Source: Variovorax paradoxus (GTDB lineage: Bacteria > Pseudomonadota > Gammaproteobacteria > Burkholderiales > Burkholderiaceae_C). Taken from it: a stretch of DNA of 64,000 bases. The notes under the pieces were generated by a model, which did not search any database, was not told the DNA's origin, and saw nothing but the letters and a program-made list of their open reading frames with translations. Shown here in pieces: positions 1 to 64,000 of this stretch. The position numbers were made by a program, and so were the translations under genes. Location of the stretch: contig NZ_CP123990.1 in assembly GCF_029919115.1 (NCBI RefSeq), positions 310,001-374,000 on the forward strand, given 5' to 3'. How positions within the stretch are numbered: the first letter of the stretch is position 1; every line of letters starts with the position of its first letter.

Positions 1-454
1 CGTGGTGCCCTCGGCCATGAGCAAGGCCGGCGTGGACGTGATGACCAAGTCGCTCGCCATCGAGTGGGGCCGCTACGGCATCCGGCTGAACGCGATCGCG
101 CCGGGCATCTTTCCGACCGAAGGCGCGAACAGCCGGCTCAGCCCCAAGGCGGCCTGGGAAGACGGCGCGGTACGCAACCCGATGAACCGGCTGGGCCGCA
201 TGCCCGAGCTGCAGAACCTGGCGGTGTTCCTGATGGCCGACGGCGTCGAGTGGATCACCGGCGAAACCATCGCCATCGACGGCGCAGGGCATCGGCAGAA
301 CGGCGCCTCCTTCACCGAACTTGCCGACCTGGACGACGAGGCCTGGCGCGACATGCGCGAAGCGATACGCGGGCAGGACGCACGCGACCGGGCGCTGCGC
401 GAAGTGGCTTCGGAACCCGGCGGGCCGGTTGCCGCACCGCGAGACGATTCATGA
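1..454 (+). CDS. SDR-family oxidoreductase, 2,4-dienoyl-CoA reductase-like (5' partial)
   Basis: C-terminal 151 codons of a short-chain dehydrogenase/reductase; the Rossmann N-terminus lies before the window. The visible part starts just before the catalytic-lysine helix (SKAG, then SLAIEWGRYGIRLNAIAPG) and ends in the usual TGETIAIDGA strand. The position four residues before the lysine is serine, where classical SDRs have tyrosine. That arrangement, together with VPSAMSKAGV and the RLGRMPELQNLAVFL segment, resembles mitochondrial/peroxisomal 2,4-dienoyl-CoA reductases, in which the active-site Tyr sits elsewhere. Likely role: NADPH-dependent reduction of an enoyl- or dienoyl-CoA in an acyl-CoA pathway. 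Its stop overlaps the next start (ATGA), so it is co-transcribed with the CoA ligase and thiolase. Substrate unknown. Confidence 0.8.
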   Translation, partial: VVPSAMSKAGVDVMTKSLAIEWGRYGIRLNAIAPGIFPTEGANSRLSPKAAWEDGAVRNPMNRLGRMPELQNLAVFLMADGVEWITGETIAIDGAGHRQNGASFTELADLDDEAWRDMREAIRGQDARDRALREVASEPGGPVAAPRDDS

Positions 455-3408
455 GGATCGACCGGATCGTCGACGAAGTGGCCGCAGCAGGCCGCGGTGG
501 CCACGCCGCGCTGGTGCTGGAGGAAGGGCGCGCGCTGTCGTATGGGGAACTGGCTGCGCGCATCGAAGAAGCGGCGGCCGCGCTCACCGAGGCCGGCCTC
601 GCGCCGGGCCAGCGCATGGTGCTGGTGGGCGAGAACAGCGAGGACATGGTGGTGCTGCTGCTCGGAGCCATCCGCGCCGGCGGCTGGGCGGTGCCGCTCA
701 ATGCCCGCATGTCGGGCGGCGAGATCGATGCGATCTGTGCGCACTGCGAACCCCGGCTCGTGTACTTCGCGGCCGGCGCGTCGGGCGAGGCGCTGGCCCA
801 CGCCGAACGCCGTGGTGCCGGCGGCGTGCTCGCCTGCACGCCGGGCGGGCGCCTGCAGCGCTGTGAAGGACCGGGCACGGCGCCCGAAGATGCGTCCGGC
901 GAGGTCGCGCTGATGATCTACACATCGGGCAGCACCGGCTTGCCCAAGGGCGTGATGCTGACCCACGCCAATCTCGATTTCGTCACCCGTGCCTCGATGG
1001 TGCAGCAGGTGCTGCTGCCGGAAGACGTGATCTTCCACGCGCTGCCGATCTCGCATTCGTTCGGGTTGATCTCCGCGCTGCTGTGCGCGCTGCGCGCCGG
1101 CGCCACGCTGCGCCTGGTGGGCCGCTTCTCGGCGGGGCTGCTGGCCGAGGCGATCACCAGTGGACAGGTGACGGTGTTCCAGGGCGTGCCCGCGATGTAC
1201 GCGCGGCTGCACGAGTGGGCGCAGCAGCAGGGCCGCCCGCTGATCCCCAACCGGTTGCGTATGGCCTACATCGGCGGTTCGCTGGTCGACGCCACGCGCA
1301 AGGCGCAGACCGAGGCGCTGCTCGGCCTGCCGCTGCACCACGGCTACGGCCTGACCGAGTCGGCACCCGCGGCAACCCGCACCTTCGGCCATCCGCCGCC
1401 CGCGGACGTGACCGCCGGCTGGCCGATTCCGGGCGTGGAGGTGGTGCTCGCAGATGCAGACGGACGGCCCGTTGCGCGCGGCGAGCGCGGCGAAGTCCTG
1501 ATCCGCGGGCCCAACGTGATGAAGGGCTACTTTCGCGATCCGGCGCAAACGCGCACGGCGGTCGATGCCGAGGGATGGCTGCACACCGGCGACATCGGCG
1601 TCTTCGGGCCAGCGGGCGATCTTTCCATTGTGGGGCGCAGCAAGGAGATGATCATCCGCGGCGGCTTCAACGTGTACCCGGCCGAGGTCGAGAAAGCGAT
1701 TGCCGCCTTTGCAGAAGTGGCGCAGTGTGCGGTGGTCGGCCGCAGCGTGCCGGGCGACGAGGAGATCGTCGCCTTCGTCGAGCCGCTGCAGGGCCGCAGC
1801 ATCGACACCGCGCGGCTCTGCGCCTTTCTGCGCGAACGCCTGGCGCCGTACAAGGTGCCGGCCGAGGTGCATGTGATGGCGCAACTGCCCGCCAGCCCCA
1901 CCGGCAAGCTGCTCAAGGCGCAGCTGAAGGTGCTGGCGCAAGCCGTGCCGGCGCGGGTGCGGCCCTCGCTCGAGCGGCTGCTGGCGCCGCGCTCGGTGGC
2001 GGTGGTCGGCGCGTCCGACAACCCGCACAAGGTCGGCGGCCGGCCGATCCGCTACCTGCTGGAGCAAGGTTTCGGCGGGCGCATCTATCCGGTTCATCCG
2101 CGCGCCGGCGAGGTGCAGGACCTGCAGGCCTATGCGGCGCTCGACCAGCTGCCCGAGGTGCCCGATGCGGTGGTGCTGTGCATCGGTGCCGATCAGGCGG
2201 AGCAGCAGCTTGCCGAGTGCGCGCGGCTGGGCGTGGGGCATGCGCTGCTGTTCGCCTCGGGCTATGCGGAGGTCGGCGCCGAGGGCCGCGCCCGGCAGGA
2301 AACCCTGGCCGGCATCGCCCGGGCCGGCGGTGTGCGCCTGGTGGGGCCCAACAGCATCGGTGTCGCCAGTTTCGACAGCGGTGCGGTGCTTTCCTTCGCC
2401 TCGATCTACAGCGACCATGCGCCGCTCGACGGGCCGGTGGCCATCGTCTCGCAAAGCGGCGCCTTCGGTGTCTCCGCCTATGCGCTGCTGCGCGAAGCGG
2501 GTTGGGGCGTGCGCTGCGTGGCCGCCACCGGCAACGAGGCCGATGTCGACACGGCCGACCTGGTCGATGCACTGGCGCGTCAACCCGGCGTGCGGCTGGT
2601 GCTGCTCTATGTCGAACATGTGCCCGACCCGGTGCGCATGGCCGCGGCGCTCGAAACGGCGCGCCAGAGCGGCGTGGCGGTGCTGGCGGTGCGCTCCGGG
2701 CGTTCGGCGCACGGCAGGCGTTCGGCCGATCTGCATACGGGCTCGGGCGGGGCGGCCGGTGCGGGGCTCGACGCCATGTTCGAGTCGCACGGCTGCCGCA
2801 CCGTGGGCGGCCTGGTCGAGCTTGTCGGCGCCGTGCCGCTGTACCTTGGACCGGCGCCCGGTGCCGGCGGCGCGGGCGGGGTGCCGCGGCTCGCGGTTGT
2901 CAGCAACTCCGGTGCGTCGTGCGTGCTGGCGGCCGACGAGGCACAGGCGCGCGGGCTGCCGCTGGCGCGGCTGTCGGCGGACGCGGAGCAGCGCCTGGCC
3001 GAACTGCTGCCCAATTTTTCGCTCAACCGCAATCCGGTCGACCTGACGGCGATGCTGCTGGCCGAACCGGCATTGCTCGGCGCGGTGATGCAGGTGGTGC
3101 TGCAGGACGCGGCCGTGGACGCCGCCGTGCTGGGCTTGCTGGCGGTGGGCGGACCGAGCTACGACCTCGCGCGCTTCGTGCGCGAAAGCCGGGCGGTGAT
3201 GGACGGCGCGGCCAAGCCGCTCGCGGTCTACAGCCCCCATGCGCATGTACGGGCCGCCTTCGCCCAGGCCGGGTTCGCGGTGTTTGCCGGCGAGGCCGAA
3301 GCCATGCAGGCATTGCAGGCCGTTGCGCTGCACCGCGGCGCCTCGGCCACGAGCCCAACGGCGCCCGCTGTTTTCCCCTTCGATCTTCTGGAACCCCAGC
3401 ATGCGTGA
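451..3408 (+). CDS. Fusion: AMP-forming acyl-CoA synthetase + NDP-forming CoA-ligase alpha module
   Basis: One uninterrupted 985-residue frame. Residues 1-495 are a complete ANL-superfamily acyl-CoA ligase: P-loop [29 protein letters not shown], and the C-terminal catalytic lysine in SPTGKLLK near residue 485. Residues about 506-970 are a second module of the acetate-CoA ligase (ADP-forming) alpha type: a CoA-binding Rossmann domain opening with [10 protein letters not shown], a succinyl-CoA-ligase-like domain with VSQSGAFG, and the phospho-accepting histidine in HTGS (His762). The ATP-grasp beta domain is absent. The ANL half alone should activate a carboxylate to its CoA ester; the second half is either a partner for a beta subunit encoded elsewhere or a regulatory CoA-binding unit (inference). 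Start chosen at the ATGA overlap with the SDR; it overlaps the thiolase start by 8 nt. The natural acid is unknown; aromatic, alicyclic or branched acids are possible. Confidence 0.85.
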
Positions 3409-4582
3409 TGCCGCCATCGTTTCCTACGCCCGCACGCCGATCGGCAAGGCCTTTCGCGGCACGCTCAACCTGACGCATGGCGCCACGCTCGGTGCCCACG
3501 TGGTGCGGCATGCGGTGGCGCGTGCCGGCATTCCCGCCGACGAGGTGGAAGACGTGATCCTCGGCTGCGCCTTTCCCGAAGGCGCCAACGGCTTCAACGT
3601 CGGGCGCATCTCGGCCCTTGCCGCCGGGCTGCCCGAGAGCGTGCCGGGCATGACGGTCAACCGCTACTGTTCGTCGGGCCTGCAGAGCATCGCCATCGCC
3701 GCGGAGGCGGTGCGCGCGGGCAGCCTGCAGGTGGCGGTGGCCGGCGGCACCGAATCGGTCAGCTGCGTGCGCGAGCACACCAACCAGTTCATGCGAGAGG
3801 AGCCCTGGCTGGCCGCGCATGCGCCGCAGGTCTACATGCCGATGCTCGAGACCGCCGAGGTGGTGCAGCAGCGCTACGGCATCTCGCGCGAGCGGCAGGA
3901 CGCGTATGCGGCGCTGAGCCAGCAGCGCCAGGCAGAGGCAGAGGCGGCGGGCCGCTTCGACGCCGAGATCGTGCCGATCCACACCACTGTGCGCCGCCAC
4001 GAGCGTGACGGCACCACGCGCGACGAGGCCGCCACGCTGGCGCGCGACGAAGGCCCGCGCGCCGGCACCAGCGCCGCAACGCTGGCCGGATTGAAGCCGG
4101 TGCTCGCGGACGGCACCGTCACCGCGGGCAATGCCAGCCAGCTGTCCGACGGCGCGGCCGCCTGCGTGGTGATGGACGCCGACTTGGCAGCGCGGCGCGG
4201 GCTTGCGGTGCTGGGCTGGTTCCGCGGCTTTGCGGTGGCCGGCTGCGCACCCGACGAAATGGGCATCGGTCCGGTCTTTGCGGTGCCCAGGCTGCTGCGG
4301 CAGGCAGGCCTTGCCGTCGACGACATCGGCCTTTGGGAGCTCAACGAAGCCTTCGCGGTACAGGTGCTCCATTGCGCCGACCGGCTCGGCATTCCGATGG
4401 AGCGCATGAACGTGAACGGTGGCGCCATCGCCATCGGCCATCCCTTCGGCATGTCGGGTGCTCGCATGGCCGGCCACGCGCTGCACGAAGGGCGCCGCCG
4501 CGGCGTGAAGTACGTGGTGGTGACGATGTGCGTCGGGGGCGGCATGGGCGCCGCCGGCCTGTTCGAGGTGGCCCCGGGCTAG
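3401..4582 (+). CDS. Thiolase (acetyl-CoA C-acyltransferase)
   Basis: 393-residue thiolase of normal length. The nucleophilic cysteine is Cys90 in NRYCSSGLQ. The C-terminal catalytic histidine is in [16 protein letters not shown] and the second cysteine in CVGGGMG. NEAF is also present. It cleaves a 3-ketoacyl-CoA with CoA to acetyl-CoA and a shortened acyl-CoA in the cytoplasm. It is the third gene of the SDR-ligase-thiolase operon, overlapping the ligase by 8 nt, so it probably performs the last step of that beta-oxidation-like route. Its stop codon overlaps that of the convergent TetR gene. Closest functional class is degradative (FadA/PcaF-like) rather than biosynthetic, judged only from context. 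Confidence 0.93.
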
Positions 4583-5286
4583 GCGGCCGCGGGCTGGTAG
4601 TCCAGCCCCGCGATGAAGATCGAGAACACGTCGTGGCCGATCTTCATCGGGTCCTTGCCGACGATGTCCCAGGCGTTCTGGCGGTCGACCATCACGGTGG
4701 CCAGGCCATGGCAGGCGGTCCACGCGGCCAGCGCCGCCGGCCGCACGCGGGCGAGCGGCACGTTGCGGTGGCTCAGGTAGTCGCCCACGCAGGTTTCCAG
4801 GATGCCGTAGGAGCGCGTGGCGGCCTGCTCCAGGTCGGGGAACTGCAGCTTCTGCGGAATGGCCGGGCCGTACATCACCTGGAACAGCGCGGGCCGCTCG
4901 AGCGAGAACTGCAGGTGCGCGAGCATCACGCTGAGCAGCCGTTCACGCGGATCGTGCAGGCTGCGCAATGCGCGGATGCGCTGGTCGAACATCATGCGAA
5001 AACCCTGCGCGGCAATGGCCGCGAGGTAGCCCGACTTGCCCTCGAAGTGGTGCAGCGGCGCCGTCTGCGACACCCCGACGTCGCGCGCCGCCTGGCGCAG
5101 GCTCAGCGCGGCAAGGCCCTGCGCATCGAGGATCTCGATGCCGCGCATCACCAGTGCATCGCGCAGGTTGCCGTGGTGGTAGGTCGAGCGTTTGGTTTCC
5201 GCGGCCTCCAGCGGCGCACCGGCGCCGGATGCCGCCGGACCGGCGGGCGATTCGGCTTGCGACCTTGAGGCGGAGGTTTTCTTCAT
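4579..5286 (-). CDS. TetR/AcrR-family transcriptional regulator
   Basis: 235 residues. After a low-complexity Ala/Gly/Ser N-terminus of about 35 residues comes a TetR helix-turn-helix ([18 protein letters not shown], then [32 protein letters not shown]). The rest is a helical ligand-binding domain with a [11 protein letters not shown] segment typical of the WHG-domain type (TetR_C_13-like). It faces the SDR-ligase-thiolase operon tail to tail, so it is a plausible acyl-CoA-responsive repressor of that operon, although no operator can be checked because the operon promoter is outside the window. The start at 5286 has a close AGAGG; a start further inside is possible. Confidence 0.9.
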
Positions 5287-5327
5287 AGGCCTCTGAGCTT
5301 AAACCGGCGGCACCCGCGCGATGCGGC

Positions 5328-6557
5328 TCAGCCGAAGAACCAGTAGCAGACCGAGACGGCCGCCACCACGCCCGCCAGCTCGGCCAGAAGCGCACAGGCC
5401 ACGGCATGGCGCGCCCGCTGGATGCCCACAGCGCCGAAGTACACGGCCAATACGTAGAAGGTGGTCTCGGTGCTGCCCTGGATGGTGGCTGCCACCAGCG
5501 CGGGAAAGCTGTCCACGCCTTGTGTCTTCATGGTTTCGATCAGCATTGCGCGGGCCGCGCTGCCCGAGAAGGGCTTGACCAGCGCGGTGGGCATGGCGTC
5601 GACAAAACGCGAATCCCAGCCGCCCATGTCGACCAGCCAGCGCAGGCCGCCAAGCAAGAACTCGAGCGCGCCCGAGGCGCGCAGCACGCCCACCGCGCAC
5701 AGCATGGCCACCAGGTAGGGCAGCAGGTTCTTCGCAATGTCGAAGCCTTCCTTTGCGCCCTCGATGAAACATTCGTAGACCTTGATGCGGCGGATCGCCC
5801 CGGCCAGCAAGAAGACGATGATCACGCTGAACAGCGCGAGATTGCCCATGAGCGACGAGAGCGAAGAAATGGCCGCCGCCGACAGGGTGCCCAACAGCGC
5901 CATGAAGCCGCCGAGCAGCAGCGCGCCCGGCACCAGGTAGGCCAGCACCACAGGGTCCCACAGCCGCAGGCGCTGCGCCACGGCCACCGAGAGCAGGCCC
6001 ACGAGCGTCGATGCGCTGGTGGCCAGCAGGATGGGCAGGAACACCATCGTCGGATCGGCGGCGCCCTGCTGCGCGCGGTACATGAAGATGGTTACCGGCA
6101 ACAGCGTGAGCGACGACGCGTTGAGCACCAGGAACAGGATCTGCGCATTGGTGGCCGTGACCGGGTCGGGGTTCAGACGCTGCAGTTCGCGCATGGCCTT
6201 GAGGCCGATGGGCGTGGCTGCGTTGTCCAGCCCGAGCGCGTTGGCCGCGAAGTTCATGGTGATTAGCCCCAGCGCCGGATGGCCGGCGGGCACGCCAGGC
6301 ATCAGCCGCCGGAACAATGGTCCGAGCAGGCGCGCCAGCCAGCCCACCAGCCCCGCCGCCTCGGCAATGCGCAGAAAGCCGAGCCACAGCGTGAGCGTGC
6401 CGAACAGCAGCACCATCACCTCGACTGCGAGCCGCGCCATGGCGAACAGGCTTTCGACGATGGCCGCAAAGACGGCCGGGTCGCCGCCCACGAGCCAGCG
6501 CCCGAGCGCCGCCAGCATCGCCATTCCGAAGAAACCCAGCCACAAGCCGTTGAGCAC
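5328..6557 (-). CDS. SpmA/SpmB-like fused membrane protein (two nucleoside-recognition Gate domains)
   Basis: 409-residue polytopic membrane protein with about ten hydrophobic segments. The first half matches the SpmA-type signature (ITMNFAANALGLDNAATPIGLKAM, then LNPDPVTATNAQILFLVLNASSLTLLP). The second half matches SpmB (KVYECFIEGAKEGFDIAKNLLPYLVAML and a GSTETTFYVLAVYFGAVG motif). In Bacillus these are two spore-maturation proteins; in Gram-negative bacteria they commonly occur as one fused gene of this length with no sporulation role. Function is unproven; the Gate fold suggests transport of a small solute. The gene stands alone, divergent from the phospholipase D gene. Confidence 0.85.
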   Translation of the reverse strand: MLNGLWLGFFGMAMLAALGRWLVGGDPAVFAAIVESLFAMARLAVEVMVLLFGTLTLWLGFLRIAEAAGLVGWLARLLGPLFRRLMPGVPAGHPALGLITMNFAANALGLDNAATPIGLKAMRELQRLNPDPVTATNAQILFLVLNASSLTLLPVTIFMYRAQQGAADPTMVFLPILLATSASTLVGLLSVAVAQRLRLWDPVVLAYLVPGALLLGGFMALLGTLSAAAISSLSSLMGNLALFSVIIVFLLAGAIRRIKVYECFIEGAKEGFDIAKNLLPYLVAMLCAVGVLRASGALEFLLGGLRWLVDMGGWDSRFVDAMPTALVKPFSGSAARAMLIETMKTQGVDSFPALVAATIQGSTETTFYVLAVYFGAVGIQRARHAVACALLAELAGVVAAVSVCYWFFG

Positions 6558-6639
6558 GCGTGTTCTTTCCCTTTTTTGTGGCGTCGATCATAGGGCCCGC
6601 CCGCACGCGGTCCGTGCTACACGGGCTACAGTGCGGGCC

Positions 6640-8223
6640 ATGACGGCCACTTCGCTGATCCGCAGGCTCGCGGCCCTGGTGTGGGTTGCCATGGCTTCGG
6701 CGTGGCTGTCGGGCTGTGCGGGCCTGCCGCCGCCGCAGCCGCGCGCGCCGAGTACGGCGCTTACCGAGGTGGCCGGCACGGCGCTCGGCCAGCTCGTGCA
6801 GCCGGCCTCGCCCGGTGGAGCGGCACCGCTGTCGGGCTTCCGGCTGCTGCCGGAAGCGGCCTTTGCCTTCGACGCCCGCATTTCGCTCGCGCGGCACGCC
6901 GAGAAGTCGCTCGACGTGCAGTACTACCTCATCCAGAACGACGACGTCGGCCTGCTGCTGCTGCGCGAACTGCGCGACGCGGCGTCGCGCGGCGTTCGGG
7001 TGCGCCTCCTGGTGGACGACCTCTACACGACCGGCGAGGACGAGGTGTTCGCTACGCTCTCAGCCTTTCCGAACATCGAGGTCCGGCTGTTCAACCCGCT
7101 GCCTTCGCGGGCTGGCTCGCTCGCGCTGCGGCTCCTGTTCTCGGCCTCGGATTTCGGCCGCATCAACCACCGCATGCACAACAAGCTGCTGGTGGCCGAC
7201 AACAGCTTTGCCGTTTCGGGCGGACGCAACATCGCCAACGAATACTTCATGCGCGGCACGGCGGCGAACTTCATCGACATGGATGTGCTCTCCAGCGGGC
7301 CGGTGGTGCGCCAGATGTCCGAAGGCTTCGACCGCTACTGGAACAGCGAGCATGCGTGGCCCATCGAGCGCATAGCGCCGCCGCGCATGACGGCGGACGA
7401 GGCGCAGAGGCGCTTCGATGCCATTGCCGGCACCGCGCAGCCCGACGTGCCGATTCGCCAGCGCGACGTGATGAACAGGTCGCCGGTGGGCGAGCAGCTC
7501 ACCACCGGCAAGATCGACCTGCGCTGGGCGCCGTTCACGCTCTTTGTCGACGACCCCGCCAAGATCACGCGCGCGCCCGTGGCAGCCTATGCGGGCAGCG
7601 TGAACGAGGGTGCGCTGGGCGTCATCAATTCGGCCCGCGATGAAGTGAAGATTGCATCGCCGTACTTCATTCCCGGCACGCGCGGCATGGCCATGATGAA
7701 GGCGGCCATCGATCGCGGGGGGAAGATCACCGTGGTAACCAACTCGCTGGGCGCGACCGACGAGCCGCTGGCCTATGCCGGCTACGAACGCTATCGCGCC
7801 GACATGCTGAAGATCGGCGTCAACATCTACGAGATTGCGCCGATGCTTACCGCGCGTTCGACGCACTTCGGCAACTTCGGCCAGTCGATCAGCCGCCTGC
7901 ACGCCAAGATCGCGGTGATCGACGACCAGCGCTTTTTCATCGGCTCGATGAACCTCGATCACCGCTCCGCAGCGGTCAACACCGAGATGGGGCTCGTGAT
8001 CGACAGCCCGGAACTGGTGGCCGACTACGAAAAGCTCTTGAGCGGCGGGCGCGTGAGCCTGGGTTACCGGCTGCGGATCGGTCCCAATGGCCGCCGCGTG
8101 CAGTGGCTGGAATACGACGATGCGGGCGGCGACATCGTCCACGAGGACGAGCCCGGCGAGTTTCTCTGGCTGCGCTTCAAGAACTGGCTGCTGCTGCCGA
8201 TCGTGGGTGAAGAGCTGCTGTAG
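6640..8223 (+). CDS. Phospholipase D-family lipoprotein (cardiolipin synthase-like)
   Basis: 527 residues. The N-terminal signal ends in a lipobox LSGC (Cys26), so it is probably lipid-anchored in the envelope. Two HKD motifs are present: HNKLLVAD with downstream SGGRNIANEY, and HAKIAVID with downstream IGSMNLDHRS, which together form one PLD active site. This arrangement is typical of ClsC-like phospholipase D proteins of about 500 residues that exchange phosphatidyl groups to make cardiolipin, though nuclease or other transphosphatidylase activity cannot be excluded. ATG at 6640 is chosen because it gives a normal lipoprotein signal; the frame stays open upstream through the preceding minus-strand gene, which is not meaningful. 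Confidence 0.87.
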   Translation: MTATSLIRRLAALVWVAMASAWLSGCAGLPPPQPRAPSTALTEVAGTALGQLVQPASPGGAAPLSGFRLLPEAAFAFDARISLARHAEKSLDVQYYLIQNDDVGLLLLRELRDAASRGVRVRLLVDDLYTTGEDEVFATLSAFPNIEVRLFNPLPSRAGSLALRLLFSASDFGRINHRMHNKLLVADNSFAVSGGRNIANEYFMRGTAANFIDMDVLSSGPVVRQMSEGFDRYWNSEHAWPIERIAPPRMTADEAQRRFDAIAGTAQPDVPIRQRDVMNRSPVGEQLTTGKIDLRWAPFTLFVDDPAKITRAPVAAYAGSVNEGALGVINSARDEVKIASPYFIPGTRGMAMMKAAIDRGGKITVVTNSLGATDEPLAYAGYERYRADMLKIGVNIYEIAPMLTARSTHFGNFGQSISRLHAKIAVIDDQRFFIGSMNLDHRSAAVNTEMGLVIDSPELVADYEKLLSGGRVSLGYRLRIGPNGRRVQWLEYDDAGGDIVHEDEPGEFLWLRFKNWLLLPIVGEELL

Positions 8224-8237
8224 CCCTGGGCCTGGAT

Positions 8238-9044
8238 TCAGGCAACTTCGATCAGCAGGTTGGGCCGAAAGCCTTCCTGTTCGCCCTTGCCCTTGTAGCC
8301 GAGCGGGTTGGCGACCACGCGGCAGCCGTCCTTCACGTAGTCGAACGGGCAGTGCAGATGGCCGTGCAGCCACAGCTGGGCGCGGGGAAGCAGCGCATCC
8401 AGCGAATTGCAGAAACCGGCAGTGCCCGGCGTAAGGCCGTAGCGCGGATCGGCGCTGGCAAGGCTGGGCGCGAAATGCGTGATGGCAACCGTGGTGCCGT
8501 CGAAGGGCTCGGCCAGCGCCTGCTCGATCCAGGCTTGGCACAGCAGGGCCTGCTCGCGCATGGCACCGGCCATGAACGGCTGGCCGCTGCGCACCGTGGC
8601 CGCCTTCTCCAGGTAGAAGTCGGCTGCGCGCATGGCCTTGCCGCGCTTCTTGAGCGCGTCGGCCAAGCCGTCGGTAGGCTCCACCAGCGCGTCGAAATCG
8701 GCCCAGAGGGTGGTGCCGACAAAGCGGATGCCGCCGATGACGGCCGTTTCGCGTTCCAGCCACAGGATGTCGAGTTCCGCGCAAAGCGCGCGCAGGCGCT
8801 CGTGGGTCGCGTCGAAATCGGTGTTGTCGTACTCGTGGTTGCCGGGCACGTAGATCACCGGCACCGGCCAGCCGTTGCGGGGGGAAAAGCGGCCAAGGCC
8901 GAAGTCGGGGTCCGTCAGGCGGGAGCCTTCCTGGTAGGAGCCGATGTCGCCCGCCAGCACCAGCATGTCTGCGCCGGGCACCGACTCGGCGTGAAAGCGG
9001 GGGTGGGACTCCAGGTGCAGGTCGGAGAGCAGTTGCAGCTTCAT
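8238..9044 (-). CDS. Calcineurin-like metallophosphoesterase
   Basis: 268 residues with the full set of metallophosphoesterase metal-binding blocks in order: DLHLE near residue 8, GDIG, GNHEYD near residue 68, and a C-terminal HFAPS followed by GHLH. The two-metal centre would hydrolyse a phosphomonoester or phosphodiester. No signal peptide, so cytoplasmic. It is transcribed alone towards the phospholipase D gene; substrate not predictable from sequence. Confidence 0.88.
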   Translation of the reverse strand: MKLQLLSDLHLESHPRFHAESVPGADMLVLAGDIGSYQEGSRLTDPDFGLGRFSPRNGWPVPVIYVPGNHEYDNTDFDATHERLRALCAELDILWLERETAVIGGIRFVGTTLWADFDALVEPTDGLADALKKRGKAMRAADFYLEKAATVRSGQPFMAGAMREQALLCQAWIEQALAEPFDGTTVAITHFAPSLASADPRYGLTPGTAGFCNSLDALLPRAQLWLHGHLHCPFDYVKDGCRVVANPLGYKGKGEQEGFRPNLLIEVA

Positions 9045-9115
9045 CTTGCTCAGTCTAGGGCAGGCCCTCGTGAATCAACCCATGCATAAAGCGCATGAAC
9101 TGGGGCTTTCAATAT

Positions 9116-9130
9116 TAGGGATAACCCCTA
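9116..9130. promoter_or_regulatory. Dyad TAGGG-N5-CCCTA before the 57-aa gene
   Basis: TAGGGATAACCCCTA, an inverted repeat of TAGGG/CCCTA, ends 48 nt before the ATG at 9179. A very similar dyad sits 49 nt before the ATG of the gene at 10459. The last TA of each dyad could open a -10-like hexamer (TATTCT here). Interpreted as a shared operator or activator site; the binding protein is unknown. Confidence 0.45.
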
Positions 9131-9178
9131 TTCTTGGTACATCAACCACTCCAGCGCAGCCAAGAGCAGCGCACTGTC

Positions 9179-9352
9179 ATGTTCAGCCTCATTGCCCAAG
9201 TGGCCCGTTTCTTCAGTTCTTCCAATGCCAACGCTTCGGTCAGCCACGCCGCCGCGCTGATGGAAAGCGCCGACGCCCGTGCCGGCCTCGATGCCCACCA
9301 GGCGCAGGAACTGCGTGTTGCAGCCAGCGCCTGGCTCTCCGTCGTTCGCTAA
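9179..9352 (+). CDS. Small conserved-looking protein, 57 aa, unknown function
   Basis: Starts MFSLIAQVARFF and ends in an Ala-rich helical stretch closing with AWLSVVR. No signal peptide or recognised domain; an amphipathic N-terminal helix is likely. A TTG at 9134 is in frame, but the ATG at 9179 is preferred because it places the TAGGG dyad at the same distance as in the gene at 10459. It lies convergent to the LysR gene. Coding status is inferred from the promoter-like motif and codon use typical of the region. Confidence 0.55.
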   Translation: MFSLIAQVARFFSSSNANASVSHAAALMESADARAGLDAHQAQELRVAASAWLSVVR

Positions 9353-9368
9353 GAAAACCCGCGGCGGT

Positions 9369-10349
9369 TCACCCGGGCACCTTTTGCCCGAGTACCGAAT
9401 CCGCAAAAGCCGCCGCGGCGGAGCGCAGCAGCGCGGTGCGCAGCCATTCGTGCGAATGCAGGTGCTGTGCGCGCCGGTGCCAGATGGCATCGACGTGCAC
9501 CATCGGCTGGTCGAAGGGCAGGTCTCTCAGCACCAGCTGGTCGTCGATGCCGGTCACGGTGACGAAATGCCGCGGCAGCACCGTGAGCAGGTCTGAATTG
9601 GCGACGACGCGACCGGCCGTGAAAAACTGGTTCACCGTCACCACGATGCGCCGCTCCCGTCCCAGGGCGCCCAGCGTCTGGTCGATAAAGCCGTACGGGC
9701 GGCCTGAAAAGCTCACCAGCAGGTGCCGCGCGGCGCAGTAGTCGTCCAGCGTGAGCGGTGCATTCGCCAGCGGATGGCCGCGCCGCATCACGCAAACGTA
9801 CTGGCCCAGGTAGAGGCGCTGGGTTTCGAAAGCCACCCCCACGCCCGATTGCCCGCGTGCCGCCAGGCTGGCGATCACGGCCGGAAAGTAGCCGATTGCC
9901 ATGTCGACTTCTTCCTGCTCGAGCATGCGCCGCGGATCGCGGGTTGTAAGCGGCAGAACGCGCAGCGAGATAGCGGGCGCTTCCTTCTCCACGATCTGCA
10001 CCAGCCCCGGAATGAGCTCGGCGGCCGTGGCGTCGGCCATGGCCAACAGAAAAGTGGTGTCCGCAATCGCGGCGTCGAACTCGCCCGGCGCCAAGGTGTG
10101 CTGCAGCTGCCGCAGCGCCTCGCGCACGGTGGGCCAAAGCGCCAGAGCGCGCGGCGTGGGCTCCACGCCCGCGCCGGCCCGCATCACCAGCTCGTCGCCC
10201 AGCACCTCGCGCAGGCGGCGCAGCGCGTTGCTCACCGCCGGCTGTGTGATCGAGAGGTTGCGCGCCGCCCGGGTCAGGTTGCGCTCCGCCATGACCTCGT
10301 CGAAGACGCGCAGGAGGTTGAGGTCGAGTGTGCGAAAGTTGACGTCCAT
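9369..10349 (-). CDS. LysR-family transcriptional regulator
   Basis: 326 residues. N-terminal winged helix-turn-helix (LNLLRVFDEVMAERNLTRAARNLSITQPAVSNALRRLREVLGDELVMRAG) and a C-terminal periplasmic-binding-like effector domain (PBP2, NodD/NahR-like pattern with DMAIGYFP and VCVMRRGHPLA). It lies between two small genes that share the TAGGG dyad and is divergent from the one at 10459, whose promoter region it shares. Whether the dyads are its operators is uncertain: the spacing does not resemble the usual T-N11-A box. Confidence 0.92.
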   Translation of the reverse strand: MDVNFRTLDLNLLRVFDEVMAERNLTRAARNLSITQPAVSNALRRLREVLGDELVMRAGAGVEPTPRALALWPTVREALRQLQHTLAPGEFDAAIADTTFLLAMADATAAELIPGLVQIVEKEAPAISLRVLPLTTRDPRRMLEQEEVDMAIGYFPAVIASLAARGQSGVGVAFETQRLYLGQYVCVMRRGHPLANAPLTLDDYCAARHLLVSFSGRPYGFIDQTLGALGRERRIVVTVNQFFTAGRVVANSDLLTVLPRHFVTVTGIDDQLVLRDLPFDQPMVHVDAIWHRRAQHLHSHEWLRTALLRSAAAAFADSVLGQKVPG

Positions 10350-10395
10350 CAGTGTTGTGAATGATAAACATCAGAAAGATAAAGTGGCGTAACAC

Positions 10396-10409
10396 TAGGG
10401 CAAACCCTA
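10396..10409. promoter_or_regulatory. Dyad TAGGG-N4-CCCTA before the gene at 10459
   Basis: TAGGGCAAACCCTA lies in the LysR/10459 intergenic region and ends 49 nt before the ATG, followed at once by TAATAT, a reasonable -10. It matches the motif at 9116-9130 in sequence and in distance to the start codon. Confidence 0.45.
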
Positions 10410-10458
10410 ATATCTACCCCATCGGCACTCAGCCACTTATCCCTGGAGGGATTCCATC

Positions 10459-11007
10459 ATGACCAGCTTTGTCCACGTTGACCAACCCACTTCCCACCCC
10501 GGCGTGCAGCGCGCCGAGGTTCTTTTCGGCCAGATCAAGGCCGCACGCGCCAGCGCAAACGGTTCGCGCCCGCTGATTGCCCTGCTCGTCGTCGCCGTGA
10601 TCGCGGCGGTGCTGGTGGTGGGCGACAAGCTCGTTTCAACCTGGGACGAAGGCGCTCTGCTCGCCGCCTGGGCCGTGCTCTGCGGCGCCGTTTTTGCCGG
10701 CATCGCTCTCTTTGCCAGCTCGCTGCGCGCACCGGCCAGCAAGGTTGCGGGCCTGTGGAACGCAGCCGCCCAGCGCCGTGCGGCCAGCCGCGCCGACGCT
10801 CGCTTTCTTGCCACCGCGCACAGCGACCCGCGCGTGATGCAAGAACTGCAAGCCGCCGTGTGGCGCCAGCAGTCGGAAGGCAAGGCTTCGACCGCCGCCG
10901 TTGCCAAGGTGGACGCAGCGGCCCGCAAGGCTGCACGCACCAACGACGCCCGCATGCCGACGCTCTACGAAGCCATGCGCCGCATGAACAGCTCGCGCTA
11001 CTACTGA
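10459..11007 (+). CDS. Two-helix membrane protein, 182 aa, unknown function
   Basis: Preceded by a good ribosome-binding site (GGAGGG, 10445-10450). After a soluble N-terminus of about 40 residues there are two hydrophobic helices (LIALLVVAVIAAVLVVG near 43-59 and LLAAWAVLCGAVFAGIALFA near 68-88). An Ala/Arg-rich helical tail follows and ends MPTLYEAMRRMNSSRYY. No domain recognised. It is monocistronic: a dyad-containing promoter precedes it and a strong terminator follows. Confidence 0.72.
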   Translation: MTSFVHVDQPTSHPGVQRAEVLFGQIKAARASANGSRPLIALLVVAVIAAVLVVGDKLVSTWDEGALLAAWAVLCGAVFAGIALFASSLRAPASKVAGLWNAAAQRRAASRADARFLATAHSDPRVMQELQAAVWRQQSEGKASTAAVAKVDAAARKAARTNDARMPTLYEAMRRMNSSRYY

Positions 11008-11035
11008 TCTTTCGATCGCTTCGCTGGCCGAGTCA

Positions 11036-11066
11036 TGAAAAAGCCGCCCTAGGGCGGCTTTTTTTC
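11036..11066. terminator. Bidirectional rho-independent terminator
   Basis: A perfect 20-nt palindrome (11041-11060, AAGCCGCCCTAG core) is flanked by five A on the left and a run of T on the right. It can therefore terminate both the rightward gene ending at 11007 and the leftward pckG ending at 11100. Confidence 0.9.
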
Positions 11067-11099
11067 GTTGGTGCGGCTTGCGGCGCACGGTGGCAAGCG

Positions 11100-12968
11100 T
11101 CAGGCCGCGAGGCGCTGCTCGATGGCCGCCTTGGTTTCAGGCAGTTCCTTCGGCAGGTGATGCGCCAGCTGTTCGAACAGTTCGGCGTGCAGCTTCAGCT
11201 CGGCCTGCCAGGCAGCCTTGTCGATGTTGGTGACGGTGGCGTACTGCTCGGCGCTGAAATCCAGGCCGGTCCAGTTGAGGTCTTCATAGCGCGGGCTCAC
11301 GCCGAAGACATGGTCCACGCCCTCGGCCTTGCCTTCGATGCGGTCGATGATCCACTTGAGCACGCGCATGTTCTCGCCGTAGCCCGGCCACACGAACTTG
11401 CCGTCCGGACCCTTGCGGAACCAGTTGGTCGTGTAGATCTTCGGCTGCTTGGCACCCGATGCTTCCAGCTTCTTGCCCAGGTCGAGCCAGTGCTGGAAGT
11501 AGTCGCTCATGTTGTAGCCCATGAAGGCCAGCATGGCGAAGGGGTCGCGGCGCACCACGCCCACCTGCCCGACGATGGCGGCGGTGGTTTCCGAGCCCAT
11601 GGTGGCGGCCATGTAGACGCCTTCGGTCCAGTTGCGGCCTTCGGTCACCAGCGGCACCGTGGTCGAGCGGCGGCCACCGAAGATGAAAGCGTCGATCGGC
11701 ACGCCGGCCGGATCGTCCCAGGCCGGGTCGAGCGCAGGGTTGTTGGTGGCGGCCACGGTGAAGCGCGAGTTCGGGTGCGCGGCCTTGGCGCCGGTTTCCT
11801 TGGCGATCTGCGGCGTCCAGTCCTTGCCCTGCCAGTCGATCAGGTGCTCGGGGAGCTTCTTGCCGGGCACGTCGTCTTCAAGGCCTTCCCACCACACGTC
11901 GCCGTCATCGGTGAGCGCCACGTTGGTGAAGATCACGTCGCGGTCCAGGCTCTTCAGGCAGTTAGGGTTGGTCTTGAGGTTGGTGCCGGGGGCCACGCCG
12001 AAGTAGCCTGCTTCGGGGTTGATGGCGTACATGCGGCCATCCTTGCCGGGCTTGATCCAGGCAATGTCGTCGCCGATGGTCGTCACTTGCCAGCCGTCGA
12101 AGCCGGCCGGGGGCACCAGCATCGAGAAGTTGGTCTTGCCGCAGGCCGAGGGGAAAGCGGCCGCCACGTGGTACTTCTTGCCCTGGGGCGAGGTCACGCC
12201 GAGGATGAGCATGTGCTCGGCGAGCCAGCCCTCGTCGCGGCCCATGGTGGAGGCGATGCGCAGCGCAAAGCACTTCTTGCCCAGCAGCGCGTTGCCGCCG
12301 TAGCCCGAGCCGTAGCTCCAGATCTCGCGCGTTTCGGGGTAGTGAACGATGTACTTCGTCTTGTTGCAGGGCCAGGTGACGTCCTTCTGACCCGGCTCGA
12401 GCGGTGCGCCCACGGTGTGCACGCAGGGCACGAACTCGCCGTCGGCGCCGAGCACTTCGTACACGGCCTTGCCCATGCGGGTCATGATCTTCATGTTGAC
12501 CGCCACGTAGGGGCTGTCGGAAAGCTCGATGCCGATGTGCGCAATGGGCGAGCCGAGCGGGCCCATGCTGAACGGCACCACGTACATCGTGCGGCCCTTC
12601 ATGCAGCCGTCGAACAGCGGCTGCAGCGTGGCACGCATCTCGGCCGGGGCCATCCAGTTGTTGGTGGGGCCGGCGTCTTCCTTCTTTTCGGAGCAGATGA
12701 AGGTGCGGTCTTCGACGCGCGCCACGTCGCTCGGGTCTGAAGCCGCGAGGAAGGAGTTGGGGCGCTTGGCCGGGTTGAGCTTCTTGAAGGTACCCGCGTC
12801 GACCAGCTTCTGGCAGAGGCGGTCGTACTCTTCCTTGCTGCCGTCGCACCAGTAGATGGCTTCGGGTTTGCAGAGCGCGGCCATATCGGCCACCCAGGCA
12901 ATCAGTTTTGCGTTCTTGACGTATGAGGGTGCCTGAATGGCAAGGCCCTGCATCGTGGGTGCGTTCAT
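11100..12968 (-). CDS. pckG: Phosphoenolpyruvate carboxykinase (GTP)
   Basis: 622 residues, the normal length of the GTP-dependent family. It has the GTPase-like P-loop [16 protein letters not shown], the nearby [10 protein letters not shown] metal-binding segment and the [12 protein letters not shown] segment. It converts oxaloacetate and GTP to PEP, CO2 and GDP, the first committed step of gluconeogenesis from organic and amino acids, which fits a bacterium living on histidine and nicotinate. The start at 12968 has AGGAG seven nt upstream; an in-frame ATG 117 nt further upstream has no such site. Monocistronic with the bidirectional terminator downstream. An AAACGTTT-centred sequence (13045-13052) lies upstream. 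Confidence 0.96.
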
Positions 12969-13073
12969 CGGAAATCTCCTAAGTTGAAAAATCGTCTTTC
13001 CGAACGGGACGCCGCGCCATCGAGGCACGGAGGTCCGTTTGAGAAAACGTTTCGCGTTGGGAGACTGCGTCAA

Positions 13074-13093
13074 CGCGGGCCGCAAAGCCCGCG
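13074..13093. other. GC-rich hairpin between the 50-aa gene and pckG
   Basis: CGCGGGC and GCCCGCG arms of seven nt separated by six nt. It lies about 20 nt downstream of the small minus-strand gene and upstream of pckG. There is no T tract, so a weak terminator or mRNA-stabilising element is the most that can be said. Confidence 0.35.
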
Positions 13094-13113
13094 GACGGAG
13101 ACGCTAATGCCTG

Positions 13114-13266
13114 TCAGGCCAAATAGACAGCGATAGATGCAAGCAAAAGCATCAGCACGCCGCCGGCCAATGGCAGGACGAGCGGCATCAGGTGAACGAC
13201 CGATTCGACGGCGTCTTTTTCAACGGCGGCCGCGTGGTGCGGCTCGACGGGCGTAGGGTTGGACAT
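13114..13266 (-). CDS. Small single-pass membrane protein, 50 aa, unknown function
   Basis: A 50-codon frame with AAGG eight nt before the ATG (revcomp of 13264-13266). The polar N-terminus (MSNPTPVEPHHAAAVEKD) is followed by one hydrophobic helix (VLPLAGGVLMLLLASIAVYLA) reaching the C-terminus, so the protein would be tail-anchored. It fills the otherwise empty gap between threonine ammonia-lyase and pckG, on the same strand. No known family recognised. Confidence 0.5.
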   Translation of the reverse strand: MSNPTPVEPHHAAAVEKDAVESVVHLMPLVLPLAGGVLMLLLASIAVYLA

Positions 13267-13355
13267 TGAAAGTACCTTGAATACACAAATACAAAACTGC
13301 GGGCATTTTACCGATGGGCCCCGGCCCGGCGGTCTAGGGGGTTGCCAGGGCCCCT

Positions 13356-14579
13356 TCAGTGCTGTTCCTCGGCCTCGAAGCCGGCGTCGTGCAGCGCGCC
13401 CAGCACACTGGCCAGGTGGGCCCGTCCGCGGGTCTGCAGCACCAGCTCGATATCGACATTCTGCGCTGCCAGCATGGTAAAGGCGCGTTGATGATGAACC
13501 TCATCGACGTTAGCGCCCGCTTCCGCCACAGTGGCCGTGATCTGGGCCAACGAGCCCGGCACATCGCGTGCGCTCACCCGCACGCGCGCCAGCCTGCCGG
13601 CCCGCACCATGCCGCGCTCGATGATGGCTGCAAGCAGCAGCGGATCGATGTTGCCGCCCGAAAGCACCAGCCCTACGCGCTTGCCCCTGAAGCGCTCCGG
13701 ATGCCGGATCAGCGCCGCAAGGCCCGCGGCGCCGGCGCCCTCGACCAGCGTTTTCTCGATTTCGAGCAGCATCAGCACGCCCTGCTCGATGTCGCCCTCG
13801 TCGACCAGCAGCAGGTCGTCCACATGTCTGGCGATGATCTCGCGCGTGAGTACGCCCGGCGTGCCAACCGCGATGCCCTCGGCGATGGTGCTCTTGCCCT
13901 GCAGGTGCTGCGTGCCCTTCACGGCATTCACCATGCCCGGAAAGCGCGTGGTCTGCACGCCGACAATTTCGATGCCGGGCTTGCGGTCGCGCGCCGCAAC
14001 GGCCATGCCGGCAATCAGACCGCCGCCGCCGACCGACACCACCAGCACATCGAGATCGGGCACCACGTCGAGCATTTCGAGCGCCACCGTGCCCTGTCCC
14101 GCGATGATGGCCTCGTCGTCATACGGATGTACGAAGGTCAGCCCCTCGCGTTCGGCCAGTTCCAGCGCATGCGCGCGCGCCGCGTCGAGCGTGTCGCCAT
14201 GCAGCACCACTTCGGCGCCAAAGCCGCGCGTGCGCTCTATCTTGACGCCGGGCGTGAAGCGCGGCATCACGATGAGCGCGCGAAGGCCGAGCCGCTGCGC
14301 GTGATAGGCCACACCCTGGGCATGGTTGCCTGCCGACATGGCGATCACGCCGCGCGCGGCTTCTTTGCCGTCGCCTGCGGGGCCGTTCTCCGAAAGATCG
14401 ACCAGCTTGTTGCACGCACCGCGTTCCTTGAACGAGGATGTGAACTGCAGGTTCTCGAACTTCAGGTAGACCTGCGCGCCCACGATCTCCGAGAGCGTGC
14501 GCGACTCCACGCAGGGCGTATTGAGCACCTGACCCTGCAGACGCGCCGCGGCGCGCCGGATTTCTTCGATTCCGACCAT
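13356..14579 (-). CDS. ilvA: Threonine ammonia-lyase (threonine dehydratase), ACT-domain type
   Basis: 407 residues from the ATG at 14579 (another ATG is three codons upstream at 14588). It is a fold-type II PLP enzyme: the PLP lysine is in TSSFKERGA, there is a glycine-rich phosphate-binding loop VSVGGGGLIAG, and LSGGNID follows. The last 80 residues form a single ACT domain (RLARVRVSARDVPGSLAQITATVAEAGANVDEVHH). It deaminates threonine (and serine) to 2-oxobutyrate for isoleucine synthesis or catabolism. One ACT domain and about 400 residues match the short TdcB/IlvA1-like class more than the two-ACT, 500-residue IlvA of E. coli, so the gene symbol is approximate. Confidence 0.9.
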   Translation of the reverse strand: MVGIEEIRRAAARLQGQVLNTPCVESRTLSEIVGAQVYLKFENLQFTSSFKERGACNKLVDLSENGPAGDGKEAARGVIAMSAGNHAQGVAYHAQRLGLRALIVMPRFTPGVKIERTRGFGAEVVLHGDTLDAARAHALELAEREGLTFVHPYDDEAIIAGQGTVALEMLDVVPDLDVLVVSVGGGGLIAGMAVAARDRKPGIEIVGVQTTRFPGMVNAVKGTQHLQGKSTIAEGIAVGTPGVLTREIIARHVDDLLLVDEGDIEQGVLMLLEIEKTLVEGAGAAGLAALIRHPERFRGKRVGLVLSGGNIDPLLLAAIIERGMVRAGRLARVRVSARDVPGSLAQITATVAEAGANVDEVHHQRAFTMLAAQNVDIELVLQTRGRAHLASVLGALHDAGFEAEEQH

Positions 14580-14695
14580 GGCGGGCATTGTGGCTGGAAT
14601 CGCACCATCAGGGTTTTTACCGTTCCGGCGTCTTCCCCAAGCTAAAAGTCTGCGTTATGGTCGCTCCAGGAAATTCCTCGTCTGGAGGTTGTTTG

Positions 14696-17020
14696 ATGGT
14701 CAAGCGTGCGGGTGTCGATGTCGTGGCTGCTGCGGTACGCGGGCAGGCCTTGCCGTCGCCCGGGCTCAAGGGTGCGCCGGTGCTCGAGCTCATGTGCTCG
14801 CACTTCGTGCTCACGCTCGCCGCCAAGCAGGGGCCGCGCTTCAACGTGCGCCGCGACATCAACGGCCTGCTGTCGCTCACCGGCCGCCACCTGGTGTGGC
14901 CCGTTGCGGTGCTGCAGCGGCTGCGCGAATTTCTCGGCCGCCGCTGCGCGGGCAACGAGGCCTGGAAAGGCGTAGAAGATTTCGACGGCCGCACCCTGCT
15001 CGAGCGGCACGGCGTGTGGCGCGGCCCGTATGAAGAAGGCACGCTCTTCTTCTACCTCGACGAATACGCCAAGGACCACCCCAAGGACCTGCTCTCTGTG
15101 CTGGCCGTCACGCGCGACTGGCTCACGCACGCGCTGCGCAAGCAATCGACGCTGGTCGAAAAGAACATCGATGCGCTCGCGGGCCTGCTGCAGCTCAACA
15201 AGGCCGAGCGTGCGCTGCTGCTCTATGGCACGCTCGCCCGCTACCAGCGCGACCTGCGTTCGCTGCTGGTCGAATTCAAGGTCAACAATGCGCCCGAAGC
15301 CTATGCGGCCATTGCCGACATTGCGGGCGTCAACGCGAGCGAGGTGGGCGAAGCATTGCGCGCGGGCTCGCGCCTCGAGCGCATCGGCCTGGTCGAAAAC
15401 CTGATTTCCGAGCACAACATCACCGACCTGGCCGACCTCATGAAGGTGAGCGAAAAGCTGCCGCCGGTGCTGATGCGCGAATACCGCGACCACAACGAAC
15501 TCATGGCCGTGTTCACGCGGCCCTCCGCCAAGAGCACGCTCACCACGCACGACTTTTCCTTTGTGCAGGAAGACGCGCAAATGCTCGTCACGCTGCTGCG
15601 CGCCGCGGTGGCGCGCAAGGAGCCCGGCGTCAACGTGCTGCTCTACGGGCCGCCCGGCACTGGCAAGACCGAGCTCGCCAAGGTGGTGGCGCAGGCTGCG
15701 GGGCTCGAACTGTTCGAGGTCGAATACGCCGACCGCGACGGCAACTCGCTGAGTGGCCGCGACCGCTACCGCTCGCTGCAGATTGCGCAGGTGTTCCTCA
15801 AGGGCAGCGCCCAGGCCGCGCTGCTGTTCGATGAGGTGGAAGACGTGTTTCCGCCCATCAGCACTGAAGCCGCGCAGTTCATGGCGCGTGCCGAGCAGAT
15901 TCCGGCGCCCACCAGCGGCAGCGTGAGCGGCAAGGCATGGGTCAACCAGATCCTCGAAGCCAACCCGGTGCCGACGCTGTGGGTCACGAACCGCATCGAG
16001 CAGATCGACCCCGCGTTCCGGCGCCGCTTTGCGTATCACCTCGAACTCAAGTCGCCGCCGCCCGGCGCGCGCGAGCAGCTGATCAAGAAAACGCTCGAGG
16101 GCATCGTGGTGTCCGAGGCCTTTACCGCCAAGCTCGCCGAACGCAAGGGCCTCACGCCCGCGCAGATCCGCACCGCGGTGCGATTTGCGGGGCTGGCGCA
16201 AACCGAGGGCGCATCGATGGAAGCGCTGATCGAGCGGCAGCTCAAGAATGCCGACCTCGCGCTTGGCACGCTCGACACCGGCCTGGGCGAACGGCGCAGC
16301 GTGACCACCTACGACCTGGACATGCTCAACGTCGAGACCCGTTTTGAAATTCCGCGCATCGTGGCGGCTATCAAGGCGCGGGGCCATGGCACGCTGTGCT
16401 TCTATGGCGCACCGGGCACCGGCAAGACCGCGCTGGCCGAGCACATCGCCAAGGCCATCGGCCGGCCGCTCATCATCAAGCAGGCCAGCGATCTCATGAG
16501 CAAGTACGTCGGCGAAACCGAGCAGAACATGGCCGCCATGTTCAAGGAGGCGGAGGCCGAAAAAGCCGTGCTGCTGCTCGACGAGGCCGACAGCTTTCTG
16601 CAAGACAGGCGCGGTGCGCAGCGCACGTACGAAGTGACCGAGGTCAACGAGATGCTGCAGGGCATGGAGCGCTTCAACGGTGTCTTCATCTGCACCACCA
16701 ACCTGCTCGATCGGCTCGACCAGGCGGCACTCAGGCGCTTTACCTTCAAGATCAAGTTCATGCCGCTTACCGCAGCGCAGCGCGAGCGCATGTTCATTAC
16801 CGAGGCGCTGGCCGGCGATGCGGCATTGCTCACCGCGGAAGCCAAGGCACGCTTGGCGCAAATGAGGCAGTTGTGCCCGGGCGACTTTGCGGCCGTGAAA
16901 CGGCAGACGGATATTCTGGCGGTCGATTTTTCGTCCGCCGAATTTCTTGACCAGCTCGAGGCGGAGCACCGCATCAAACCCGAAGTGCGCGAATCGCGCG
17001 GCATGGGTTTCGTGCAGTAG
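14696..17020 (+). CDS. Double AAA+ ATPase, unknown function
   Basis: 774 residues with two AAA+ modules. The first Walker A is GPPGTGKT (about 318-325) with Walker B LLFDEVEDVF; the second is GAPGTGKT (about 571-578) with LLLDEADSFL and a sensor-1 FICTTN. An RRF segment follows in each module. The N-terminal 290 residues have no recognised domain. The layout is like CDC48/SpoVK-type remodelling ATPases, but the substrate is unknown. ATG 14696 is chosen because GGAGG lies nine nt upstream; an ATG at 14657 has no such site. Transcribed alone, divergent from threonine ammonia-lyase. Confidence 0.85.
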   Translation: MVKRAGVDVVAAAVRGQALPSPGLKGAPVLELMCSHFVLTLAAKQGPRFNVRRDINGLLSLTGRHLVWPVAVLQRLREFLGRRCAGNEAWKGVEDFDGRTLLERHGVWRGPYEEGTLFFYLDEYAKDHPKDLLSVLAVTRDWLTHALRKQSTLVEKNIDALAGLLQLNKAERALLLYGTLARYQRDLRSLLVEFKVNNAPEAYAAIADIAGVNASEVGEALRAGSRLERIGLVENLISEHNITDLADLMKVSEKLPPVLMREYRDHNELMAVFTRPSAKSTLTTHDFSFVQEDAQMLVTLLRAAVARKEPGVNVLLYGPPGTGKTELAKVVAQAAGLELFEVEYADRDGNSLSGRDRYRSLQIAQVFLKGSAQAALLFDEVEDVFPPISTEAAQFMARAEQIPAPTSGSVSGKAWVNQILEANPVPTLWVTNRIEQIDPAFRRRFAYHLELKSPPPGAREQLIKKTLEGIVVSEAFTAKLAERKGLTPAQIRTAVRFAGLAQTEGASMEALIERQLKNADLALGTLDTGLGERRSVTTYDLDMLNVETRFEIPRIVAAIKARGHGTLCFYGAPGTGKTALAEHIAKAIGRPLIIKQASDLMSKYVGETEQNMAAMFKEAEAEKAVLLLDEADSFLQDRRGAQRTYEVTEVNEMLQGMERFNGVFICTTNLLDRLDQAALRRFTFKIKFMPLTAAQRERMFITEALAGDAALLTAEAKARLAQMRQLCPGDFAAVKRQTDILAVDFSSAEFLDQLEAEHRIKPEVRESRGMGFVQ

Positions 17021-17100
17021 GTACCGCGGCAGCGCACGGCCGCCGGGTAAGCGGTAAAAAACAAGTACCGTCCGCCGCAGCGGACGCGAGGAGGGGCTCG

Positions 17101-18708
17101 ATGAATCCACTCGAAGCGAACGCGCTGAAGAAGCCGCGCTCCACCGCACGCATGCAAGCGGCATTGGCGATTGTTTGCGCCTGTGCGTCCGTCGTGCTGG
17201 CCGGTTGCGGCGGTGGAGGAGGAGGAGGGGGCGGCGGCGGCGTCGCGCTGCCAATCATCCTGCCGCCCACCACCGCGGCCCCCGCGAGCAGCGGCAATGA
17301 CGACGCCATCGTCGCATCGGCCACCGTGGCCGGCCTTTGTGCCGCGCCGCGCACCGGCACCAACCCAGAGACCGGCACCTCGTACCCCGACAAGGCCGGC
17401 TCTCTCACCGACGAAAAGCGCTGGGTGCGCGGCTGGATCAACGAAACCTATCTTTGGTATGGCGAGGTGCCGACCACCCTGAAGGCTGCCGACTACGCCA
17501 CGCCGGTCGCCTACTTCAGCGTGCTCAAGAGCCCGGCCACTACCGCATCGGGCCGTGCGAAGGACCGCTTTCACTACGTGTACGACACCGAGCGGTACCG
17601 GCAGCTTTCGCAGAACGGCGTGGCACCGGGCTACGGCATGGAGTTCGCGTTCGTGCGCAACTCGCGGCCGCGCGATTTGCGCATTGCTTTCACCGAGCCG
17701 GGTTCGCCTGCGGCATCGGCCGGCATCGCACGCGGCGCAAAGGTGCTCGAAGTCGACGGCATCGACGTGATCGAGGGCACCAACACCACCGTCATCAACC
17801 GCGGCATCTCGCCCACCACCGTCGGCGAATCGCACACCTTCAAGCTGCAGGAAGGCAGTGCGACGCGCACCGTGACGCTGGCGGCCGCGAGCATCACGCG
17901 CACGCCGGTGCAGAACGTGAAGACCATCGACACCAGCAGCGGCCGAGTGGGCTACCTGCTTTTCAACGACCACATCACCACCTCCGAGGCGCAGCTCATC
18001 GATGCGGTCAACCAGCTGAAGGCCGGCAGCGGCATCCAGGACCTGGTGCTCGACATGCGCTACAACGGCGGCGGCCAACTCAACATTGCAAGCCGGCTGG
18101 CCACCATGGTGGCTTCGCCGGCCGCAACCTCGGGCAAGACCTTCGAGCGCCTTGTCTTCAACGACAAGAACCCGTTCAACCTGACGCCTGCGCAGGCCGT
18201 CATTCCGTTCTACGGCACCAGCCGCAGCGGCACGCCGCTGCCAACGCTCGGCCTCTCGCGGGTCACGGTGCTGGTTGGGCCCGACACCTGCTCGGCGAGC
18301 GAGTCGGTCATCAACAGCCTGCGCGGCGTCGACGTGCAGGTCAACCTTGTGGGCGGCGCCACCTGCGGCAAGCCCTACGGTTTTTCGCCGCAGGACAACT
18401 GCGGCACCAGCTACTTCGCCATTCAGTTCCAGGGCGTCAATGCCAAGGACTTTGGCGACTATGGCGACGGCTTCGCACCCAGCTGCACCGTGGCCGATGA
18501 TTTCGATCATGCGCTCGGCGACCCGGCCGAGGCCCGCCTGGCGGCCGCGCTGGCGATACGAAATGGCGGTGCATGCCCCGCATCCGCTTCGGCCAAGACG
18601 CTTCCGGGGCTTGAAAAGCCGGACGCTGCCGCAGAGCAGCCCTACCTGCTTCATCGCACGCCACTGCGCGAAATCCGCTTGCTCGAAGCCGCGCCTTCGC
18701 CAAGCTGA
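17101..18708 (+). CDS. S41-family (C-terminal processing) peptidase, lipoprotein
   Basis: 535 residues. The signal ends in LAGC (Cys36), followed by eleven glycines as a flexible tether. A PDZ-like domain (about 200-275, with AGIARGAKVLEVDGIDV) precedes the S41 protease core, with LVLDMRYNGGG, the serine in DTCSASESV (about residue 398) and a lysine in GGATCGKP. Two extra cysteines near the active site (TCSAS, TCGKP) may form a disulfide, fitting an extracytoplasmic location. Probable role: processing or clearing of envelope proteins. Preceded by a GAGGAGGGG ribosome-binding site; monocistronic. Confidence 0.9.
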   Translation: MNPLEANALKKPRSTARMQAALAIVCACASVVLAGCGGGGGGGGGGGVALPIILPPTTAAPASSGNDDAIVASATVAGLCAAPRTGTNPETGTSYPDKAGSLTDEKRWVRGWINETYLWYGEVPTTLKAADYATPVAYFSVLKSPATTASGRAKDRFHYVYDTERYRQLSQNGVAPGYGMEFAFVRNSRPRDLRIAFTEPGSPAASAGIARGAKVLEVDGIDVIEGTNTTVINRGISPTTVGESHTFKLQEGSATRTVTLAAASITRTPVQNVKTIDTSSGRVGYLLFNDHITTSEAQLIDAVNQLKAGSGIQDLVLDMRYNGGGQLNIASRLATMVASPAATSGKTFERLVFNDKNPFNLTPAQAVIPFYGTSRSGTPLPTLGLSRVTVLVGPDTCSASESVINSLRGVDVQVNLVGGATCGKPYGFSPQDNCGTSYFAIQFQGVNAKDFGDYGDGFAPSCTVADDFDHALGDPAEARLAAALAIRNGGACPASASAKTLPGLEKPDAAAEQPYLLHRTPLREIRLLEAAPSPS

Positions 18709-18787
18709 TTTGCGTCCGCGCGGTGTCGCGGTTACCGCTTGAAACCTTGCCCTTCGCCACTCCCGTGGCCTGCCCATTAGAGTTGTA

Positions 18788-18812
18788 GCAAACGTTTGCG
18801 CAATCGTTTGGC
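18788..18812. promoter_or_regulatory. LacI/PurR-type operator pair before nucleoside hydrolase
   Basis: GCAAACGTTTGC (18788-18799) is a perfect 12-bp palindrome with the central CG typical of LacI-family operators. A second, imperfect copy GCAATCGTTTGGC follows immediately (18800-18812). They end about 43 nt before the ATG of the nucleoside hydrolase gene, in the right place to repress it. The regulator is not in the window. Confidence 0.6.
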
Positions 18813-18854
18813 ATTTAGTTCTACATGGCAGAACCACTCAAAAAGGAGCCCGGA

Positions 18855-20048
18855 ATGAAGATTCGGATTCAGCGCCGCCAATGGATGGCCGCAGCCTTGC
18901 TGGCCACGGTGCTTTCGGCCTGTGGCGGAGGCGGCGGCAACAACAACGGCGGCATCGGGCTCACCCCGGGGTACGGCTCGGGCCCGCCTCCTGCGCAAAA
19001 GATCATCATCGACAGCGACTACAACACCATGAGCGACGACGGCCAGCTGGGCGTCATGGCCGCGCAGCTGCAGGCGTCGGGCAAGGTGCAGGTCATGGGC
19101 ATCAGCGTGGTCTCGGGCAACCAGTGGCTCAAGCAGGGCGTGGCCGATGCGCTGATGTCGGTCGAGCGCCTTGGCGTGGGCAACCGCATCGGCATCTATG
19201 CCGGCGCCAACTACGCCTTCAACCACAACTACGCCACCATCGAGGCCGAGATGGCCGCCGGCTCCGGGGGCGACGGCTACCTGGGTGCCTGGAGCTCGCC
19301 CGAGCCCAAGACCGACGCCGACCTGAAGCCCTCGCCCGACGGCTTTGCAACCCACACGGTGCTGCAGCGCAAGAGCGCGGTCGACTTCATCGTCGACACC
19401 GTGAAAGCCAACCCCAACGAGATCACCATTCTTGCCATTGGCCCGCTCACCAACATTGCTCTTGCGGTCAAGCAGAACCCCGAGATCGTGCCGCTCATCA
19501 AGAAGATCATCTACATGGGCGGCGCCGTCGACGTGGCGGGCAACACCACCAAGTTCGCCGAGTTCAACTGGTGGTTCGACCCCGAGGCGGCGCAGTTCGT
19601 CGTGCGCCTGCCAATCCCGCAAGTGGTGGTGCCGCTCGACGTGACCGACACCGTGTTTCTGACCAAGCCCATCTACGACCGCATTGCGCACCCGGCCAAG
19701 CCGACTGCCGTGACCGAGGTGTTCAGGCAGCTCAACGGTTACGGCTTCAGCGGCACCAACGGCTTCGAGAACAACCCGGCGTACACGCAGAACATCTGGG
19801 ACACGCTCACGCTCGCCTACCTCATCGATCCGAGTTACGCCACGCAGACAGTCGAGCGCTATGTCGACGTGGTCGCGCGGCCCGGCGCCGCCGAAAACGG
19901 CCGTTCCATCGGCTACAGCGCGCAGCCCGCGGGGCCCACGCTGCAGAAGATGACGGTGGTGAAGAAGTTCGACAACGCGCGCTTCTTCGAGCTCTACGTC
20001 GACCTGCTCACGCGGCCGGTGCCGATCACGCTGCCGCCGGCGAGCTGA
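18855..20048 (+). CDS. Inosine-uridine-type nucleoside hydrolase, lipoprotein
   Basis: 397 residues. Lipobox LSAC (Cys23) is followed by a Gly/Asn-rich tether. The mature part resembles the IUNH family: an N-terminal calcium-site-like IIIDSDYNTMSDDGQL (somewhat diverged from the usual DTDPGxDD), AIGPLTNIALAV, IIYMGGAV and a downstream FNWWFDPEAAQFVV, then PLDVTD. It would split ribonucleosides into base and ribose outside the cytoplasmic membrane, which is unusual for the mostly cytoplasmic family. Start chosen at ATG 18855 with AAGGAG upstream. It shares the poly-Gly tether style with the preceding S41 lipoprotein. A LacI-type operator lies just upstream. Confidence 0.85.
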   Translation: MKIRIQRRQWMAAALLATVLSACGGGGGNNNGGIGLTPGYGSGPPPAQKIIIDSDYNTMSDDGQLGVMAAQLQASGKVQVMGISVVSGNQWLKQGVADALMSVERLGVGNRIGIYAGANYAFNHNYATIEAEMAAGSGGDGYLGAWSSPEPKTDADLKPSPDGFATHTVLQRKSAVDFIVDTVKANPNEITILAIGPLTNIALAVKQNPEIVPLIKKIIYMGGAVDVAGNTTKFAEFNWWFDPEAAQFVVRLPIPQVVVPLDVTDTVFLTKPIYDRIAHPAKPTAVTEVFRQLNGYGFSGTNGFENNPAYTQNIWDTLTLAYLIDPSYATQTVERYVDVVARPGAAENGRSIGYSAQPAGPTLQKMTVVKKFDNARFFELYVDLLTRPVPITLPPAS

Positions 20049-20080
20049 CCAGAACGAAACAAGCGCGAAGGCGCAGGGCC

Positions 20081-22054
<1,974 letters not shown>

Positions 22055-22102
22055 GACTGTGGCACGAGGTTTGCAATCGCAAACCCCGTCCCGCCACCCT
22101 TC

Positions 22103-22114
22103 CTGTATAGACAG
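22103..22114. promoter_or_regulatory. HutC-type operator 1
   Basis: CTGTATAGACAG, a near-palindrome matching the TGTATATACA-like core found at 22170 and before hutH. It lies in the recQ/importer intergenic region, 66 bp centre-to-centre from operator 2 (about six helical turns), compatible with co-operative or looped binding by HutC. Confidence 0.7.
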
Positions 22115-22168
22115 CAATCTGGTGCATTTTCCTGACGGCATGCACCGAAACGGCTCTCCCGGGTTATC

Positions 22169-22181
22169 CTGTATATACAAG
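22169..22181. promoter_or_regulatory. HutC-type operator 2
   Basis: CTGTATATACAAG contains a perfect 10-bp palindrome TGTATATACA, the recognised HutC core in proteobacteria. It lies 93 nt before the importer gene start, probably overlapping or flanking its promoter. Confidence 0.8.
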
Positions 22182-22273
22182 TTGGGGCGCTCGGCAACAA
22201 TGCGAGGCGCGCGCAGCCCGTGATCGGCAGCGCATCGCCTAGCCATCATCAAGAAACGGAACCAGGAGTACCC

Positions 22274-23242
22274 ATGGTCAAGACGGTAGTTGTGAAAGTC
22301 GCTTCCCTGCTGGCAGCAGGCGCATGTGCAGCGGGCATGGCCGGAACGGCCGCCGCGCAAGAAACCAGGATTGCGCTCGGCATGTCCGGCTGGACCGGCT
22401 TCGCGCCGCTTTCGCTGGCTGACAAGGCCGGCATCTTCAAGAAGAACGGCCTGGACGTCGAACTGAAGATGATCCCGCAGAAGGACCGCCACCTGGCACT
22501 GGCCGCGGGCGCCATCCAGTGCGCAGCCACCACGGTGGAAACGCACGTGGCCTGGAACGCCAACGGCGTGCCCATCGTGCAGATCTTCCAGATGGACAAG
22601 TCCTACGGCGCCGACGGCCTGGCGGTGCGCAACGACGTGAAGAGTTTTGCCGACCTCAAGGGCAAGACCATCGGCGTGAGCGCCCCCGGCACCGCGCCGT
22701 ACTTCGGCCTGGCCTGGATGCTCAACAAGAACGGCATGACGCTGAAGGACGTGAAGGTGGTTTCGCTCGAACCGCAGCCCGCCGCCCAGGCGTTCGTGGC
22801 CGGCCAGAACGACGCCGCCATGACCTACGAGCCCTATCTTTCGACCGTGCGAGCCAATCCCGCCGCCGGCAAGATCCTGGCCACCACGCTCGACTACCCG
22901 ATGGTGATGGACACCGTCGGCTGCGCACCCACCTGGCTCAAGGCCAACGCCAAGGCGGCGCAGGCGCTCACGCAGTCGTACTTCGAGGCGCTCGACATGA
23001 TCAAGGCCGACCCGGCCAAGGCCAACGAACTGATGGGCTCTGCCGTAAAGCAGACCGGCGAGCAGTTCGCCAAATCGTCGGCCTTCCTGCGCTGGCAGGA
23101 CAAGGCCGCCAACCAGAAGTTCTTTGCGGGCGAACTCACCAGTTTCATGAAGGAAGCCACGCCCATCCTGTTGGAAGCCGGCGTGATCCGAAAGGCGCCT
23201 GAAGACTACGCAGCCACCTTCGATGCAAGCTTCGTCAAGTAA
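22274..23242 (+). CDS. ABC transporter substrate-binding protein (NitT/TauT type), hut-linked
   Basis: 322 residues with a Sec signal (ending AAAQE) and a type-2 periplasmic-binding fold of the SsuA/TauA/ThiY kind: [55 protein letters not shown]. It delivers an unknown ligand to the membrane components encoded next. Two HutC-type operators in its promoter region and its position beside hutC make histidine, urocanate or another imidazole the best guess (inference). ATG 22274 has AGGAG upstream. It overlaps the permease gene by 20 nt. Confidence 0.88.
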
Positions 23243-24118
23243 GGCCCTGCCGCAGGTGCCGCCGCGCGCGGCGGCACCTGGGTCGGCCACCTCTCTCGCT
23301 TCCGCTGGTTCCGCCAAGCCTGCCGCGCCGGTTCGGCGCCGCACGCTCGCACCGCTCGAGCCCATCAGCGGCCGCGCGCGCGTGCTGCTCGGCCTGAGCT
23401 TCTTCGTGGCCTTCGTGCTCGTGTGGTCCATCGCCACGCTGGGCGGCTTCGTGCCGCCGACCTTCCTTGCCAGCCCGGTCACCATGCTCAAGGAAGGCTG
23501 GATGCTCTTCGCCGAGTTCGGCTTCATCGGCGACGTGGGCATGACCGTGTGGCGCGTGTTCGGCGGCTTCCTGCTGGCGGCCGTGCTGGCGGTGCCGCTG
23601 GGCATTGCCATGGGCACGTGGAAGGCTGTGGAAGCCTTCTTCGAGCCGTTCGTCTCGTTCTGTCGCTACCTGCCGGCCTCGGCGTTCATTCCGCTGCTCA
23701 TCCTGTGGGCGGGCCTGGGCGAAATGCAGAAGCTGCTGGTGATCTTCATCGGCTCGTTCTTCCAGATCGTGCTGATGGTGGCGGTAACGGTGGGCGGCGC
23801 GCGGCGCGACCTCGTCGAAGCGGCCTACACGCTCGGCGCCAAGAGCCGCGGCATTGTTGCGCGCGTACTCATTCCGGGTGCCGCGCCCGGCATTGCCGAA
23901 ACCTTGCGCCTGGTGCTGGGCTGGGCCTGGACCTACGTGATCGTGGCCGAACTCATCGGCTCGTCTTCAGGCATCGGCCACATGATCACCGACAGCCAGG
24001 CCTTGCTGAACACCGGCCAGATCATCTTCGGGATCATCGTGATCGGCGTCATCGGGCTCGTGTCCGACTTCGCATTCAAGGCACTCAACCGCCGCATGTT
24101 CGCCTGGGCCGCACTGTG

Positions 24119-24119
<1 letters not shown>
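23223..24119 (+). CDS. ABC transporter permease (NitT/TauT type), hut-linked
   Basis: 298 residues: Ala/Pro-rich cytoplasmic N-terminus, then about six membrane helices of the BPD_transp_1 family with the EAA-type loop ([32 protein letters not shown]). It forms the membrane channel for the preceding binding protein. The start overlaps the binding-protein gene by 20 nt and the stop overlaps the ATPase start (TGATG), indicating tight translational coupling. Confidence 0.92.
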
Positions 24120-24916
<797 letters not shown>

Positions 24917-24954
24917 GATGAAGCGGTGCGCTCTTGTTCGTCGTACTGAGGATC

Positions 24955-25104
24955 GTTCGGGGCGCGCACCCGCCGACGGGGTACCTTTCTCCGCGAATGT
25001 CCCCCGGCCTGCGGGCTTCCGCCCCTCCTCTGTTTGACGTGCGCGGTTCGGGGCGCGCACCCGCCGACGGGGTACCTTTCTCCGCGAATGTCCCCCGGCC
25101 TGCG
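24955..25104. repeat. 59-bp direct repeat, two copies (importer-hutC gap)
   Basis: Identical 59-bp segments at 24955-25013 and 25046-25104 (period 91), each containing GGGGTACCTTTCTCCGCGAA and then ATGTCCCCCGGCCTGCGG. The second runs on into CCTCCTCCTTTAT, whose reverse complement recurs in the tandem repeat at 25191-25266. This gap (24917-25338) has no convincing gene; open frames across it only follow the repeats. Confidence 0.85.
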
Positions 25105-25190
25105 GCCTCCTCCTTTATCCAGAGCAGTCGTTGATCAGCGTTGCACCAGCAGCGTGCCCAAGTGCACAGGGCATCGGGTGCTCCCCGCAG

Positions 25191-25266
25191 CGAAATAAAG
25201 GAGGAGCCGAAGGCGGGGGACATTCGCGCGAAATAAAGGAGGAGCCGAAGGCGGGGGACATTCGCG
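25191..25266. repeat. 38-bp tandem repeat, inverted relative to the 59-bp repeat
   Basis: Two exact 38-bp units (25191-25228, 25229-25266), each CGAAATAAAGGAGGAGCCGA followed by AGGCGGGGGACATTCGCG. Each is a diverged reverse complement of the end of the 59-bp unit, so the gap holds two forward and two inverted copies of one element. The sequence resembles dispersed repeats of Comamonadaceae genomes (recalled, not searched). Confidence 0.85.
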
Positions 25267-25338
25267 GAGGGGAGTACCCGGTGGCCTTTGCACACGCCCT
25301 GAACAACAGCGCCAAGAACAACAAGGCAAAAAGCCGAC

Positions 25339-26076
25339 ATGAAGCGCGACCTTCCCTCCCTCGCGCTCTACGCGCAAGTCAAGGATCACATCTCCCGCAA
25401 GATCCAGGACGGCACCTGGCCTGCCGGCCACCGTCTGCCTTCCGAAAGCGAACTGGTCGCCCAGTTCGGCATCTCGCGCATGACCGTGAACCGTGCGCTG
25501 CGCGAGCTCATGGAGCAGGGCCGCATCGTGCGCATGGCCGGTGTCGGCAGCTTTGTGGCCGAGAACAAGCCGCAGTCCACGTTGCTGCAGATTGCCAACA
25601 TCGCCAGCGAAATCCGCCAGCGCGGCCATGACTACCGCTGCGAAATGCTCGCTGTAGAACGCATTGCCGCCTCGCCCGACGTGGCTGCCTGGCTCGACAT
25701 GCGCGCGGGCACCTCGGTGTTCCACAGCGTGTGCCTGCACCTGGAGAACGACACCCCGGTGCAACTCGAGGAACGGTACGTCAATCCGCAGGTCGTGCCC
25801 GACTTTCTCGAGCAGGACTTTGCCGCCGTTGCGCCCAGCGAGTACCTGGTGCGCAACGTGCCCTTCGACCAGATCGAGCACGTCGTCGATGCCGTGCTGC
25901 CCACCGCCGAGCAGGCCGGACGGCTTGCCATGGAACCCACCGACCCCTGCCTGCTGCTCACGCGCCGCACGTGGACGCGCAACACACCCGTCACCTGGGT
26001 GCGCTGCCTGCACCCCGCCTCACGCTACAGCCTCGGCAGCCGCTTCAAAGCCGACGGCAACCCAAGCTTCGGCTGA
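25339..26076 (+). CDS. hutC: Histidine utilisation repressor HutC (GntR/HutC family)
   Basis: 245 residues: GntR winged helix (PSLALYAQVKDHISRKIQDGTWPAGHRLPSESELVAQFGISRMTVNRALRELMEQGRIVRMAGVGSFVA), then a UTRA effector domain (about 90-235) ending in the GSRF segment typical of HutC. It represses hut genes and is released by urocanate. Three TGTATATACA-like operators are nearby: two before the ABC importer, one between hutC and hutH. Position and operators fit well, so this is a firm call. Confidence 0.94.
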   Translation: MKRDLPSLALYAQVKDHISRKIQDGTWPAGHRLPSESELVAQFGISRMTVNRALRELMEQGRIVRMAGVGSFVAENKPQSTLLQIANIASEIRQRGHDYRCEMLAVERIAASPDVAAWLDMRAGTSVFHSVCLHLENDTPVQLEERYVNPQVVPDFLEQDFAAVAPSEYLVRNVPFDQIEHVVDAVLPTAEQAGRLAMEPTDPCLLLTRRTWTRNTPVTWVRCLHPASRYSLGSRFKADGNPSFG

Positions 26077-26116
26077 TTTTTTTGTCGCGGAAACCGCAGG
26101 TCTTCTCTCGCAACCA

Positions 26117-26129
26117 CTTGTATAGACAG
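26117..26129. promoter_or_regulatory. HutC-type operator 3, before hutH
   Basis: CTTGTATAGACAG, near-palindromic, ends seven nt before the hutH ATG. It occupies the place of the ribosome-binding site, so HutC bound here would block the hutHU promoter or its early transcript. Confidence 0.75.
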
Positions 26130-26135
26130 GTTCAT

Positions 26136-27689
26136 ATGCCAACAAGCAATCACACCCCCGCCACCCTGACCCTCACGCCCGGCAAGGTGGACCTCGCCAT
26201 GCTGCGCCGCATCCAGGCCGGTGGCGTGCGGCTGGCGCTCGACCCGTCGGTGCAGAGCGGCATGGCCAGTGCTGAGGCGGCGGTGCGCCACATCGTCGAG
26301 AACGACCAGGTGGTCTACGGCATCAACACCGGCTTCGGCAAGCTTGCGAGCACCCGCATCGGCAACGACCACCTGGCCGAGCTGCAGCGCAACCTCGTGC
26401 TCTCGCACAGCGTGGGCACCGGCGAGCCGCTGGCCGCGCCTGTCGTGCGCATGGTGCTGGCCACCAAGGCCGTGAGCCTGGCGCGCGGCCACTCGGGCGT
26501 GCGGCCCGCGCTGGTCGATGCCTTGTTGGCGCTCTTCAATGCAGGCGTCATGCCGCGCATTCCGTGCAAGGGCTCGGTGGGCGCATCGGGCGACCTCGCA
26601 CCGCTCGCGCACATGGCGTGCGTGCTGATCGGCGAGGGCGAGGCGATCACTGCTGAAGGTACCGTGGTCAGCGGTGCCGAGGCCATGCGCCTCGTCGGCC
26701 TCGAGCCCTTCGTGCTCGGCCCCAAGGAAGGCCTGGCGCTGCTCAACGGAACGCAGGTGTCGACCGCGCTCGCGCTGGCCGGCCTGTTCGGCGCCGAAGA
26801 CGTGTTCGCCTCTGCGTTGATGTCCGGCGCGCTCTCGCTCGAAGCCATCCAAGGTTCGATCAAGCCCTTCGATGCGCGCATTCATGCCGCCCGTGGACAG
26901 CCGGGGCAGATTGCGGTTGCGGGCGCGGTGCGCGCGCTGCTCGAAGGCAGCGAGATCGTGCCGTCGCATGCAGCGTGCGGCCGCGTGCAAGACCCGTATT
27001 CGGTGCGCTGCATTCCGCAGGTCATGGGTGCCTGCCTCGACAACCTGGCGCATGCCGCGCGCGTGCTGGTGATCGAGGCCAATGCCGCATCGGACAACCC
27101 GCTGGTCTTTACCGACACCGGCGAAGTGATCTCGGGCGGCAACTTCCACGCCGAGCCGGTCGCCTTTGCGGCCGACATCATTGCGCTGGCCGTGAGCGAG
27201 GTCGGCGCCATTTCCGAGCGGCGCCTCGCGCTCTTGCTCGACACCGGAATTTCGGGCCTGCCGCCGTTCCTCGTGCGCGACGGTGGCCTCAACTCAGGCT
27301 TCATGATCGCGCAAGTCACGGCGGCCGCGCTGGCTTCGGAGAACAAGTCGCTCGCGCATCCCGCCAGCGTCGACAGCCTGCCCACTTCGGCCAACCAGGA
27401 AGACCATGTGTCCATGGCCACCTTCGCGGCACGGCGCCTCGGCGAGATGGTCAACAACACCGCAGTCGTGGTCGGCATCGAAGCCATGGCGGCGGCGCAA
27501 GGCATTGAACTGAACCGAAATCTCAAGAGCTCGCCGCTGGTCGAAGCCGAGTTCGCCAACATCCGCCAGAAGGTCGCGTTTCTTGAAACCGACCGCTACC
27601 TCGCGCCCGACATCGAAGCCATGCGCCAGTGGGCGCTGAAGGCCGAGTTGCCTGCCGCACTTTTGAACATCCTGCCCAGCCACGCCTGA
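26136..27689 (+). CDS. hutH: Histidine ammonia-lyase
   Basis: 517 residues, family-normal. The ASG triad that cyclises to the MIO electrophile is at 150-152 in [15 protein letters not shown]. Other landmarks: [10 protein letters not shown] near residue 65, QDPYS and a C-terminal QEDHVSM. It deaminates L-histidine to trans-urocanate, the first step of the pathway. ATG 26136 is just downstream of a HutC operator; no strong Shine-Dalgarno is seen. hutU follows after 26 nt. Confidence 0.97.
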
Positions 27690-27715
27690 ACACACAGATC
27701 AAGGAGAACCTCGCC

Positions 27716-29434
<1,719 letters not shown>

Positions 29435-29480
29435 CCCGGAGTGAAGCAGTAAGACGAAGGTAAAAAGAAAACACGCGCCG

Positions 29481-29499
29481 ATTCCCACTCAGTGGGAAT
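29481..29499. promoter_or_regulatory. Perfect palindrome, probable IclR operator
   Basis: ATTCCCACTCAGTGGGAAT: nine-nt arms around one central base, between hutU and the IclR gene. A further half-site GTGGGAA recurs at 29512-29518. Such TGGGAA/TTCCCA dyads upstream of the regulator are typical autoregulatory sites of IclR-family proteins. Confidence 0.65.
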
Positions 29500-29575
29500 G
29501 AAGGCTTGGACGTGGGAACGGCCGACAAGATACTGCACGCCGCACCCACTTTCCGACATCTCGCCGCCGCTCCCG

Positions 29576-30307
29576 ATGACGCCGCCCGAAGCTTCCGCCC
29601 ACAACGACCGAGCCCTGCTGGTGCTGTCGGTGCTGGCGCAAAGCAAGGCGGCCATGTCGGCTGCGGAGCTGATACAGGCGACAGGCCTTTCGCAGAGCAC
29701 GCTGTACCGGCAGATTGCCACGCTGCGGCGCTGGGGCTTCGTCATGGAGGCCGAAGGGCGCTACTCGCCCGGGCCGGTGAGCGTGCAGCTTGCAACCGGC
29801 TTCGACGGCAACTCCGACCTGGTGATGGCGGCGCGCGCCGACATGCGTGCGCTTGCGCAACAGAGCCGCGAAAGCGTGGCGCTTGTCACGGCCGTGAACG
29901 ACCGCGTGGTGTGCCTCGAGATGATCGACAGCGAGCAGTCGCTGCGCTGTTCGTTCGACCGGGGCCGCAGCGTTCCGGCCCGAGACGGCGCCAGTGCCAA
30001 GTGCCTGCTGGCCCATTTGCCGACCGACCAGCGCGATGCATTGCTCGACGCATTCGGCGAAAGCCCCGAGCGCCGCGCACAGCGTGTCGCCGAGCTCGAC
30101 GCGATCCGCGAAGCCGGCCACGCCGTGACGCATGGCGAGGTCGATGCGGGCGTCTGGGGCGCGAGCGCGCCGGTGCTTGCATCGGGCCGTCGCCTGCGCG
30201 GCGCAATCACGCTCATGGCCCCGCTCACGCGTGTCGAAGGCATGGAAGCTGCATTGCTGCACATGACCGTCGTCACGGCGGCGCGCATTTCACGCGCGCT
30301 GCAGTAG
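29576..30307 (+). CDS. IclR-family transcriptional regulator
   Basis: 243 residues: winged helix (ALLVLSVLAQSKAAMSAAELIQATGLSQSTLYRQIATLRRWGFV) and an IclR effector domain (about 80-240). ATG 29576 is preferred: an in-frame ATG at 29492 lies inside the palindromic operator and would add 28 atypical residues. It sits inside the hut locus between hutU and the amino-acid transporter genes, so it likely tunes the downstream transporter-hutDIFG block separately from HutC (inference). Confidence 0.9.
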   Translation: MTPPEASAHNDRALLVLSVLAQSKAAMSAAELIQATGLSQSTLYRQIATLRRWGFVMEAEGRYSPGPVSVQLATGFDGNSDLVMAARADMRALAQQSRESVALVTAVNDRVVCLEMIDSEQSLRCSFDRGRSVPARDGASAKCLLAHLPTDQRDALLDAFGESPERRAQRVAELDAIREAGHAVTHGEVDAGVWGASAPVLASGRRLRGAITLMAPLTRVEGMEAALLHMTVVTAARISRALQ

Positions 30308-30355
30308 CCGGCCACCAACGCATTTTTTCTTTCTTCAACTCACGGAAGCTTTCAC

Positions 30356-31108
30356 ATGAACACCCGCCGCACCCTCATTGCCGCCGCACTCTCCAGCCTT
30401 GCCTTCTTCGGTTTTGCCGCCACCGCGCAAGCCCAGGGCGAGCCGCTGCGGGTGGCCACCGACGCCACCTTTCCGCCGATGGAGTTCGTCGAGAACGGCA
30501 AGCGCACCGGCTTTGACGTGGAGCTGGTCGAGGCCATCGGCAAGACGCTCGGCCGCAAGATCGAGTGGATCGACATTGACTTCAAGGGCCTGGTGCCGGG
30601 CCTCGTCTCCAAGCGCTTCGACATGGCCGTTTCGGCCATCTACATCACGGACGAGCGCAAGAAGGTCGTCGACTTCACCGTGCCCTACTACGCGGGCGGC
30701 CTCGTCGTGATGGTGAAGGACGGCAACACCGCCATCAAGACGCCGGCCGACATCAACGGCAAGAAGGTCAGCGTGCAGGTGGGCACCAAGTCGGTCTCCT
30801 ACACCAAGGAAAAGTTTCCGCAGGTGCAGCTGATGGAAGTCGAGAAGAACCAGGAGATGTTCAACCTGGTGGACATCGGCCGTGCCGATGCGGCCGTGAC
30901 CGGCAAGCCCGCCGCTTACCAGTACGTGCGCACGCGCGGCGGCCTCAAGGTGCTGCCCGAGCAGATCACCACCGAGGAATACGGCATGGCCATCCGCAAG
31001 GACACGCCCGAGCTCACCAAGGCAGTGAACGGCGCCATCGAGAAGCTCAAGGCCGACGGCACCTATGCGCAGATCGTCGCGAAGTGGTTCAGCGCGAACG
31101 CGAAGTAA
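30356..31108 (+). CDS. Amino-acid ABC transporter substrate-binding protein (His/Gln type)
   Basis: 250 residues: Sec signal ending ATAQAQG, then the SBP_bac_3 fold (LRVATDATFPPMEFVENGKRTGFDVELVEAIGK, DFKGLVPGLVSKRFDMAVSAIYITDERKKVVDFTVPYY). Periplasmic receptor for a polar amino acid; inside the hut locus histidine or urocanate is likely. Followed after 12 nt by a matching permease, but no ATPase gene is adjacent. Confidence 0.93.
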   Translation: MNTRRTLIAAALSSLAFFGFAATAQAQGEPLRVATDATFPPMEFVENGKRTGFDVELVEAIGKTLGRKIEWIDIDFKGLVPGLVSKRFDMAVSAIYITDERKKVVDFTVPYYAGGLVVMVKDGNTAIKTPADINGKKVSVQVGTKSVSYTKEKFPQVQLMEVEKNQEMFNLVDIGRADAAVTGKPAAYQYVRTRGGLKVLPEQITTEEYGMAIRKDTPELTKAVNGAIEKLKADGTYAQIVAKWFSANAK

Positions 31109-31120
31109 CCCGGCCGGCTC

Positions 31121-31789
31121 ATGGATCTCGATTTCTCGCCGGTCTGGCAAGGCTGGCCCGACCTGCTACGCGGCGCGCTCGTCACGGTGGAAATTACCGC
31201 CTGCGCGCTCGCCCTCGGCTGCGTGCTGGGCCTGGTGGTCGGCATCGGGCGGCTCAACCCGAAGCGGCGCTGGCTCTACGGCCTATGCACGGCCTATGTG
31301 GCGGCGATTCGCGGCACGCCGCTCCTGGTGCAGCTGTTCATTTTGTTCTTCGGCCTGCCGCACTTCGGCATCTTGCTGCCGGCCTTCCTGTGCGGCGTAC
31401 TGGGGCTGGGCGTGTATTCGGGTGCGTATGTGTCGGAGATCGTGCGCGGCGCCATCCAGTCGATCGACAAGGGCCAGACCCTCGCGGCCCAGTCGCTGGG
31501 CATGACGCCCGCCACGGCCATGCGCGAGATCGTGCTGCCGCAGGCGGTGGTGCGCATGATCCCGCCGCTGGGCAACGAGTTCATCGCGCTCATCAAGAAC
31601 TCGGCGCTGGTGTCGCTGCTCACCATCCACGACGTGATGCACGAGGGGCAGAAGATCATCAGCGTGTCGTACCGCTCGCTCGAGGTGTACCTTGCCATCG
31701 CGCTCGTGTACTTCGTGCTCACGGGCACGATGACGCTGGTTCTCAGGCACTTCGAGCAGAAGCTGCGGCAAGGGGGGCTGATGCGATGA
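31121..31789 (+). CDS. Amino-acid ABC transporter permease (HisM/GlnP type)
   Basis: 222 residues, about five membrane helices, with the EAA-type loop QSLGMTPATAMREIVLPQAVVRMIPPLGNEFIALIKNSALVSLL characteristic of the HisMQ/GlnP family. It would pair with the preceding binding protein, probably as a homodimer. Its stop overlaps the hutD start (ATGA). The ATP-binding subunit must come from elsewhere in the genome. Confidence 0.93.
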   Translation: MDLDFSPVWQGWPDLLRGALVTVEITACALALGCVLGLVVGIGRLNPKRRWLYGLCTAYVAAIRGTPLLVQLFILFFGLPHFGILLPAFLCGVLGLGVYSGAYVSEIVRGAIQSIDKGQTLAAQSLGMTPATAMREIVLPQAVVRMIPPLGNEFIALIKNSALVSLLTIHDVMHEGQKIISVSYRSLEVYLAIALVYFVLTGTMTLVLRHFEQKLRQGGLMR

Positions 31790-32355
31790 ACGTGGTTCGC
31801 TTTTCCCGCACCGAGCTGCCGGCCAGACCCTGGAAGAACGGCGGCGGCACCACGCAGGAAATCGTCAGCTGGCCCGAGGGCGCGGGGCTCGACGACTTCA
31901 GCTGGCGCGCGAGCATCGCCACCATTGCGGCGCCGGGGCCTTTCTCGGTGTTCGAAGGCGTCGACCGCAGCATCATGCTGCTCGAAGGCGACGGCGTGCG
32001 GCTCTTCACGCCCGACGGCCGAACGGACCACCGGCTCGACGCGCCGCACCGGCCATTCACCTTCAGCGGCGATGAAACGATCGATTGCGCGCTGCTCGGT
32101 GGCGCATCGAACGACTTCAACATCATGGCGCGGCGGGGCCGGTGGCGCGCCGAAGTGCAGGTGCTCGCCGAGCCCTCGGTCGTCGAGCCAGCTCCGCACG
32201 GCGTGCTGCTTGCGCTGCGCGGCACGTGGCGCCTGAACGGCGAGGCGCGCGCGGAGGGAGAGGGCGTGTACTGGGCCGAAGATGCGCAGGCGTGGCAAGC
32301 CGTGCCGGAGGACGAAGGCGCGCGGTTGGCAGCGGTTCGCATCGTGCCGGCGTAA
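31786..32355 (+). CDS. hutD: HutD-family protein
   Basis: 189 residues, cupin-like HutD fold with the family opening PARPWKNGGGTTQEI and WRASIATIAAPGPFSVFEGVDRSIMLLEG. HutD is widespread in hut operons. In Pseudomonas it is reported to limit over-accumulation of pathway intermediates, but its biochemistry is unclear. Overlaps the permease by four nt; hutI follows after 24 nt. Confidence 0.92.
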   Translation: MNVVRFSRTELPARPWKNGGGTTQEIVSWPEGAGLDDFSWRASIATIAAPGPFSVFEGVDRSIMLLEGDGVRLFTPDGRTDHRLDAPHRPFTFSGDETIDCALLGGASNDFNIMARRGRWRAEVQVLAEPSVVEPAPHGVLLALRGTWRLNGEARAEGEGVYWAEDAQAWQAVPEDEGARLAAVRIVPA

Positions 32356-32379
32356 GCTCTGGAATACCGAAAGAGACCC

Positions 32380-33630
32380 ATGACATCCGCAATCTCGTAC
32401 CCCTCGGCCGATGGCCTCTGGACTGGCCTTCGCCTCGCGCCCGGTGCTGCGCCGGCCACCCCTGCGGGAGCCGCTGCCGATGCCGCCATCGCGGTGGAAG
32501 GGGGCAAGGTCCGCTGGGTAGGCGCACGCCATGCGCTGCCCGCCGAATTTGCGGGCCTTGCATCGCACGACGGCGGCGGCGCGCTCGTCACGCCGGGCCT
32601 GGTCGATTGCCACACCCACCTGGTCTACGGCGGCCAGCGTGCCAACGAGTTCGCGATGCGGCTTGCAGGCGCGAGCTACGAAGAGGTGGCCAAGGCGGGC
32701 GGCGGCATCGTCTCGTCGGTGCGCGCCACGCGCGAAGCCGATGAAGACACGCTCTTCGCGCAGGCCTCGCAGCGGCTCGAGCAATTGCTGGCCGACGGCG
32801 TCTGCGCCATCGAAATCAAGTCGGGCTACGGCCTTTCGCTCGAGCATGAGCGCAAGCAGCTGCGCGTGGCGCGGCGCCTCGGCGGGGCTTATGGAGTCAC
32901 CGTGCGCACCACCTTTCTCGGCGCGCATGCGCTGCCGCCCGAATACGCGGGCCGCAGCGGCGACTACGTCGACCTCGTCTGCAGCCAGATGCTGCCCGCG
33001 CTTGCCGCCGAAGGGTTGGTCGATGCGGTGGACGTGTTCTGCGAACGCATCGCGTTTTCGCTGGCCGAAACCGAGCAGGTCTTCAAGGCCGCGAAAGCAC
33101 TGGGCCTGCCCGTCAAGCTGCACGCCGAGCAGCTCTCCGACATGGGCGGTGCCGCGCTCGCCGCGCGCTACGGCGCGCTGTCGTGCGACCACATCGAGCA
33201 CCTGTCGGCCGAGGGCATCGAGGCCATGCGCCAGTCGGGCACCGTGGCCGTGCTGCTGCCCGGCGCCTACTACACGCTGCGCGACACGCACCTGCCGCCC
33301 ATCGAGGCGCTGCGCGCCGCCGGCGTGCCGATGGCCGTGTCGACCGACCACAACCCCGGCACATCGCCCGCACTGAGCCTGCTGTTGATGATGAACATGG
33401 CCTGCACGCTGTTCCGCCTGGCCGTGCCCGAGGCGCTGGCCGGCGTTACGGTGCACGCGGCGCGCGCGTTGGGCCTGCAGGGCACGCACGGCGCCATCGC
33501 GGTGGGCATGCCTGCGAACTTCGTGCTGTGGAACGTGCGCGAAGCGGCCGAGCTGGCCTACTGGTTTGGCCAGCGCCCAGTGCGCACGGTCGTGCGGCAG
33601 GGCCGCATTGCCGTGGGAGCCGCCGCATGA
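32380..33630 (+). CDS. hutI: Imidazolonepropionase
   Basis: 416 residues of the amidohydrolase superfamily: metal-binding HTH in [40 protein letters not shown] and the aspartate in [10 protein letters not shown]. It opens 4-imidazolone-5-propionate to N-formimino-L-glutamate. Its stop overlaps the hutF start (ATGA). Confidence 0.96.
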
Positions 33631-35012
33631 CGCGCACGCTGTTTGCGGCCGACGCATTGCTGCCCGGCGGCTGGGCCAGCAACGTTCTCTTGTCGTGGAA
33701 CGATGCCGGCCAGCTCACGCAGGTGCAGCCCGGTGCCCAGCCGGCAGCCGGCGCGCAGGTGGCAAACGGTCCCGTCATCCCCGGCATGCCCAACCTGCAT
33801 TCGCACGCCTTCCAGCGCGCCTTCGCGGGCCTTACCGAACACCGCGCCGAGCAGCAAGACAGCTTCTGGAGTTGGCGCACCCTGATGTACCGCTTTGCCG
33901 CGCGCCTCGGTCCGCAGCACATGGAGGCCATTGCCACCTGGCTCTATGCCGAAATGCTCGAAGCCGGCTACACCAGCGTGTGCGAGTTTCAATACGTGCA
34001 CCACGACGCCGACGGCCGCCCGTATGCAGATGACGCGACGCTCAGCCTCGCGCTGCTGCGCGCCGCGCAAAGGGTGGGCATCGGCTTCACGCTGCTGCCC
34101 GTGCTCTACCAGACCAGCGGTTTCGGCGGCCTGCCGCCCAACGAAGGGCAGCGCCGCTTCATCCGCTCGACCGACTCGATGCTGCGCCTGCTCGACGCGC
34201 TCAAGCCCGTGTGCGACGCACAGGGCGCCCAGCTGGGCCTTGCGCCGCACTCGCTGCGCGCCGTGCCGCCTGATGCGCTGCGCGAAGCCGTGGCGGGCCT
34301 GGAAGCCATCGACCCCGTCGCCCCGATCCACATCCACATTGCCGAGCAGACCAAGGAAGTCGACGATTGCATGGCCTGGAGCGGCCAGCGCCCGGTGGCC
34401 TGGCTGCTCGACCATGCGCCGGTCGATGCGCGCTGGTGCCTGGTGCATGCCACGCACATGGACATGGCCGAATACGAGCGCGGCGCAAAGAGCGGCGCGG
34501 TGGCCGGCCTGTGCCCCACCACCGAAGCCAATCTGGGCGATGGCATCTTCGACTTTTCGGCATGGCGGCACCATGGCGGCGCCTGGGGCGTGGGCTCCGA
34601 CAGCCATGCCACCGTGAACGCGGCCGAGGAACTGCTGATGCTCGAATACAGCCAGCGCCTGGGCAAGCGGCAGCGCAACGTGGGCGCGAGCACGGCGCAG
34701 CCGCACGTGGCCACAGCGCTCACGCTCGAAGCGGTGCGCGGCGGCGCGCAGGCCGCGGGCCGGCCTATCGGCGGGCTGGCGGTGGGGCAGCAGGCCGACT
34801 TCGCCGTGCTCGATGCCGCGCAGCTCGCGCTGCAGGGCCTCGCCGCGCCCGACATGCTGTCGTCGCACGTCTTTGCCAGCCACCGCACCTCGGCCATCGA
34901 CACCGTGTGGGTGGCAGGCCGGCCGCGCGTGCAGGCGGGCCGCCATGCTTTGCACAACGAGGCCGCCGCCGCATTCGTCGCGGCGCGCGGCCAGCTTCTT
35001 CTGGAAAATTGA
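33627..35012 (+). CDS. hutF: Formimidoylglutamate deiminase
   Basis: 461 residues, amidohydrolase-type: [13 protein letters not shown] (HxH), HIHIAEQ, HATHMD, and the metal aspartate in GSDSHAT. HutF removes ammonia from formiminoglutamate to give N-formyl-L-glutamate, marking the five-step hut pathway that avoids formamide release. Overlaps hutI by four nt and is five nt from hutG. Confidence 0.95.
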
Positions 35013-35017
35013 GCCCC

Positions 35018-35842
35018 ATGAGTTTCAGCACCACCGAACCCGCATTCCGCTTTCGCCAGGGCACGCGTCCCTTGCTCATCTCCATGCCGCACGTCGGCAC
35101 CCATGTGCCGCCCGCGCTGGCCGCCCGCTTTACCGAAGAGGCGCGCCACGTGCCCGACACCGACTGGCACCTCGAGCGGCTCTACGACTTTGCCGACGAA
35201 CTCGGCGCCTCGGTGCTCGTTGCCACGCACTCGCGCTACGTGATCGACCTGAACCGTCCGCCGGACGGCGCGAGCCTGTACCCGGGCCAGAGCGTCACCG
35301 GCCTGTGCCCCGTCGATACCTTCGACGACACGCCCGTCTACGCGTCCAGCGGCGATCTGCCGGACGACGAGGAAGTCGCCGCGCGGCGGGAGGCAATCTG
35401 GCGCCCGTACCACCAGCAGCTGCAAGCCGAGCTCGACCGCCTGAAGGCCGCGCACGGCACCGTCGCGCTGTGGGACGCGCATTCGATCCGCTCGGTGCTG
35501 CCGCGCTTCTTCGAGGGCAAGCTGCCCGACCTGAACCTGGGCACCGGCAACGGCACGAGCTGCGACCCGGCGCTGGCGGCCACGCTGCTCGATATCGCCA
35601 AGTCGGCCGAATCGGCTACCGGCCACACCGGCGTGCTCAACGGCCGCTTCAAGGGCGGCCACATCACGCGCCAGTACGGCAACCCCGCCGCCGGCGTGCA
35701 TGCGGTGCAGCTGGAAATGACGCAGTCGAGCTACATGCAGGAGAAGCTGCCCTTCGACTACCTGCCCGAGGTAGCGGCCGGCGTGCAGCCGCACGTGCGG
35801 CGGATGATCGAGGCGGTGCTGGCCTTCGTCGAAAGCCGCTAA
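35018..35842 (+). CDS. hutG: N-formylglutamate deformylase
   Basis: 274 residues of the N-formylglutamate amidohydrolase family: LLISMPHVGTHVP, DTDWHLERLYDFADELGASVLVATHSRYVIDLNRPPDG, WDAHSIRS, GRFKGGHITRQYG. It hydrolyses N-formylglutamate to glutamate and formate, the last hut step, fitting with hutF just upstream. Last gene of the locus; a hairpin (AGCCCCG 35865-35871 with CGGGGCT 35883-35889) separates it from the next gene. Confidence 0.95.
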   Translation: MSFSTTEPAFRFRQGTRPLLISMPHVGTHVPPALAARFTEEARHVPDTDWHLERLYDFADELGASVLVATHSRYVIDLNRPPDGASLYPGQSVTGLCPVDTFDDTPVYASSGDLPDDEEVAARREAIWRPYHQQLQAELDRLKAAHGTVALWDAHSIRSVLPRFFEGKLPDLNLGTGNGTSCDPALAATLLDIAKSAESATGHTGVLNGRFKGGHITRQYGNPAAGVHAVQLEMTQSSYMQEKLPFDYLPEVAAGVQPHVRRMIEAVLAFVESR

Positions 35843-35890
35843 AGCACTGACGGCCGCGAGGGGCAGCCCCGCTTCCTACAATCGGGGCTT

Positions 35891-36940
35891 ATGAAGCCCG
35901 TCATCTACACCCGCGGCCAGGCACTCGCCGGCATCCTCGAAAAGCGCATCGCCATCCTCGACGGCGCCATGGGCACGATGATCCAGCGCTTCAAGCTCAC
36001 CGAAGAGCAGTACCGCGGTGAGCGCTTCAAGGACTTCGAACGCGACGTGAAGGGCAACAACGAGCTGCTCTCGCTGACGCGGCCCGACGTGATCCGCGAC
36101 ATCCACGAGGGCTACCTTGCGGCGGGCGCCGACCTCATCGAGACCAACACCTTCGGCGCGACCACCATCGCGCAGGAGGACTACAAGATGGCGCACCTGG
36201 CGCGCGAGATGAACCTCGAGTCGGCCAAGCTCGCCCGCGCCGCCTGCGACAAGTTCAGCACGCCCGACAAGCCCCGCTTCGTGGCCGGCGCCCTGGGCCC
36301 GACGCCCAAGACAGCGAGCATCAGCCCCGACGTGAACGACCCGGGCGCGCGCAATGTCGACTTCGAGCAGCTGCGCGCGGCCTACTACGAGCAGACCGAG
36401 GCGCTGGTCGAAGGCGGCGCCGACGTAATCCTGGTCGAGACGATTTTCGACACGCTCAACGCCAAGGCCGCGCTGTTCGCAGTGGACGAGTATTTCGACA
36501 ACAGCGGCCAACGCCTGCCTCTCATCATCAGCGGCACCGTGACCGACGCCTCGGGCCGCATCCTGAGCGGCCAGACCGTGACCGCCTTCTGGCACAGCGT
36601 GCGCCATGCGCAGCCGCTGGCCGTGGGGCTGAACTGCGCGCTGGGTGCGGCGCTGATGCGCCCCTACATCCAGGAACTGGCCAAAGTGGCGGGCGACACC
36701 TTCATCAGCTGCTACCCGAACGCGGGCCTGCCCAATCCGATGAGCGAAACCGGCTTCGACGAGACGCCCGACGTGACCTCGCGGCTGCTGCACGAGTTCG
36801 CGGCCGAAGGGCTGGTGAACATCGTGGGCGGCTGCTGCGGCACCACGCCGGACCACATCGCGGCCATCGGCCAGGCCGTGGCGCCTGTGCCCGGAAGGCT
36901 GTTGAACAACAACGCCGGCTTCTACCGCGAAGCGGCCTGA
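35891..36940 (+). CDS. metH: Methionine synthase, homocysteine-methyltransferase half (split MetH)
   Basis: 349 residues corresponding to the first domain of cobalamin-dependent Met[26 protein letters not shown], the zinc-binding cysteines in GLNCALGA and [10 protein letters not shown]. It activates homocysteine for methyl transfer. The rest of MetH (pterin, cobalamin and reactivation domains) is a separate gene 2.55 kb downstream on the same strand, so the enzyme must assemble from two chains. The ATG follows a hairpin whose right arm covers the likely ribosome-binding site. No riboswitch is seen before this half. Confidence 0.93.
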
Positions 36941-37024
36941 CCAGGCGCCCGGGGCGTTCGCGCCCCCGGCTGATTGACGGCATCCGGACCGCCGCCTAGG
37001 CTGGCGGCGCAAAGGAAGCCATTC

Positions 37025-37834
37025 ATGAACAACAAACTTTCCATGCGCTGGGTCGGCATCGGTGCGCTTGCACTGGCGCTGCCCCTTGCGGCAACGGCAC
37101 AGCAGGCCTTCACGCGCGGCACCGTCAACATGCGCGCCGGCCCCTCGGGCGACTACCCGCTGGTGGCGCGCCTCGCGCCGGGCCAGCCGCTCGAGGTGAT
37201 GGGCTGCACCGGCGGCTACAGCTGGTGCGACGTGGTGCTGCCCGACGGCGGACGCGGCTGGGTCTGGGCGAGGAGTCTCGACTACGCCTACCAGGAGCGG
37301 CGCGTGCCGCTCGCGACCTACGCGGCCGTGATCGGCGTGCCGGTCGTGACCTTCGTGATCGGCAACTACTGGTCCGACTACTACCGCGACCGGCCCTGGT
37401 ACGGCGAGCGGCGCTGGTGGGGCAGCCGGCCGCCACCTCCGCCAGTGCCGGGCTGGCGCCCGCCCCCGCCCATGCGGCCGGCTTGGCAGCCCAGGCCGTG
37501 GCCGGGCCCGGGTTTCAAGCCCGCGCCGGGGCCGGGCGTTCGCCCGCAGCACGCACAGGGCCACCGGCCACCGCAGCCGAGGCCGGACTTCCGCCCACCA
37601 TCGGACCCGGGCTTAAAGCCGCCGCGGCCGCAGCCGGCCTTCCGACCCGGACCGCCGCCCGGCCAGCCGCAAATGCATCCGGGCGGAGGCGGTGGCCGGC
37701 ATGGCCGTGGTGATGGAGGTGGTGGCGGAGGGGGCGGTCGCCACGGCGGTGGAGGCGACGGCGGCGGCAAGGGTGGGGGCCACGGGGGAGGCGGTGGCAA
37801 GGGCGGCGGACACGGCCATGGCCACCGCGACTAG
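37025..37834 (+). CDS. Secreted SH3-domain protein with Pro- and Gly-rich tail
   Basis: 269 residues: Sec signal ending ATAQQ, then a bacterial SH3 domain (about 28-90: GTVNMRAGPSGDYPLVARLAPGQPLEVMGCTGGYSWCDVVLPDGGRGWVWARSL). A hydrophobic stretch follows (TYAAVIGVPVVTFVIGNYW), then a long Pro/Arg/Trp-rich segment and a Gly/His-rich C-terminus ending GHGHGHRD. SH3 domains of this kind are found in envelope proteins; binding partner unknown. The His/Gly tail could bind metal ions (inference). Lies between the two metH halves without obvious functional link. Confidence 0.8.
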   Translation: MNNKLSMRWVGIGALALALPLAATAQQAFTRGTVNMRAGPSGDYPLVARLAPGQPLEVMGCTGGYSWCDVVLPDGGRGWVWARSLDYAYQERRVPLATYAAVIGVPVVTFVIGNYWSDYYRDRPWYGERRWWGSRPPPPPVPGWRPPPPMRPAWQPRPWPGPGFKPAPGPGVRPQHAQGHRPPQPRPDFRPPSDPGLKPPRPQPAFRPGPPPGQPQMHPGGGGGRHGRGDGGGGGGGGRHGGGGDGGGKGGGHGGGGGKGGGHGHGHRD

Positions 37835-38752
37835 CTAGCCCGCGGACGGAATCCCCGCCGCGGCCTGCCGGTCGCGCGCAATCAGCGCCACGAAGCGCTG
37901 CGCGCCAAGCCCCAGCGGCCGCTCGCGCGACCACACCACGTCGACCCACAGGTCGAGCCCGTTGCTCAAGTTTTCGAACGGAATCTCGACCAGCGCGCCG
38001 GCGGCCACGTGAGGCTTGGCAAAGTTGCGCGGCAGCCATCCCCAGCCGAGCCCGGCCGTGATCAGGCTCAGCGCGGCCAGCGCGTTGTCGGTGCGCCAGA
38101 CGTGGCGCGCGAACACGAAGCGTGGGTCGCTGGTTGCCAGATCGCGCCCGGCCACCACGATCTGCCGCGTGTTCGTGAGGTGTTCTTCACGCAGGCGCTC
38201 GCCGGCTGCTGCAAGCAGCACCGGGTGGTTGGGCGCCATCACGGCCACCATGGTGTCGCTGCCCACTTCCTGGAAGCCTTCGCGGCCATCGAGGCTGGGG
38301 CGCTCGAACACCAGCGCCAACTGCGCGCGCCCGCTGTGCAGCAGCGCCAGGGCGTCCGCCTGCGGAGCGGCCAGCACCTCGACCTGCAGCAGCGGATATT
38401 CATCGGCCAGCGCAGCGAGCGGCCCGCTCCACGGCGCCGCCAGCAGCTCGGGCGCAATGGCCAGCGTGAGGCGGTTCTCGAGCCCCTGCGTGAGCGCCAG
38501 GGCCTGCACCTGCAGTTGCTTCAGCTGGGCTGCCAATAGGCGCGCCTGCGGTTCCAGCGAGCGGGCCGCCGCGGTCGGCTGAGGCTCGCGGCCGCTGCGG
38601 TCGAACAGCGGCAGCGCCAACTCGGCCTCCAGGTTGGCAATGGCCATGCTGACGGCGGAGGGCACCTTGTGCAGCGCGCGCGCCGCCGCCGAGAAGGAAC
38701 CCTGGTCGATCACTGCCAGGAAGACTTCGACGGTGTCGCTGGAAAAGGCCAT
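37835..38752 (-). CDS. LysR-family regulator divergent from PACE transporter
   Basis: 305 residues: LysR helix-turn-helix (TVEVFLAVIDQGSFSAAARALHKVPSAVSMAIANLEAELALPLFDRSGREPQPT) and an effector-binding domain. The divergent gene encodes a PACE-family efflux protein, and such LysR-PACE pairs are a well-known arrangement (AceR-AceI), so this is probably its activator. A palindromic sequence in the shared intergenic region is the likely binding site. Convergent with the SH3 gene, stops adjacent. Confidence 0.92.
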   Translation of the reverse strand: MAFSSDTVEVFLAVIDQGSFSAAARALHKVPSAVSMAIANLEAELALPLFDRSGREPQPTAAARSLEPQARLLAAQLKQLQVQALALTQGLENRLTLAIAPELLAAPWSGPLAALADEYPLLQVEVLAAPQADALALLHSGRAQLALVFERPSLDGREGFQEVGSDTMVAVMAPNHPVLLAAAGERLREEHLTNTRQIVVAGRDLATSDPRFVFARHVWRTDNALAALSLITAGLGWGWLPRNFAKPHVAAGALVEIPFENLSNGLDLWVDVVWSRERPLGLGAQRFVALIARDRQAAAGIPSAG

Positions 38753-38770
38753 TCAGCCGCTCTCGATCTA

Positions 38771-38783
38771 TCAATTGAATTGA
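38771..38783. promoter_or_regulatory. Probable LysR operator in LysR/PACE intergenic region
   Basis: An AT-rich palindrome centred on CAATTGAATTG, in the 105-bp gap between the divergent LysR and PACE genes, stands out from the GC-rich surroundings. AT-rich promoter-like sequence (CTTAACTTTTTATATC) follows towards the transporter. Confidence 0.5.
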
Positions 38784-38857
38784 AATACCTTAACTTTTTA
38801 TATCAGCTTCAGGCAAATAAAGTCCAGCCATCGTTTTTGTTTGCCAGAGGAATATTC

Positions 38858-39313
38858 ATGCAGGGGTTTCAGCGCCGCGTCGTCTACATCACGCTTTACG
38901 AAGGGATTGCCATCGTGGCCGCCAGTGCCGGCCTGGCGCTGATGACGGATGCGGGCCTGGGCCATTCCGGCGTGCTGGCGGTGACCGCATCGGTCATCGC
39001 GGTGATCTGGAACCTGGCCTTCAACGCGCTGTTCGAGCGCTGGGAATCGCGCCAGGCGGTGCGGGGGCGCAGCGTGCGCCGGCGCATTGCGCATGCCATC
39101 GGCTTCGAGGGCGGGCTGATCGCCTTCCTGGTGCCGCTCTTTGCCTGGGGCCTGGGGGTGTCGCTCTGGCAGGCACTGGTCATGGATCTGGGGCTGGTCG
39201 TGTTCTTCCTGGTCTACACCTTCGTCTTCAACTGGGTTTTCGACCGGGTGTTCGGCTTGCCAGCCTCGGCGGCGCCGGTCAGCCCGGCTGCCGCGGCCGG
39301 GCAGGGGGCCTGA
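38858..39313 (+). CDS. PACE-family efflux transporter (AceI-like)
   Basis: 151 residues with four membrane helices formed by two bacterial-transmembrane-pair repeats: [41 protein letters not shown], and in the second half [25 protein letters not shown] and [18 protein letters not shown]. The RxxHxxxFE and WNxxFNxxFexWE-type patterns are diagnostic of the chlorhexidine/short-chain-diamine PACE exporters. GAGGA precedes ATG 38858. Likely regulated by the divergent LysR protein. Confidence 0.92.
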
Positions 39314-39360
39314 ACATCCCCCAAGGCCGCGGCCCTTGCCGCAGCCGGTAAAATTGCGCT

Positions 39361-39464
39361 CCCTTCCAAGGAGCGTTGCAGCGGCGGCCCAAGTCCACAG
39401 GCCCGCCGTCAGGCTTGGAAGGCGCCCCGTTGGCCGGGGCGCAAGCCGCAAACGACGCTCACCT
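39361..39464 (+). ncRNA. S-adenosylhomocysteine (SAH) riboswitch before metH
   Basis: Matches the ahcY-motif SAH riboswitch. The P1 strand CTTCCAAG (39363-39370) runs directly into the conserved GAGCGTTGCAGCG core, followed by a variable hairpin. AGGCTTGGAAG (39411-39421) then closes P1. Next come a strong hairpin (CGCCCC... GGGGCG, 39423-39441) and AACGACGCTCACC (39451-39463). In that last segment ACGCTC pairs with GAGCGT (39371-39376) as the pseudoknot helix. Such riboswitches turn on SAH-recycling genes (ahcY, metH, metE) when SAH rises. It ends 31 nt before the ATG of the second metH half. Confidence 0.9.
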
Positions 39465-39494
39465 GACGTTTTTTCCTGCACAGGTGAGCCCCCC

Positions 39495-42242
<2,748 letters not shown>

Positions 42243-42291
42243 ACCTGCCGGCCGGCATGGCCGACCGGCGCCGGGAGTTGTTATTCAGAAG

Positions 42292-44103
42292 TTGATATTT
42301 GCTGCCGCGCACTACGCGGCGCTGGCCGTCTTCGTCGTCGGCTGCTGGGGCTTTGGGCGCGCAGTGCTGGCGCGCCTTGCGCCGCCGCCGCGCCGGGACG
42401 CCTGGCTCGAAGCCTCGATGGCTGCCGCGCTGGGCGTGGGCATCTTCATCTGCGGCTTCCAGGCACTGGCCATCTTCGGCGTCTTCAAGGTGGGCGCCAC
42501 CGTCGCGCTGATTGCCGCCGGCGTGGTTGCTGCCGCGTTGCAGTTGCGGCCGTGGCTGCACGAAGTGCGCACGCTTCGGGCTGCGGGCACTGCGCCCGCG
42601 GTGCCTTGGAGCCGCGCCGAGAAGATCGCCGCGATCGCATTGGCCCTGGTGGCGCTTCCGGCGCTGGTCGCACCGCTTGCGCCGCCCGCCGCCTTCGACG
42701 AGTTGATGTACCACCTGCCCTATGCGCGGCAGGTGGCGGAGCAGGGCTTCCTGGGCATTCACGACTGGTTGCGCTACCCCTGGTTTCCGTACAACTACAA
42801 CCTGCTCTATGCGGCCGCGCTGCAGGTGGGCGATGACGTGCTGCCGCACTTTCTCAATGCGCTGGCGGGTGCGCTGTCGGTGGTGATGGTCTTCCGCCTT
42901 GGCATGCAGCATGCCAACCGTCTCACCGCCTGCATCGGCGCGGCCATCTGGCTCGGCATTGGAGACTATTCGAATGCGCTCATCGACATGGGCGTGGCGC
43001 TCTTCGTGCTGGGCGCATGCGTGGCGCTGTGGTGGTGGCGCGAATCGCAGCCGGTGCACAGCGGCATGCGGTGGCTCGGCGTGGCGGCGTTCTGCCTCGG
43101 CGTGGCCGCGGGCTCCAAGTACCAGGCGCTCACGTTCCTGCCGCTGGTGGCGCTGTTCGTGGTGTGGCACGAGCGGCGGCCCAAGGCCTGGGCGCTGATG
43201 CTGCTTTGCTTCTTGCTGCCGTGCGTGTACTGGTATGCACGCAACGCCGTCGTGACGGGCGATCCATTCAACCCCATCGGTGCGCGCGTGTTCGGCTTTA
43301 CCGACTGGATTCCGGCCGACTACGTTCAGCAGGTGGCCGATGTGCGCGACCACGCCGCGCGCCCCAACGTGCTGATCTGGTCTGTGGTGCTGCTGCCCTT
43401 CAGCGTCATGTGGAAGCGCTCCGCCGCGGTGCGCGCCGCGGGCTGGTTCTGCTTCTATTCCGTGGCGGTGTGGCTGGTGACCTCGCGCTATCCGCGCTAC
43501 CTCACGGCCTCGTTTCCGCTGCTCGCGTTCACGGCGGCGATCGGCTGGCAGGTGCTGTTCGGCTGGATCGCCGCGGGCATGCGCCGCGTGTTCGGGCCCA
43601 GGGCCGGGCAAGTCGCGGACCCCGTCGAGGGAGCTCCTTCGGGCCGCGCGGGCCTTGTCGGCGATTGGGTGGCCGTGCTCTTGCTGGCCGTGCTGGCCGC
43701 AGTGTCGGTGAGCCAGACCGCGCGCAAGGTCGCGATGATCTCGCCCACACAGGAGCAGCGCGAAGCGTTCCTGCGCCAGAACGTGCCCGGCTACGCCGTC
43801 ATGGACTACCTGCGCCGCACGGCCACCGGCCGCGTCTACCAGATCAACCTCAACGAGGCGATCTACTACGGCCCCAATCCGATCTGGGGCGATACCCTCG
43901 GGCCATGGCGCTACACCGACTTCGGCCGCCTGTCCGGCAAGGACCTGGCAAGCAAGCTCGGCGGCCTGGGCTTCGTGGCTGTCGTACTTCCGAATTCGGT
44001 GGTGCCGGTGTTCAGCGGCAGAACCGACTTCGACAAATATTTCACCCTGCAGTACGAGAAAGACGGCAGCCGGGTCTACCGTATTCTTCCTCCCGCACCA
44101 TGA
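42292..44103 (+). CDS. Polytopic GT-C/GT39-like glycosyltransferase
   Basis: 603 residues with about eleven membrane helices; the loop after the first helices has FDELMYHLPYARQ, an acidic motif reminiscent of dolichyl/undecaprenyl-phosphate-sugar-dependent GT-C enzymes (ArnT/PMT type), and a soluble C-terminal region. It probably transfers a sugar from a lipid carrier on the periplasmic side. The start is a TTG at 42292 with no strong ribosome-binding site; a different start is possible. Overlaps the GT2 gene by four nt, so it belongs to a three-gene glycosylation cluster. Confidence 0.75.
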   Translation: MIFAAAHYAALAVFVVGCWGFGRAVLARLAPPPRRDAWLEASMAAALGVGIFICGFQALAIFGVFKVGATVALIAAGVVAAALQLRPWLHEVRTLRAAGTAPAVPWSRAEKIAAIALALVALPALVAPLAPPAAFDELMYHLPYARQVAEQGFLGIHDWLRYPWFPYNYNLLYAAALQVGDDVLPHFLNALAGALSVVMVFRLGMQHANRLTACIGAAIWLGIGDYSNALIDMGVALFVLGACVALWWWRESQPVHSGMRWLGVAAFCLGVAAGSKYQALTFLPLVALFVVWHERRPKAWALMLLCFLLPCVYWYARNAVVTGDPFNPIGARVFGFTDWIPADYVQQVADVRDHAARPNVLIWSVVLLPFSVMWKRSAAVRAAGWFCFYSVAVWLVTSRYPRYLTASFPLLAFTAAIGWQVLFGWIAAGMRRVFGPRAGQVADPVEGAPSGRAGLVGDWVAVLLLAVLAAVSVSQTARKVAMISPTQEQREAFLRQNVPGYAVMDYLRRTATGRVYQINLNEAIYYGPNPIWGDTLGPWRYTDFGRLSGKDLASKLGGLGFVAVVLPNSVVPVFSGRTDFDKYFTLQYEKDGSRVYRILPPAP

Positions 44104-45074
44104 CCGATATCGACCAACACGCGGCAGCCCGCACGCCGATGCGCATTGCGGCGGTGATCCCCTGCTACAACGAGGGGCTGTCCATTGCGCAGGTGGTCGC
44201 GCAATTCAAGGCGGCGTTGCCCGAGGCCGAAGTCCACGTCTTCGACAACAACTCGACCGACGACACGGCGGCCATCGCGCGCGCGAGCGGCGCATTCGTG
44301 ACGCACGTGGCCGCGCCGGGCAAGGGCAACGTGGTGCGGCGCATGTTTGCCGATGTCGAAGCCGACGTGTACGTCACCGTCGACGGAGACGCCACCTACG
44401 ACGTGGCCAGCGCGCGCCGGCTGGTAGATGCGCTGGTGGCGGGCAACCTCGACATGGTGGTGGGCTGCCGCGTCGACGACGGGCAGAACGCGCTCACCTA
44501 CCGCGCGGGCCACCGCTTCGGCAACCGGCTGCTCACCGGGGCCGTGGCGAAGCTGTTCGGCGGCGGCCTGACCGACATGCTCTCGGGCTACCGCGTGTTC
44601 TCGCGGCGCTACGCCAAGTCGTTTCCGGCGCTTTCGCACGGCTTCGAGATCGAGACCGAGCTCACGGTGCACGCGCTGGAGCTGCGCATGCCCTATGCCG
44701 AGCTCGACACCGCCTACAGCACGCGGCCCGAGGGCTCGCACAGCAAGCTCTCGACGTACCGCGACGGCTGGCGCATCCTGAAGACCATCTGCAAGCTGTT
44801 CATCAGCGAACGGCCGCTGCAGTTCTTCTCGATCATTGCGGCGCTGCTCGCGGCGGGCGCCATCGCGCTGGCCTTTCCGCTGCTGCTCACCTACATGCAC
44901 ACCGGCCTGGTGCCGCGGCTCCCCACGGCGGTGCTGGCCACCGGCGCCATGCTGGCCGCCATGCTGTCGATGGTTTGCGGCGTGGTGATGCACGCCATCC
45001 GGCTCGGCCGCCGCGAGGCCAAGCGCCTGCGCTACCTTGCAACACCGGGCGTGCGCCACAGCGCCCCCAGATGA
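44100..45074 (+). CDS. Glycosyltransferase family 2 (polyprenyl-phosphate sugar transferase-like)
   Basis: 324 residues: GT-A fold (AAVIPCYNEGLSIAQVVAQFKAALPEAEVHVFDNNSTDDTA, DxD-like TVDGDATYD) with two C-terminal membrane helices (FFSIIAALLAAGAIALAFPLLL and VLATGAMLAAMLSMVCGVVMHA). This matches DPM1/GtrB-type enzymes that load a sugar onto undecaprenyl phosphate. Start and stop overlap both neighbours by four nt, giving a GT-C, GtrB-like, GtrA-like set. Confidence 0.9.
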   Translation: MTDIDQHAAARTPMRIAAVIPCYNEGLSIAQVVAQFKAALPEAEVHVFDNNSTDDTAAIARASGAFVTHVAAPGKGNVVRRMFADVEADVYVTVDGDATYDVASARRLVDALVAGNLDMVVGCRVDDGQNALTYRAGHRFGNRLLTGAVAKLFGGGLTDMLSGYRVFSRRYAKSFPALSHGFEIETELTVHALELRMPYAELDTAYSTRPEGSHSKLSTYRDGWRILKTICKLFISERPLQFFSIIAALLAAGAIALAFPLLLTYMHTGLVPRLPTAVLATGAMLAAMLSMVCGVVMHAIRLGRREAKRLRYLATPGVRHSAPR

Positions 45075-45460
45075 AGCTCGGCCGGGAATTCCTGTCGTTC
45101 GCCGTGGTGGGCGCGATCGGCTTCGTGGTCGACGTGGCCGTGCTGTACCTTGCGGCGCCGCTGCTGGGTTGGTACGGGGCGCGGGTGGTGTCTTTCTTGG
45201 CGGCCGCAACGGCCACCTGGGCGTTGAACCGCCGCTATACCTTCAACGCCCGAAGCGCCAATGCGTCCGTGCTGCGCGAGTACCTTGGCTACCTGGTGAC
45301 GATGCTGGGCGGTGCGGTCGTCAACTATGGCGCGTATGTGCTTGTGCTGCATTGGGTCAGCGGGCCTTGGGCACCGGCGGCCGGCGTGGCGCTGGGGAGT
45401 TGCGCGGGGCTCGTCGTGAACTTCCTGTCCGCGCGCTATCTGGTGTTTCGCGCGAAGTAG
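45071..45460 (+). CDS. GtrA-family membrane protein (probable lipid-sugar flippase)
   Basis: 129 residues with four membrane helices and the GtrA signature FLSFAVVGAIGFVVDVAVLYL, TWALNRRYTFNAR and NFLSARYLVF. GtrA proteins are thought to flip undecaprenyl-phosphate-linked sugars to the periplasm, where the GT-C enzyme would use them. The ATGA overlap with the GT2 gene supports this. Confidence 0.92.
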   Translation: MKLGREFLSFAVVGAIGFVVDVAVLYLAAPLLGWYGARVVSFLAAATATWALNRRYTFNARSANASVLREYLGYLVTMLGGAVVNYGAYVLVLHWVSGPWAPAAGVALGSCAGLVVNFLSARYLVFRAK

Positions 45461-45467
45461 CGGTGTT

Positions 45468-45566
45468 GCTCCCTCCCCTCCGGGGGAGGGCTGGGGTGGG
45501 GGCACGCGGCGCATCCAGCGGGCGCTCTGCCTGCCCCCATCCCGACCTTCCCCCAGAGGGGGAAGG
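45468..45566. repeat. CCCTCCCC/GGGGAGGG intergenic palindromic repeat, copy 1
   Basis: A hairpin CCCTCCCCTCCGGGGGAGGG, a GC-rich centre, and a second hairpin CCTTCCCCC-AGA-GGGGGAAGG between the convergent gtrA and enamidase genes. The centre is the reverse complement of that in the copy at 50271-50370. Resembles dispersed non-coding repeats of Comamonadaceae. Confidence 0.85.
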
Positions 45567-45590
45567 AGAAAGAGAAAGAAGTGCTGGCGC

Positions 45591-46790
45591 TCAGTGCGCG
45601 CCCGACACCACCACCGGAATCTCGGTCGCCGGCGGCGTGTTGCGGCTGCGGCCGCAGCGCACGATGCCGTCGATCATCACCATGCCCACGCCCGGGATGT
45701 CGCCGAGCTGCACGCTCTCCAGCAGGCCCGGCGCGGGCGAATGCTGCGCGCGGTCCATGAAGACGAAGTCGGCATCGCGGCCCACTTCGATCAGTCCGCA
45801 ATTCAGCTTGCGGATGCGCGCCGTATTGCCCGTGGCAAAGCAGAACACCAGCTCGGCCGGAATGTTGGCAATGGACGAGAGCATGGCCACCATGCGCAGA
45901 ATGCCCAGCGGCTGCACGCCCGAGCCGGCCGGCCCGTCGGTGCCCAGGATCACGCGGTGCGGGCACTTGAGTTCGAGCGCCGCCTTGGCCGCCGCAATGG
46001 CCACCTTCTCGTTGCCGTTGTGCACGATCTCGATGGCGCGCGAGCTCTTCTCGCACAGCTCGCACACATGCGCCTCGGGCAATGAGGTGTGGCCGCCGTT
46101 GATGTGGCCGATGATGTCGGCGTCGGCCTCCAGCACCACGTCCTTGTCGATCAGGCCCGAGCCCGGAATGGACGGGCCGCCCGTGTGGATGGTGCTCTGA
46201 ATGCCGTACTTGCGCGCCCAGGCCACCATCTCCTTGGCTTCGTAGCCGGCCTTCACCGAGCCCAGGCCCACTTCGCCGAGCAGGCCCACGCCGGCTTCGG
46301 CAAGCTCCTTGAAGTCGCTCTCGACCATGCCTTTCTCGATGACCGGCGCGCCGGCCAGCACCTTCACGCCGCCGGGGCGGAAGTTGTCGAACGCGCGCTG
46401 CGCCGTGATGGCGAGCGCCTTCAGGCCCACGATGTCTTTCGGGCGGCCCGGCAGGTGCACCTCGCCGGCTGAAATCATGGTGGTCACGCCGCCGTTCATC
46501 GTGGAATCGATCCAGCCGATCTGCCCCTGGCGCGGCGTCCAGTCGCCGAACACCGGGTGCACGTGGCTGTCGATCAGTCCGGGCGCGACGCAGGTCTTCT
46601 TCGCGTCGATGACGGTTTTGGCGCCTTCGAGGTCGCAGTCTTTTTCCTTGCCCACCGCAACGATCAGCCCGTCGTTCACCACGATGGTGTCCGCGTCGAG
46701 GATGGGCTTGTCGATGTCGCCCGAGAGCAAGAGCCCGATGTTCTTTATGACGACTTTGCCCGACTTGCCGCCGGCTGCGATTTCTGCCAT
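45591..46790 (-). CDS. ena: Enamidase (nicotinate catabolism)
   Basis: 399-residue amidohydrolase. It resembles Eubacterium barkeri enamidase along its length as I recall that protein: KNIGLLLSGDIDKPILDADTIVV, metal-binding DSHVHPVFGDWTPRQ, GGVTTMISAGEVHLPGRPKD, GHINGG, the aspartate in GTDGPAGSG, and the C-terminal SRNTPPAT. It would hydrolyse 1,4,5,6-tetrahydro-6-oxonicotinate to 2-formylglutarate and ammonia. The adjacent 6-hydroxynicotinate reductase makes exactly this substrate. Its start overlaps the upstream TetR gene by 46 nt, forming an fpr-tetR-ena minus-strand operon divergent from the reductase. Confidence 0.88.
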   Translation of the reverse strand: MAEIAAGGKSGKVVIKNIGLLLSGDIDKPILDADTIVVNDGLIVAVGKEKDCDLEGAKTVIDAKKTCVAPGLIDSHVHPVFGDWTPRQGQIGWIDSTMNGGVTTMISAGEVHLPGRPKDIVGLKALAITAQRAFDNFRPGGVKVLAGAPVIEKGMVESDFKELAEAGVGLLGEVGLGSVKAGYEAKEMVAWARKYGIQSTIHTGGPSIPGSGLIDKDVVLEADADIIGHINGGHTSLPEAHVCELCEKSSRAIEIVHNGNEKVAIAAAKAALELKCPHRVILGTDGPAGSGVQPLGILRMVAMLSSIANIPAELVFCFATGNTARIRKLNCGLIEVGRDADFVFMDRAQHSPAPGLLESVQLGDIPGVGMVMIDGIVRCGRSRNTPPATEIPVVVSGAH

Positions 46791-47503
46791 TTCGTGTGGT
46801 CCTGGTCGTGGGGTGGGATGTTGTTGTCTTGCGCCTCGTCCGCGCGCACGGTGCGCAGCAGGGTCTCGATCACGAAGTCTTCCCAGTGCGTGATCGCCTC
46901 GGCCGATTCCAGCGGCTCGCCCAGGAACGCGGTGAGCGTGTGCCGGTTGGAGGTGTAGAAGTAGCCGGTGGATGCAATCAGCAGGTAGATGTCGCGCGCA
47001 ATCAGGTCTTTGCGGAACAGCCCCTGCGCCGCGCCGCTGGCCAGTATCTCGGCAATGATTGCCACCGCCCGCGACGAGTATTCGCGCGCCCTGAGCGACT
47101 TGGAAATGTGCCGGCCCTTGTGCAGGTTCTCGGTGTTCAGCAGCGTGACGAACTCGGGGTTCTTGCGGTAGTAGCCCAGCACGAAGCGAATGACTTCGGT
47201 AAGCGCCTCCACGGGCCGCGAGGCGTCGAGCGCTATCGCGGCCTCGGCGTCGTCCATGCGCTGGTAGATGCCCTCGAGCACCGCAATGAAGAGGCCTTCC
47301 TTGCTGCCGAAGTAGTAGTAGATCATCCGGTCGTACGACTTGGCGGCCTTCGAGATCTTCTCGACGCTGCCGCCGTCGTAGCCGTACTTGGCGAACACCT
47401 TGGTCGCCGCCTTCAGGATGCTGTCGCGCGTGGCCTGCGCCGCCGCCTCGCGCACGCCGGTGCGGCGCTGGGGCTTTGTGCTGGCGGAGCGGCTTTCGGC
47501 CAT
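46745..47503 (-). CDS. TetR-family regulator, NicS-like
   Basis: 252 residues: TetR helix-turn-helix (TRDSILKAATKVFAKYGYDGGSVEKISKAAKSYDRMIYYYFGSKEGLFIAVLEGIYQ) and a ligand domain resembling Pseudomonas NicS, the repressor of nicotinate hydroxylation genes. The long polar C-terminus overlaps the enamidase start. Two TGTAG/CTACA-based palindromes in the fpr/reductase intergenic region are its probable operators. Effector likely nicotinate or 6-hydroxynicotinate (inference). Confidence 0.85.
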   Translation of the reverse strand: MAESRSASTKPQRRTGVREAAAQATRDSILKAATKVFAKYGYDGGSVEKISKAAKSYDRMIYYYFGSKEGLFIAVLEGIYQRMDDAEAAIALDASRPVEALTEVIRFVLGYYRKNPEFVTLLNTENLHKGRHISKSLRAREYSSRAVAIIAEILASGAAQGLFRKDLIARDIYLLIASTGYFYTSNRHTLTAFLGEPLESAEAITHWEDFVIETLLRTVRADEAQDNNIPPHDQDHTKWQKSQPAASRAKSS

Positions 47504-47522
47504 CGTGCGCAGGAGGCTTGGC

Positions 47523-48296
47523 CTACTTTTCGGCGAAGGCGCGCTCGACCACGAAGTCGCCTGGGGTCGAGGTGTTGCCTTCCTTGAAGCCGCGTGCCTC
47601 GAGGATGTGCTTCAGGTCCACCAGGAGGCCGGGGCTGCCGCACAGCATCACGCGGTCTTCCGTGGGGTTGATCGGGGGCAGGCCCAGGTCGTCGGTGAGC
47701 TTGTTGCTCGAAATCAGGTCGGTAATGCGGCCCTGGTTGCGAAACTCCTCGCGCGTGACCGTGGGGTAGTAGAGCAGCTGCTTCTCGACCATTTCGCCGA
47801 GAAACTCATGCTTGGGCAGGTGGTCGGTCACGAGGTCGTGATAGGCCAGTTCATCGACCTGGCGCACGCCGTGCACCAGGATGACTTGCTCGAACTTCTC
47901 GTAGGTGTCCGGGTCGCGGATGATGCTCATGAACGGTGCGAGGCCCGTGCCCGTGCCGAACAGGTACAGGCGCTTGCCGGGCAGCGTGTAGTCGATGAGC
48001 AGCGTGCCGGTGGGCTTGCGGCCCACGATGATGGTGTCGCCCACCTGGATGTGCTGCAGCTTCGAGGTGAGCGGGCCTTCTTCCACCTTGATGCTCAGGA
48101 ACTCGAGATGCTCCTCGTAGTTCGGGCTCACGATGCTGTACGCGCGCAGCAGGGGCTTGTTGTTCACCTTCAGGCCGATCATCGTGAAATGGCCGTTCGA
48201 GAAACGCAGCGCCGGGTCGCGCGTGGTGGTGAAGGTGAACAGGCGGTCGGTCCAGTGGTGGACGCTCAGGACGCGTTCTTCGCTGAATGCACTCAT
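47523..48296 (-). CDS. fpr: Ferredoxin-NADP reductase
   Basis: 257 residues, bacterial Fpr type: FAD-binding RAYSIVSPN, NADP-binding LFGTGTGLAPFMSIIRD, CGSP, and the C-terminal VERAFAEK. It passes electrons from NADPH to ferredoxin or flavodoxin. First gene of the operon with the TetR and enamidase genes and divergent from 6-hydroxynicotinate reductase, a ferredoxin-dependent enzyme, so it most likely supplies that enzyme's reductant. ATG 48296 gives the normal Fpr N-terminus; an upstream in-frame ATG adds 18 unusual residues. Confidence 0.95.
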   Translation of the reverse strand: MSAFSEERVLSVHHWTDRLFTFTTTRDPALRFSNGHFTMIGLKVNNKPLLRAYSIVSPNYEEHLEFLSIKVEEGPLTSKLQHIQVGDTIIVGRKPTGTLLIDYTLPGKRLYLFGTGTGLAPFMSIIRDPDTYEKFEQVILVHGVRQVDELAYHDLVTDHLPKHEFLGEMVEKQLLYYPTVTREEFRNQGRITDLISSNKLTDDLGLPPINPTEDRVMLCGSPGLLVDLKHILEARGFKEGNTSTPGDFVVERAFAEK

Positions 48297-48460
48297 ACGG
48301 AACTCAAGAGTTGGTTGGTAACTGGGGAAGGTGGCTGAGCCGAGATGCACGCCTTTGGGGCGCTAGCCGTCGGCCGGCTCCGAACCCTCCATTGTCGTTG
48401 GTCGGAAAAACCCCGATAACCACCGCGAGAAAACACCATTGCAAGCATCGGGCCTGTTTG

Positions 48461-48481
48461 CTACATTGACCGCGAATGTAG
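48461..48481. promoter_or_regulatory. Inverted repeat CTACATT-N7-AATGTAG (probable TetR operator)
   Basis: Perfect seven-nt arms, in the divergent fpr/6-hydroxynicotinate reductase region (48297-48611, which has no gene). It covers a TTGACC that could be a -35 element. With the next palindrome it forms a pair centred about 35 bp apart. Confidence 0.6.
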
Positions 48482-48497
48482 TGAACGCAACATGAAA

Positions 48498-48515
48498 GTG
48501 TAGGGAATGCTACAC
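48498..48515. promoter_or_regulatory. Inverted repeat GTGTAG-N6-CTACAC (probable TetR operator)
   Basis: Perfect six-nt arms. An ATG that opens the longest reductase frame (48507) lies in its centre, which argues that translation starts further downstream. Confidence 0.6.
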
Positions 48516-48611
48516 AAACGGCAGACGGGGCACAAGCGGGCAGACGGCACGTTTGTTGCAAACCCCGCCACACCGGATTGCCCCATACACACTGCCCACG
48601 AGATCGCCCCG

Positions 48612-50237
48612 ATGACCGAACACACCAAGACAGACGGAATGCCCGGCATGGACATGCCGGTGGTCGCAGAAGCCGGCGGCAGCGCCTTCGGCAAGGCGCC
48701 GCCGCGCAACGAGCGCATGAGCACCGCCAAGGTCGAGTGCAATGCCTGCCCCGTGCTGTGCCAGATTTCCGACGGCCGCACGGGCGCCTGCGACCGCTAC
48801 GCCAACCGGGAAGGCGTGCTGGTGCGCGTCGACCCCGTGGTGCTGCTGCGCCGCGAGATCGCGGGCGAGGCGCCCAAGCTGGTGCCCTTCGACCGGCCGG
48901 CCGCCGAAAAGACAGAGGCCGCCGAGGCGGGCACTCCCGACTGGAACGGCGACCTGCTGCATGCCGACGAAGTCTTCGTCACCGGCGTGGGTTCTTCCAC
49001 CACCTACCCCGACTACAAGCCCGCCCCTTTCATCGTGGCCTCGAAAGCCCGGGGCGTAGACATGGTCACCGTGGTTACCGAAGGCATCTTCAGCTACTGC
49101 AGCTTCAAGGTGAAGATCGACACCGACCGCTTCCTGGGCTCCGAGCAGGCCAACGTGCGCTACCGCGGCGAGGTGGTCGGCCACGTCACCACGGCCGAAT
49201 ACGGCTCGCAGATGCTCTCGCTCGGCGGCGTGCACCACCTCACCGGCGGCAGCAAGAAGGAAGGCCGCATGACGGCCGAGCTGATGCAGCTGCTGGGCAA
49301 CAAGAAGGCGGTGGAGTGCACCATCGACGGCGGCTCCACGCTCGTCATCCAGGCCGGCAAGGCGCCCATCGTCAACGGGGTCGAAGAGCAGCGCATGCGC
49401 GTGGGCTGCGGCTCGGCGGCGGTCGGCATCTTCGCGCGCCAGTTCGCGGGCGTGGCCGACGAGGTGGTGGTGGTCGACGATCACATCACCGGCGTGCTCA
49501 CCGAGCACCAGGCCGGGCGCTGCCTCGACATGGCGCCTTCGGGCATCCAGATGCTGGGGCGCAAGTCCACGCCGGGGCGCTACTTCCAGGTGGCGAATCC
49601 GGGCAACGGCTGGGGCGGCACCGACATTGCCGATCCGCTCTCGATCATCGAAGGCTGGGAGGAGGGCGTTGCGCGCCCGGGCCTGCGCCTTCTCATGACA
49701 TCGACCACCGGCGAGCACGCGCAGTGGTACGTGCTCGACGAGGCGCTGAAGCCCGTCGAGCAGGAAATGCCCGCCGAGGTGAAGCGCATCGTCGATCGCA
49801 TCGGCGAGAACTGCGAACCGTCGCTGTGCACTGTGCTGTTCCTCGGCGGTGCGGGCGGGTCATTGCGTGCCGGCGTCACAGAAAACCCGGTGCTGCTCAC
49901 GCGCGCCATCAAGCGCGCGCTTGTCAACGTGACCTGCGGCGGCGCGCCGGCCTATGTGTGGCCCGGTGGCGGCATCACCGTGATGGCGGACGTCATGCGC
50001 ATGCCCGACAACAGCTTTGGCACCGTGCCCACGCCGGCCATCGTGGCGCCCATCGAGTTCAGCATGCGGCAAAGCGACTACCAGGCGCTCGGCGGCCACA
50101 TGGAACACATCTTCTCGCTAGAACAGGCGCTCGCGCGCGGTGCCTGGCAGGAAGACGGTGCGCCGCTGGCGCGGCAATGGCTCGCGATGGACGACGCCAA
50201 TCCGTGGCCGCTCGGGCATGCCCCGATGCTGGGCTGA
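48612..50237 (+). CDS. hnr: 6-hydroxynicotinate reductase
   Basis: 541 residues from ATG 48612 (the frame is open from 48507, inside an operator; another ATG is at 48717). An N-terminal ferredoxin-like cysteine cluster has C43, C46, C50 and C60 (VECNACPVLCQISDGRTGACDRY), for an Fe-S centre. The long C-terminal part matches 6-hydroxynicotinate reductases as annotated in Eubacterium and rhizobia. It reduces 6-hydroxynicotinate to 1,4,5,6-tetrahydro-6-oxonicotinate with reduced ferredoxin, giving the substrate of the adjacent enamidase. The E. barkeri enzyme is reported to carry Fe-S centres and covalently bound flavin. First gene of the rightward nicotinate operon. Confidence 0.85.
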   Translation: MTEHTKTDGMPGMDMPVVAEAGGSAFGKAPPRNERMSTAKVECNACPVLCQISDGRTGACDRYANREGVLVRVDPVVLLRREIAGEAPKLVPFDRPAAEKTEAAEAGTPDWNGDLLHADEVFVTGVGSSTTYPDYKPAPFIVASKARGVDMVTVVTEGIFSYCSFKVKIDTDRFLGSEQANVRYRGEVVGHVTTAEYGSQMLSLGGVHHLTGGSKKEGRMTAELMQLLGNKKAVECTIDGGSTLVIQAGKAPIVNGVEEQRMRVGCGSAAVGIFARQFAGVADEVVVVDDHITGVLTEHQAGRCLDMAPSGIQMLGRKSTPGRYFQVANPGNGWGGTDIADPLSIIEGWEEGVARPGLRLLMTSTTGEHAQWYVLDEALKPVEQEMPAEVKRIVDRIGENCEPSLCTVLFLGGAGGSLRAGVTENPVLLTRAIKRALVNVTCGGAPAYVWPGGGITVMADVMRMPDNSFGTVPTPAIVAPIEFSMRQSDYQALGGHMEHIFSLEQALARGAWQEDGAPLARQWLAMDDANPWPLGHAPMLG

Positions 50238-50270
50238 ACGATGACCATCCTTTCGTTCGCTGTGGCTGTT

Positions 50271-50370
50271 GCTCCTTCCCCCTCTGGGGGAAGGCTGGGA
50301 TGGGGGCGGGCAGAGCGCCCCATGGATGCGCCGCGTGCCCCCACCCCGACCCTCCCCCGGAAGGGGAGGG
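50271..50370. repeat. Intergenic palindromic repeat, copy 2 (inverted to copy 1)
   Basis: Hairpins CCTTCCCCC-TCT-GGGGGAAGG and CCCTCCCC-CGGAA-GGGGAGGG flank a centre that is a diverged reverse complement of copy 1 (45468-45566). It lies between the reductase and the UPF0280 gene, inside the presumed operon. Confidence 0.85.
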
Positions 50371-50404
50371 AGAAACACCGCGCCGGCACAGCGCGCTCGC
50401 TGCC

Positions 50405-51322
50405 ATGACCGCCCAACGCAGCGCGCTCGACAAGAACCGCTGGCATTTCAACCATGGCCCGATCGACATCGTGGCCGAGGCGTACGGAGATCCCTACGCC
50501 GTCGCGGCCGCGCACGACGCAGCGTGGGCGCGCTTCGTTCACGTGCTCGACGAACTGGTGCACGAGCTGCCGCTCTTGCGCCTGCCCGCAAGCGACAACA
50601 TGCGCCCGCGCGGCGTGGTGGCCAAGCGCATGTGGAATGCGTGCGCCGCGTTCTCGCCGATGTTCGTCACGCCGATGGCGGCGGTGGCCGGCTCCGTGGC
50701 GCAGGAACTCATTGCGTTCTATGACCGCCCGGGCGTCGAACGGGCCTGGATCAACAACGGCGGCGACATTGCGCTGCACCTCGCGCCCGGGCAATCGGCG
50801 CGCGTGGGTGTGTATGCCGACCTGGCGCGCTTCGATTGGCGCAAGCATGTCGATGGTGAAAGCAGCATCCTCACCACCGACGGCCAGTTCGAGATCAAGG
50901 CCGATCAGCCGGTGCGCGGCGTGGCCACCAGCGGCTGGCGCGGCCGCAGTTTTTCGCTGGGCATTGCCGACAGCGTGACGGTGCTTGCCGCCACGGCGGC
51001 GCAAGCCGACGCCGCCGCCACAGTGATTGCCAATGCCGTCGACGTGGACGATGCAGCCATCCAACGGCGCCCCGCGAACGAATGCAAGGACGATAGCGAC
51101 CTGGGCGACATTTTGGTCACGGTCGATGTGCCGCCGCTGGCGCCTTCGCAGGTACAAAGCGCGCTGGACACGGGGGCTGTCTGCGCCAAGGTGCTGCAGA
51201 AAGGCGGGCTCGTCTGGGCCGTTCTGCTCGTTTGCCAGGGGCAGTGGCGACTTGTCGAACCCTTATGCTCGAAGGCGCTGCCGGCGGCGGCCTCCGTGGC
51301 AGTTGGTTCAGTATTTGCTTAA
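50405..51322 (+). CDS. UPF0280-family protein (ApbE-like)
   Basis: 305 residues. Its fold family is related to ApbE flavin transferases, with AWINNGGDIALHL and GVATSGWRGRSFSLGIADSVTVLAATAAQADAAATVIANAV corresponding to the ApbE N-GGD and T-S...G-ADA blocks. It follows directly on 6-hydroxynicotinate reductase, a covalent flavoprotein in Eubacterium, so it may attach the flavin to that enzyme (inference). The C-terminal 60 residues are less conserved-looking. No signal peptide, so cytoplasmic, consistent with a cytoplasmic target. Start ATG 50405; upstream is repeat DNA. Confidence 0.82.
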   Translation: MTAQRSALDKNRWHFNHGPIDIVAEAYGDPYAVAAAHDAAWARFVHVLDELVHELPLLRLPASDNMRPRGVVAKRMWNACAAFSPMFVTPMAAVAGSVAQELIAFYDRPGVERAWINNGGDIALHLAPGQSARVGVYADLARFDWRKHVDGESSILTTDGQFEIKADQPVRGVATSGWRGRSFSLGIADSVTVLAATAAQADAAATVIANAVDVDDAAIQRRPANECKDDSDLGDILVTVDVPPLAPSQVQSALDTGAVCAKVLQKGGLVWAVLLVCQGQWRLVEPLCSKALPAAASVAVGSVFA

Positions 51323-51342
51323 CGAAAAGCAAGGTTCCTTTC

Positions 51343-51984
51343 ATGATCGATATACGCCGCGTCTTCACCCATGTCGAGCACATCCACCACGAGTTCGGCC
51401 CGCGCGCCGACACCCCGTTGGTGCGCGGTGCCATCGGCGCGGTGCTGACCAATCCTTTTGCGGGCCGCTACGAGCCCGACATCCTGCCGATGATGGCGCT
51501 GCTCGACCCCGTGGGCGTCGACATGGCGCACAAGCTGCATGCCGCCATGGATGTGCCGCTCGAACAGATCGCCACCTACGGCAAGGGCGCCATCGTCGGT
51601 GCCGCGGGCGAGCTCGAGCACGGCGCGCTCTGGCATGTGCCCGGCGGCTACGCCATGCGCGAACTGCTCGGCTGGAAGGGCAGCCGCGCCGCCTACACCG
51701 CGGGCAAGGCCGAAGAAAAAACCGGCCAGCCCGGCAACGCGCTTTCCATCGTGCCCTCGACCAAGAAGGTCGGCCCGCCCGGCGCGGCGCTCGACGTGCC
51801 GCTCACCAACATCAACGCCAGCTACGTGCGCGGCCAGTTCGACGCCATTGAAGTGCGCGTGCCCGGCGCGCCCGCGGCCGACGAGATCGTCTTCATCCTG
51901 GCCATGAGCACGGGCTACCGCGTGCATGCGCGCGTGGGTGGGCTGCTCGCCAAGGACATCAGCAAATGGGACGGCCTGCGCTGA
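51343..51984 (+). CDS. DUF1185 (amino acid synthesis family) protein, paralogue 1
   Basis: 213 residues. Shares with the next gene the family blocks TNPFAGRYEPD, ATYGKGAIVGAAGELEHGA, STKKVGPPGAALDVPL and a C-terminal RVGGL. Family function is not established; the Pfam name amino acid synthesis rests on weak evidence. It carries an inserted region (RELLGWKGSRAAYTAGKAEEKTGQPGNA) relative to the paralogue. Position in the nicotinate operon suggests action on a pathway intermediate, for instance 2-formylglutarate (inference). Confidence 0.85.
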   Translation: MIDIRRVFTHVEHIHHEFGPRADTPLVRGAIGAVLTNPFAGRYEPDILPMMALLDPVGVDMAHKLHAAMDVPLEQIATYGKGAIVGAAGELEHGALWHVPGGYAMRELLGWKGSRAAYTAGKAEEKTGQPGNALSIVPSTKKVGPPGAALDVPLTNINASYVRGQFDAIEVRVPGAPAADEIVFILAMSTGYRVHARVGGLLAKDISKWDGLR

Positions 51985-52018
51985 GCCGGCCCTACAGAGA
52001 CAAGAAGGAACACAAGAC

Positions 52019-52603
52019 ATGACCGCCAACATCCGCAAGCTCGTCGTCCAGGTCGACGAAACCCGCAAGGAAATGGGCAAGGACATCACGCCGCCCACGC
52101 GCCGCGCGGTGGCCATCGCCGTGATCGAGAACCCCTATGCGGGCCGCTTCAGCGAGAACCTCGACGAGCTGATCGCCATCGGCGAAGAGCTGGGCGCGCT
52201 GCTCGGCCAGAAGGCCGTGAAGGCACTTGGCATCGAGCCCGGCCAGGCGCAGAGCTACGGCAAGGCCGCCATCGTGGGCGAGAACGGCGAGCTCGAGCAT
52301 GCGGCCGCCATCCTGCATCCCAAGCTGGGCGCGCCGCTGCGCGTGGCCGTTGAAAAGGGCGCGGCGCTGGTGCCTTCTGCCAAGAAGCGCGGCACGCTGG
52401 GCACCGCCATCGACGTGCCGCTCGGCCATAAAGACGCCGCCTTCGTGCGCAGCCATTTCGACGCCGTCGAAGCCCGCGTCTCCGATGCGCCGCGTGCCAA
52501 CGAGATCGTGGTGGCGGTGGCCATTACCGACAGCGGCCGTCCGCTGCCTCGCATCGGCGGGCTGCAGGCCAGTGAAATCAAGGGTGAAGACGGGCTTCGC
52601 TGA
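52019..52603 (+). CDS. DUF1185 (amino acid synthesis family) protein, paralogue 2
   Basis: 194 residues, clearly homologous to the preceding product: ENPYAGRFSENLDEL, QSYGKAAIVGENGELEHAAAILHPKLGAPLR, PSAKKRGTLGTAIDVPLGHKDAAFVRSHFDA, RIGGL. The pair probably arose by tandem duplication and may form a hetero-oligomer. AGAAGGA precedes ATG 52019. Cytoplasmic; enzymatic role unknown. Confidence 0.85.
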   Translation: MTANIRKLVVQVDETRKEMGKDITPPTRRAVAIAVIENPYAGRFSENLDELIAIGEELGALLGQKAVKALGIEPGQAQSYGKAAIVGENGELEHAAAILHPKLGAPLRVAVEKGAALVPSAKKRGTLGTAIDVPLGHKDAAFVRSHFDAVEARVSDAPRANEIVVAVAITDSGRPLPRIGGLQASEIKGEDGLR

Positions 52604-52674
52604 ATCCCAACCACGCACCCTCCGCATCCACGTCGTCCAGTTTTTTCTCCCTTTCGATCCCAAGGAGTTTCCCC

Positions 52675-53880
52675 ATGAACCCATTGCGTCACGTCTTCAG
52701 CGCCGCGGCAGTTGCCACACTGGCTACCGCACTCGTTCCTGCCCATGCCCAGGGCGTGATCAAGATCGGCGAGGTCAACAGCTACAAGGCCCAGCCTGCC
52801 TTCCTGGAGCCCTACAAGAAGGGCATGGAACTGGCTGTTGAAGAAATCAACGCCAAGGGCGGCGTCAACGGCCGCAAGGTCGAGCTCATCACGCGTGACG
52901 ACAACGCCAACCCCGGCGACGCGGTGCGCGTGGCCGAAGAGTTGGTGGCGCGCGAGAAGATCGACGTGCTCACCGGCACCTTCCTGTCGAACACAGGCCT
53001 GGCGGTGGCCGACTTTGCCAAGCAAAAGAAAATCTTCTTCCTGGCCGGCGAGCCGCTGACCGACAAGATGACCTGGCAGGGCGGTAATGAATACACCTTC
53101 CGCCTGCGCCCCGGCACCTACATGCAGGCCGCAATGCTGGTGCCCGAGGCGGCCAAGCTCAAGAAGAAGCGCTGGGCCGTGGTGTACCCCAACTACGAAT
53201 ACGGCCAGTCGGCCGTCGCTGCATTCAAGACGCTGCTCAAGGCTGCGCAGCCCGACGTGGAATTTGTGGCCGAGCAGGCGCCGCCGCTCGGCAAGGTCGA
53301 TGCGGGCGCGGTGGTGCAGGCGCTGGCCGACGCCAAGCCCGATGCGGTCTTCAACGTGCTGTTCGGCGCCGACCTTTCCAAGTTCGTGCGCGAAGGCAAT
53401 ACCCGCGGCCTCTTCAAGGACCGCACGGTGGTGAGCGTGCTGACCGGCGAGCCCGAGTACCTCGACCCGCTCAAGGACGAAACGCCCAACGGCTGGATCG
53501 TGACCGGCTATCCCTGGTACGGCATCCAGACGCCCGAGCACAAGGCCTTCTTCCTTGCGTATCACGGCAAGTACAAGGACTACCCGCGCCTCGGCTCGGT
53601 GGTTGGCTACACCATGATCAAGTCGGTGGCGGCGGGCATCGAAAAAGCCAAGAGCACCGAGACGCCCAAGCTCATTGCCGCCTTCAAGGGCCTGCAGGTC
53701 GACTCGCCCTTCGGCAAGATCAGCTATCGCGCCGAAGACCACCAGTCGACCATGGGCGCGTTCGTGGGCAAGACCAGGAACGAGAACGGCAAGGGCGTGA
53801 TGGTCGACTACACGTACTTCGACGGCGCCAAGTTCCAGCCCACCGCCGCCGACGTGAAGAAGTCGCGCGCCGCGGACTGA
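52675..53880 (+). CDS. Branched-chain-type ABC transporter substrate-binding protein
   Basis: 401 residues: Sec signal ending AHAQG, then a type-1 periplasmic-binding (LivK-like) fold (IKIGEVNSYKAQPAFLEPYKKGMELAVEEINAKGGVNGRKVELITRDD). Preceded by AAGGAG. It heads a complete Liv-type importer (fused permease plus two ATPases). In this operon it likely binds nicotinate, nicotinamide or a related pyridine rather than leucine (inference). Confidence 0.92.
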   Translation: MNPLRHVFSAAAVATLATALVPAHAQGVIKIGEVNSYKAQPAFLEPYKKGMELAVEEINAKGGVNGRKVELITRDDNANPGDAVRVAEELVAREKIDVLTGTFLSNTGLAVADFAKQKKIFFLAGEPLTDKMTWQGGNEYTFRLRPGTYMQAAMLVPEAAKLKKKRWAVVYPNYEYGQSAVAAFKTLLKAAQPDVEFVAEQAPPLGKVDAGAVVQALADAKPDAVFNVLFGADLSKFVREGNTRGLFKDRTVVSVLTGEPEYLDPLKDETPNGWIVTGYPWYGIQTPEHKAFFLAYHGKYKDYPRLGSVVGYTMIKSVAAGIEKAKSTETPKLIAAFKGLQVDSPFGKISYRAEDHQSTMGAFVGKTRNENGKGVMVDYTYFDGAKFQPTAADVKKSRAAD

Positions 53881-53914
53881 TCTTTTCCTTCTCTCCCCCG
53901 GAACGCTTGCACCC

Positions 53915-55837
53915 ATGAGCCTCTCGTCCCTGCTGCTTCAGTTCCTGACCGGGCTGTCGTCGGCTTCGTCGCTGTTCCTCGTGGGGGCCGGCCTTTCGTT
54001 GATCTTCGGCGTTACGCGCATCGTCAACTTTGCGCATGGCTCCTTCTTCATGGTGGGTATCTACCTCGCCTACACGCTGGTAGAAAAGCTCGGCACGCTC
54101 GGCTTCTGGCCGGCCGTGCTGATTGCCGCCCTTGCGGTGGGCGTGATCGGCGCGCTGATCGAGATGGTGCTGCTGCGCCGCATCTACAAGTCGCCAGAGC
54201 TGTTTCAGCTGCTGGCCACCTTTGCACTGGTGCTCGTCATCAAGGACGCGGTGCTGTACTTTTGGGGGCCGGACGAACTGCTCGGTCCGCGCGCGCCGGG
54301 CCTGTCGGGCTCGGTCGAAATCCTGGGCCGGCAATTTCCGACCTACGACCTGTTCCTGATCGTCGTGGGCCCGGTGGTGCTCGGCCTCATGTGGCTGCTG
54401 CTCACGCGCACCCGCTGGGGCACGCTGGTGCGCGCAGCCACGCAAGACCGCGAAATGGTCAGCGCGCTGGGCGTGAACCAGGCATGGCTGTTTACCGCGG
54501 TGTTCGCGCTGGGCGCCACGCTGGCGGCCCTCGGCGGCGCGCTGCAGCTGCCGCGCGAGCCGGCCACCCTGGCGATGGACCTCAACACGATCGGTGCCGC
54601 CTTCGTGGTGGTGGTGGTGGGTGGCATGGGGTCGATTCCCGGCGCTTACGTGGCCGCGCTGCTGCTGTCCGAAATCAAGGCGGTCTGCATCTGGCTGGGC
54701 GTGGTCGACATCTTCGGCTACAGCGTGTCGTTCTCCAAGCTCACGCTGGTGGTCGACTTCATCGTGATGGCCATCGTGCTGGTGTGGCGCCCCTGGGGCC
54801 TGCTCGGCCGCCCGCAGGCGCCGAGCCGCTACGTGGGCATGCAGGAAGAACCGCTGCGCCGTGCAAGCAAGGGCTACCTGTGGCTTGTTGCCGCGCTGGG
54901 CGTGGTGCTGATGGCCATGCCGCTGCTCACCGCCGATTCGCCCTACACCACGGTGCTGATGATCGACCTGCTGATTGCCGCGCTCTTTGCGGCCAGCCTG
55001 CACTTCATCATGGGGCCGGCCGGCATGCATTCGTTCGGGCACGCGGCCTACTTTGGCCTGGGTGCTTACGGCGCCGCCTTGCTGGTGCGCGCGAGCGGCA
55101 TGCCGATGGAGCTTGCGCTGGTCGTCGCGCCGCTGGTCGCGGCCATCGGCGCTTTCATCTACGGCTGGTTCGCGGTGCGGCTCTCGGGCGTGTACCTTGC
55201 CATGCTCACGCTGGCTTTTGCACAGATCACGTGGGCGGTGGTCTACCAGTGGGATTCATTCACCGGCGGCAGCAACGGGCTCACCGGCGTGTGGCCTTCG
55301 GAGTGGTTGTCGGAAAAGCGCGTTTACTACTGGCTCACGCTGGTGCTCGTGGCAGCGGGCATCTTGATGCTGCGGCGCGTGCTGTTCTCGCCTTTCGGCT
55401 ATGCATTGCGCGCGGGGCGCGACTCGGTGCTGCGCGCCGATGCCATCGGCATCGACGTCAAGCGCATGCAGTGGACGGCTTTTGTGGTTGCCGGTACCGC
55501 GGCTGGGTTGGCGGGGGCGCTCTATGCGTTTTCGAAGGGCAGTATTTCGCCTGAAAGCTTGAGTGTCGACAAATCGGTCGATGGGCTGGTGATGGTGCTG
55601 CTGGGTGGCATCCAGACCTTGGCGGGGCCGGTGGTGGGGGCTGTGACTTTCAGCTGGCTGCATGACACGGTGGCTCGCAATACGGATTACTGGCGGGCTA
55701 CGCTGGGGGCGATCATCTTGCTGCTGGTGTTGCTGTTTCCGCAGGGGATTGCGGGGTTTGCGAAGCAGTTGAGCGAGCGGTTTGTGCGGGGACGTCGTTC
55801 GGAAGCGGATATGGCTTTGAAGGAGAAGCGGACTTGA
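53915..55837 (+). CDS. Fused LivH-LivM-type ABC permease
   Basis: 640 residues. The first half (about 1-290) is LivH-like (GLSLIFGVTRIVNFAHGSFFMVGIYLAY, ATQDREMVSALGVN); the second (about 315-640) is LivM-like (HFIMGPAGMHSFGHAAYFGLGAYGAALLV, ALRAGRDSVLRADAIGIDVKRMQW). Both membrane subunits of the importer are thus one chain. The 3' end has lower GC than the rest of the gene and runs into a very long hairpin before livG. Confidence 0.93.
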   Translation: MSLSSLLLQFLTGLSSASSLFLVGAGLSLIFGVTRIVNFAHGSFFMVGIYLAYTLVEKLGTLGFWPAVLIAALAVGVIGALIEMVLLRRIYKSPELFQLLATFALVLVIKDAVLYFWGPDELLGPRAPGLSGSVEILGRQFPTYDLFLIVVGPVVLGLMWLLLTRTRWGTLVRAATQDREMVSALGVNQAWLFTAVFALGATLAALGGALQLPREPATLAMDLNTIGAAFVVVVVGGMGSIPGAYVAALLLSEIKAVCIWLGVVDIFGYSVSFSKLTLVVDFIVMAIVLVWRPWGLLGRPQAPSRYVGMQEEPLRRASKGYLWLVAALGVVLMAMPLLTADSPYTTVLMIDLLIAALFAASLHFIMGPAGMHSFGHAAYFGLGAYGAALLVRASGMPMELALVVAPLVAAIGAFIYGWFAVRLSGVYLAMLTLAFAQITWAVVYQWDSFTGGSNGLTGVWPSEWLSEKRVYYWLTLVLVAAGILMLRRVLFSPFGYALRAGRDSVLRADAIGIDVKRMQWTAFVVAGTAAGLAGALYAFSKGSISPESLSVDKSVDGLVMVLLGGIQTLAGPVVGAVTFSWLHDTVARNTDYWRATLGAIILLLVLLFPQGIAGFAKQLSERFVRGRRSEADMALKEKRT

Positions 55838-55876
55838 GGGGCGGGTCTGTTTCGGGCGATGGCTTCTTTTGGGGTT

Positions 55877-56019
55877 CCGAGGCCGGGTGTCGCCCCGGCG
55901 GGCGACTCACTTTCTTTGCTTCGCCAAAGAAAGTAAGCAGGGTCGCCTTTTCTTTGCTTACTTTCTTTTGGCGAAGCAAAAGAAAGTGAGTCGCCCGCCG
56001 GGGCGACACCCGGCCTCGG
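55877..56019. repeat. Very long hairpin (about 63-bp arms) in the liv operon
   Basis: Left arm 55877-55939 and right arm 55955-56019 are reverse complements apart from a one-base bulge; the outer 39 nt pair perfectly with 55981-56019. The loop is about 15 nt. The arms contain CCGGGTGTCGCCCCGGCGGG and GAAAGTAAGCA. It occupies the 260-bp gap between the fused permease and the first ATPase gene. Similar elements are common in Variovorax/Acidovorax genomes (recalled). Confidence 0.92.
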
Positions 56020-56065
56020 GAAGCAAACGATCGGCAGCGGTGAAAAAAGCCAGCCCTCACTCCAA

Positions 56066-56088
56066 CCCTCTCCCAGAGAGAGAGAGGG
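56066..56088. repeat. Short CCCTCTC/GAGAGGG palindrome before livG
   Basis: Reduced member of the intergenic repeat family. Its right arm GAGAGGGAG lies seven nt before the ATG at 56098 and so supplies the ribosome-binding site. Confidence 0.7.
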
Positions 56089-56097
56089 AGTAAACAC

Positions 56098-56904
56098 ATG
56101 ACACTTCTCAAAGTAGACAACCTAGGCAAATCCTTCGGCGGCGTCAAAGCCGTAGACGGCATCAGCTTCGAACTCAAGGCGGGCGAGCTGCTCGCCCTCA
56201 TCGGTCCGAACGGCGCCGGCAAGTCCACCACCTTCAACATGGTGAACGGCCAACTCAAGGCCGACCAGGGCTCGATCGTGTTCGACGGCCATGAACTCGT
56301 GGGACAAAAGCCCCGGGCCATCTGGCGCCTGGGCGTTGGCCGCACCTTCCAGATCGCCGAAACCTTCGCATCCCTCACCGTGGCCGAAAACGTGCAGATG
56401 GCCATGCTGTCGCACGACGGCAAGCTGTTCTCGATGTGGCGCCGCGCAGCGGACCACAAGCGCGAAGAAGCCATTGCACTGCTCGACCAGGTCGGCATGA
56501 AGGCACAGGCCGACCGGCCTTGCAGCGAGCTGGCCTACGGCGACGTGAAGCGCGTCGAGCTCGCAATTGCAATGGCCAATGCGCCCAAGCTGCTGCTCAT
56601 GGACGAGCCCACGGCCGGCATGGCGCCGAAGGAGCGCAATTCGCTGATGGCGCTCACCAAGGAACTCGTGGTTCAGCGCGGCCTGGCGGTGCTGTTCACC
56701 GAGCACAGCATGGACGTGGTGTTTGCCTACGCCGACCGCATGATCGTGCTGGCGCGGGGCCGCCTCATCGCGCAGGGCAAGCCGCTCGAGATACGCGACC
56801 ATCCGAAAGTGCAGGAGGTGTACTTCGGCAGCGGCAAGACCTTCGAGAAGATTGCAGAAAAAGCCGCTGAGGTGAACGCGGCGGTGGGAGCAGCAACGGC
56901 ATGA
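56098..56904 (+). CDS. Branched-chain-type ABC transporter ATP-binding protein (LivG type)
   Basis: 268-residue ATPase: Walker A GPNGAGKST, the LivG-like VGRTFQIAETFASLTVAENVQM, a signature region in SELAYGDVKRVELA, Walker B LLLMDEPTAGM and H-loop FTEHSMD. One of two ATPases for the fused permease. The start lies directly downstream of repeat sequence. Stop overlaps livF start (ATGA). Confidence 0.94.
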   Translation: MTLLKVDNLGKSFGGVKAVDGISFELKAGELLALIGPNGAGKSTTFNMVNGQLKADQGSIVFDGHELVGQKPRAIWRLGVGRTFQIAETFASLTVAENVQMAMLSHDGKLFSMWRRAADHKREEAIALLDQVGMKAQADRPCSELAYGDVKRVELAIAMANAPKLLLMDEPTAGMAPKERNSLMALTKELVVQRGLAVLFTEHSMDVVFAYADRMIVLARGRLIAQGKPLEIRDHPKVQEVYFGSGKTFEKIAEKAAEVNAAVGAATA

Positions 56905-57635
56905 GCACGCACGAAACACTGTTGAAGGCCAATGCGCTGTGCGCCTGGTACGGCGCCGCGCAGATCCTGTACGACGTCGATCTCGAAGTGCGGCGCGGCG
57001 AGGTCGTCGCGCTCATGGGCCGCAACGGCGCCGGCAAGTCGACCACGCTGAAGACGCTGATCGGCATGCTCTCCAAGCGCAAGGGCAACGTGAGCTTTCT
57101 GGGGCATGACATCTCGAAGAGCGAGCCGCACCACGCGGCAAAGCTCGGCCTCGGCTTTGTGCCCGAAGACCGCCGCGTGTTCACCGATCTCACGGTGATG
57201 GAAAACCTCGAGGTCGGCAAGCAGCCACCGCGGCGCTGGGCCGACGGCAGCGAGGCGCCGCTGTGGACGCCCGAACGCCTGTTCAAGCTTTTTCCGAACC
57301 TCGGCGAAATGCCCAACCGGCCCGGCGGCCGCATGAGCGGTGGCGAGCAGCAGATGCTGACGGTGGCGCGCACGCTCATGGGCAACCCGTACCTGGTGCT
57401 GCTCGACGAGCCTTCGGAAGGTGTGGCGCCGGTCATCGTCGAGCAGATGGCCAACATGATCCTGGAGCTCAAGGCGCAAGGCGTGAGCATCCTGCTGTCG
57501 GAACAGAACATGCATTTTGCGGAGCTGGTGTCCGACCGCGCCTATGTGCTCGAAAAGGGCCAGATCCGCTACCAGGCCACCATGGCAGAGCTTGCGGCCA
57601 ACGAGGAAGTGCGCCGCGCCTACCTGAGCGTCTAG
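56901..57635 (+). CDS. Branched-chain-type ABC transporter ATP-binding protein (LivF type)
   Basis: 244-residue ATPase: Walker A GRNGAGKST, LGFVPEDRRVFTDLTVMENLEV, signature MSGGEQQMLTVART, Walker B LVLLDEPSEGVAP, SEQNMHF. Second ATPase of the importer; completes the set with the fused permease and the binding protein. Confidence 0.95.
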   Translation: MSTHETLLKANALCAWYGAAQILYDVDLEVRRGEVVALMGRNGAGKSTTLKTLIGMLSKRKGNVSFLGHDISKSEPHHAAKLGLGFVPEDRRVFTDLTVMENLEVGKQPPRRWADGSEAPLWTPERLFKLFPNLGEMPNRPGGRMSGGEQQMLTVARTLMGNPYLVLLDEPSEGVAPVIVEQMANMILELKAQGVSILLSEQNMHFAELVSDRAYVLEKGQIRYQATMAELAANEEVRRAYLSV

Positions 57636-57686
57636 CCCGTCGGAGCCTTTGTTTTTCTTCTTTTCCACTAACCACCGGAGCACACC

Positions 57687-58409
57687 ATGCACGACACGCA
57701 GCGAAGATACCTTCTCAAGTCCACGGCTGCATTGAGCATGCTGGGTGCCGCCGGGGCGCTGTTCGCGGCGCCGAAGATCAAGCCGAACGACAAGTCTGCG
57801 CTGATCGTCATCGACGTGCAGAACTGTTTTGTCGACGGGGGCACGCTGCCCGTCAAGGGCGGCGCCGAGGTGGTGCCGGTCATCAACAAGCTGGCCGAGT
57901 CGTTCGAGAACATCGTCGTCACGCAAGACTGGCACACGCAAGGCCATGCGTCTTTCGCGAGCGCGCATGCGGGGCAGAAGCCGTTCAGCAGCATCAAGCT
58001 CTCGTACGGCAACCAGGTGCTCTGGCCCGACCACTGCGTGCAGGGCACCGACGACGCGGCCCTGCACAAGGACCTGAAGCTGCCGACCGCGCAGGTCATC
58101 GTCCGCAAGGGCTTTCACAAGGGCGTGGACAGTTATTCGGCCTTCGAAGAGGCCGACCGCAAGACCGCCACGGGCCTGGGCGGCTATCTCAAGCAGCGCG
58201 GCATCAAGACGGTCTACGTGGCCGGCCTGGCCACCGACTTCTGCGTGGCCTGGACCGCGCTCGACGCGCGCAAGGCGGGCTTCGAGGTGTTTGTGATCGA
58301 AGACGCCACGCGCGCCATCGACCTCAACGGCTCGCTTGCCGCGGCATGGAAGCAAATGACCGCCAAGGGCGTCAAGCGCATCCAGTCCGCAGACATCCAG
58401 GCCGCCTGA
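57687..58409 (+). CDS. Nicotinamidase-like isochorismatase-family hydrolase, exported
   Basis: 240 residues. The N-terminal RRYLLKSTAALSMLGAAGALFAAPK reads as a Tat- or Sec-type signal. The mature part is PncA-like: catalytic aspartate in VIDVQNCFVDGGTLPV, metal site in QDWHTQGHASFAS, WPDHCVQGT, catalytic lysine in VRKGFHKGVDSYSAF and cysteine in GLATDFCVAWTALDA. It would convert nicotinamide to nicotinate plus ammonia in the periplasm, feeding the importer or the NicAB-type dehydrogenase. Periplasmic location is inferred from the signal; most PncA proteins are cytoplasmic. Confidence 0.88.
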   Translation: MHDTQRRYLLKSTAALSMLGAAGALFAAPKIKPNDKSALIVIDVQNCFVDGGTLPVKGGAEVVPVINKLAESFENIVVTQDWHTQGHASFASAHAGQKPFSSIKLSYGNQVLWPDHCVQGTDDAALHKDLKLPTAQVIVRKGFHKGVDSYSAFEEADRKTATGLGGYLKQRGIKTVYVAGLATDFCVAWTALDARKAGFEVFVIEDATRAIDLNGSLAAAWKQMTAKGVKRIQSADIQAA

Positions 58410-58475
58410 ACGCACATCACGCCGTTGCATTCAAACGCACCGCAATAAAAACCAAAACAAACCGACGAACGACGC

Positions 58476-59636
58476 ATGAAGACTTCCATTTCGAGGCGCA
58501 CCCTCGTGGCGGGCGGCGCAGCCCTGGCAATCGGTCCCGGGCTCCTGCGACCGGCACGCGCGGAAAACGGCGTCACCGACAGCGTCATCCGCATCGGCCA
58601 GTCGGCCGTCTTCAGCGGCCCGGCCAAGGACTTCGGCATCGACTACCGCGCCGGCATCAAGCTCTACTTCGACCGCGTCAACAAGTCGGGAGGCGTGAAC
58701 GGCCGCAAGCTCGAGCTGGTGACGTACGACGATGCCTATGACCCCGCCAAGACCGCCATCAACACGGCCAAGCTGATCGACGAGGACAAGGTCTTTGCGC
58801 TTGCGGGCTACGTAGCCACCGGCAACCTCGTGGCCGCAATGCCGCTGGCCGAGAAGGGCGGCGTGCCCATGTTCGCGCCGCTGGTGGGCACCAGTTCGTT
58901 CCGCGCCAAGGTCAACCGCCTGCTGTTCCACGTGCGCGCGGGCTACGACCTGGAGCTGCGCAAGATCATCAGCCACCTTTCCACCATCAGCCTCTCGTCG
59001 ATTGCGGTGGTCTACCAGGACAGCGCCTTCGGCAAGTCGAACCTTGCCACCTGCGAGCAGCTGGCGGCCGACTACAAGGTGCAGGTCGTGAAGACGCTGC
59101 CGCTTGCCATTACCGCCGAAGACGCGAAGCAGGTGGTCGCGGGACTGGCCGAGGTGAAGCCCGGCGCGGTCTTGATGATCATGGCCGGGCGCATGGTCGA
59201 AGTGTTCATTCGCGACTACCGGGCAGGCGGCGGGGCCGCGCCGCTCTACACGCTGTCGGTCGGCATTACCGATGCGGCGGGTTCGGCCAAGCGGCTCGAG
59301 GGCAAGCTTGCCGGGCTGGTCACGGCCAGCATCGTGCCGCCGCCGGAGGCCGTGCGCGTGCCCATCGTGGCCGACTACCAGCGCGACCGGGCGGAGTTCG
59401 GCGAGAAGATCGACAGCTACACCACGCTCGAAGGCTACATCGCCTCGCGCGTGATGGTCGAGGGCCTGCGCCGCGGCGGCAAGACGCTCACGCGAGACAG
59501 CTTCATCGCCGGGCTGGAGAGCATCGGCAGCACGCGCTTCGGCGATTTCCCGGTCGAATACAGCGCGAGGAACCACAACGGTTCGACGTTCGTCGACCTG
59601 GAGATGTACACCCGTGACGGCCACTTGCGGCGCTGA
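58476..59636 (+). CDS. ABC transporter substrate-binding protein, Tat-type signal (second receptor)
   Basis: 386 residues. The Tat-like signal SRRTLVAGGAALAIGPGLLRPARA precedes a LivK-like type-1 binding fold (VIRIGQSAVFSGPAKDFGIDYRAGIKLYFDRVNKSGGVNGRKLELVTYDD). A second receptor for the same Liv-type importer, probably with a different ligand such as nicotinate versus nicotinamide (inference). Its 3' end overlaps the NicA-like gene by 23 nt. Confidence 0.9.
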   Translation: MKTSISRRTLVAGGAALAIGPGLLRPARAENGVTDSVIRIGQSAVFSGPAKDFGIDYRAGIKLYFDRVNKSGGVNGRKLELVTYDDAYDPAKTAINTAKLIDEDKVFALAGYVATGNLVAAMPLAEKGGVPMFAPLVGTSSFRAKVNRLLFHVRAGYDLELRKIISHLSTISLSSIAVVYQDSAFGKSNLATCEQLAADYKVQVVKTLPLAITAEDAKQVVAGLAEVKPGAVLMIMAGRMVEVFIRDYRAGGGAAPLYTLSVGITDAAGSAKRLEGKLAGLVTASIVPPPEAVRVPIVADYQRDRAEFGEKIDSYTTLEGYIASRVMVEGLRRGGKTLTRDSFIAGLESIGSTRFGDFPVEYSARNHNGSTFVDLEMYTRDGHLRR

Positions 59637-60114
59637 GCCGCTGCAGCTGCAGGTCAACGGGCAGGCCTGTTCGATTGCGGGCGTGCCGCGCGAGGCCACG
59701 CTGCTGCACCTGCTGCGCAACGACCTGGGCCTGAACGGGCCCAAGTACGGCTGTGGCCTGGGCCAGTGCGGCGCCTGCACGGTGCATGTCGACGGTGTGG
59801 CGGCACGCGCCTGCGTGATTCCCGCACACGGCGTGGCAGGCCGCGCCGTCACCACGCTCGAGGGGCTGGGCACGCGTGGCCATTGGCACCCCGTGCAGGC
59901 CGCATTCGAAGACGCACAGGCTGCGCAGTGCGGCTATTGCCTGAACGGCATGGTGATGCAGGCTGCGGCGCTGCTTGCGCGCGATCCGCATGCGAGCGAG
60001 GCGCGGATTCGCAGTGAGTTGTCGGGCAACCTGTGCCGCTGCGGAACGCATATCGAAATTCTGGACGCGGTGCAGCGGGCTGCGCTGCGCATGCGCGAGG
60101 CGATTCATCCATGA
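59614..60114 (+). CDS. nicA: Nicotinate dehydrogenase-like 2Fe-2S subunit (NicA type)
   Basis: 166 residues with the two [2Fe-2S] sites of xanthine-oxidase-family small subunits: a plant-type cluster (YGCGLGQCGACTVHVDG, then ARAC) and a C-terminal cluster (QCGYCLNGM, LCRCGTH). GTG start at 59614, inside the preceding gene. It passes electrons from the molybdenum centre of the next product towards cytochrome c. Isoquinoline 1-oxidoreductase-type enzymes have the same architecture, but the nicotinate context favours NicA. Confidence 0.88.
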   Translation: MTATCGAEPLQLQVNGQACSIAGVPREATLLHLLRNDLGLNGPKYGCGLGQCGACTVHVDGVAARACVIPAHGVAGRAVTTLEGLGTRGHWHPVQAAFEDAQAAQCGYCLNGMVMQAAALLARDPHASEARIRSELSGNLCRCGTHIEILDAVQRAALRMREAIHP

Positions 60115-60129
60115 GCACCTTGTCTTGTC

Positions 60130-60150
60130 CCCTCTCCCAAGGGGAGAGGG
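60130..60150. repeat. CCCTCTCCC/GGGAGAGGG palindrome between nicA and nicB
   Basis: Nine-nt arms and a three-nt loop. Followed at once by an in-frame ATG (60155) that could use its right arm as a ribosome-binding site; a second ATG is at 60173. Confidence 0.75.
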
Positions 60151-60172
60151 AGCAATGCGGGGAGCAAAGGCC

Positions 60173-62962
60173 ATGACGCGGCGCGCCGATCTCCCCCGGA
60201 CACGCGCGGAGTTTCTCGCCGCCGACGGCGTGCTGCTCGTGGTGCGCGAAACCCCACCTGCGCCTCCTCCCGCCAAAGGCCAGCCCACAGCCGTAGCCGG
60301 CAACCCCATCGAAGGCGACGAGATCCTGCTCGCGGTATGGGACGACGGCAGCGCCTCGGCGCTCAACGGCCACGTCGATCTGGGCACCGGCATACAGACC
60401 GCGCTCGCGCAGATCGTGGCGGAAGAACTCGACCTGGGCATGCCCTGCGTGCGCATGATGCTCGGCGACACCGCGCGCGCGCCCAACCAGGGCGCGACCA
60501 TTGCAAGCGCCTCGATCCAGATCCATTCGCAGCCATTGCGCCTTGCGGCTGCCCAGGCGCGAGCCTGGCTGCTTGCGTGCGCGGCGGAGCATCTGGGCAC
60601 AACCACTGAAGCACTGCAGATTCGCAACGGCGTGGTGCGCATGATCGAGGAGCCCGATCGCCGCGTGACCTACGCCGACCTGGTGGCAGGGCAGCGCACC
60701 GTGCTGCGGCTCGACCCCGGCGCACAACCAAAGAACCCCGCGGACTACCGTATCGTCGGCACGCGCCAGCCGCGCGTGGACATTCCCGCCAAGCTGGCGG
60801 GCGAGAGCGTCTTCGTGCACGACATGCGCGTGCCGGGCATGCTGCACGGCCGCGTGGTGCGCCCGCCATACGCCGGCGCGGACCACGGCGACTTCATCGG
60901 CAACACGCTCGAGTCAGTCGACGAAACATCCATTGCGCACATTCCGGGCATTCGTGCGGTGGTCGTGATCCGCGACTTCGTCGGCATCGTGGCCGAGCGC
61001 GAAGAGCACGCGGAGCAGGCCCTGCGCGAACTGCGCGTGGCGTGGAAGCCCTGGCCCGGCATGCCGGACCTCTCGAACCTGGCGCAGGCCTTGCGCGACA
61101 ACCCGTCGACGCAGCGCCTCTTGGTGGATGAAGGTGACGTCGACGGCGCCCTTGCCGCGGCCGCGCAGCCGATGCACCGCACCTATGTGTGGCCTTATCA
61201 GATGCATGCGTCCATCGGGCCTTCGTGCGCGCTGGCCGATTGGCAGCCGCAGGACGGCAGCGGCACGCAGCTGCGCGTTTGGGCCGGTTCGCAAAATCCG
61301 CACGTGCTGCGTGCCGATCTCGCCAGGCTCATGGGCGTGGACGACGTGCAGGTCGATGTGGTCCGCATGGAAGCAGCGGGCTGCTATGGCCGCAACGGTG
61401 CCGACGACGTGGCCGCCGACGCGGCGCTGCTCGCGCGTGCAGTGGGCGCCCCCGTGCGCGTGCAGCTCACGCGCGAGCAGGAGCATGCCTGGGAGCCCAA
61501 GGGCGCCGCACAGCTCATGGAAGTGGATGGCGGCCTGATGGCCGACGGCCGCATTGCGGCCTACGACTTCGAGACCTCCTATCCATCGAACGGCGCACCC
61601 ACGCTCGCGCTGCTTCTTACACGCACCATCGAGCCGGTGGCGCAGGCCTTCGAGATGGGCGACCGCACGGCGCGCCCGCCCTACGGCTACGACAACCTTC
61701 GCGTGAAGGTCAACGACATGGCGCCGATCGTGCGGGCCTCATGGCTGCGCGGGGTGTCGGCGCTGCCGAGTTCGTTCGCGCACGAGTCGTACATCGACGA
61801 GCTTGCCACCGCGGCGGGCGTCGACCCGGTTCAGTTCCGCCTGCGCCACCTGAACGACCCGCGTGCCGTCGAGCTGGTGCAGGCCACCGCGCAGAAGGCG
61901 GGCTGGCGCATGCGTACCGGCCCGCAGGAAAACGCCGACGGCGGGCTTGGCGCGGGCGGCGACATTCTCTTCGGCCAGGGTTTTGCGTATGCACGCTACA
62001 TCCACAGCAAGTGGCCCGGCTTCGGCGCCGCATGGGCCGCGTGGGTGGCCGATGTCGAGGTGAACCGCAAGACCGGCGAAGTGCATGTGCGCCGCGTGGT
62101 GGTGGGCCACGACGCGGGGCTGATGATCAACCCCGCGGGCGTCGAGCACCAGGTGCATGGCAACGTGATCCAGACCACGAGCCGCGCATTGAAGGAAGAG
62201 GTGCAGTTCGCACCGCCGCAGCAAGGCGAAGGCTCTAACGGTGGCGCGCAGCTGCCGGGTGTGTTGCCCACCGGCGTGGTCGCCAGCCGCGAGTGGGGGA
62301 GCTACCCGATCATCAGCTTCCGCGAAGTGCCGGTGATCGAGGTCATGCACATGCCGCGGCCCGGCGAGCCTTCGCTGGGTGCGGGCGAATCGTCTTCGGT
62401 GCCGGGGACTGCGGCCATTGCGAATGCGATTTTCGACGCGACGGGAGTGAGGTTCCGTGAGCCGCCGTTCACGCCGGAGAAGGTGCTGGCCGAACTGAAC
62501 CGGGTTTTGCTCCCTCCCCTTCCGGGGGAGGGCGGGGGTGGGGGCGAGCGGCGCTCGAAGGGTGACGCTGCCGTGCCCCCATCCCAACCTTCCCCCGGAA
62601 GGGGAAGGGGCAATGCACCTTGGCCTCGGCGCAAGGGCCTCTTCGCCACCGGCGCCGTCCCCCGGAAGGGGAAGGGGCAATGCACCTTGGCCTCGGCGCA
62701 AGGGCCTCTTCGCCACCGGCGCCGCCCTCTTCATCGGCGGCATCGGCCTCGTCGCCGGCCTGCTCGGCTGGCGCTCCGCCATCGCCCCCGTTTCGCTCAG
62801 CGCCCCGGTCTACAGCGAAGCCACCATCGAACGCGGCCGCGTGCTCGCCGCGCTCGGCGATTGCGCCGTGTGCCACACCGAACCGGGCGGCGTGCCCAAT
62901 GCGGGTGGCCGTGCGATGGAAACGCCCTTCGGCACGCTCTACACCACCAACCTCACGCCTGA
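60173..62962 (+). CDS. nicB: Nicotinate dehydrogenase-like molybdopterin subunit (NicB N-terminal part, frame-disrupted)
   Basis: Residues 1-775 are a molybdopterin-cytosine-dinucleotide hydroxylase subunit: FNGHVDLGTGIQTALAQIVAEELD-like opening (here LNGHVDLGTG), GDTARAPNQGATIAS, and the general-base glutamate in GAGESSSVPG (Glu739). In Pseudomonas NicB this domain continues into a tri-haem cytochrome c. Here an intergenic repeat adds PPLPGEGGGGG... as an in-frame linker, and a 67-bp tandem duplication then shifts the frame. The last 100 or so residues (to 62962) are therefore a meaningless Arg/His-rich frame over the cytochrome gene. It hydroxylates nicotinate to 6-hydroxynicotinate. Alternative start ATG 60155. 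Confidence 0.85.
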   Translation: MTRRADLPRTRAEFLAADGVLLVVRETPPAPPPAKGQPTAVAGNPIEGDEILLAVWDDGSASALNGHVDLGTGIQTALAQIVAEELDLGMPCVRMMLGDTARAPNQGATIASASIQIHSQPLRLAAAQARAWLLACAAEHLGTTTEALQIRNGVVRMIEEPDRRVTYADLVAGQRTVLRLDPGAQPKNPADYRIVGTRQPRVDIPAKLAGESVFVHDMRVPGMLHGRVVRPPYAGADHGDFIGNTLESVDETSIAHIPGIRAVVVIRDFVGIVAEREEHAEQALRELRVAWKPWPGMPDLSNLAQALRDNPSTQRLLVDEGDVDGALAAAAQPMHRTYVWPYQMHASIGPSCALADWQPQDGSGTQLRVWAGSQNPHVLRADLARLMGVDDVQVDVVRMEAAGCYGRNGADDVAADAALLARAVGAPVRVQLTREQEHAWEPKGAAQLMEVDGGLMADGRIAAYDFETSYPSNGAPTLALLLTRTIEPVAQAFEMGDRTARPPYGYDNLRVKVNDMAPIVRASWLRGVSALPSSFAHESYIDELATAAGVDPVQFRLRHLNDPRAVELVQATAQKAGWRMRTGPQENADGGLGAGGDILFGQGFAYARYIHSKWPGFGAAWAAWVADVEVNRKTGEVHVRRVVVGHDAGLMINPAGVEHQVHGNVIQTTSRALKEEVQFAPPQQGEGSNGGAQLPGVLPTGVVASREWGSYPIISFREVPVIEVMHMPRPGEPSLGAGESSSVPGTAAIANAIFDATGVRFREPPFTPEKVLAELNRVLLPPLPGEGGGGGERRSKGDAAVPPSQPSPGRGRGNAPWPRRKGLFATGAVPRKGKGQCTLASAQGPLRHRRRPLHRRHRPRRRPARLALRHRPRFAQRPGLQRSHHRTRPRARRARRLRRVPHRTGRRAQCGWPCDGNALRHALHHQPHA
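62509..62608. repeat. Intergenic-type palindromic repeat inside nicB, copy 3
   Basis: Same family as 45468-45566 and 50271-50370: hairpin CCCTCCCCTTCCGGGGGAGGG at the left and CCTTCCCC-CGGAA-GGGGAAGG at the right, with a different centre. It is read in frame by the molybdopterin gene and overlaps the first unit of the 67-bp duplication. Confidence 0.85.
62591..62724. repeat. Perfect 67-bp tandem duplication
   Basis: Units 62591-62657 and 62658-62724 are identical. Each holds the repeat's right hairpin, a GGGGCAATGC and the codons for NAPWPRRKGLFATGA. 67 is not a multiple of three. The first unit reads NAPWPRR... in the molybdopterin frame, the second in the cytochrome frame; deleting one unit gives a single open frame of 1,253 codons from 60173 to 63998. 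Confidence 0.97.
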
Positions 62963-63998
62963 CGCCGACACCGGCCTGGGCCGTTGGTCATTCAGCGCCT
63001 TCCAGCGCGCGATGCGCGAAGGCGTCTCTCGCGACGGCCATCACCTGTACCCGGCCTTTCCGTACACGGCATTCGCCAAGACGAGCGATGACGACCTGCA
63101 AGCGCTTTATGCGTACTTCATGTCCATGCCCGCGGTGCGCGCCGAAACGCCGAAGGCCGAGCTGAAGTTTCCATTCAGCATGCGGCCGTTGATGGCCGGC
63201 TGGAACGCGCTCTTTCATGACCCGGCACCGCTGCAGCCGGTGGCCACGCAAAGCGCGGAGTGGAACCGCGGCGCCTACCTGGTCAACGGCCTGGGCCACT
63301 GCGGCGCGTGCCATACGCCGCGCAATGCGCTCGGCGCGGAACAAGGCGGCAGCGCGTTCCTTTCGGGCGCAATGATCGACGGCTGGGAAGCGCCCCCGCT
63401 CACCGGCCTTTCAAGATCGGCCGTGCCTTGGGACGCCGACGAGCTCTACCGCTACCTGCGCCAGGGCCACACGCAGCGCCACGGCATTGCAGGCGGCCCC
63501 ATGGCCGAGGTGGTGCGCGAACTGGCGCAGGTGCCCGACGCCGACGTGCGCGCCATGGCCACGTACCTCGCTTCTTTCAACCCGGCGCCCGTGGCACAGC
63601 CGCAAGCCGCGGCGCAGCAGGTTGTCGACACCGCCGCGCGCAGCCAAGGCCGATTGCTCGGCCCCGCGCAGCGCATGTTCGACAGCGCCTGCGCGTCATG
63701 CCACCACGACGGCGACGGCCCCACGCTGCTCGGCGTGAACACGCCGCTTGCGCTGAACAGCAACCTCACGAGCGCACGGCCCGACAACCTGCTGCGCACC
63801 ATTCTCGACGGCGTGCGCGAACCCGCGAGCCGCGACATCGGCTTCATGCCGGCGTTCCGCGAAGCGCTCGACGACCGGCAGATAGCCGAACTCGCCGGCT
63901 ACATGCGCGCACGCTTCGCGCCGCAGGAGCCGGCGTGGACCGACCTGCAGGCGCAGGTGGCACGCGCGCGGGCCGCGTCGGGGCAAACAGGCCGGTGA
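62613..63998 (+). CDS. Tri-haem cytochrome c (NicB C-terminal part, separate frame)
   Basis: 461 residues from ATG 62613 (461 is provisional; the frame is open from 62538). Three haem-binding motifs: CAVCH (Cys84), CGACH (Cys230) and CASCH (Cys360), as in the C-terminal region of NicB and in alcohol/aldehyde dehydrogenase cytochromes. A hydrophobic helix GLFATGAALFIGGIGLVAGLLGW anchors it to the membrane. It takes electrons from the NicA-like Fe-S protein to the respiratory chain, making nicotinate hydroxylation aerobic. The ATG lies in duplication unit 1 and has GGAAGGGG upstream, so the duplication itself may have provided a working start. Confidence 0.85.
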   Translation: MHLGLGARASSPPAPSPGRGRGNAPWPRRKGLFATGAALFIGGIGLVAGLLGWRSAIAPVSLSAPVYSEATIERGRVLAALGDCAVCHTEPGGVPNAGGRAMETPFGTLYTTNLTPDADTGLGRWSFSAFQRAMREGVSRDGHHLYPAFPYTAFAKTSDDDLQALYAYFMSMPAVRAETPKAELKFPFSMRPLMAGWNALFHDPAPLQPVATQSAEWNRGAYLVNGLGHCGACHTPRNALGAEQGGSAFLSGAMIDGWEAPPLTGLSRSAVPWDADELYRYLRQGHTQRHGIAGGPMAEVVRELAQVPDADVRAMATYLASFNPAPVAQPQAAAQQVVDTAARSQGRLLGPAQRMFDSACASCHHDGDGPTLLGVNTPLALNSNLTSARPDNLLRTILDGVREPASRDIGFMPAFREALDDRQIAELAGYMRARFAPQEPAWTDLQAQVARARAASGQTGR

Positions 63999-64000
63999 CG

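Follow-up and report, generated by a model that had tools for sequence, protein, structure and literature searches.

Genes of a probable reductive nicotinate pathway in a Variovorax-like bacterium and the pairing of 6-hydroxynicotinate reductase with UPF0280

A gene cluster of Variovorax paradoxus places a 6-hydroxynicotinate reductase (Hnr) and an enamidase beside a hydroxylase of the cytochrome c type, which raises the question whether this bacterium has a nicotinate pathway of a new kind, and what the remaining genes of the cluster contribute to it. The original prediction took the locus for a hybrid, in which an aerobic NicAB-type entry is joined to a ferredoxin-dependent reductive ring opening. 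The DNA analyzed here (the window) comprises 64,000 nucleotides, positions 310001-374000 of a 5.81 Mb genome in one contig, and the cluster spans positions 45591-63998 of the window (Table 1). Gene families, neighborhoods, co-occurrence and the fold of UPF0280 were computed. The cluster is very probably of the aerobic reductive nicotinate-catabolism type of Azorhizobium and Bradyrhizobiaceae, here in a Variovorax-like bacterium.

Gene content and proposed reactions

The ena, tetR and fpr genes lie on the minus strand, and hnr and the genes that follow it on the plus strand. All genes named in the original prediction were found, but it had missed UPF0280, the two AA_synth genes, the branched-chain-type ABC transporter and the second substrate-binding protein. 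The genes just past the window (alpha/beta hydrolases, an aldehyde dehydrogenase and a cupin) had no match in 36 related loci, of which only L196-L198 extend well beyond the cytochrome gene, and the end of the cluster was therefore set at position 63998.

Table 1. Features of the cluster, with positions in the window
Feature	Position	Strand	Basis or remark
Enamidase (ena)	45591-46790	-	Aligns to 2VUN
TetR repressor (tetR)	46745-47503	-	Pfam, TetR_C_29 type
Bacterial ferredoxin-NADP reductase (fpr)	47523-48350	-	378 bits to 4f7d
Two palindromes, candidate TetR operators	48461-48481 and 48499-48514		Pattern match
6-Hydroxynicotinate reductase (hnr)	48612-50237	+	So-named homologues; open frame from 48507
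UPF0280/COG2122, ApbE-fold	50405-51322	+	NF003322
AA_synth gene 1 (DUF1185)	51343-51984	+	Pfam PF06684, 210 bits; PDB 3byq
AA_synth gene 2	52019-52603	+	Pfam PF06684, 240 bits for frame 51926-52603
ABC transporter substrate-binding protein	52675-53880	+	Peripla_BP_6
Fused LivH/LivM-type permease	53915-55837	+	BPD_transp_2, two stretches
LivG-type ATPase	56098-56904	+	NCBIfam, under curated cut-offs
LivF/UrtE-type ATPase	56901-57635	+	NCBIfam, under curated cut-offs
Nicotinamidase	57687-58409	+	NF008623; candidate export signal at N-terminus
Second substrate-binding protein	58476-59636	+	Peripla_BP_6
2Fe-2S hydroxylase subunit (NicA-like)	59614-60114	+	Fer2 and Fer2_2
Molybdenum subunit (NicB-like)	60173-62962	+	MoCoBD_1, MoCoBD_2; frame continues through repeat to 62962
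Exact 67-bp tandem repeat	62591-62724		Between molybdenum and cytochrome parts
Three-haem cytochrome c part of hydroxylase	62613-63998	+	Three CxxCH; 8gy3_A, 330 bits

Residues 11-390 of the enamidase align to the enamidase of Eubacterium barkeri (2VUN) with 366 bits, the next PDB match reaching 30 bits, and this comparison with a characterized enzyme upholds the name originally given to the gene. From this homology, 2-formylglutarate is the predicted product. The frame 48507-50237 encodes a protein closely related to others that bear the name 6-hydroxynicotinate reductase (80 loci), a kinship that bears out the Hnr assignment at the level of homology. This hnr shares 98% identity with its counterpart in Variovorax sp. 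DXTD-1 and 99% with the one in Variovorax sp. S2, hence the reading of the host as Variovorax-like. Translation of hnr probably starts at ATG 48612, since most public relatives have about 540 residues and the conserved palindrome 48499-48514 overlaps the upstream ATG at 48507. Hnr matched no Pfam family above the cut-off and gave no meaningful PDB match by sequence. Seven cysteines are kept in 108 or 109 of 109 Hnr sequences, a count that leaves out L176, L177 and L178.

The ferredoxin-NADP reductase (FNR) had been called dedicated to this pathway. The enzyme itself was confirmed, but not the qualifier, because the genome contains no second close FNR (the next match has 31% identity and 37 bits). 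It is a frequent neighbor, found within the fetched stretch of 11 of 31 related loci. No ferredoxin gene was recognized within the cluster (45591-63998). Similarly, the "NicS-like TetR" is a TetR protein by Pfam, but its best curated model is RutR, with 67.6 bits far below the cut-off of 368. The two palindromes at 48461 and 48499 are probably the operators of this repressor, and their pattern has no other match in the window. Of 80 genome-contig loci, 69 have these or similar palindromes upstream of hnr; none of the 27 loci examined from L153 to L180 has them. The nicotinamidase call also held, at 181.6 bits against the NCBIfam cut-off of 174, and judged from its N-terminus the protein is probably exported.

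Of the predicted NicA/NicB-type hydroxylase, the 2Fe-2S, molybdenum and three-haem cytochrome c parts are all present, but the molybdenum and cytochrome parts do not form a one-frame fusion. Residues 43-776 of the molybdenum subunit match 8gy3_C, and together with the cytochrome part this subunit resembles the membrane-bound three-part enzyme 8gy3, a likeness in favor of membrane-bound oxidation; the substrate is taken from the context. It is possible, albeit unlikely, that the 67-bp repeat breaks the entry hydroxylase, so that only external 6-hydroxynicotinate or a related pyridine, and not nicotinate, feeds the pathway. The repeat is exact, its length is not divisible by three, and it puts the two parts in different frames; they share one frame in seven of seven relatives and are annotated as a single chain in CP099606.1 (1267 amino acids) and in Neorhizobium. 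On the other hand, an ATG at 62613 and a hydrophobic segment belong to the cytochrome frame itself, which may thus encode a separate subunit, as in 8gy3, and the repeat is possibly an assembly error.

We infer the following reactions, electron route and regulation for the strain. The nicotinamidase, probably outside the cytoplasm, would supply nicotinate, which the membrane-linked 2Fe-2S/molybdenum/cytochrome c hydroxylase would convert to 6-hydroxynicotinate, delivering electrons to the respiratory chain. Hnr would then reduce 6-hydroxynicotinate to 1,4,5,6-tetrahydro-6-oxonicotinate with electrons that probably pass from NADPH via the neighboring FNR and a putative ferredoxin, and the enamidase would open the ring to give 2-formylglutarate and ammonia. 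The further route of the carbon in Azorhizobium leads through glutarate. TetR probably governs the divergent promoters through the two palindromes. The sequence of membrane oxidation, reductive dearomatization and hydrolytic ring opening in the original prediction fits the genes, whereas its newness as a hybrid does not stand; the dedication of the FNR is at most a possibility. We consider it very improbable that the cluster acts on another pyridine or lactam and that the gene names reflect kinship only. The substrate is not readable from sequence, and the best full-length PDB match of the hydroxylase is an aldehyde dehydrogenase, but enamidase, Hnr, nicotinamidase and hydroxylase are located together, and the related clusters are those of nicotinate users, going by the available part of PMC3511419.

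Relation to known nicotinate systems

The fermentation of nicotinate by E. barkeri, with Hnr reduction and enamidase ring opening, is said to have been described by Alhapel in 2006. Both steps recur here, but with an entry enzyme of the cytochrome c kind and in a host from an aerobic group. NicAB of Pseudomonas putida consists of 2Fe-2S, molybdenum and cytochrome c parts and is followed by an oxygenase route; the same three parts are found here, but a reductive route follows, and the cytochrome part lies in another frame. The nicotinate system of Azorhizobium caulinodans was reportedly treated by Kitts in 1989 and again in 1992.

The accessible text of a later study reports the reductive route in the aerobic A. 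caulinodans. It also describes a cluster, conserved among A. caulinodans, Bradyrhizobium, Rhodopseudomonas and strain SG-6C, in which the first three steps are joined by an ABC transporter and by two unknown but conserved proteins (PMC3511419, Shettigar 2012). The same route is assigned to E. barkeri and A. caulinodans in the part of PMC9304392 that was available. Given the prior description in PMC3511419 of the route for Azorhizobium and of the cluster for Bradyrhizobiaceae, the claim of a new hybrid pathway falls. The present cluster has an hnr gene (by its so-named homologues), an enamidase gene, a hydroxylase and an ABC transporter, and it resembles the A. caulinodans/SG-6C cluster, so far as the latter is set out in the accessible text, in its aerobic host, in the hydroxylase, reductase and third step, and in the transporter and conserved unknown proteins. 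It differs in having TetR with two palindromes where MarR is found there, and in its additional nicotinamidase, second binding protein and repeat-split hydroxylase frames. The pathway is thus of an ordinary, known kind, and the parts worth following are the strict UPF0280 partner and an exchangeable ring-opening module.

Likely exchange of the ring-opening enzyme

Among 31 other hnr genomes, the enamidase was present in 17 and absent in 14. A close homologue of HyuB (hydantoinase/oxoprolinase) was found in all 14 genomes without enamidase and in only two of the 18 with enamidase, the genome of the window included. Close means at least 67% identity to HyuB of L169, a line drawn after the list had been seen, the next value being 46%. 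HyuB was searched genome-wide and HyuA only in the fetched stretch around hnr; HyuA or HyuB was located in that stretch in eight of the 14 enamidase-free genomes and in none of the 17 with enamidase. In the remaining enamidase-free genomes the HyuB match sits elsewhere, as in G139, where it is 1.4 Mb away. The 14 enamidase-free genomes are mostly those with Rhizobium-like hnr, so that shared ancestry weighs in these counts.

Both kinds of genome also occur within single families. Family f38 contains one genome with enamidase and one of the HyuB kind, and in family f55 one genome (G339) has enamidase and a distant HyuB only, while four of its kin and G386 show the reverse. In Neorhizobium sp. 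NCHU2750 the stretch contains hnr, UPF0280, two small genes at the AA_synth positions, hyuA, hyuB and nicAB, and an annotated amidohydrolase is missing from it. Sagittula stellata combines hyuA/hyuB genes with hnr, UPF0280 and AA_synth twice, and in Sulfitobacter pontiacus an amidohydrolase is found in the stretch and a hydantoinase gene is absent there. The HyuB-type homologue is likely an alternative ring-opening enzyme, and its exchange for enamidase predicts a second way of opening the same ring. The entry enzyme varies as well: in the 31 loci a fused 2Fe-2S-molybdenum chain with an FAD subunit was seen in 16 and the cytochrome type in 14, with neither seen in L165.

AA_synth was considered as an hnr-specific marker and rejected, as 43 of 319 genomes carry it, including the hnr-free G019, G170 and G249. 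In G123 and G194, however, an AA_synth pair lies next to the distant enamidase, which ties AA_synth to ring opening, and the two proteins probably act at this step or just after it.

UPF0280 as partner of the reductase

The UPF0280 protein matches NF003322 with 394 bits (cut-off 290). A domain scan of the gene began at 50396, nine bases 5' of the ATG. Of 398 Pseudomonadota genomes, 32 carry hnr, and the identical 32 carry UPF0280, downstream and on the same strand; a broader COG2122 model, which also matches two methanogens, found exactly these genomes. Measured in 110 of the 111 loci (all but L176), the gap between the genes ranged from -70 to 618 bp, with a MarR-like match lying between them in L165, and UPF0280 was present at all 80 retained genome-contig hnr loci. 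In 72,556 plasmid records, hnr was found in 26 and UPF0280 in 27, the two being adjacent on one strand in all 26 hnr plasmids with gaps of -28 to 566 bp. On the 27th plasmid, from Hydrogenophaga sp. BPS33, UPF0280 is preceded by a 42-position match to Hnr residues 475-510, near an IS1071 transposase; read as a remnant of hnr, this exception fits the pairing rule. The partnership of UPF0280 with Hnr is strict in these sets, which comprise Pseudomonadota or plasmids only and are counted without correction for shared ancestry. Searches of the available literature on UPF0280, COG2122 and the reductase with flavin showed no report of the pairing among the papers examined.

Four long proteins were inspected as candidate Hnr-UPF0280 fusions and rejected: P0283 and P0357 are long through extra N-terminal residues, P0246 through an internal repeat, and P0249 extends past the usual Hnr end, with UPF0280 motifs absent. 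DUF39 was likewise rejected as partner of UPF0280 here, having been found in none of the 398 genomes, whereas COG2122 works with DUF39 in homocysteine synthesis according to the portion of PMC5764234 at hand.

UPF0280 is predicted to adopt the fold of the ApbE flavin transferase over its whole length, and an ATSG motif is present in 111 of 111 sequences. It is thus similar to ApbE/FmnB, as these are presented in the accessible part of PMC12052999, in fold and in its Ser and Asp motifs, but unlike them in the catalytic His and in the target. No conserved counterpart of His257 of Vibrio cholerae ApbE was found: in the profile alignment, the corresponding stretch contains no His, and a His between the two UPF0280 motifs occurs in 12 sequences only. 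The ApbE target motif D-x-x-[ST]-G-A-[ST] was absent from all 110 Hnr proteins, and a canonical flavinylation motif in Hnr was therefore rejected. The ApbE model had no match in the genome of the window.

We infer that UPF0280 is most likely an ApbE-fold maturation factor of Hnr, whose role possibly concerns a covalent flavin of the reductase. Hnr of E. barkeri is not known to have a second subunit, which speaks against a subunit role for UPF0280. That UPF0280 is instead a structural or electron-transfer subunit made together with Hnr, and no maturation enzyme, appears doubtful: the two genes often overlap or almost touch and the ApbE histidine has no conserved counterpart, but the full-length fold is that of a modifying enzyme, the ATSG motif is invariant, and COG2122 is also used by the unrelated DUF39 system (PMC5764234, accessible part).

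Returning to the maturation factor, a more specific and tentative proposal, which may well prove wrong, is that UPF0280/COG2122 is a dedicated cofactor installer, a non-classical ApbE-fold transferase attaching the covalent flavin of the cytosolic Hnr, and that, where an hnr genome lacks enamidase, an enzyme of the HyuA/HyuB type takes over the opening of the lactam ring, probably at the expense of ATP. If this is true, the requirement for COG2122 in DUF39-dependent homocysteine synthesis could have its explanation in the same transferase activity. The strict pairing with hnr provides a genomic lead, in aerobically growing hosts, to the role of this family, which is also linked to homocysteine synthesis.

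Cysteines of Hnr and reading frames of the hydroxylase

Among the 6-hydroxynicotinate reductase (Hnr) proteins compared, only seven cysteines are kept, including one CxxCx3C...C group. The Eubacterium barkeri enzyme has three Fe-S clusters, and these seven residues alone would not be sufficient to bind them.

In all seven relatives (7/7) a single frame holds both the molybdenum part of the hydroxylase and its cytochrome part. In the window an exact 67-bp tandem repeat situated between the two shifts them into different frames; the repeat reflects either a recent event or an assembly error. A long, GC-rich inverted repeat is also visible in the stretch that separates the permease gene from the first ATPase gene. 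Two adjoining matches to the amidohydrolase family were found elsewhere and, as far as was looked at, are unrelated to the nicotinate cluster.

Coordinates of the features discussed
Feature	Record	Position	Strand
Amidohydrolase-family pair	window	32584-34922	+
hnr	window	48612-50237	+
Inverted repeat gap	window	55838-56097	
67-bp tandem repeat	window	62591-62724	
Cassette, first copy	L214	6987-8040	
Cassette, second copy	L214	17796-18849	
Ring-hydroxylating dioxygenase alpha subunit / acyl-CoA gene stretches	L215	1-2794	
Ring-hydroxylating dioxygenase alpha subunit / acyl-CoA gene stretches	L215	13058-14125	
Ring-hydroxylating dioxygenase alpha subunit	L218	13607-14677	

Gene neighborhoods in other genomes

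The plasmid of Hydrogenophaga sp. BPS33 (L214) carries a repeated cassette in which a short hnr remnant is followed by UPF0280, with IS1071 transposase genes close by; four UPF0280 places were counted in the plasmid record.

In Sagittula, AA_synth is followed by the dioxygenase alpha subunit gene, which in Sulfitobacter lies near AA_synth; the Sulfitobacter enamidase has acyl-CoA genes nearby.

Ring opening in clusters without enamidase

Hydantoinase/oxoprolinase (HyuA/HyuB-type) genes were found near hnr in the stretches L164-L167, L169, L174, L179, L180, L216 and L218, and these clusters are without enamidase. A HyuA/HyuB-type protein is a probable alternative enzyme for ring opening in enamidase-free hnr clusters.
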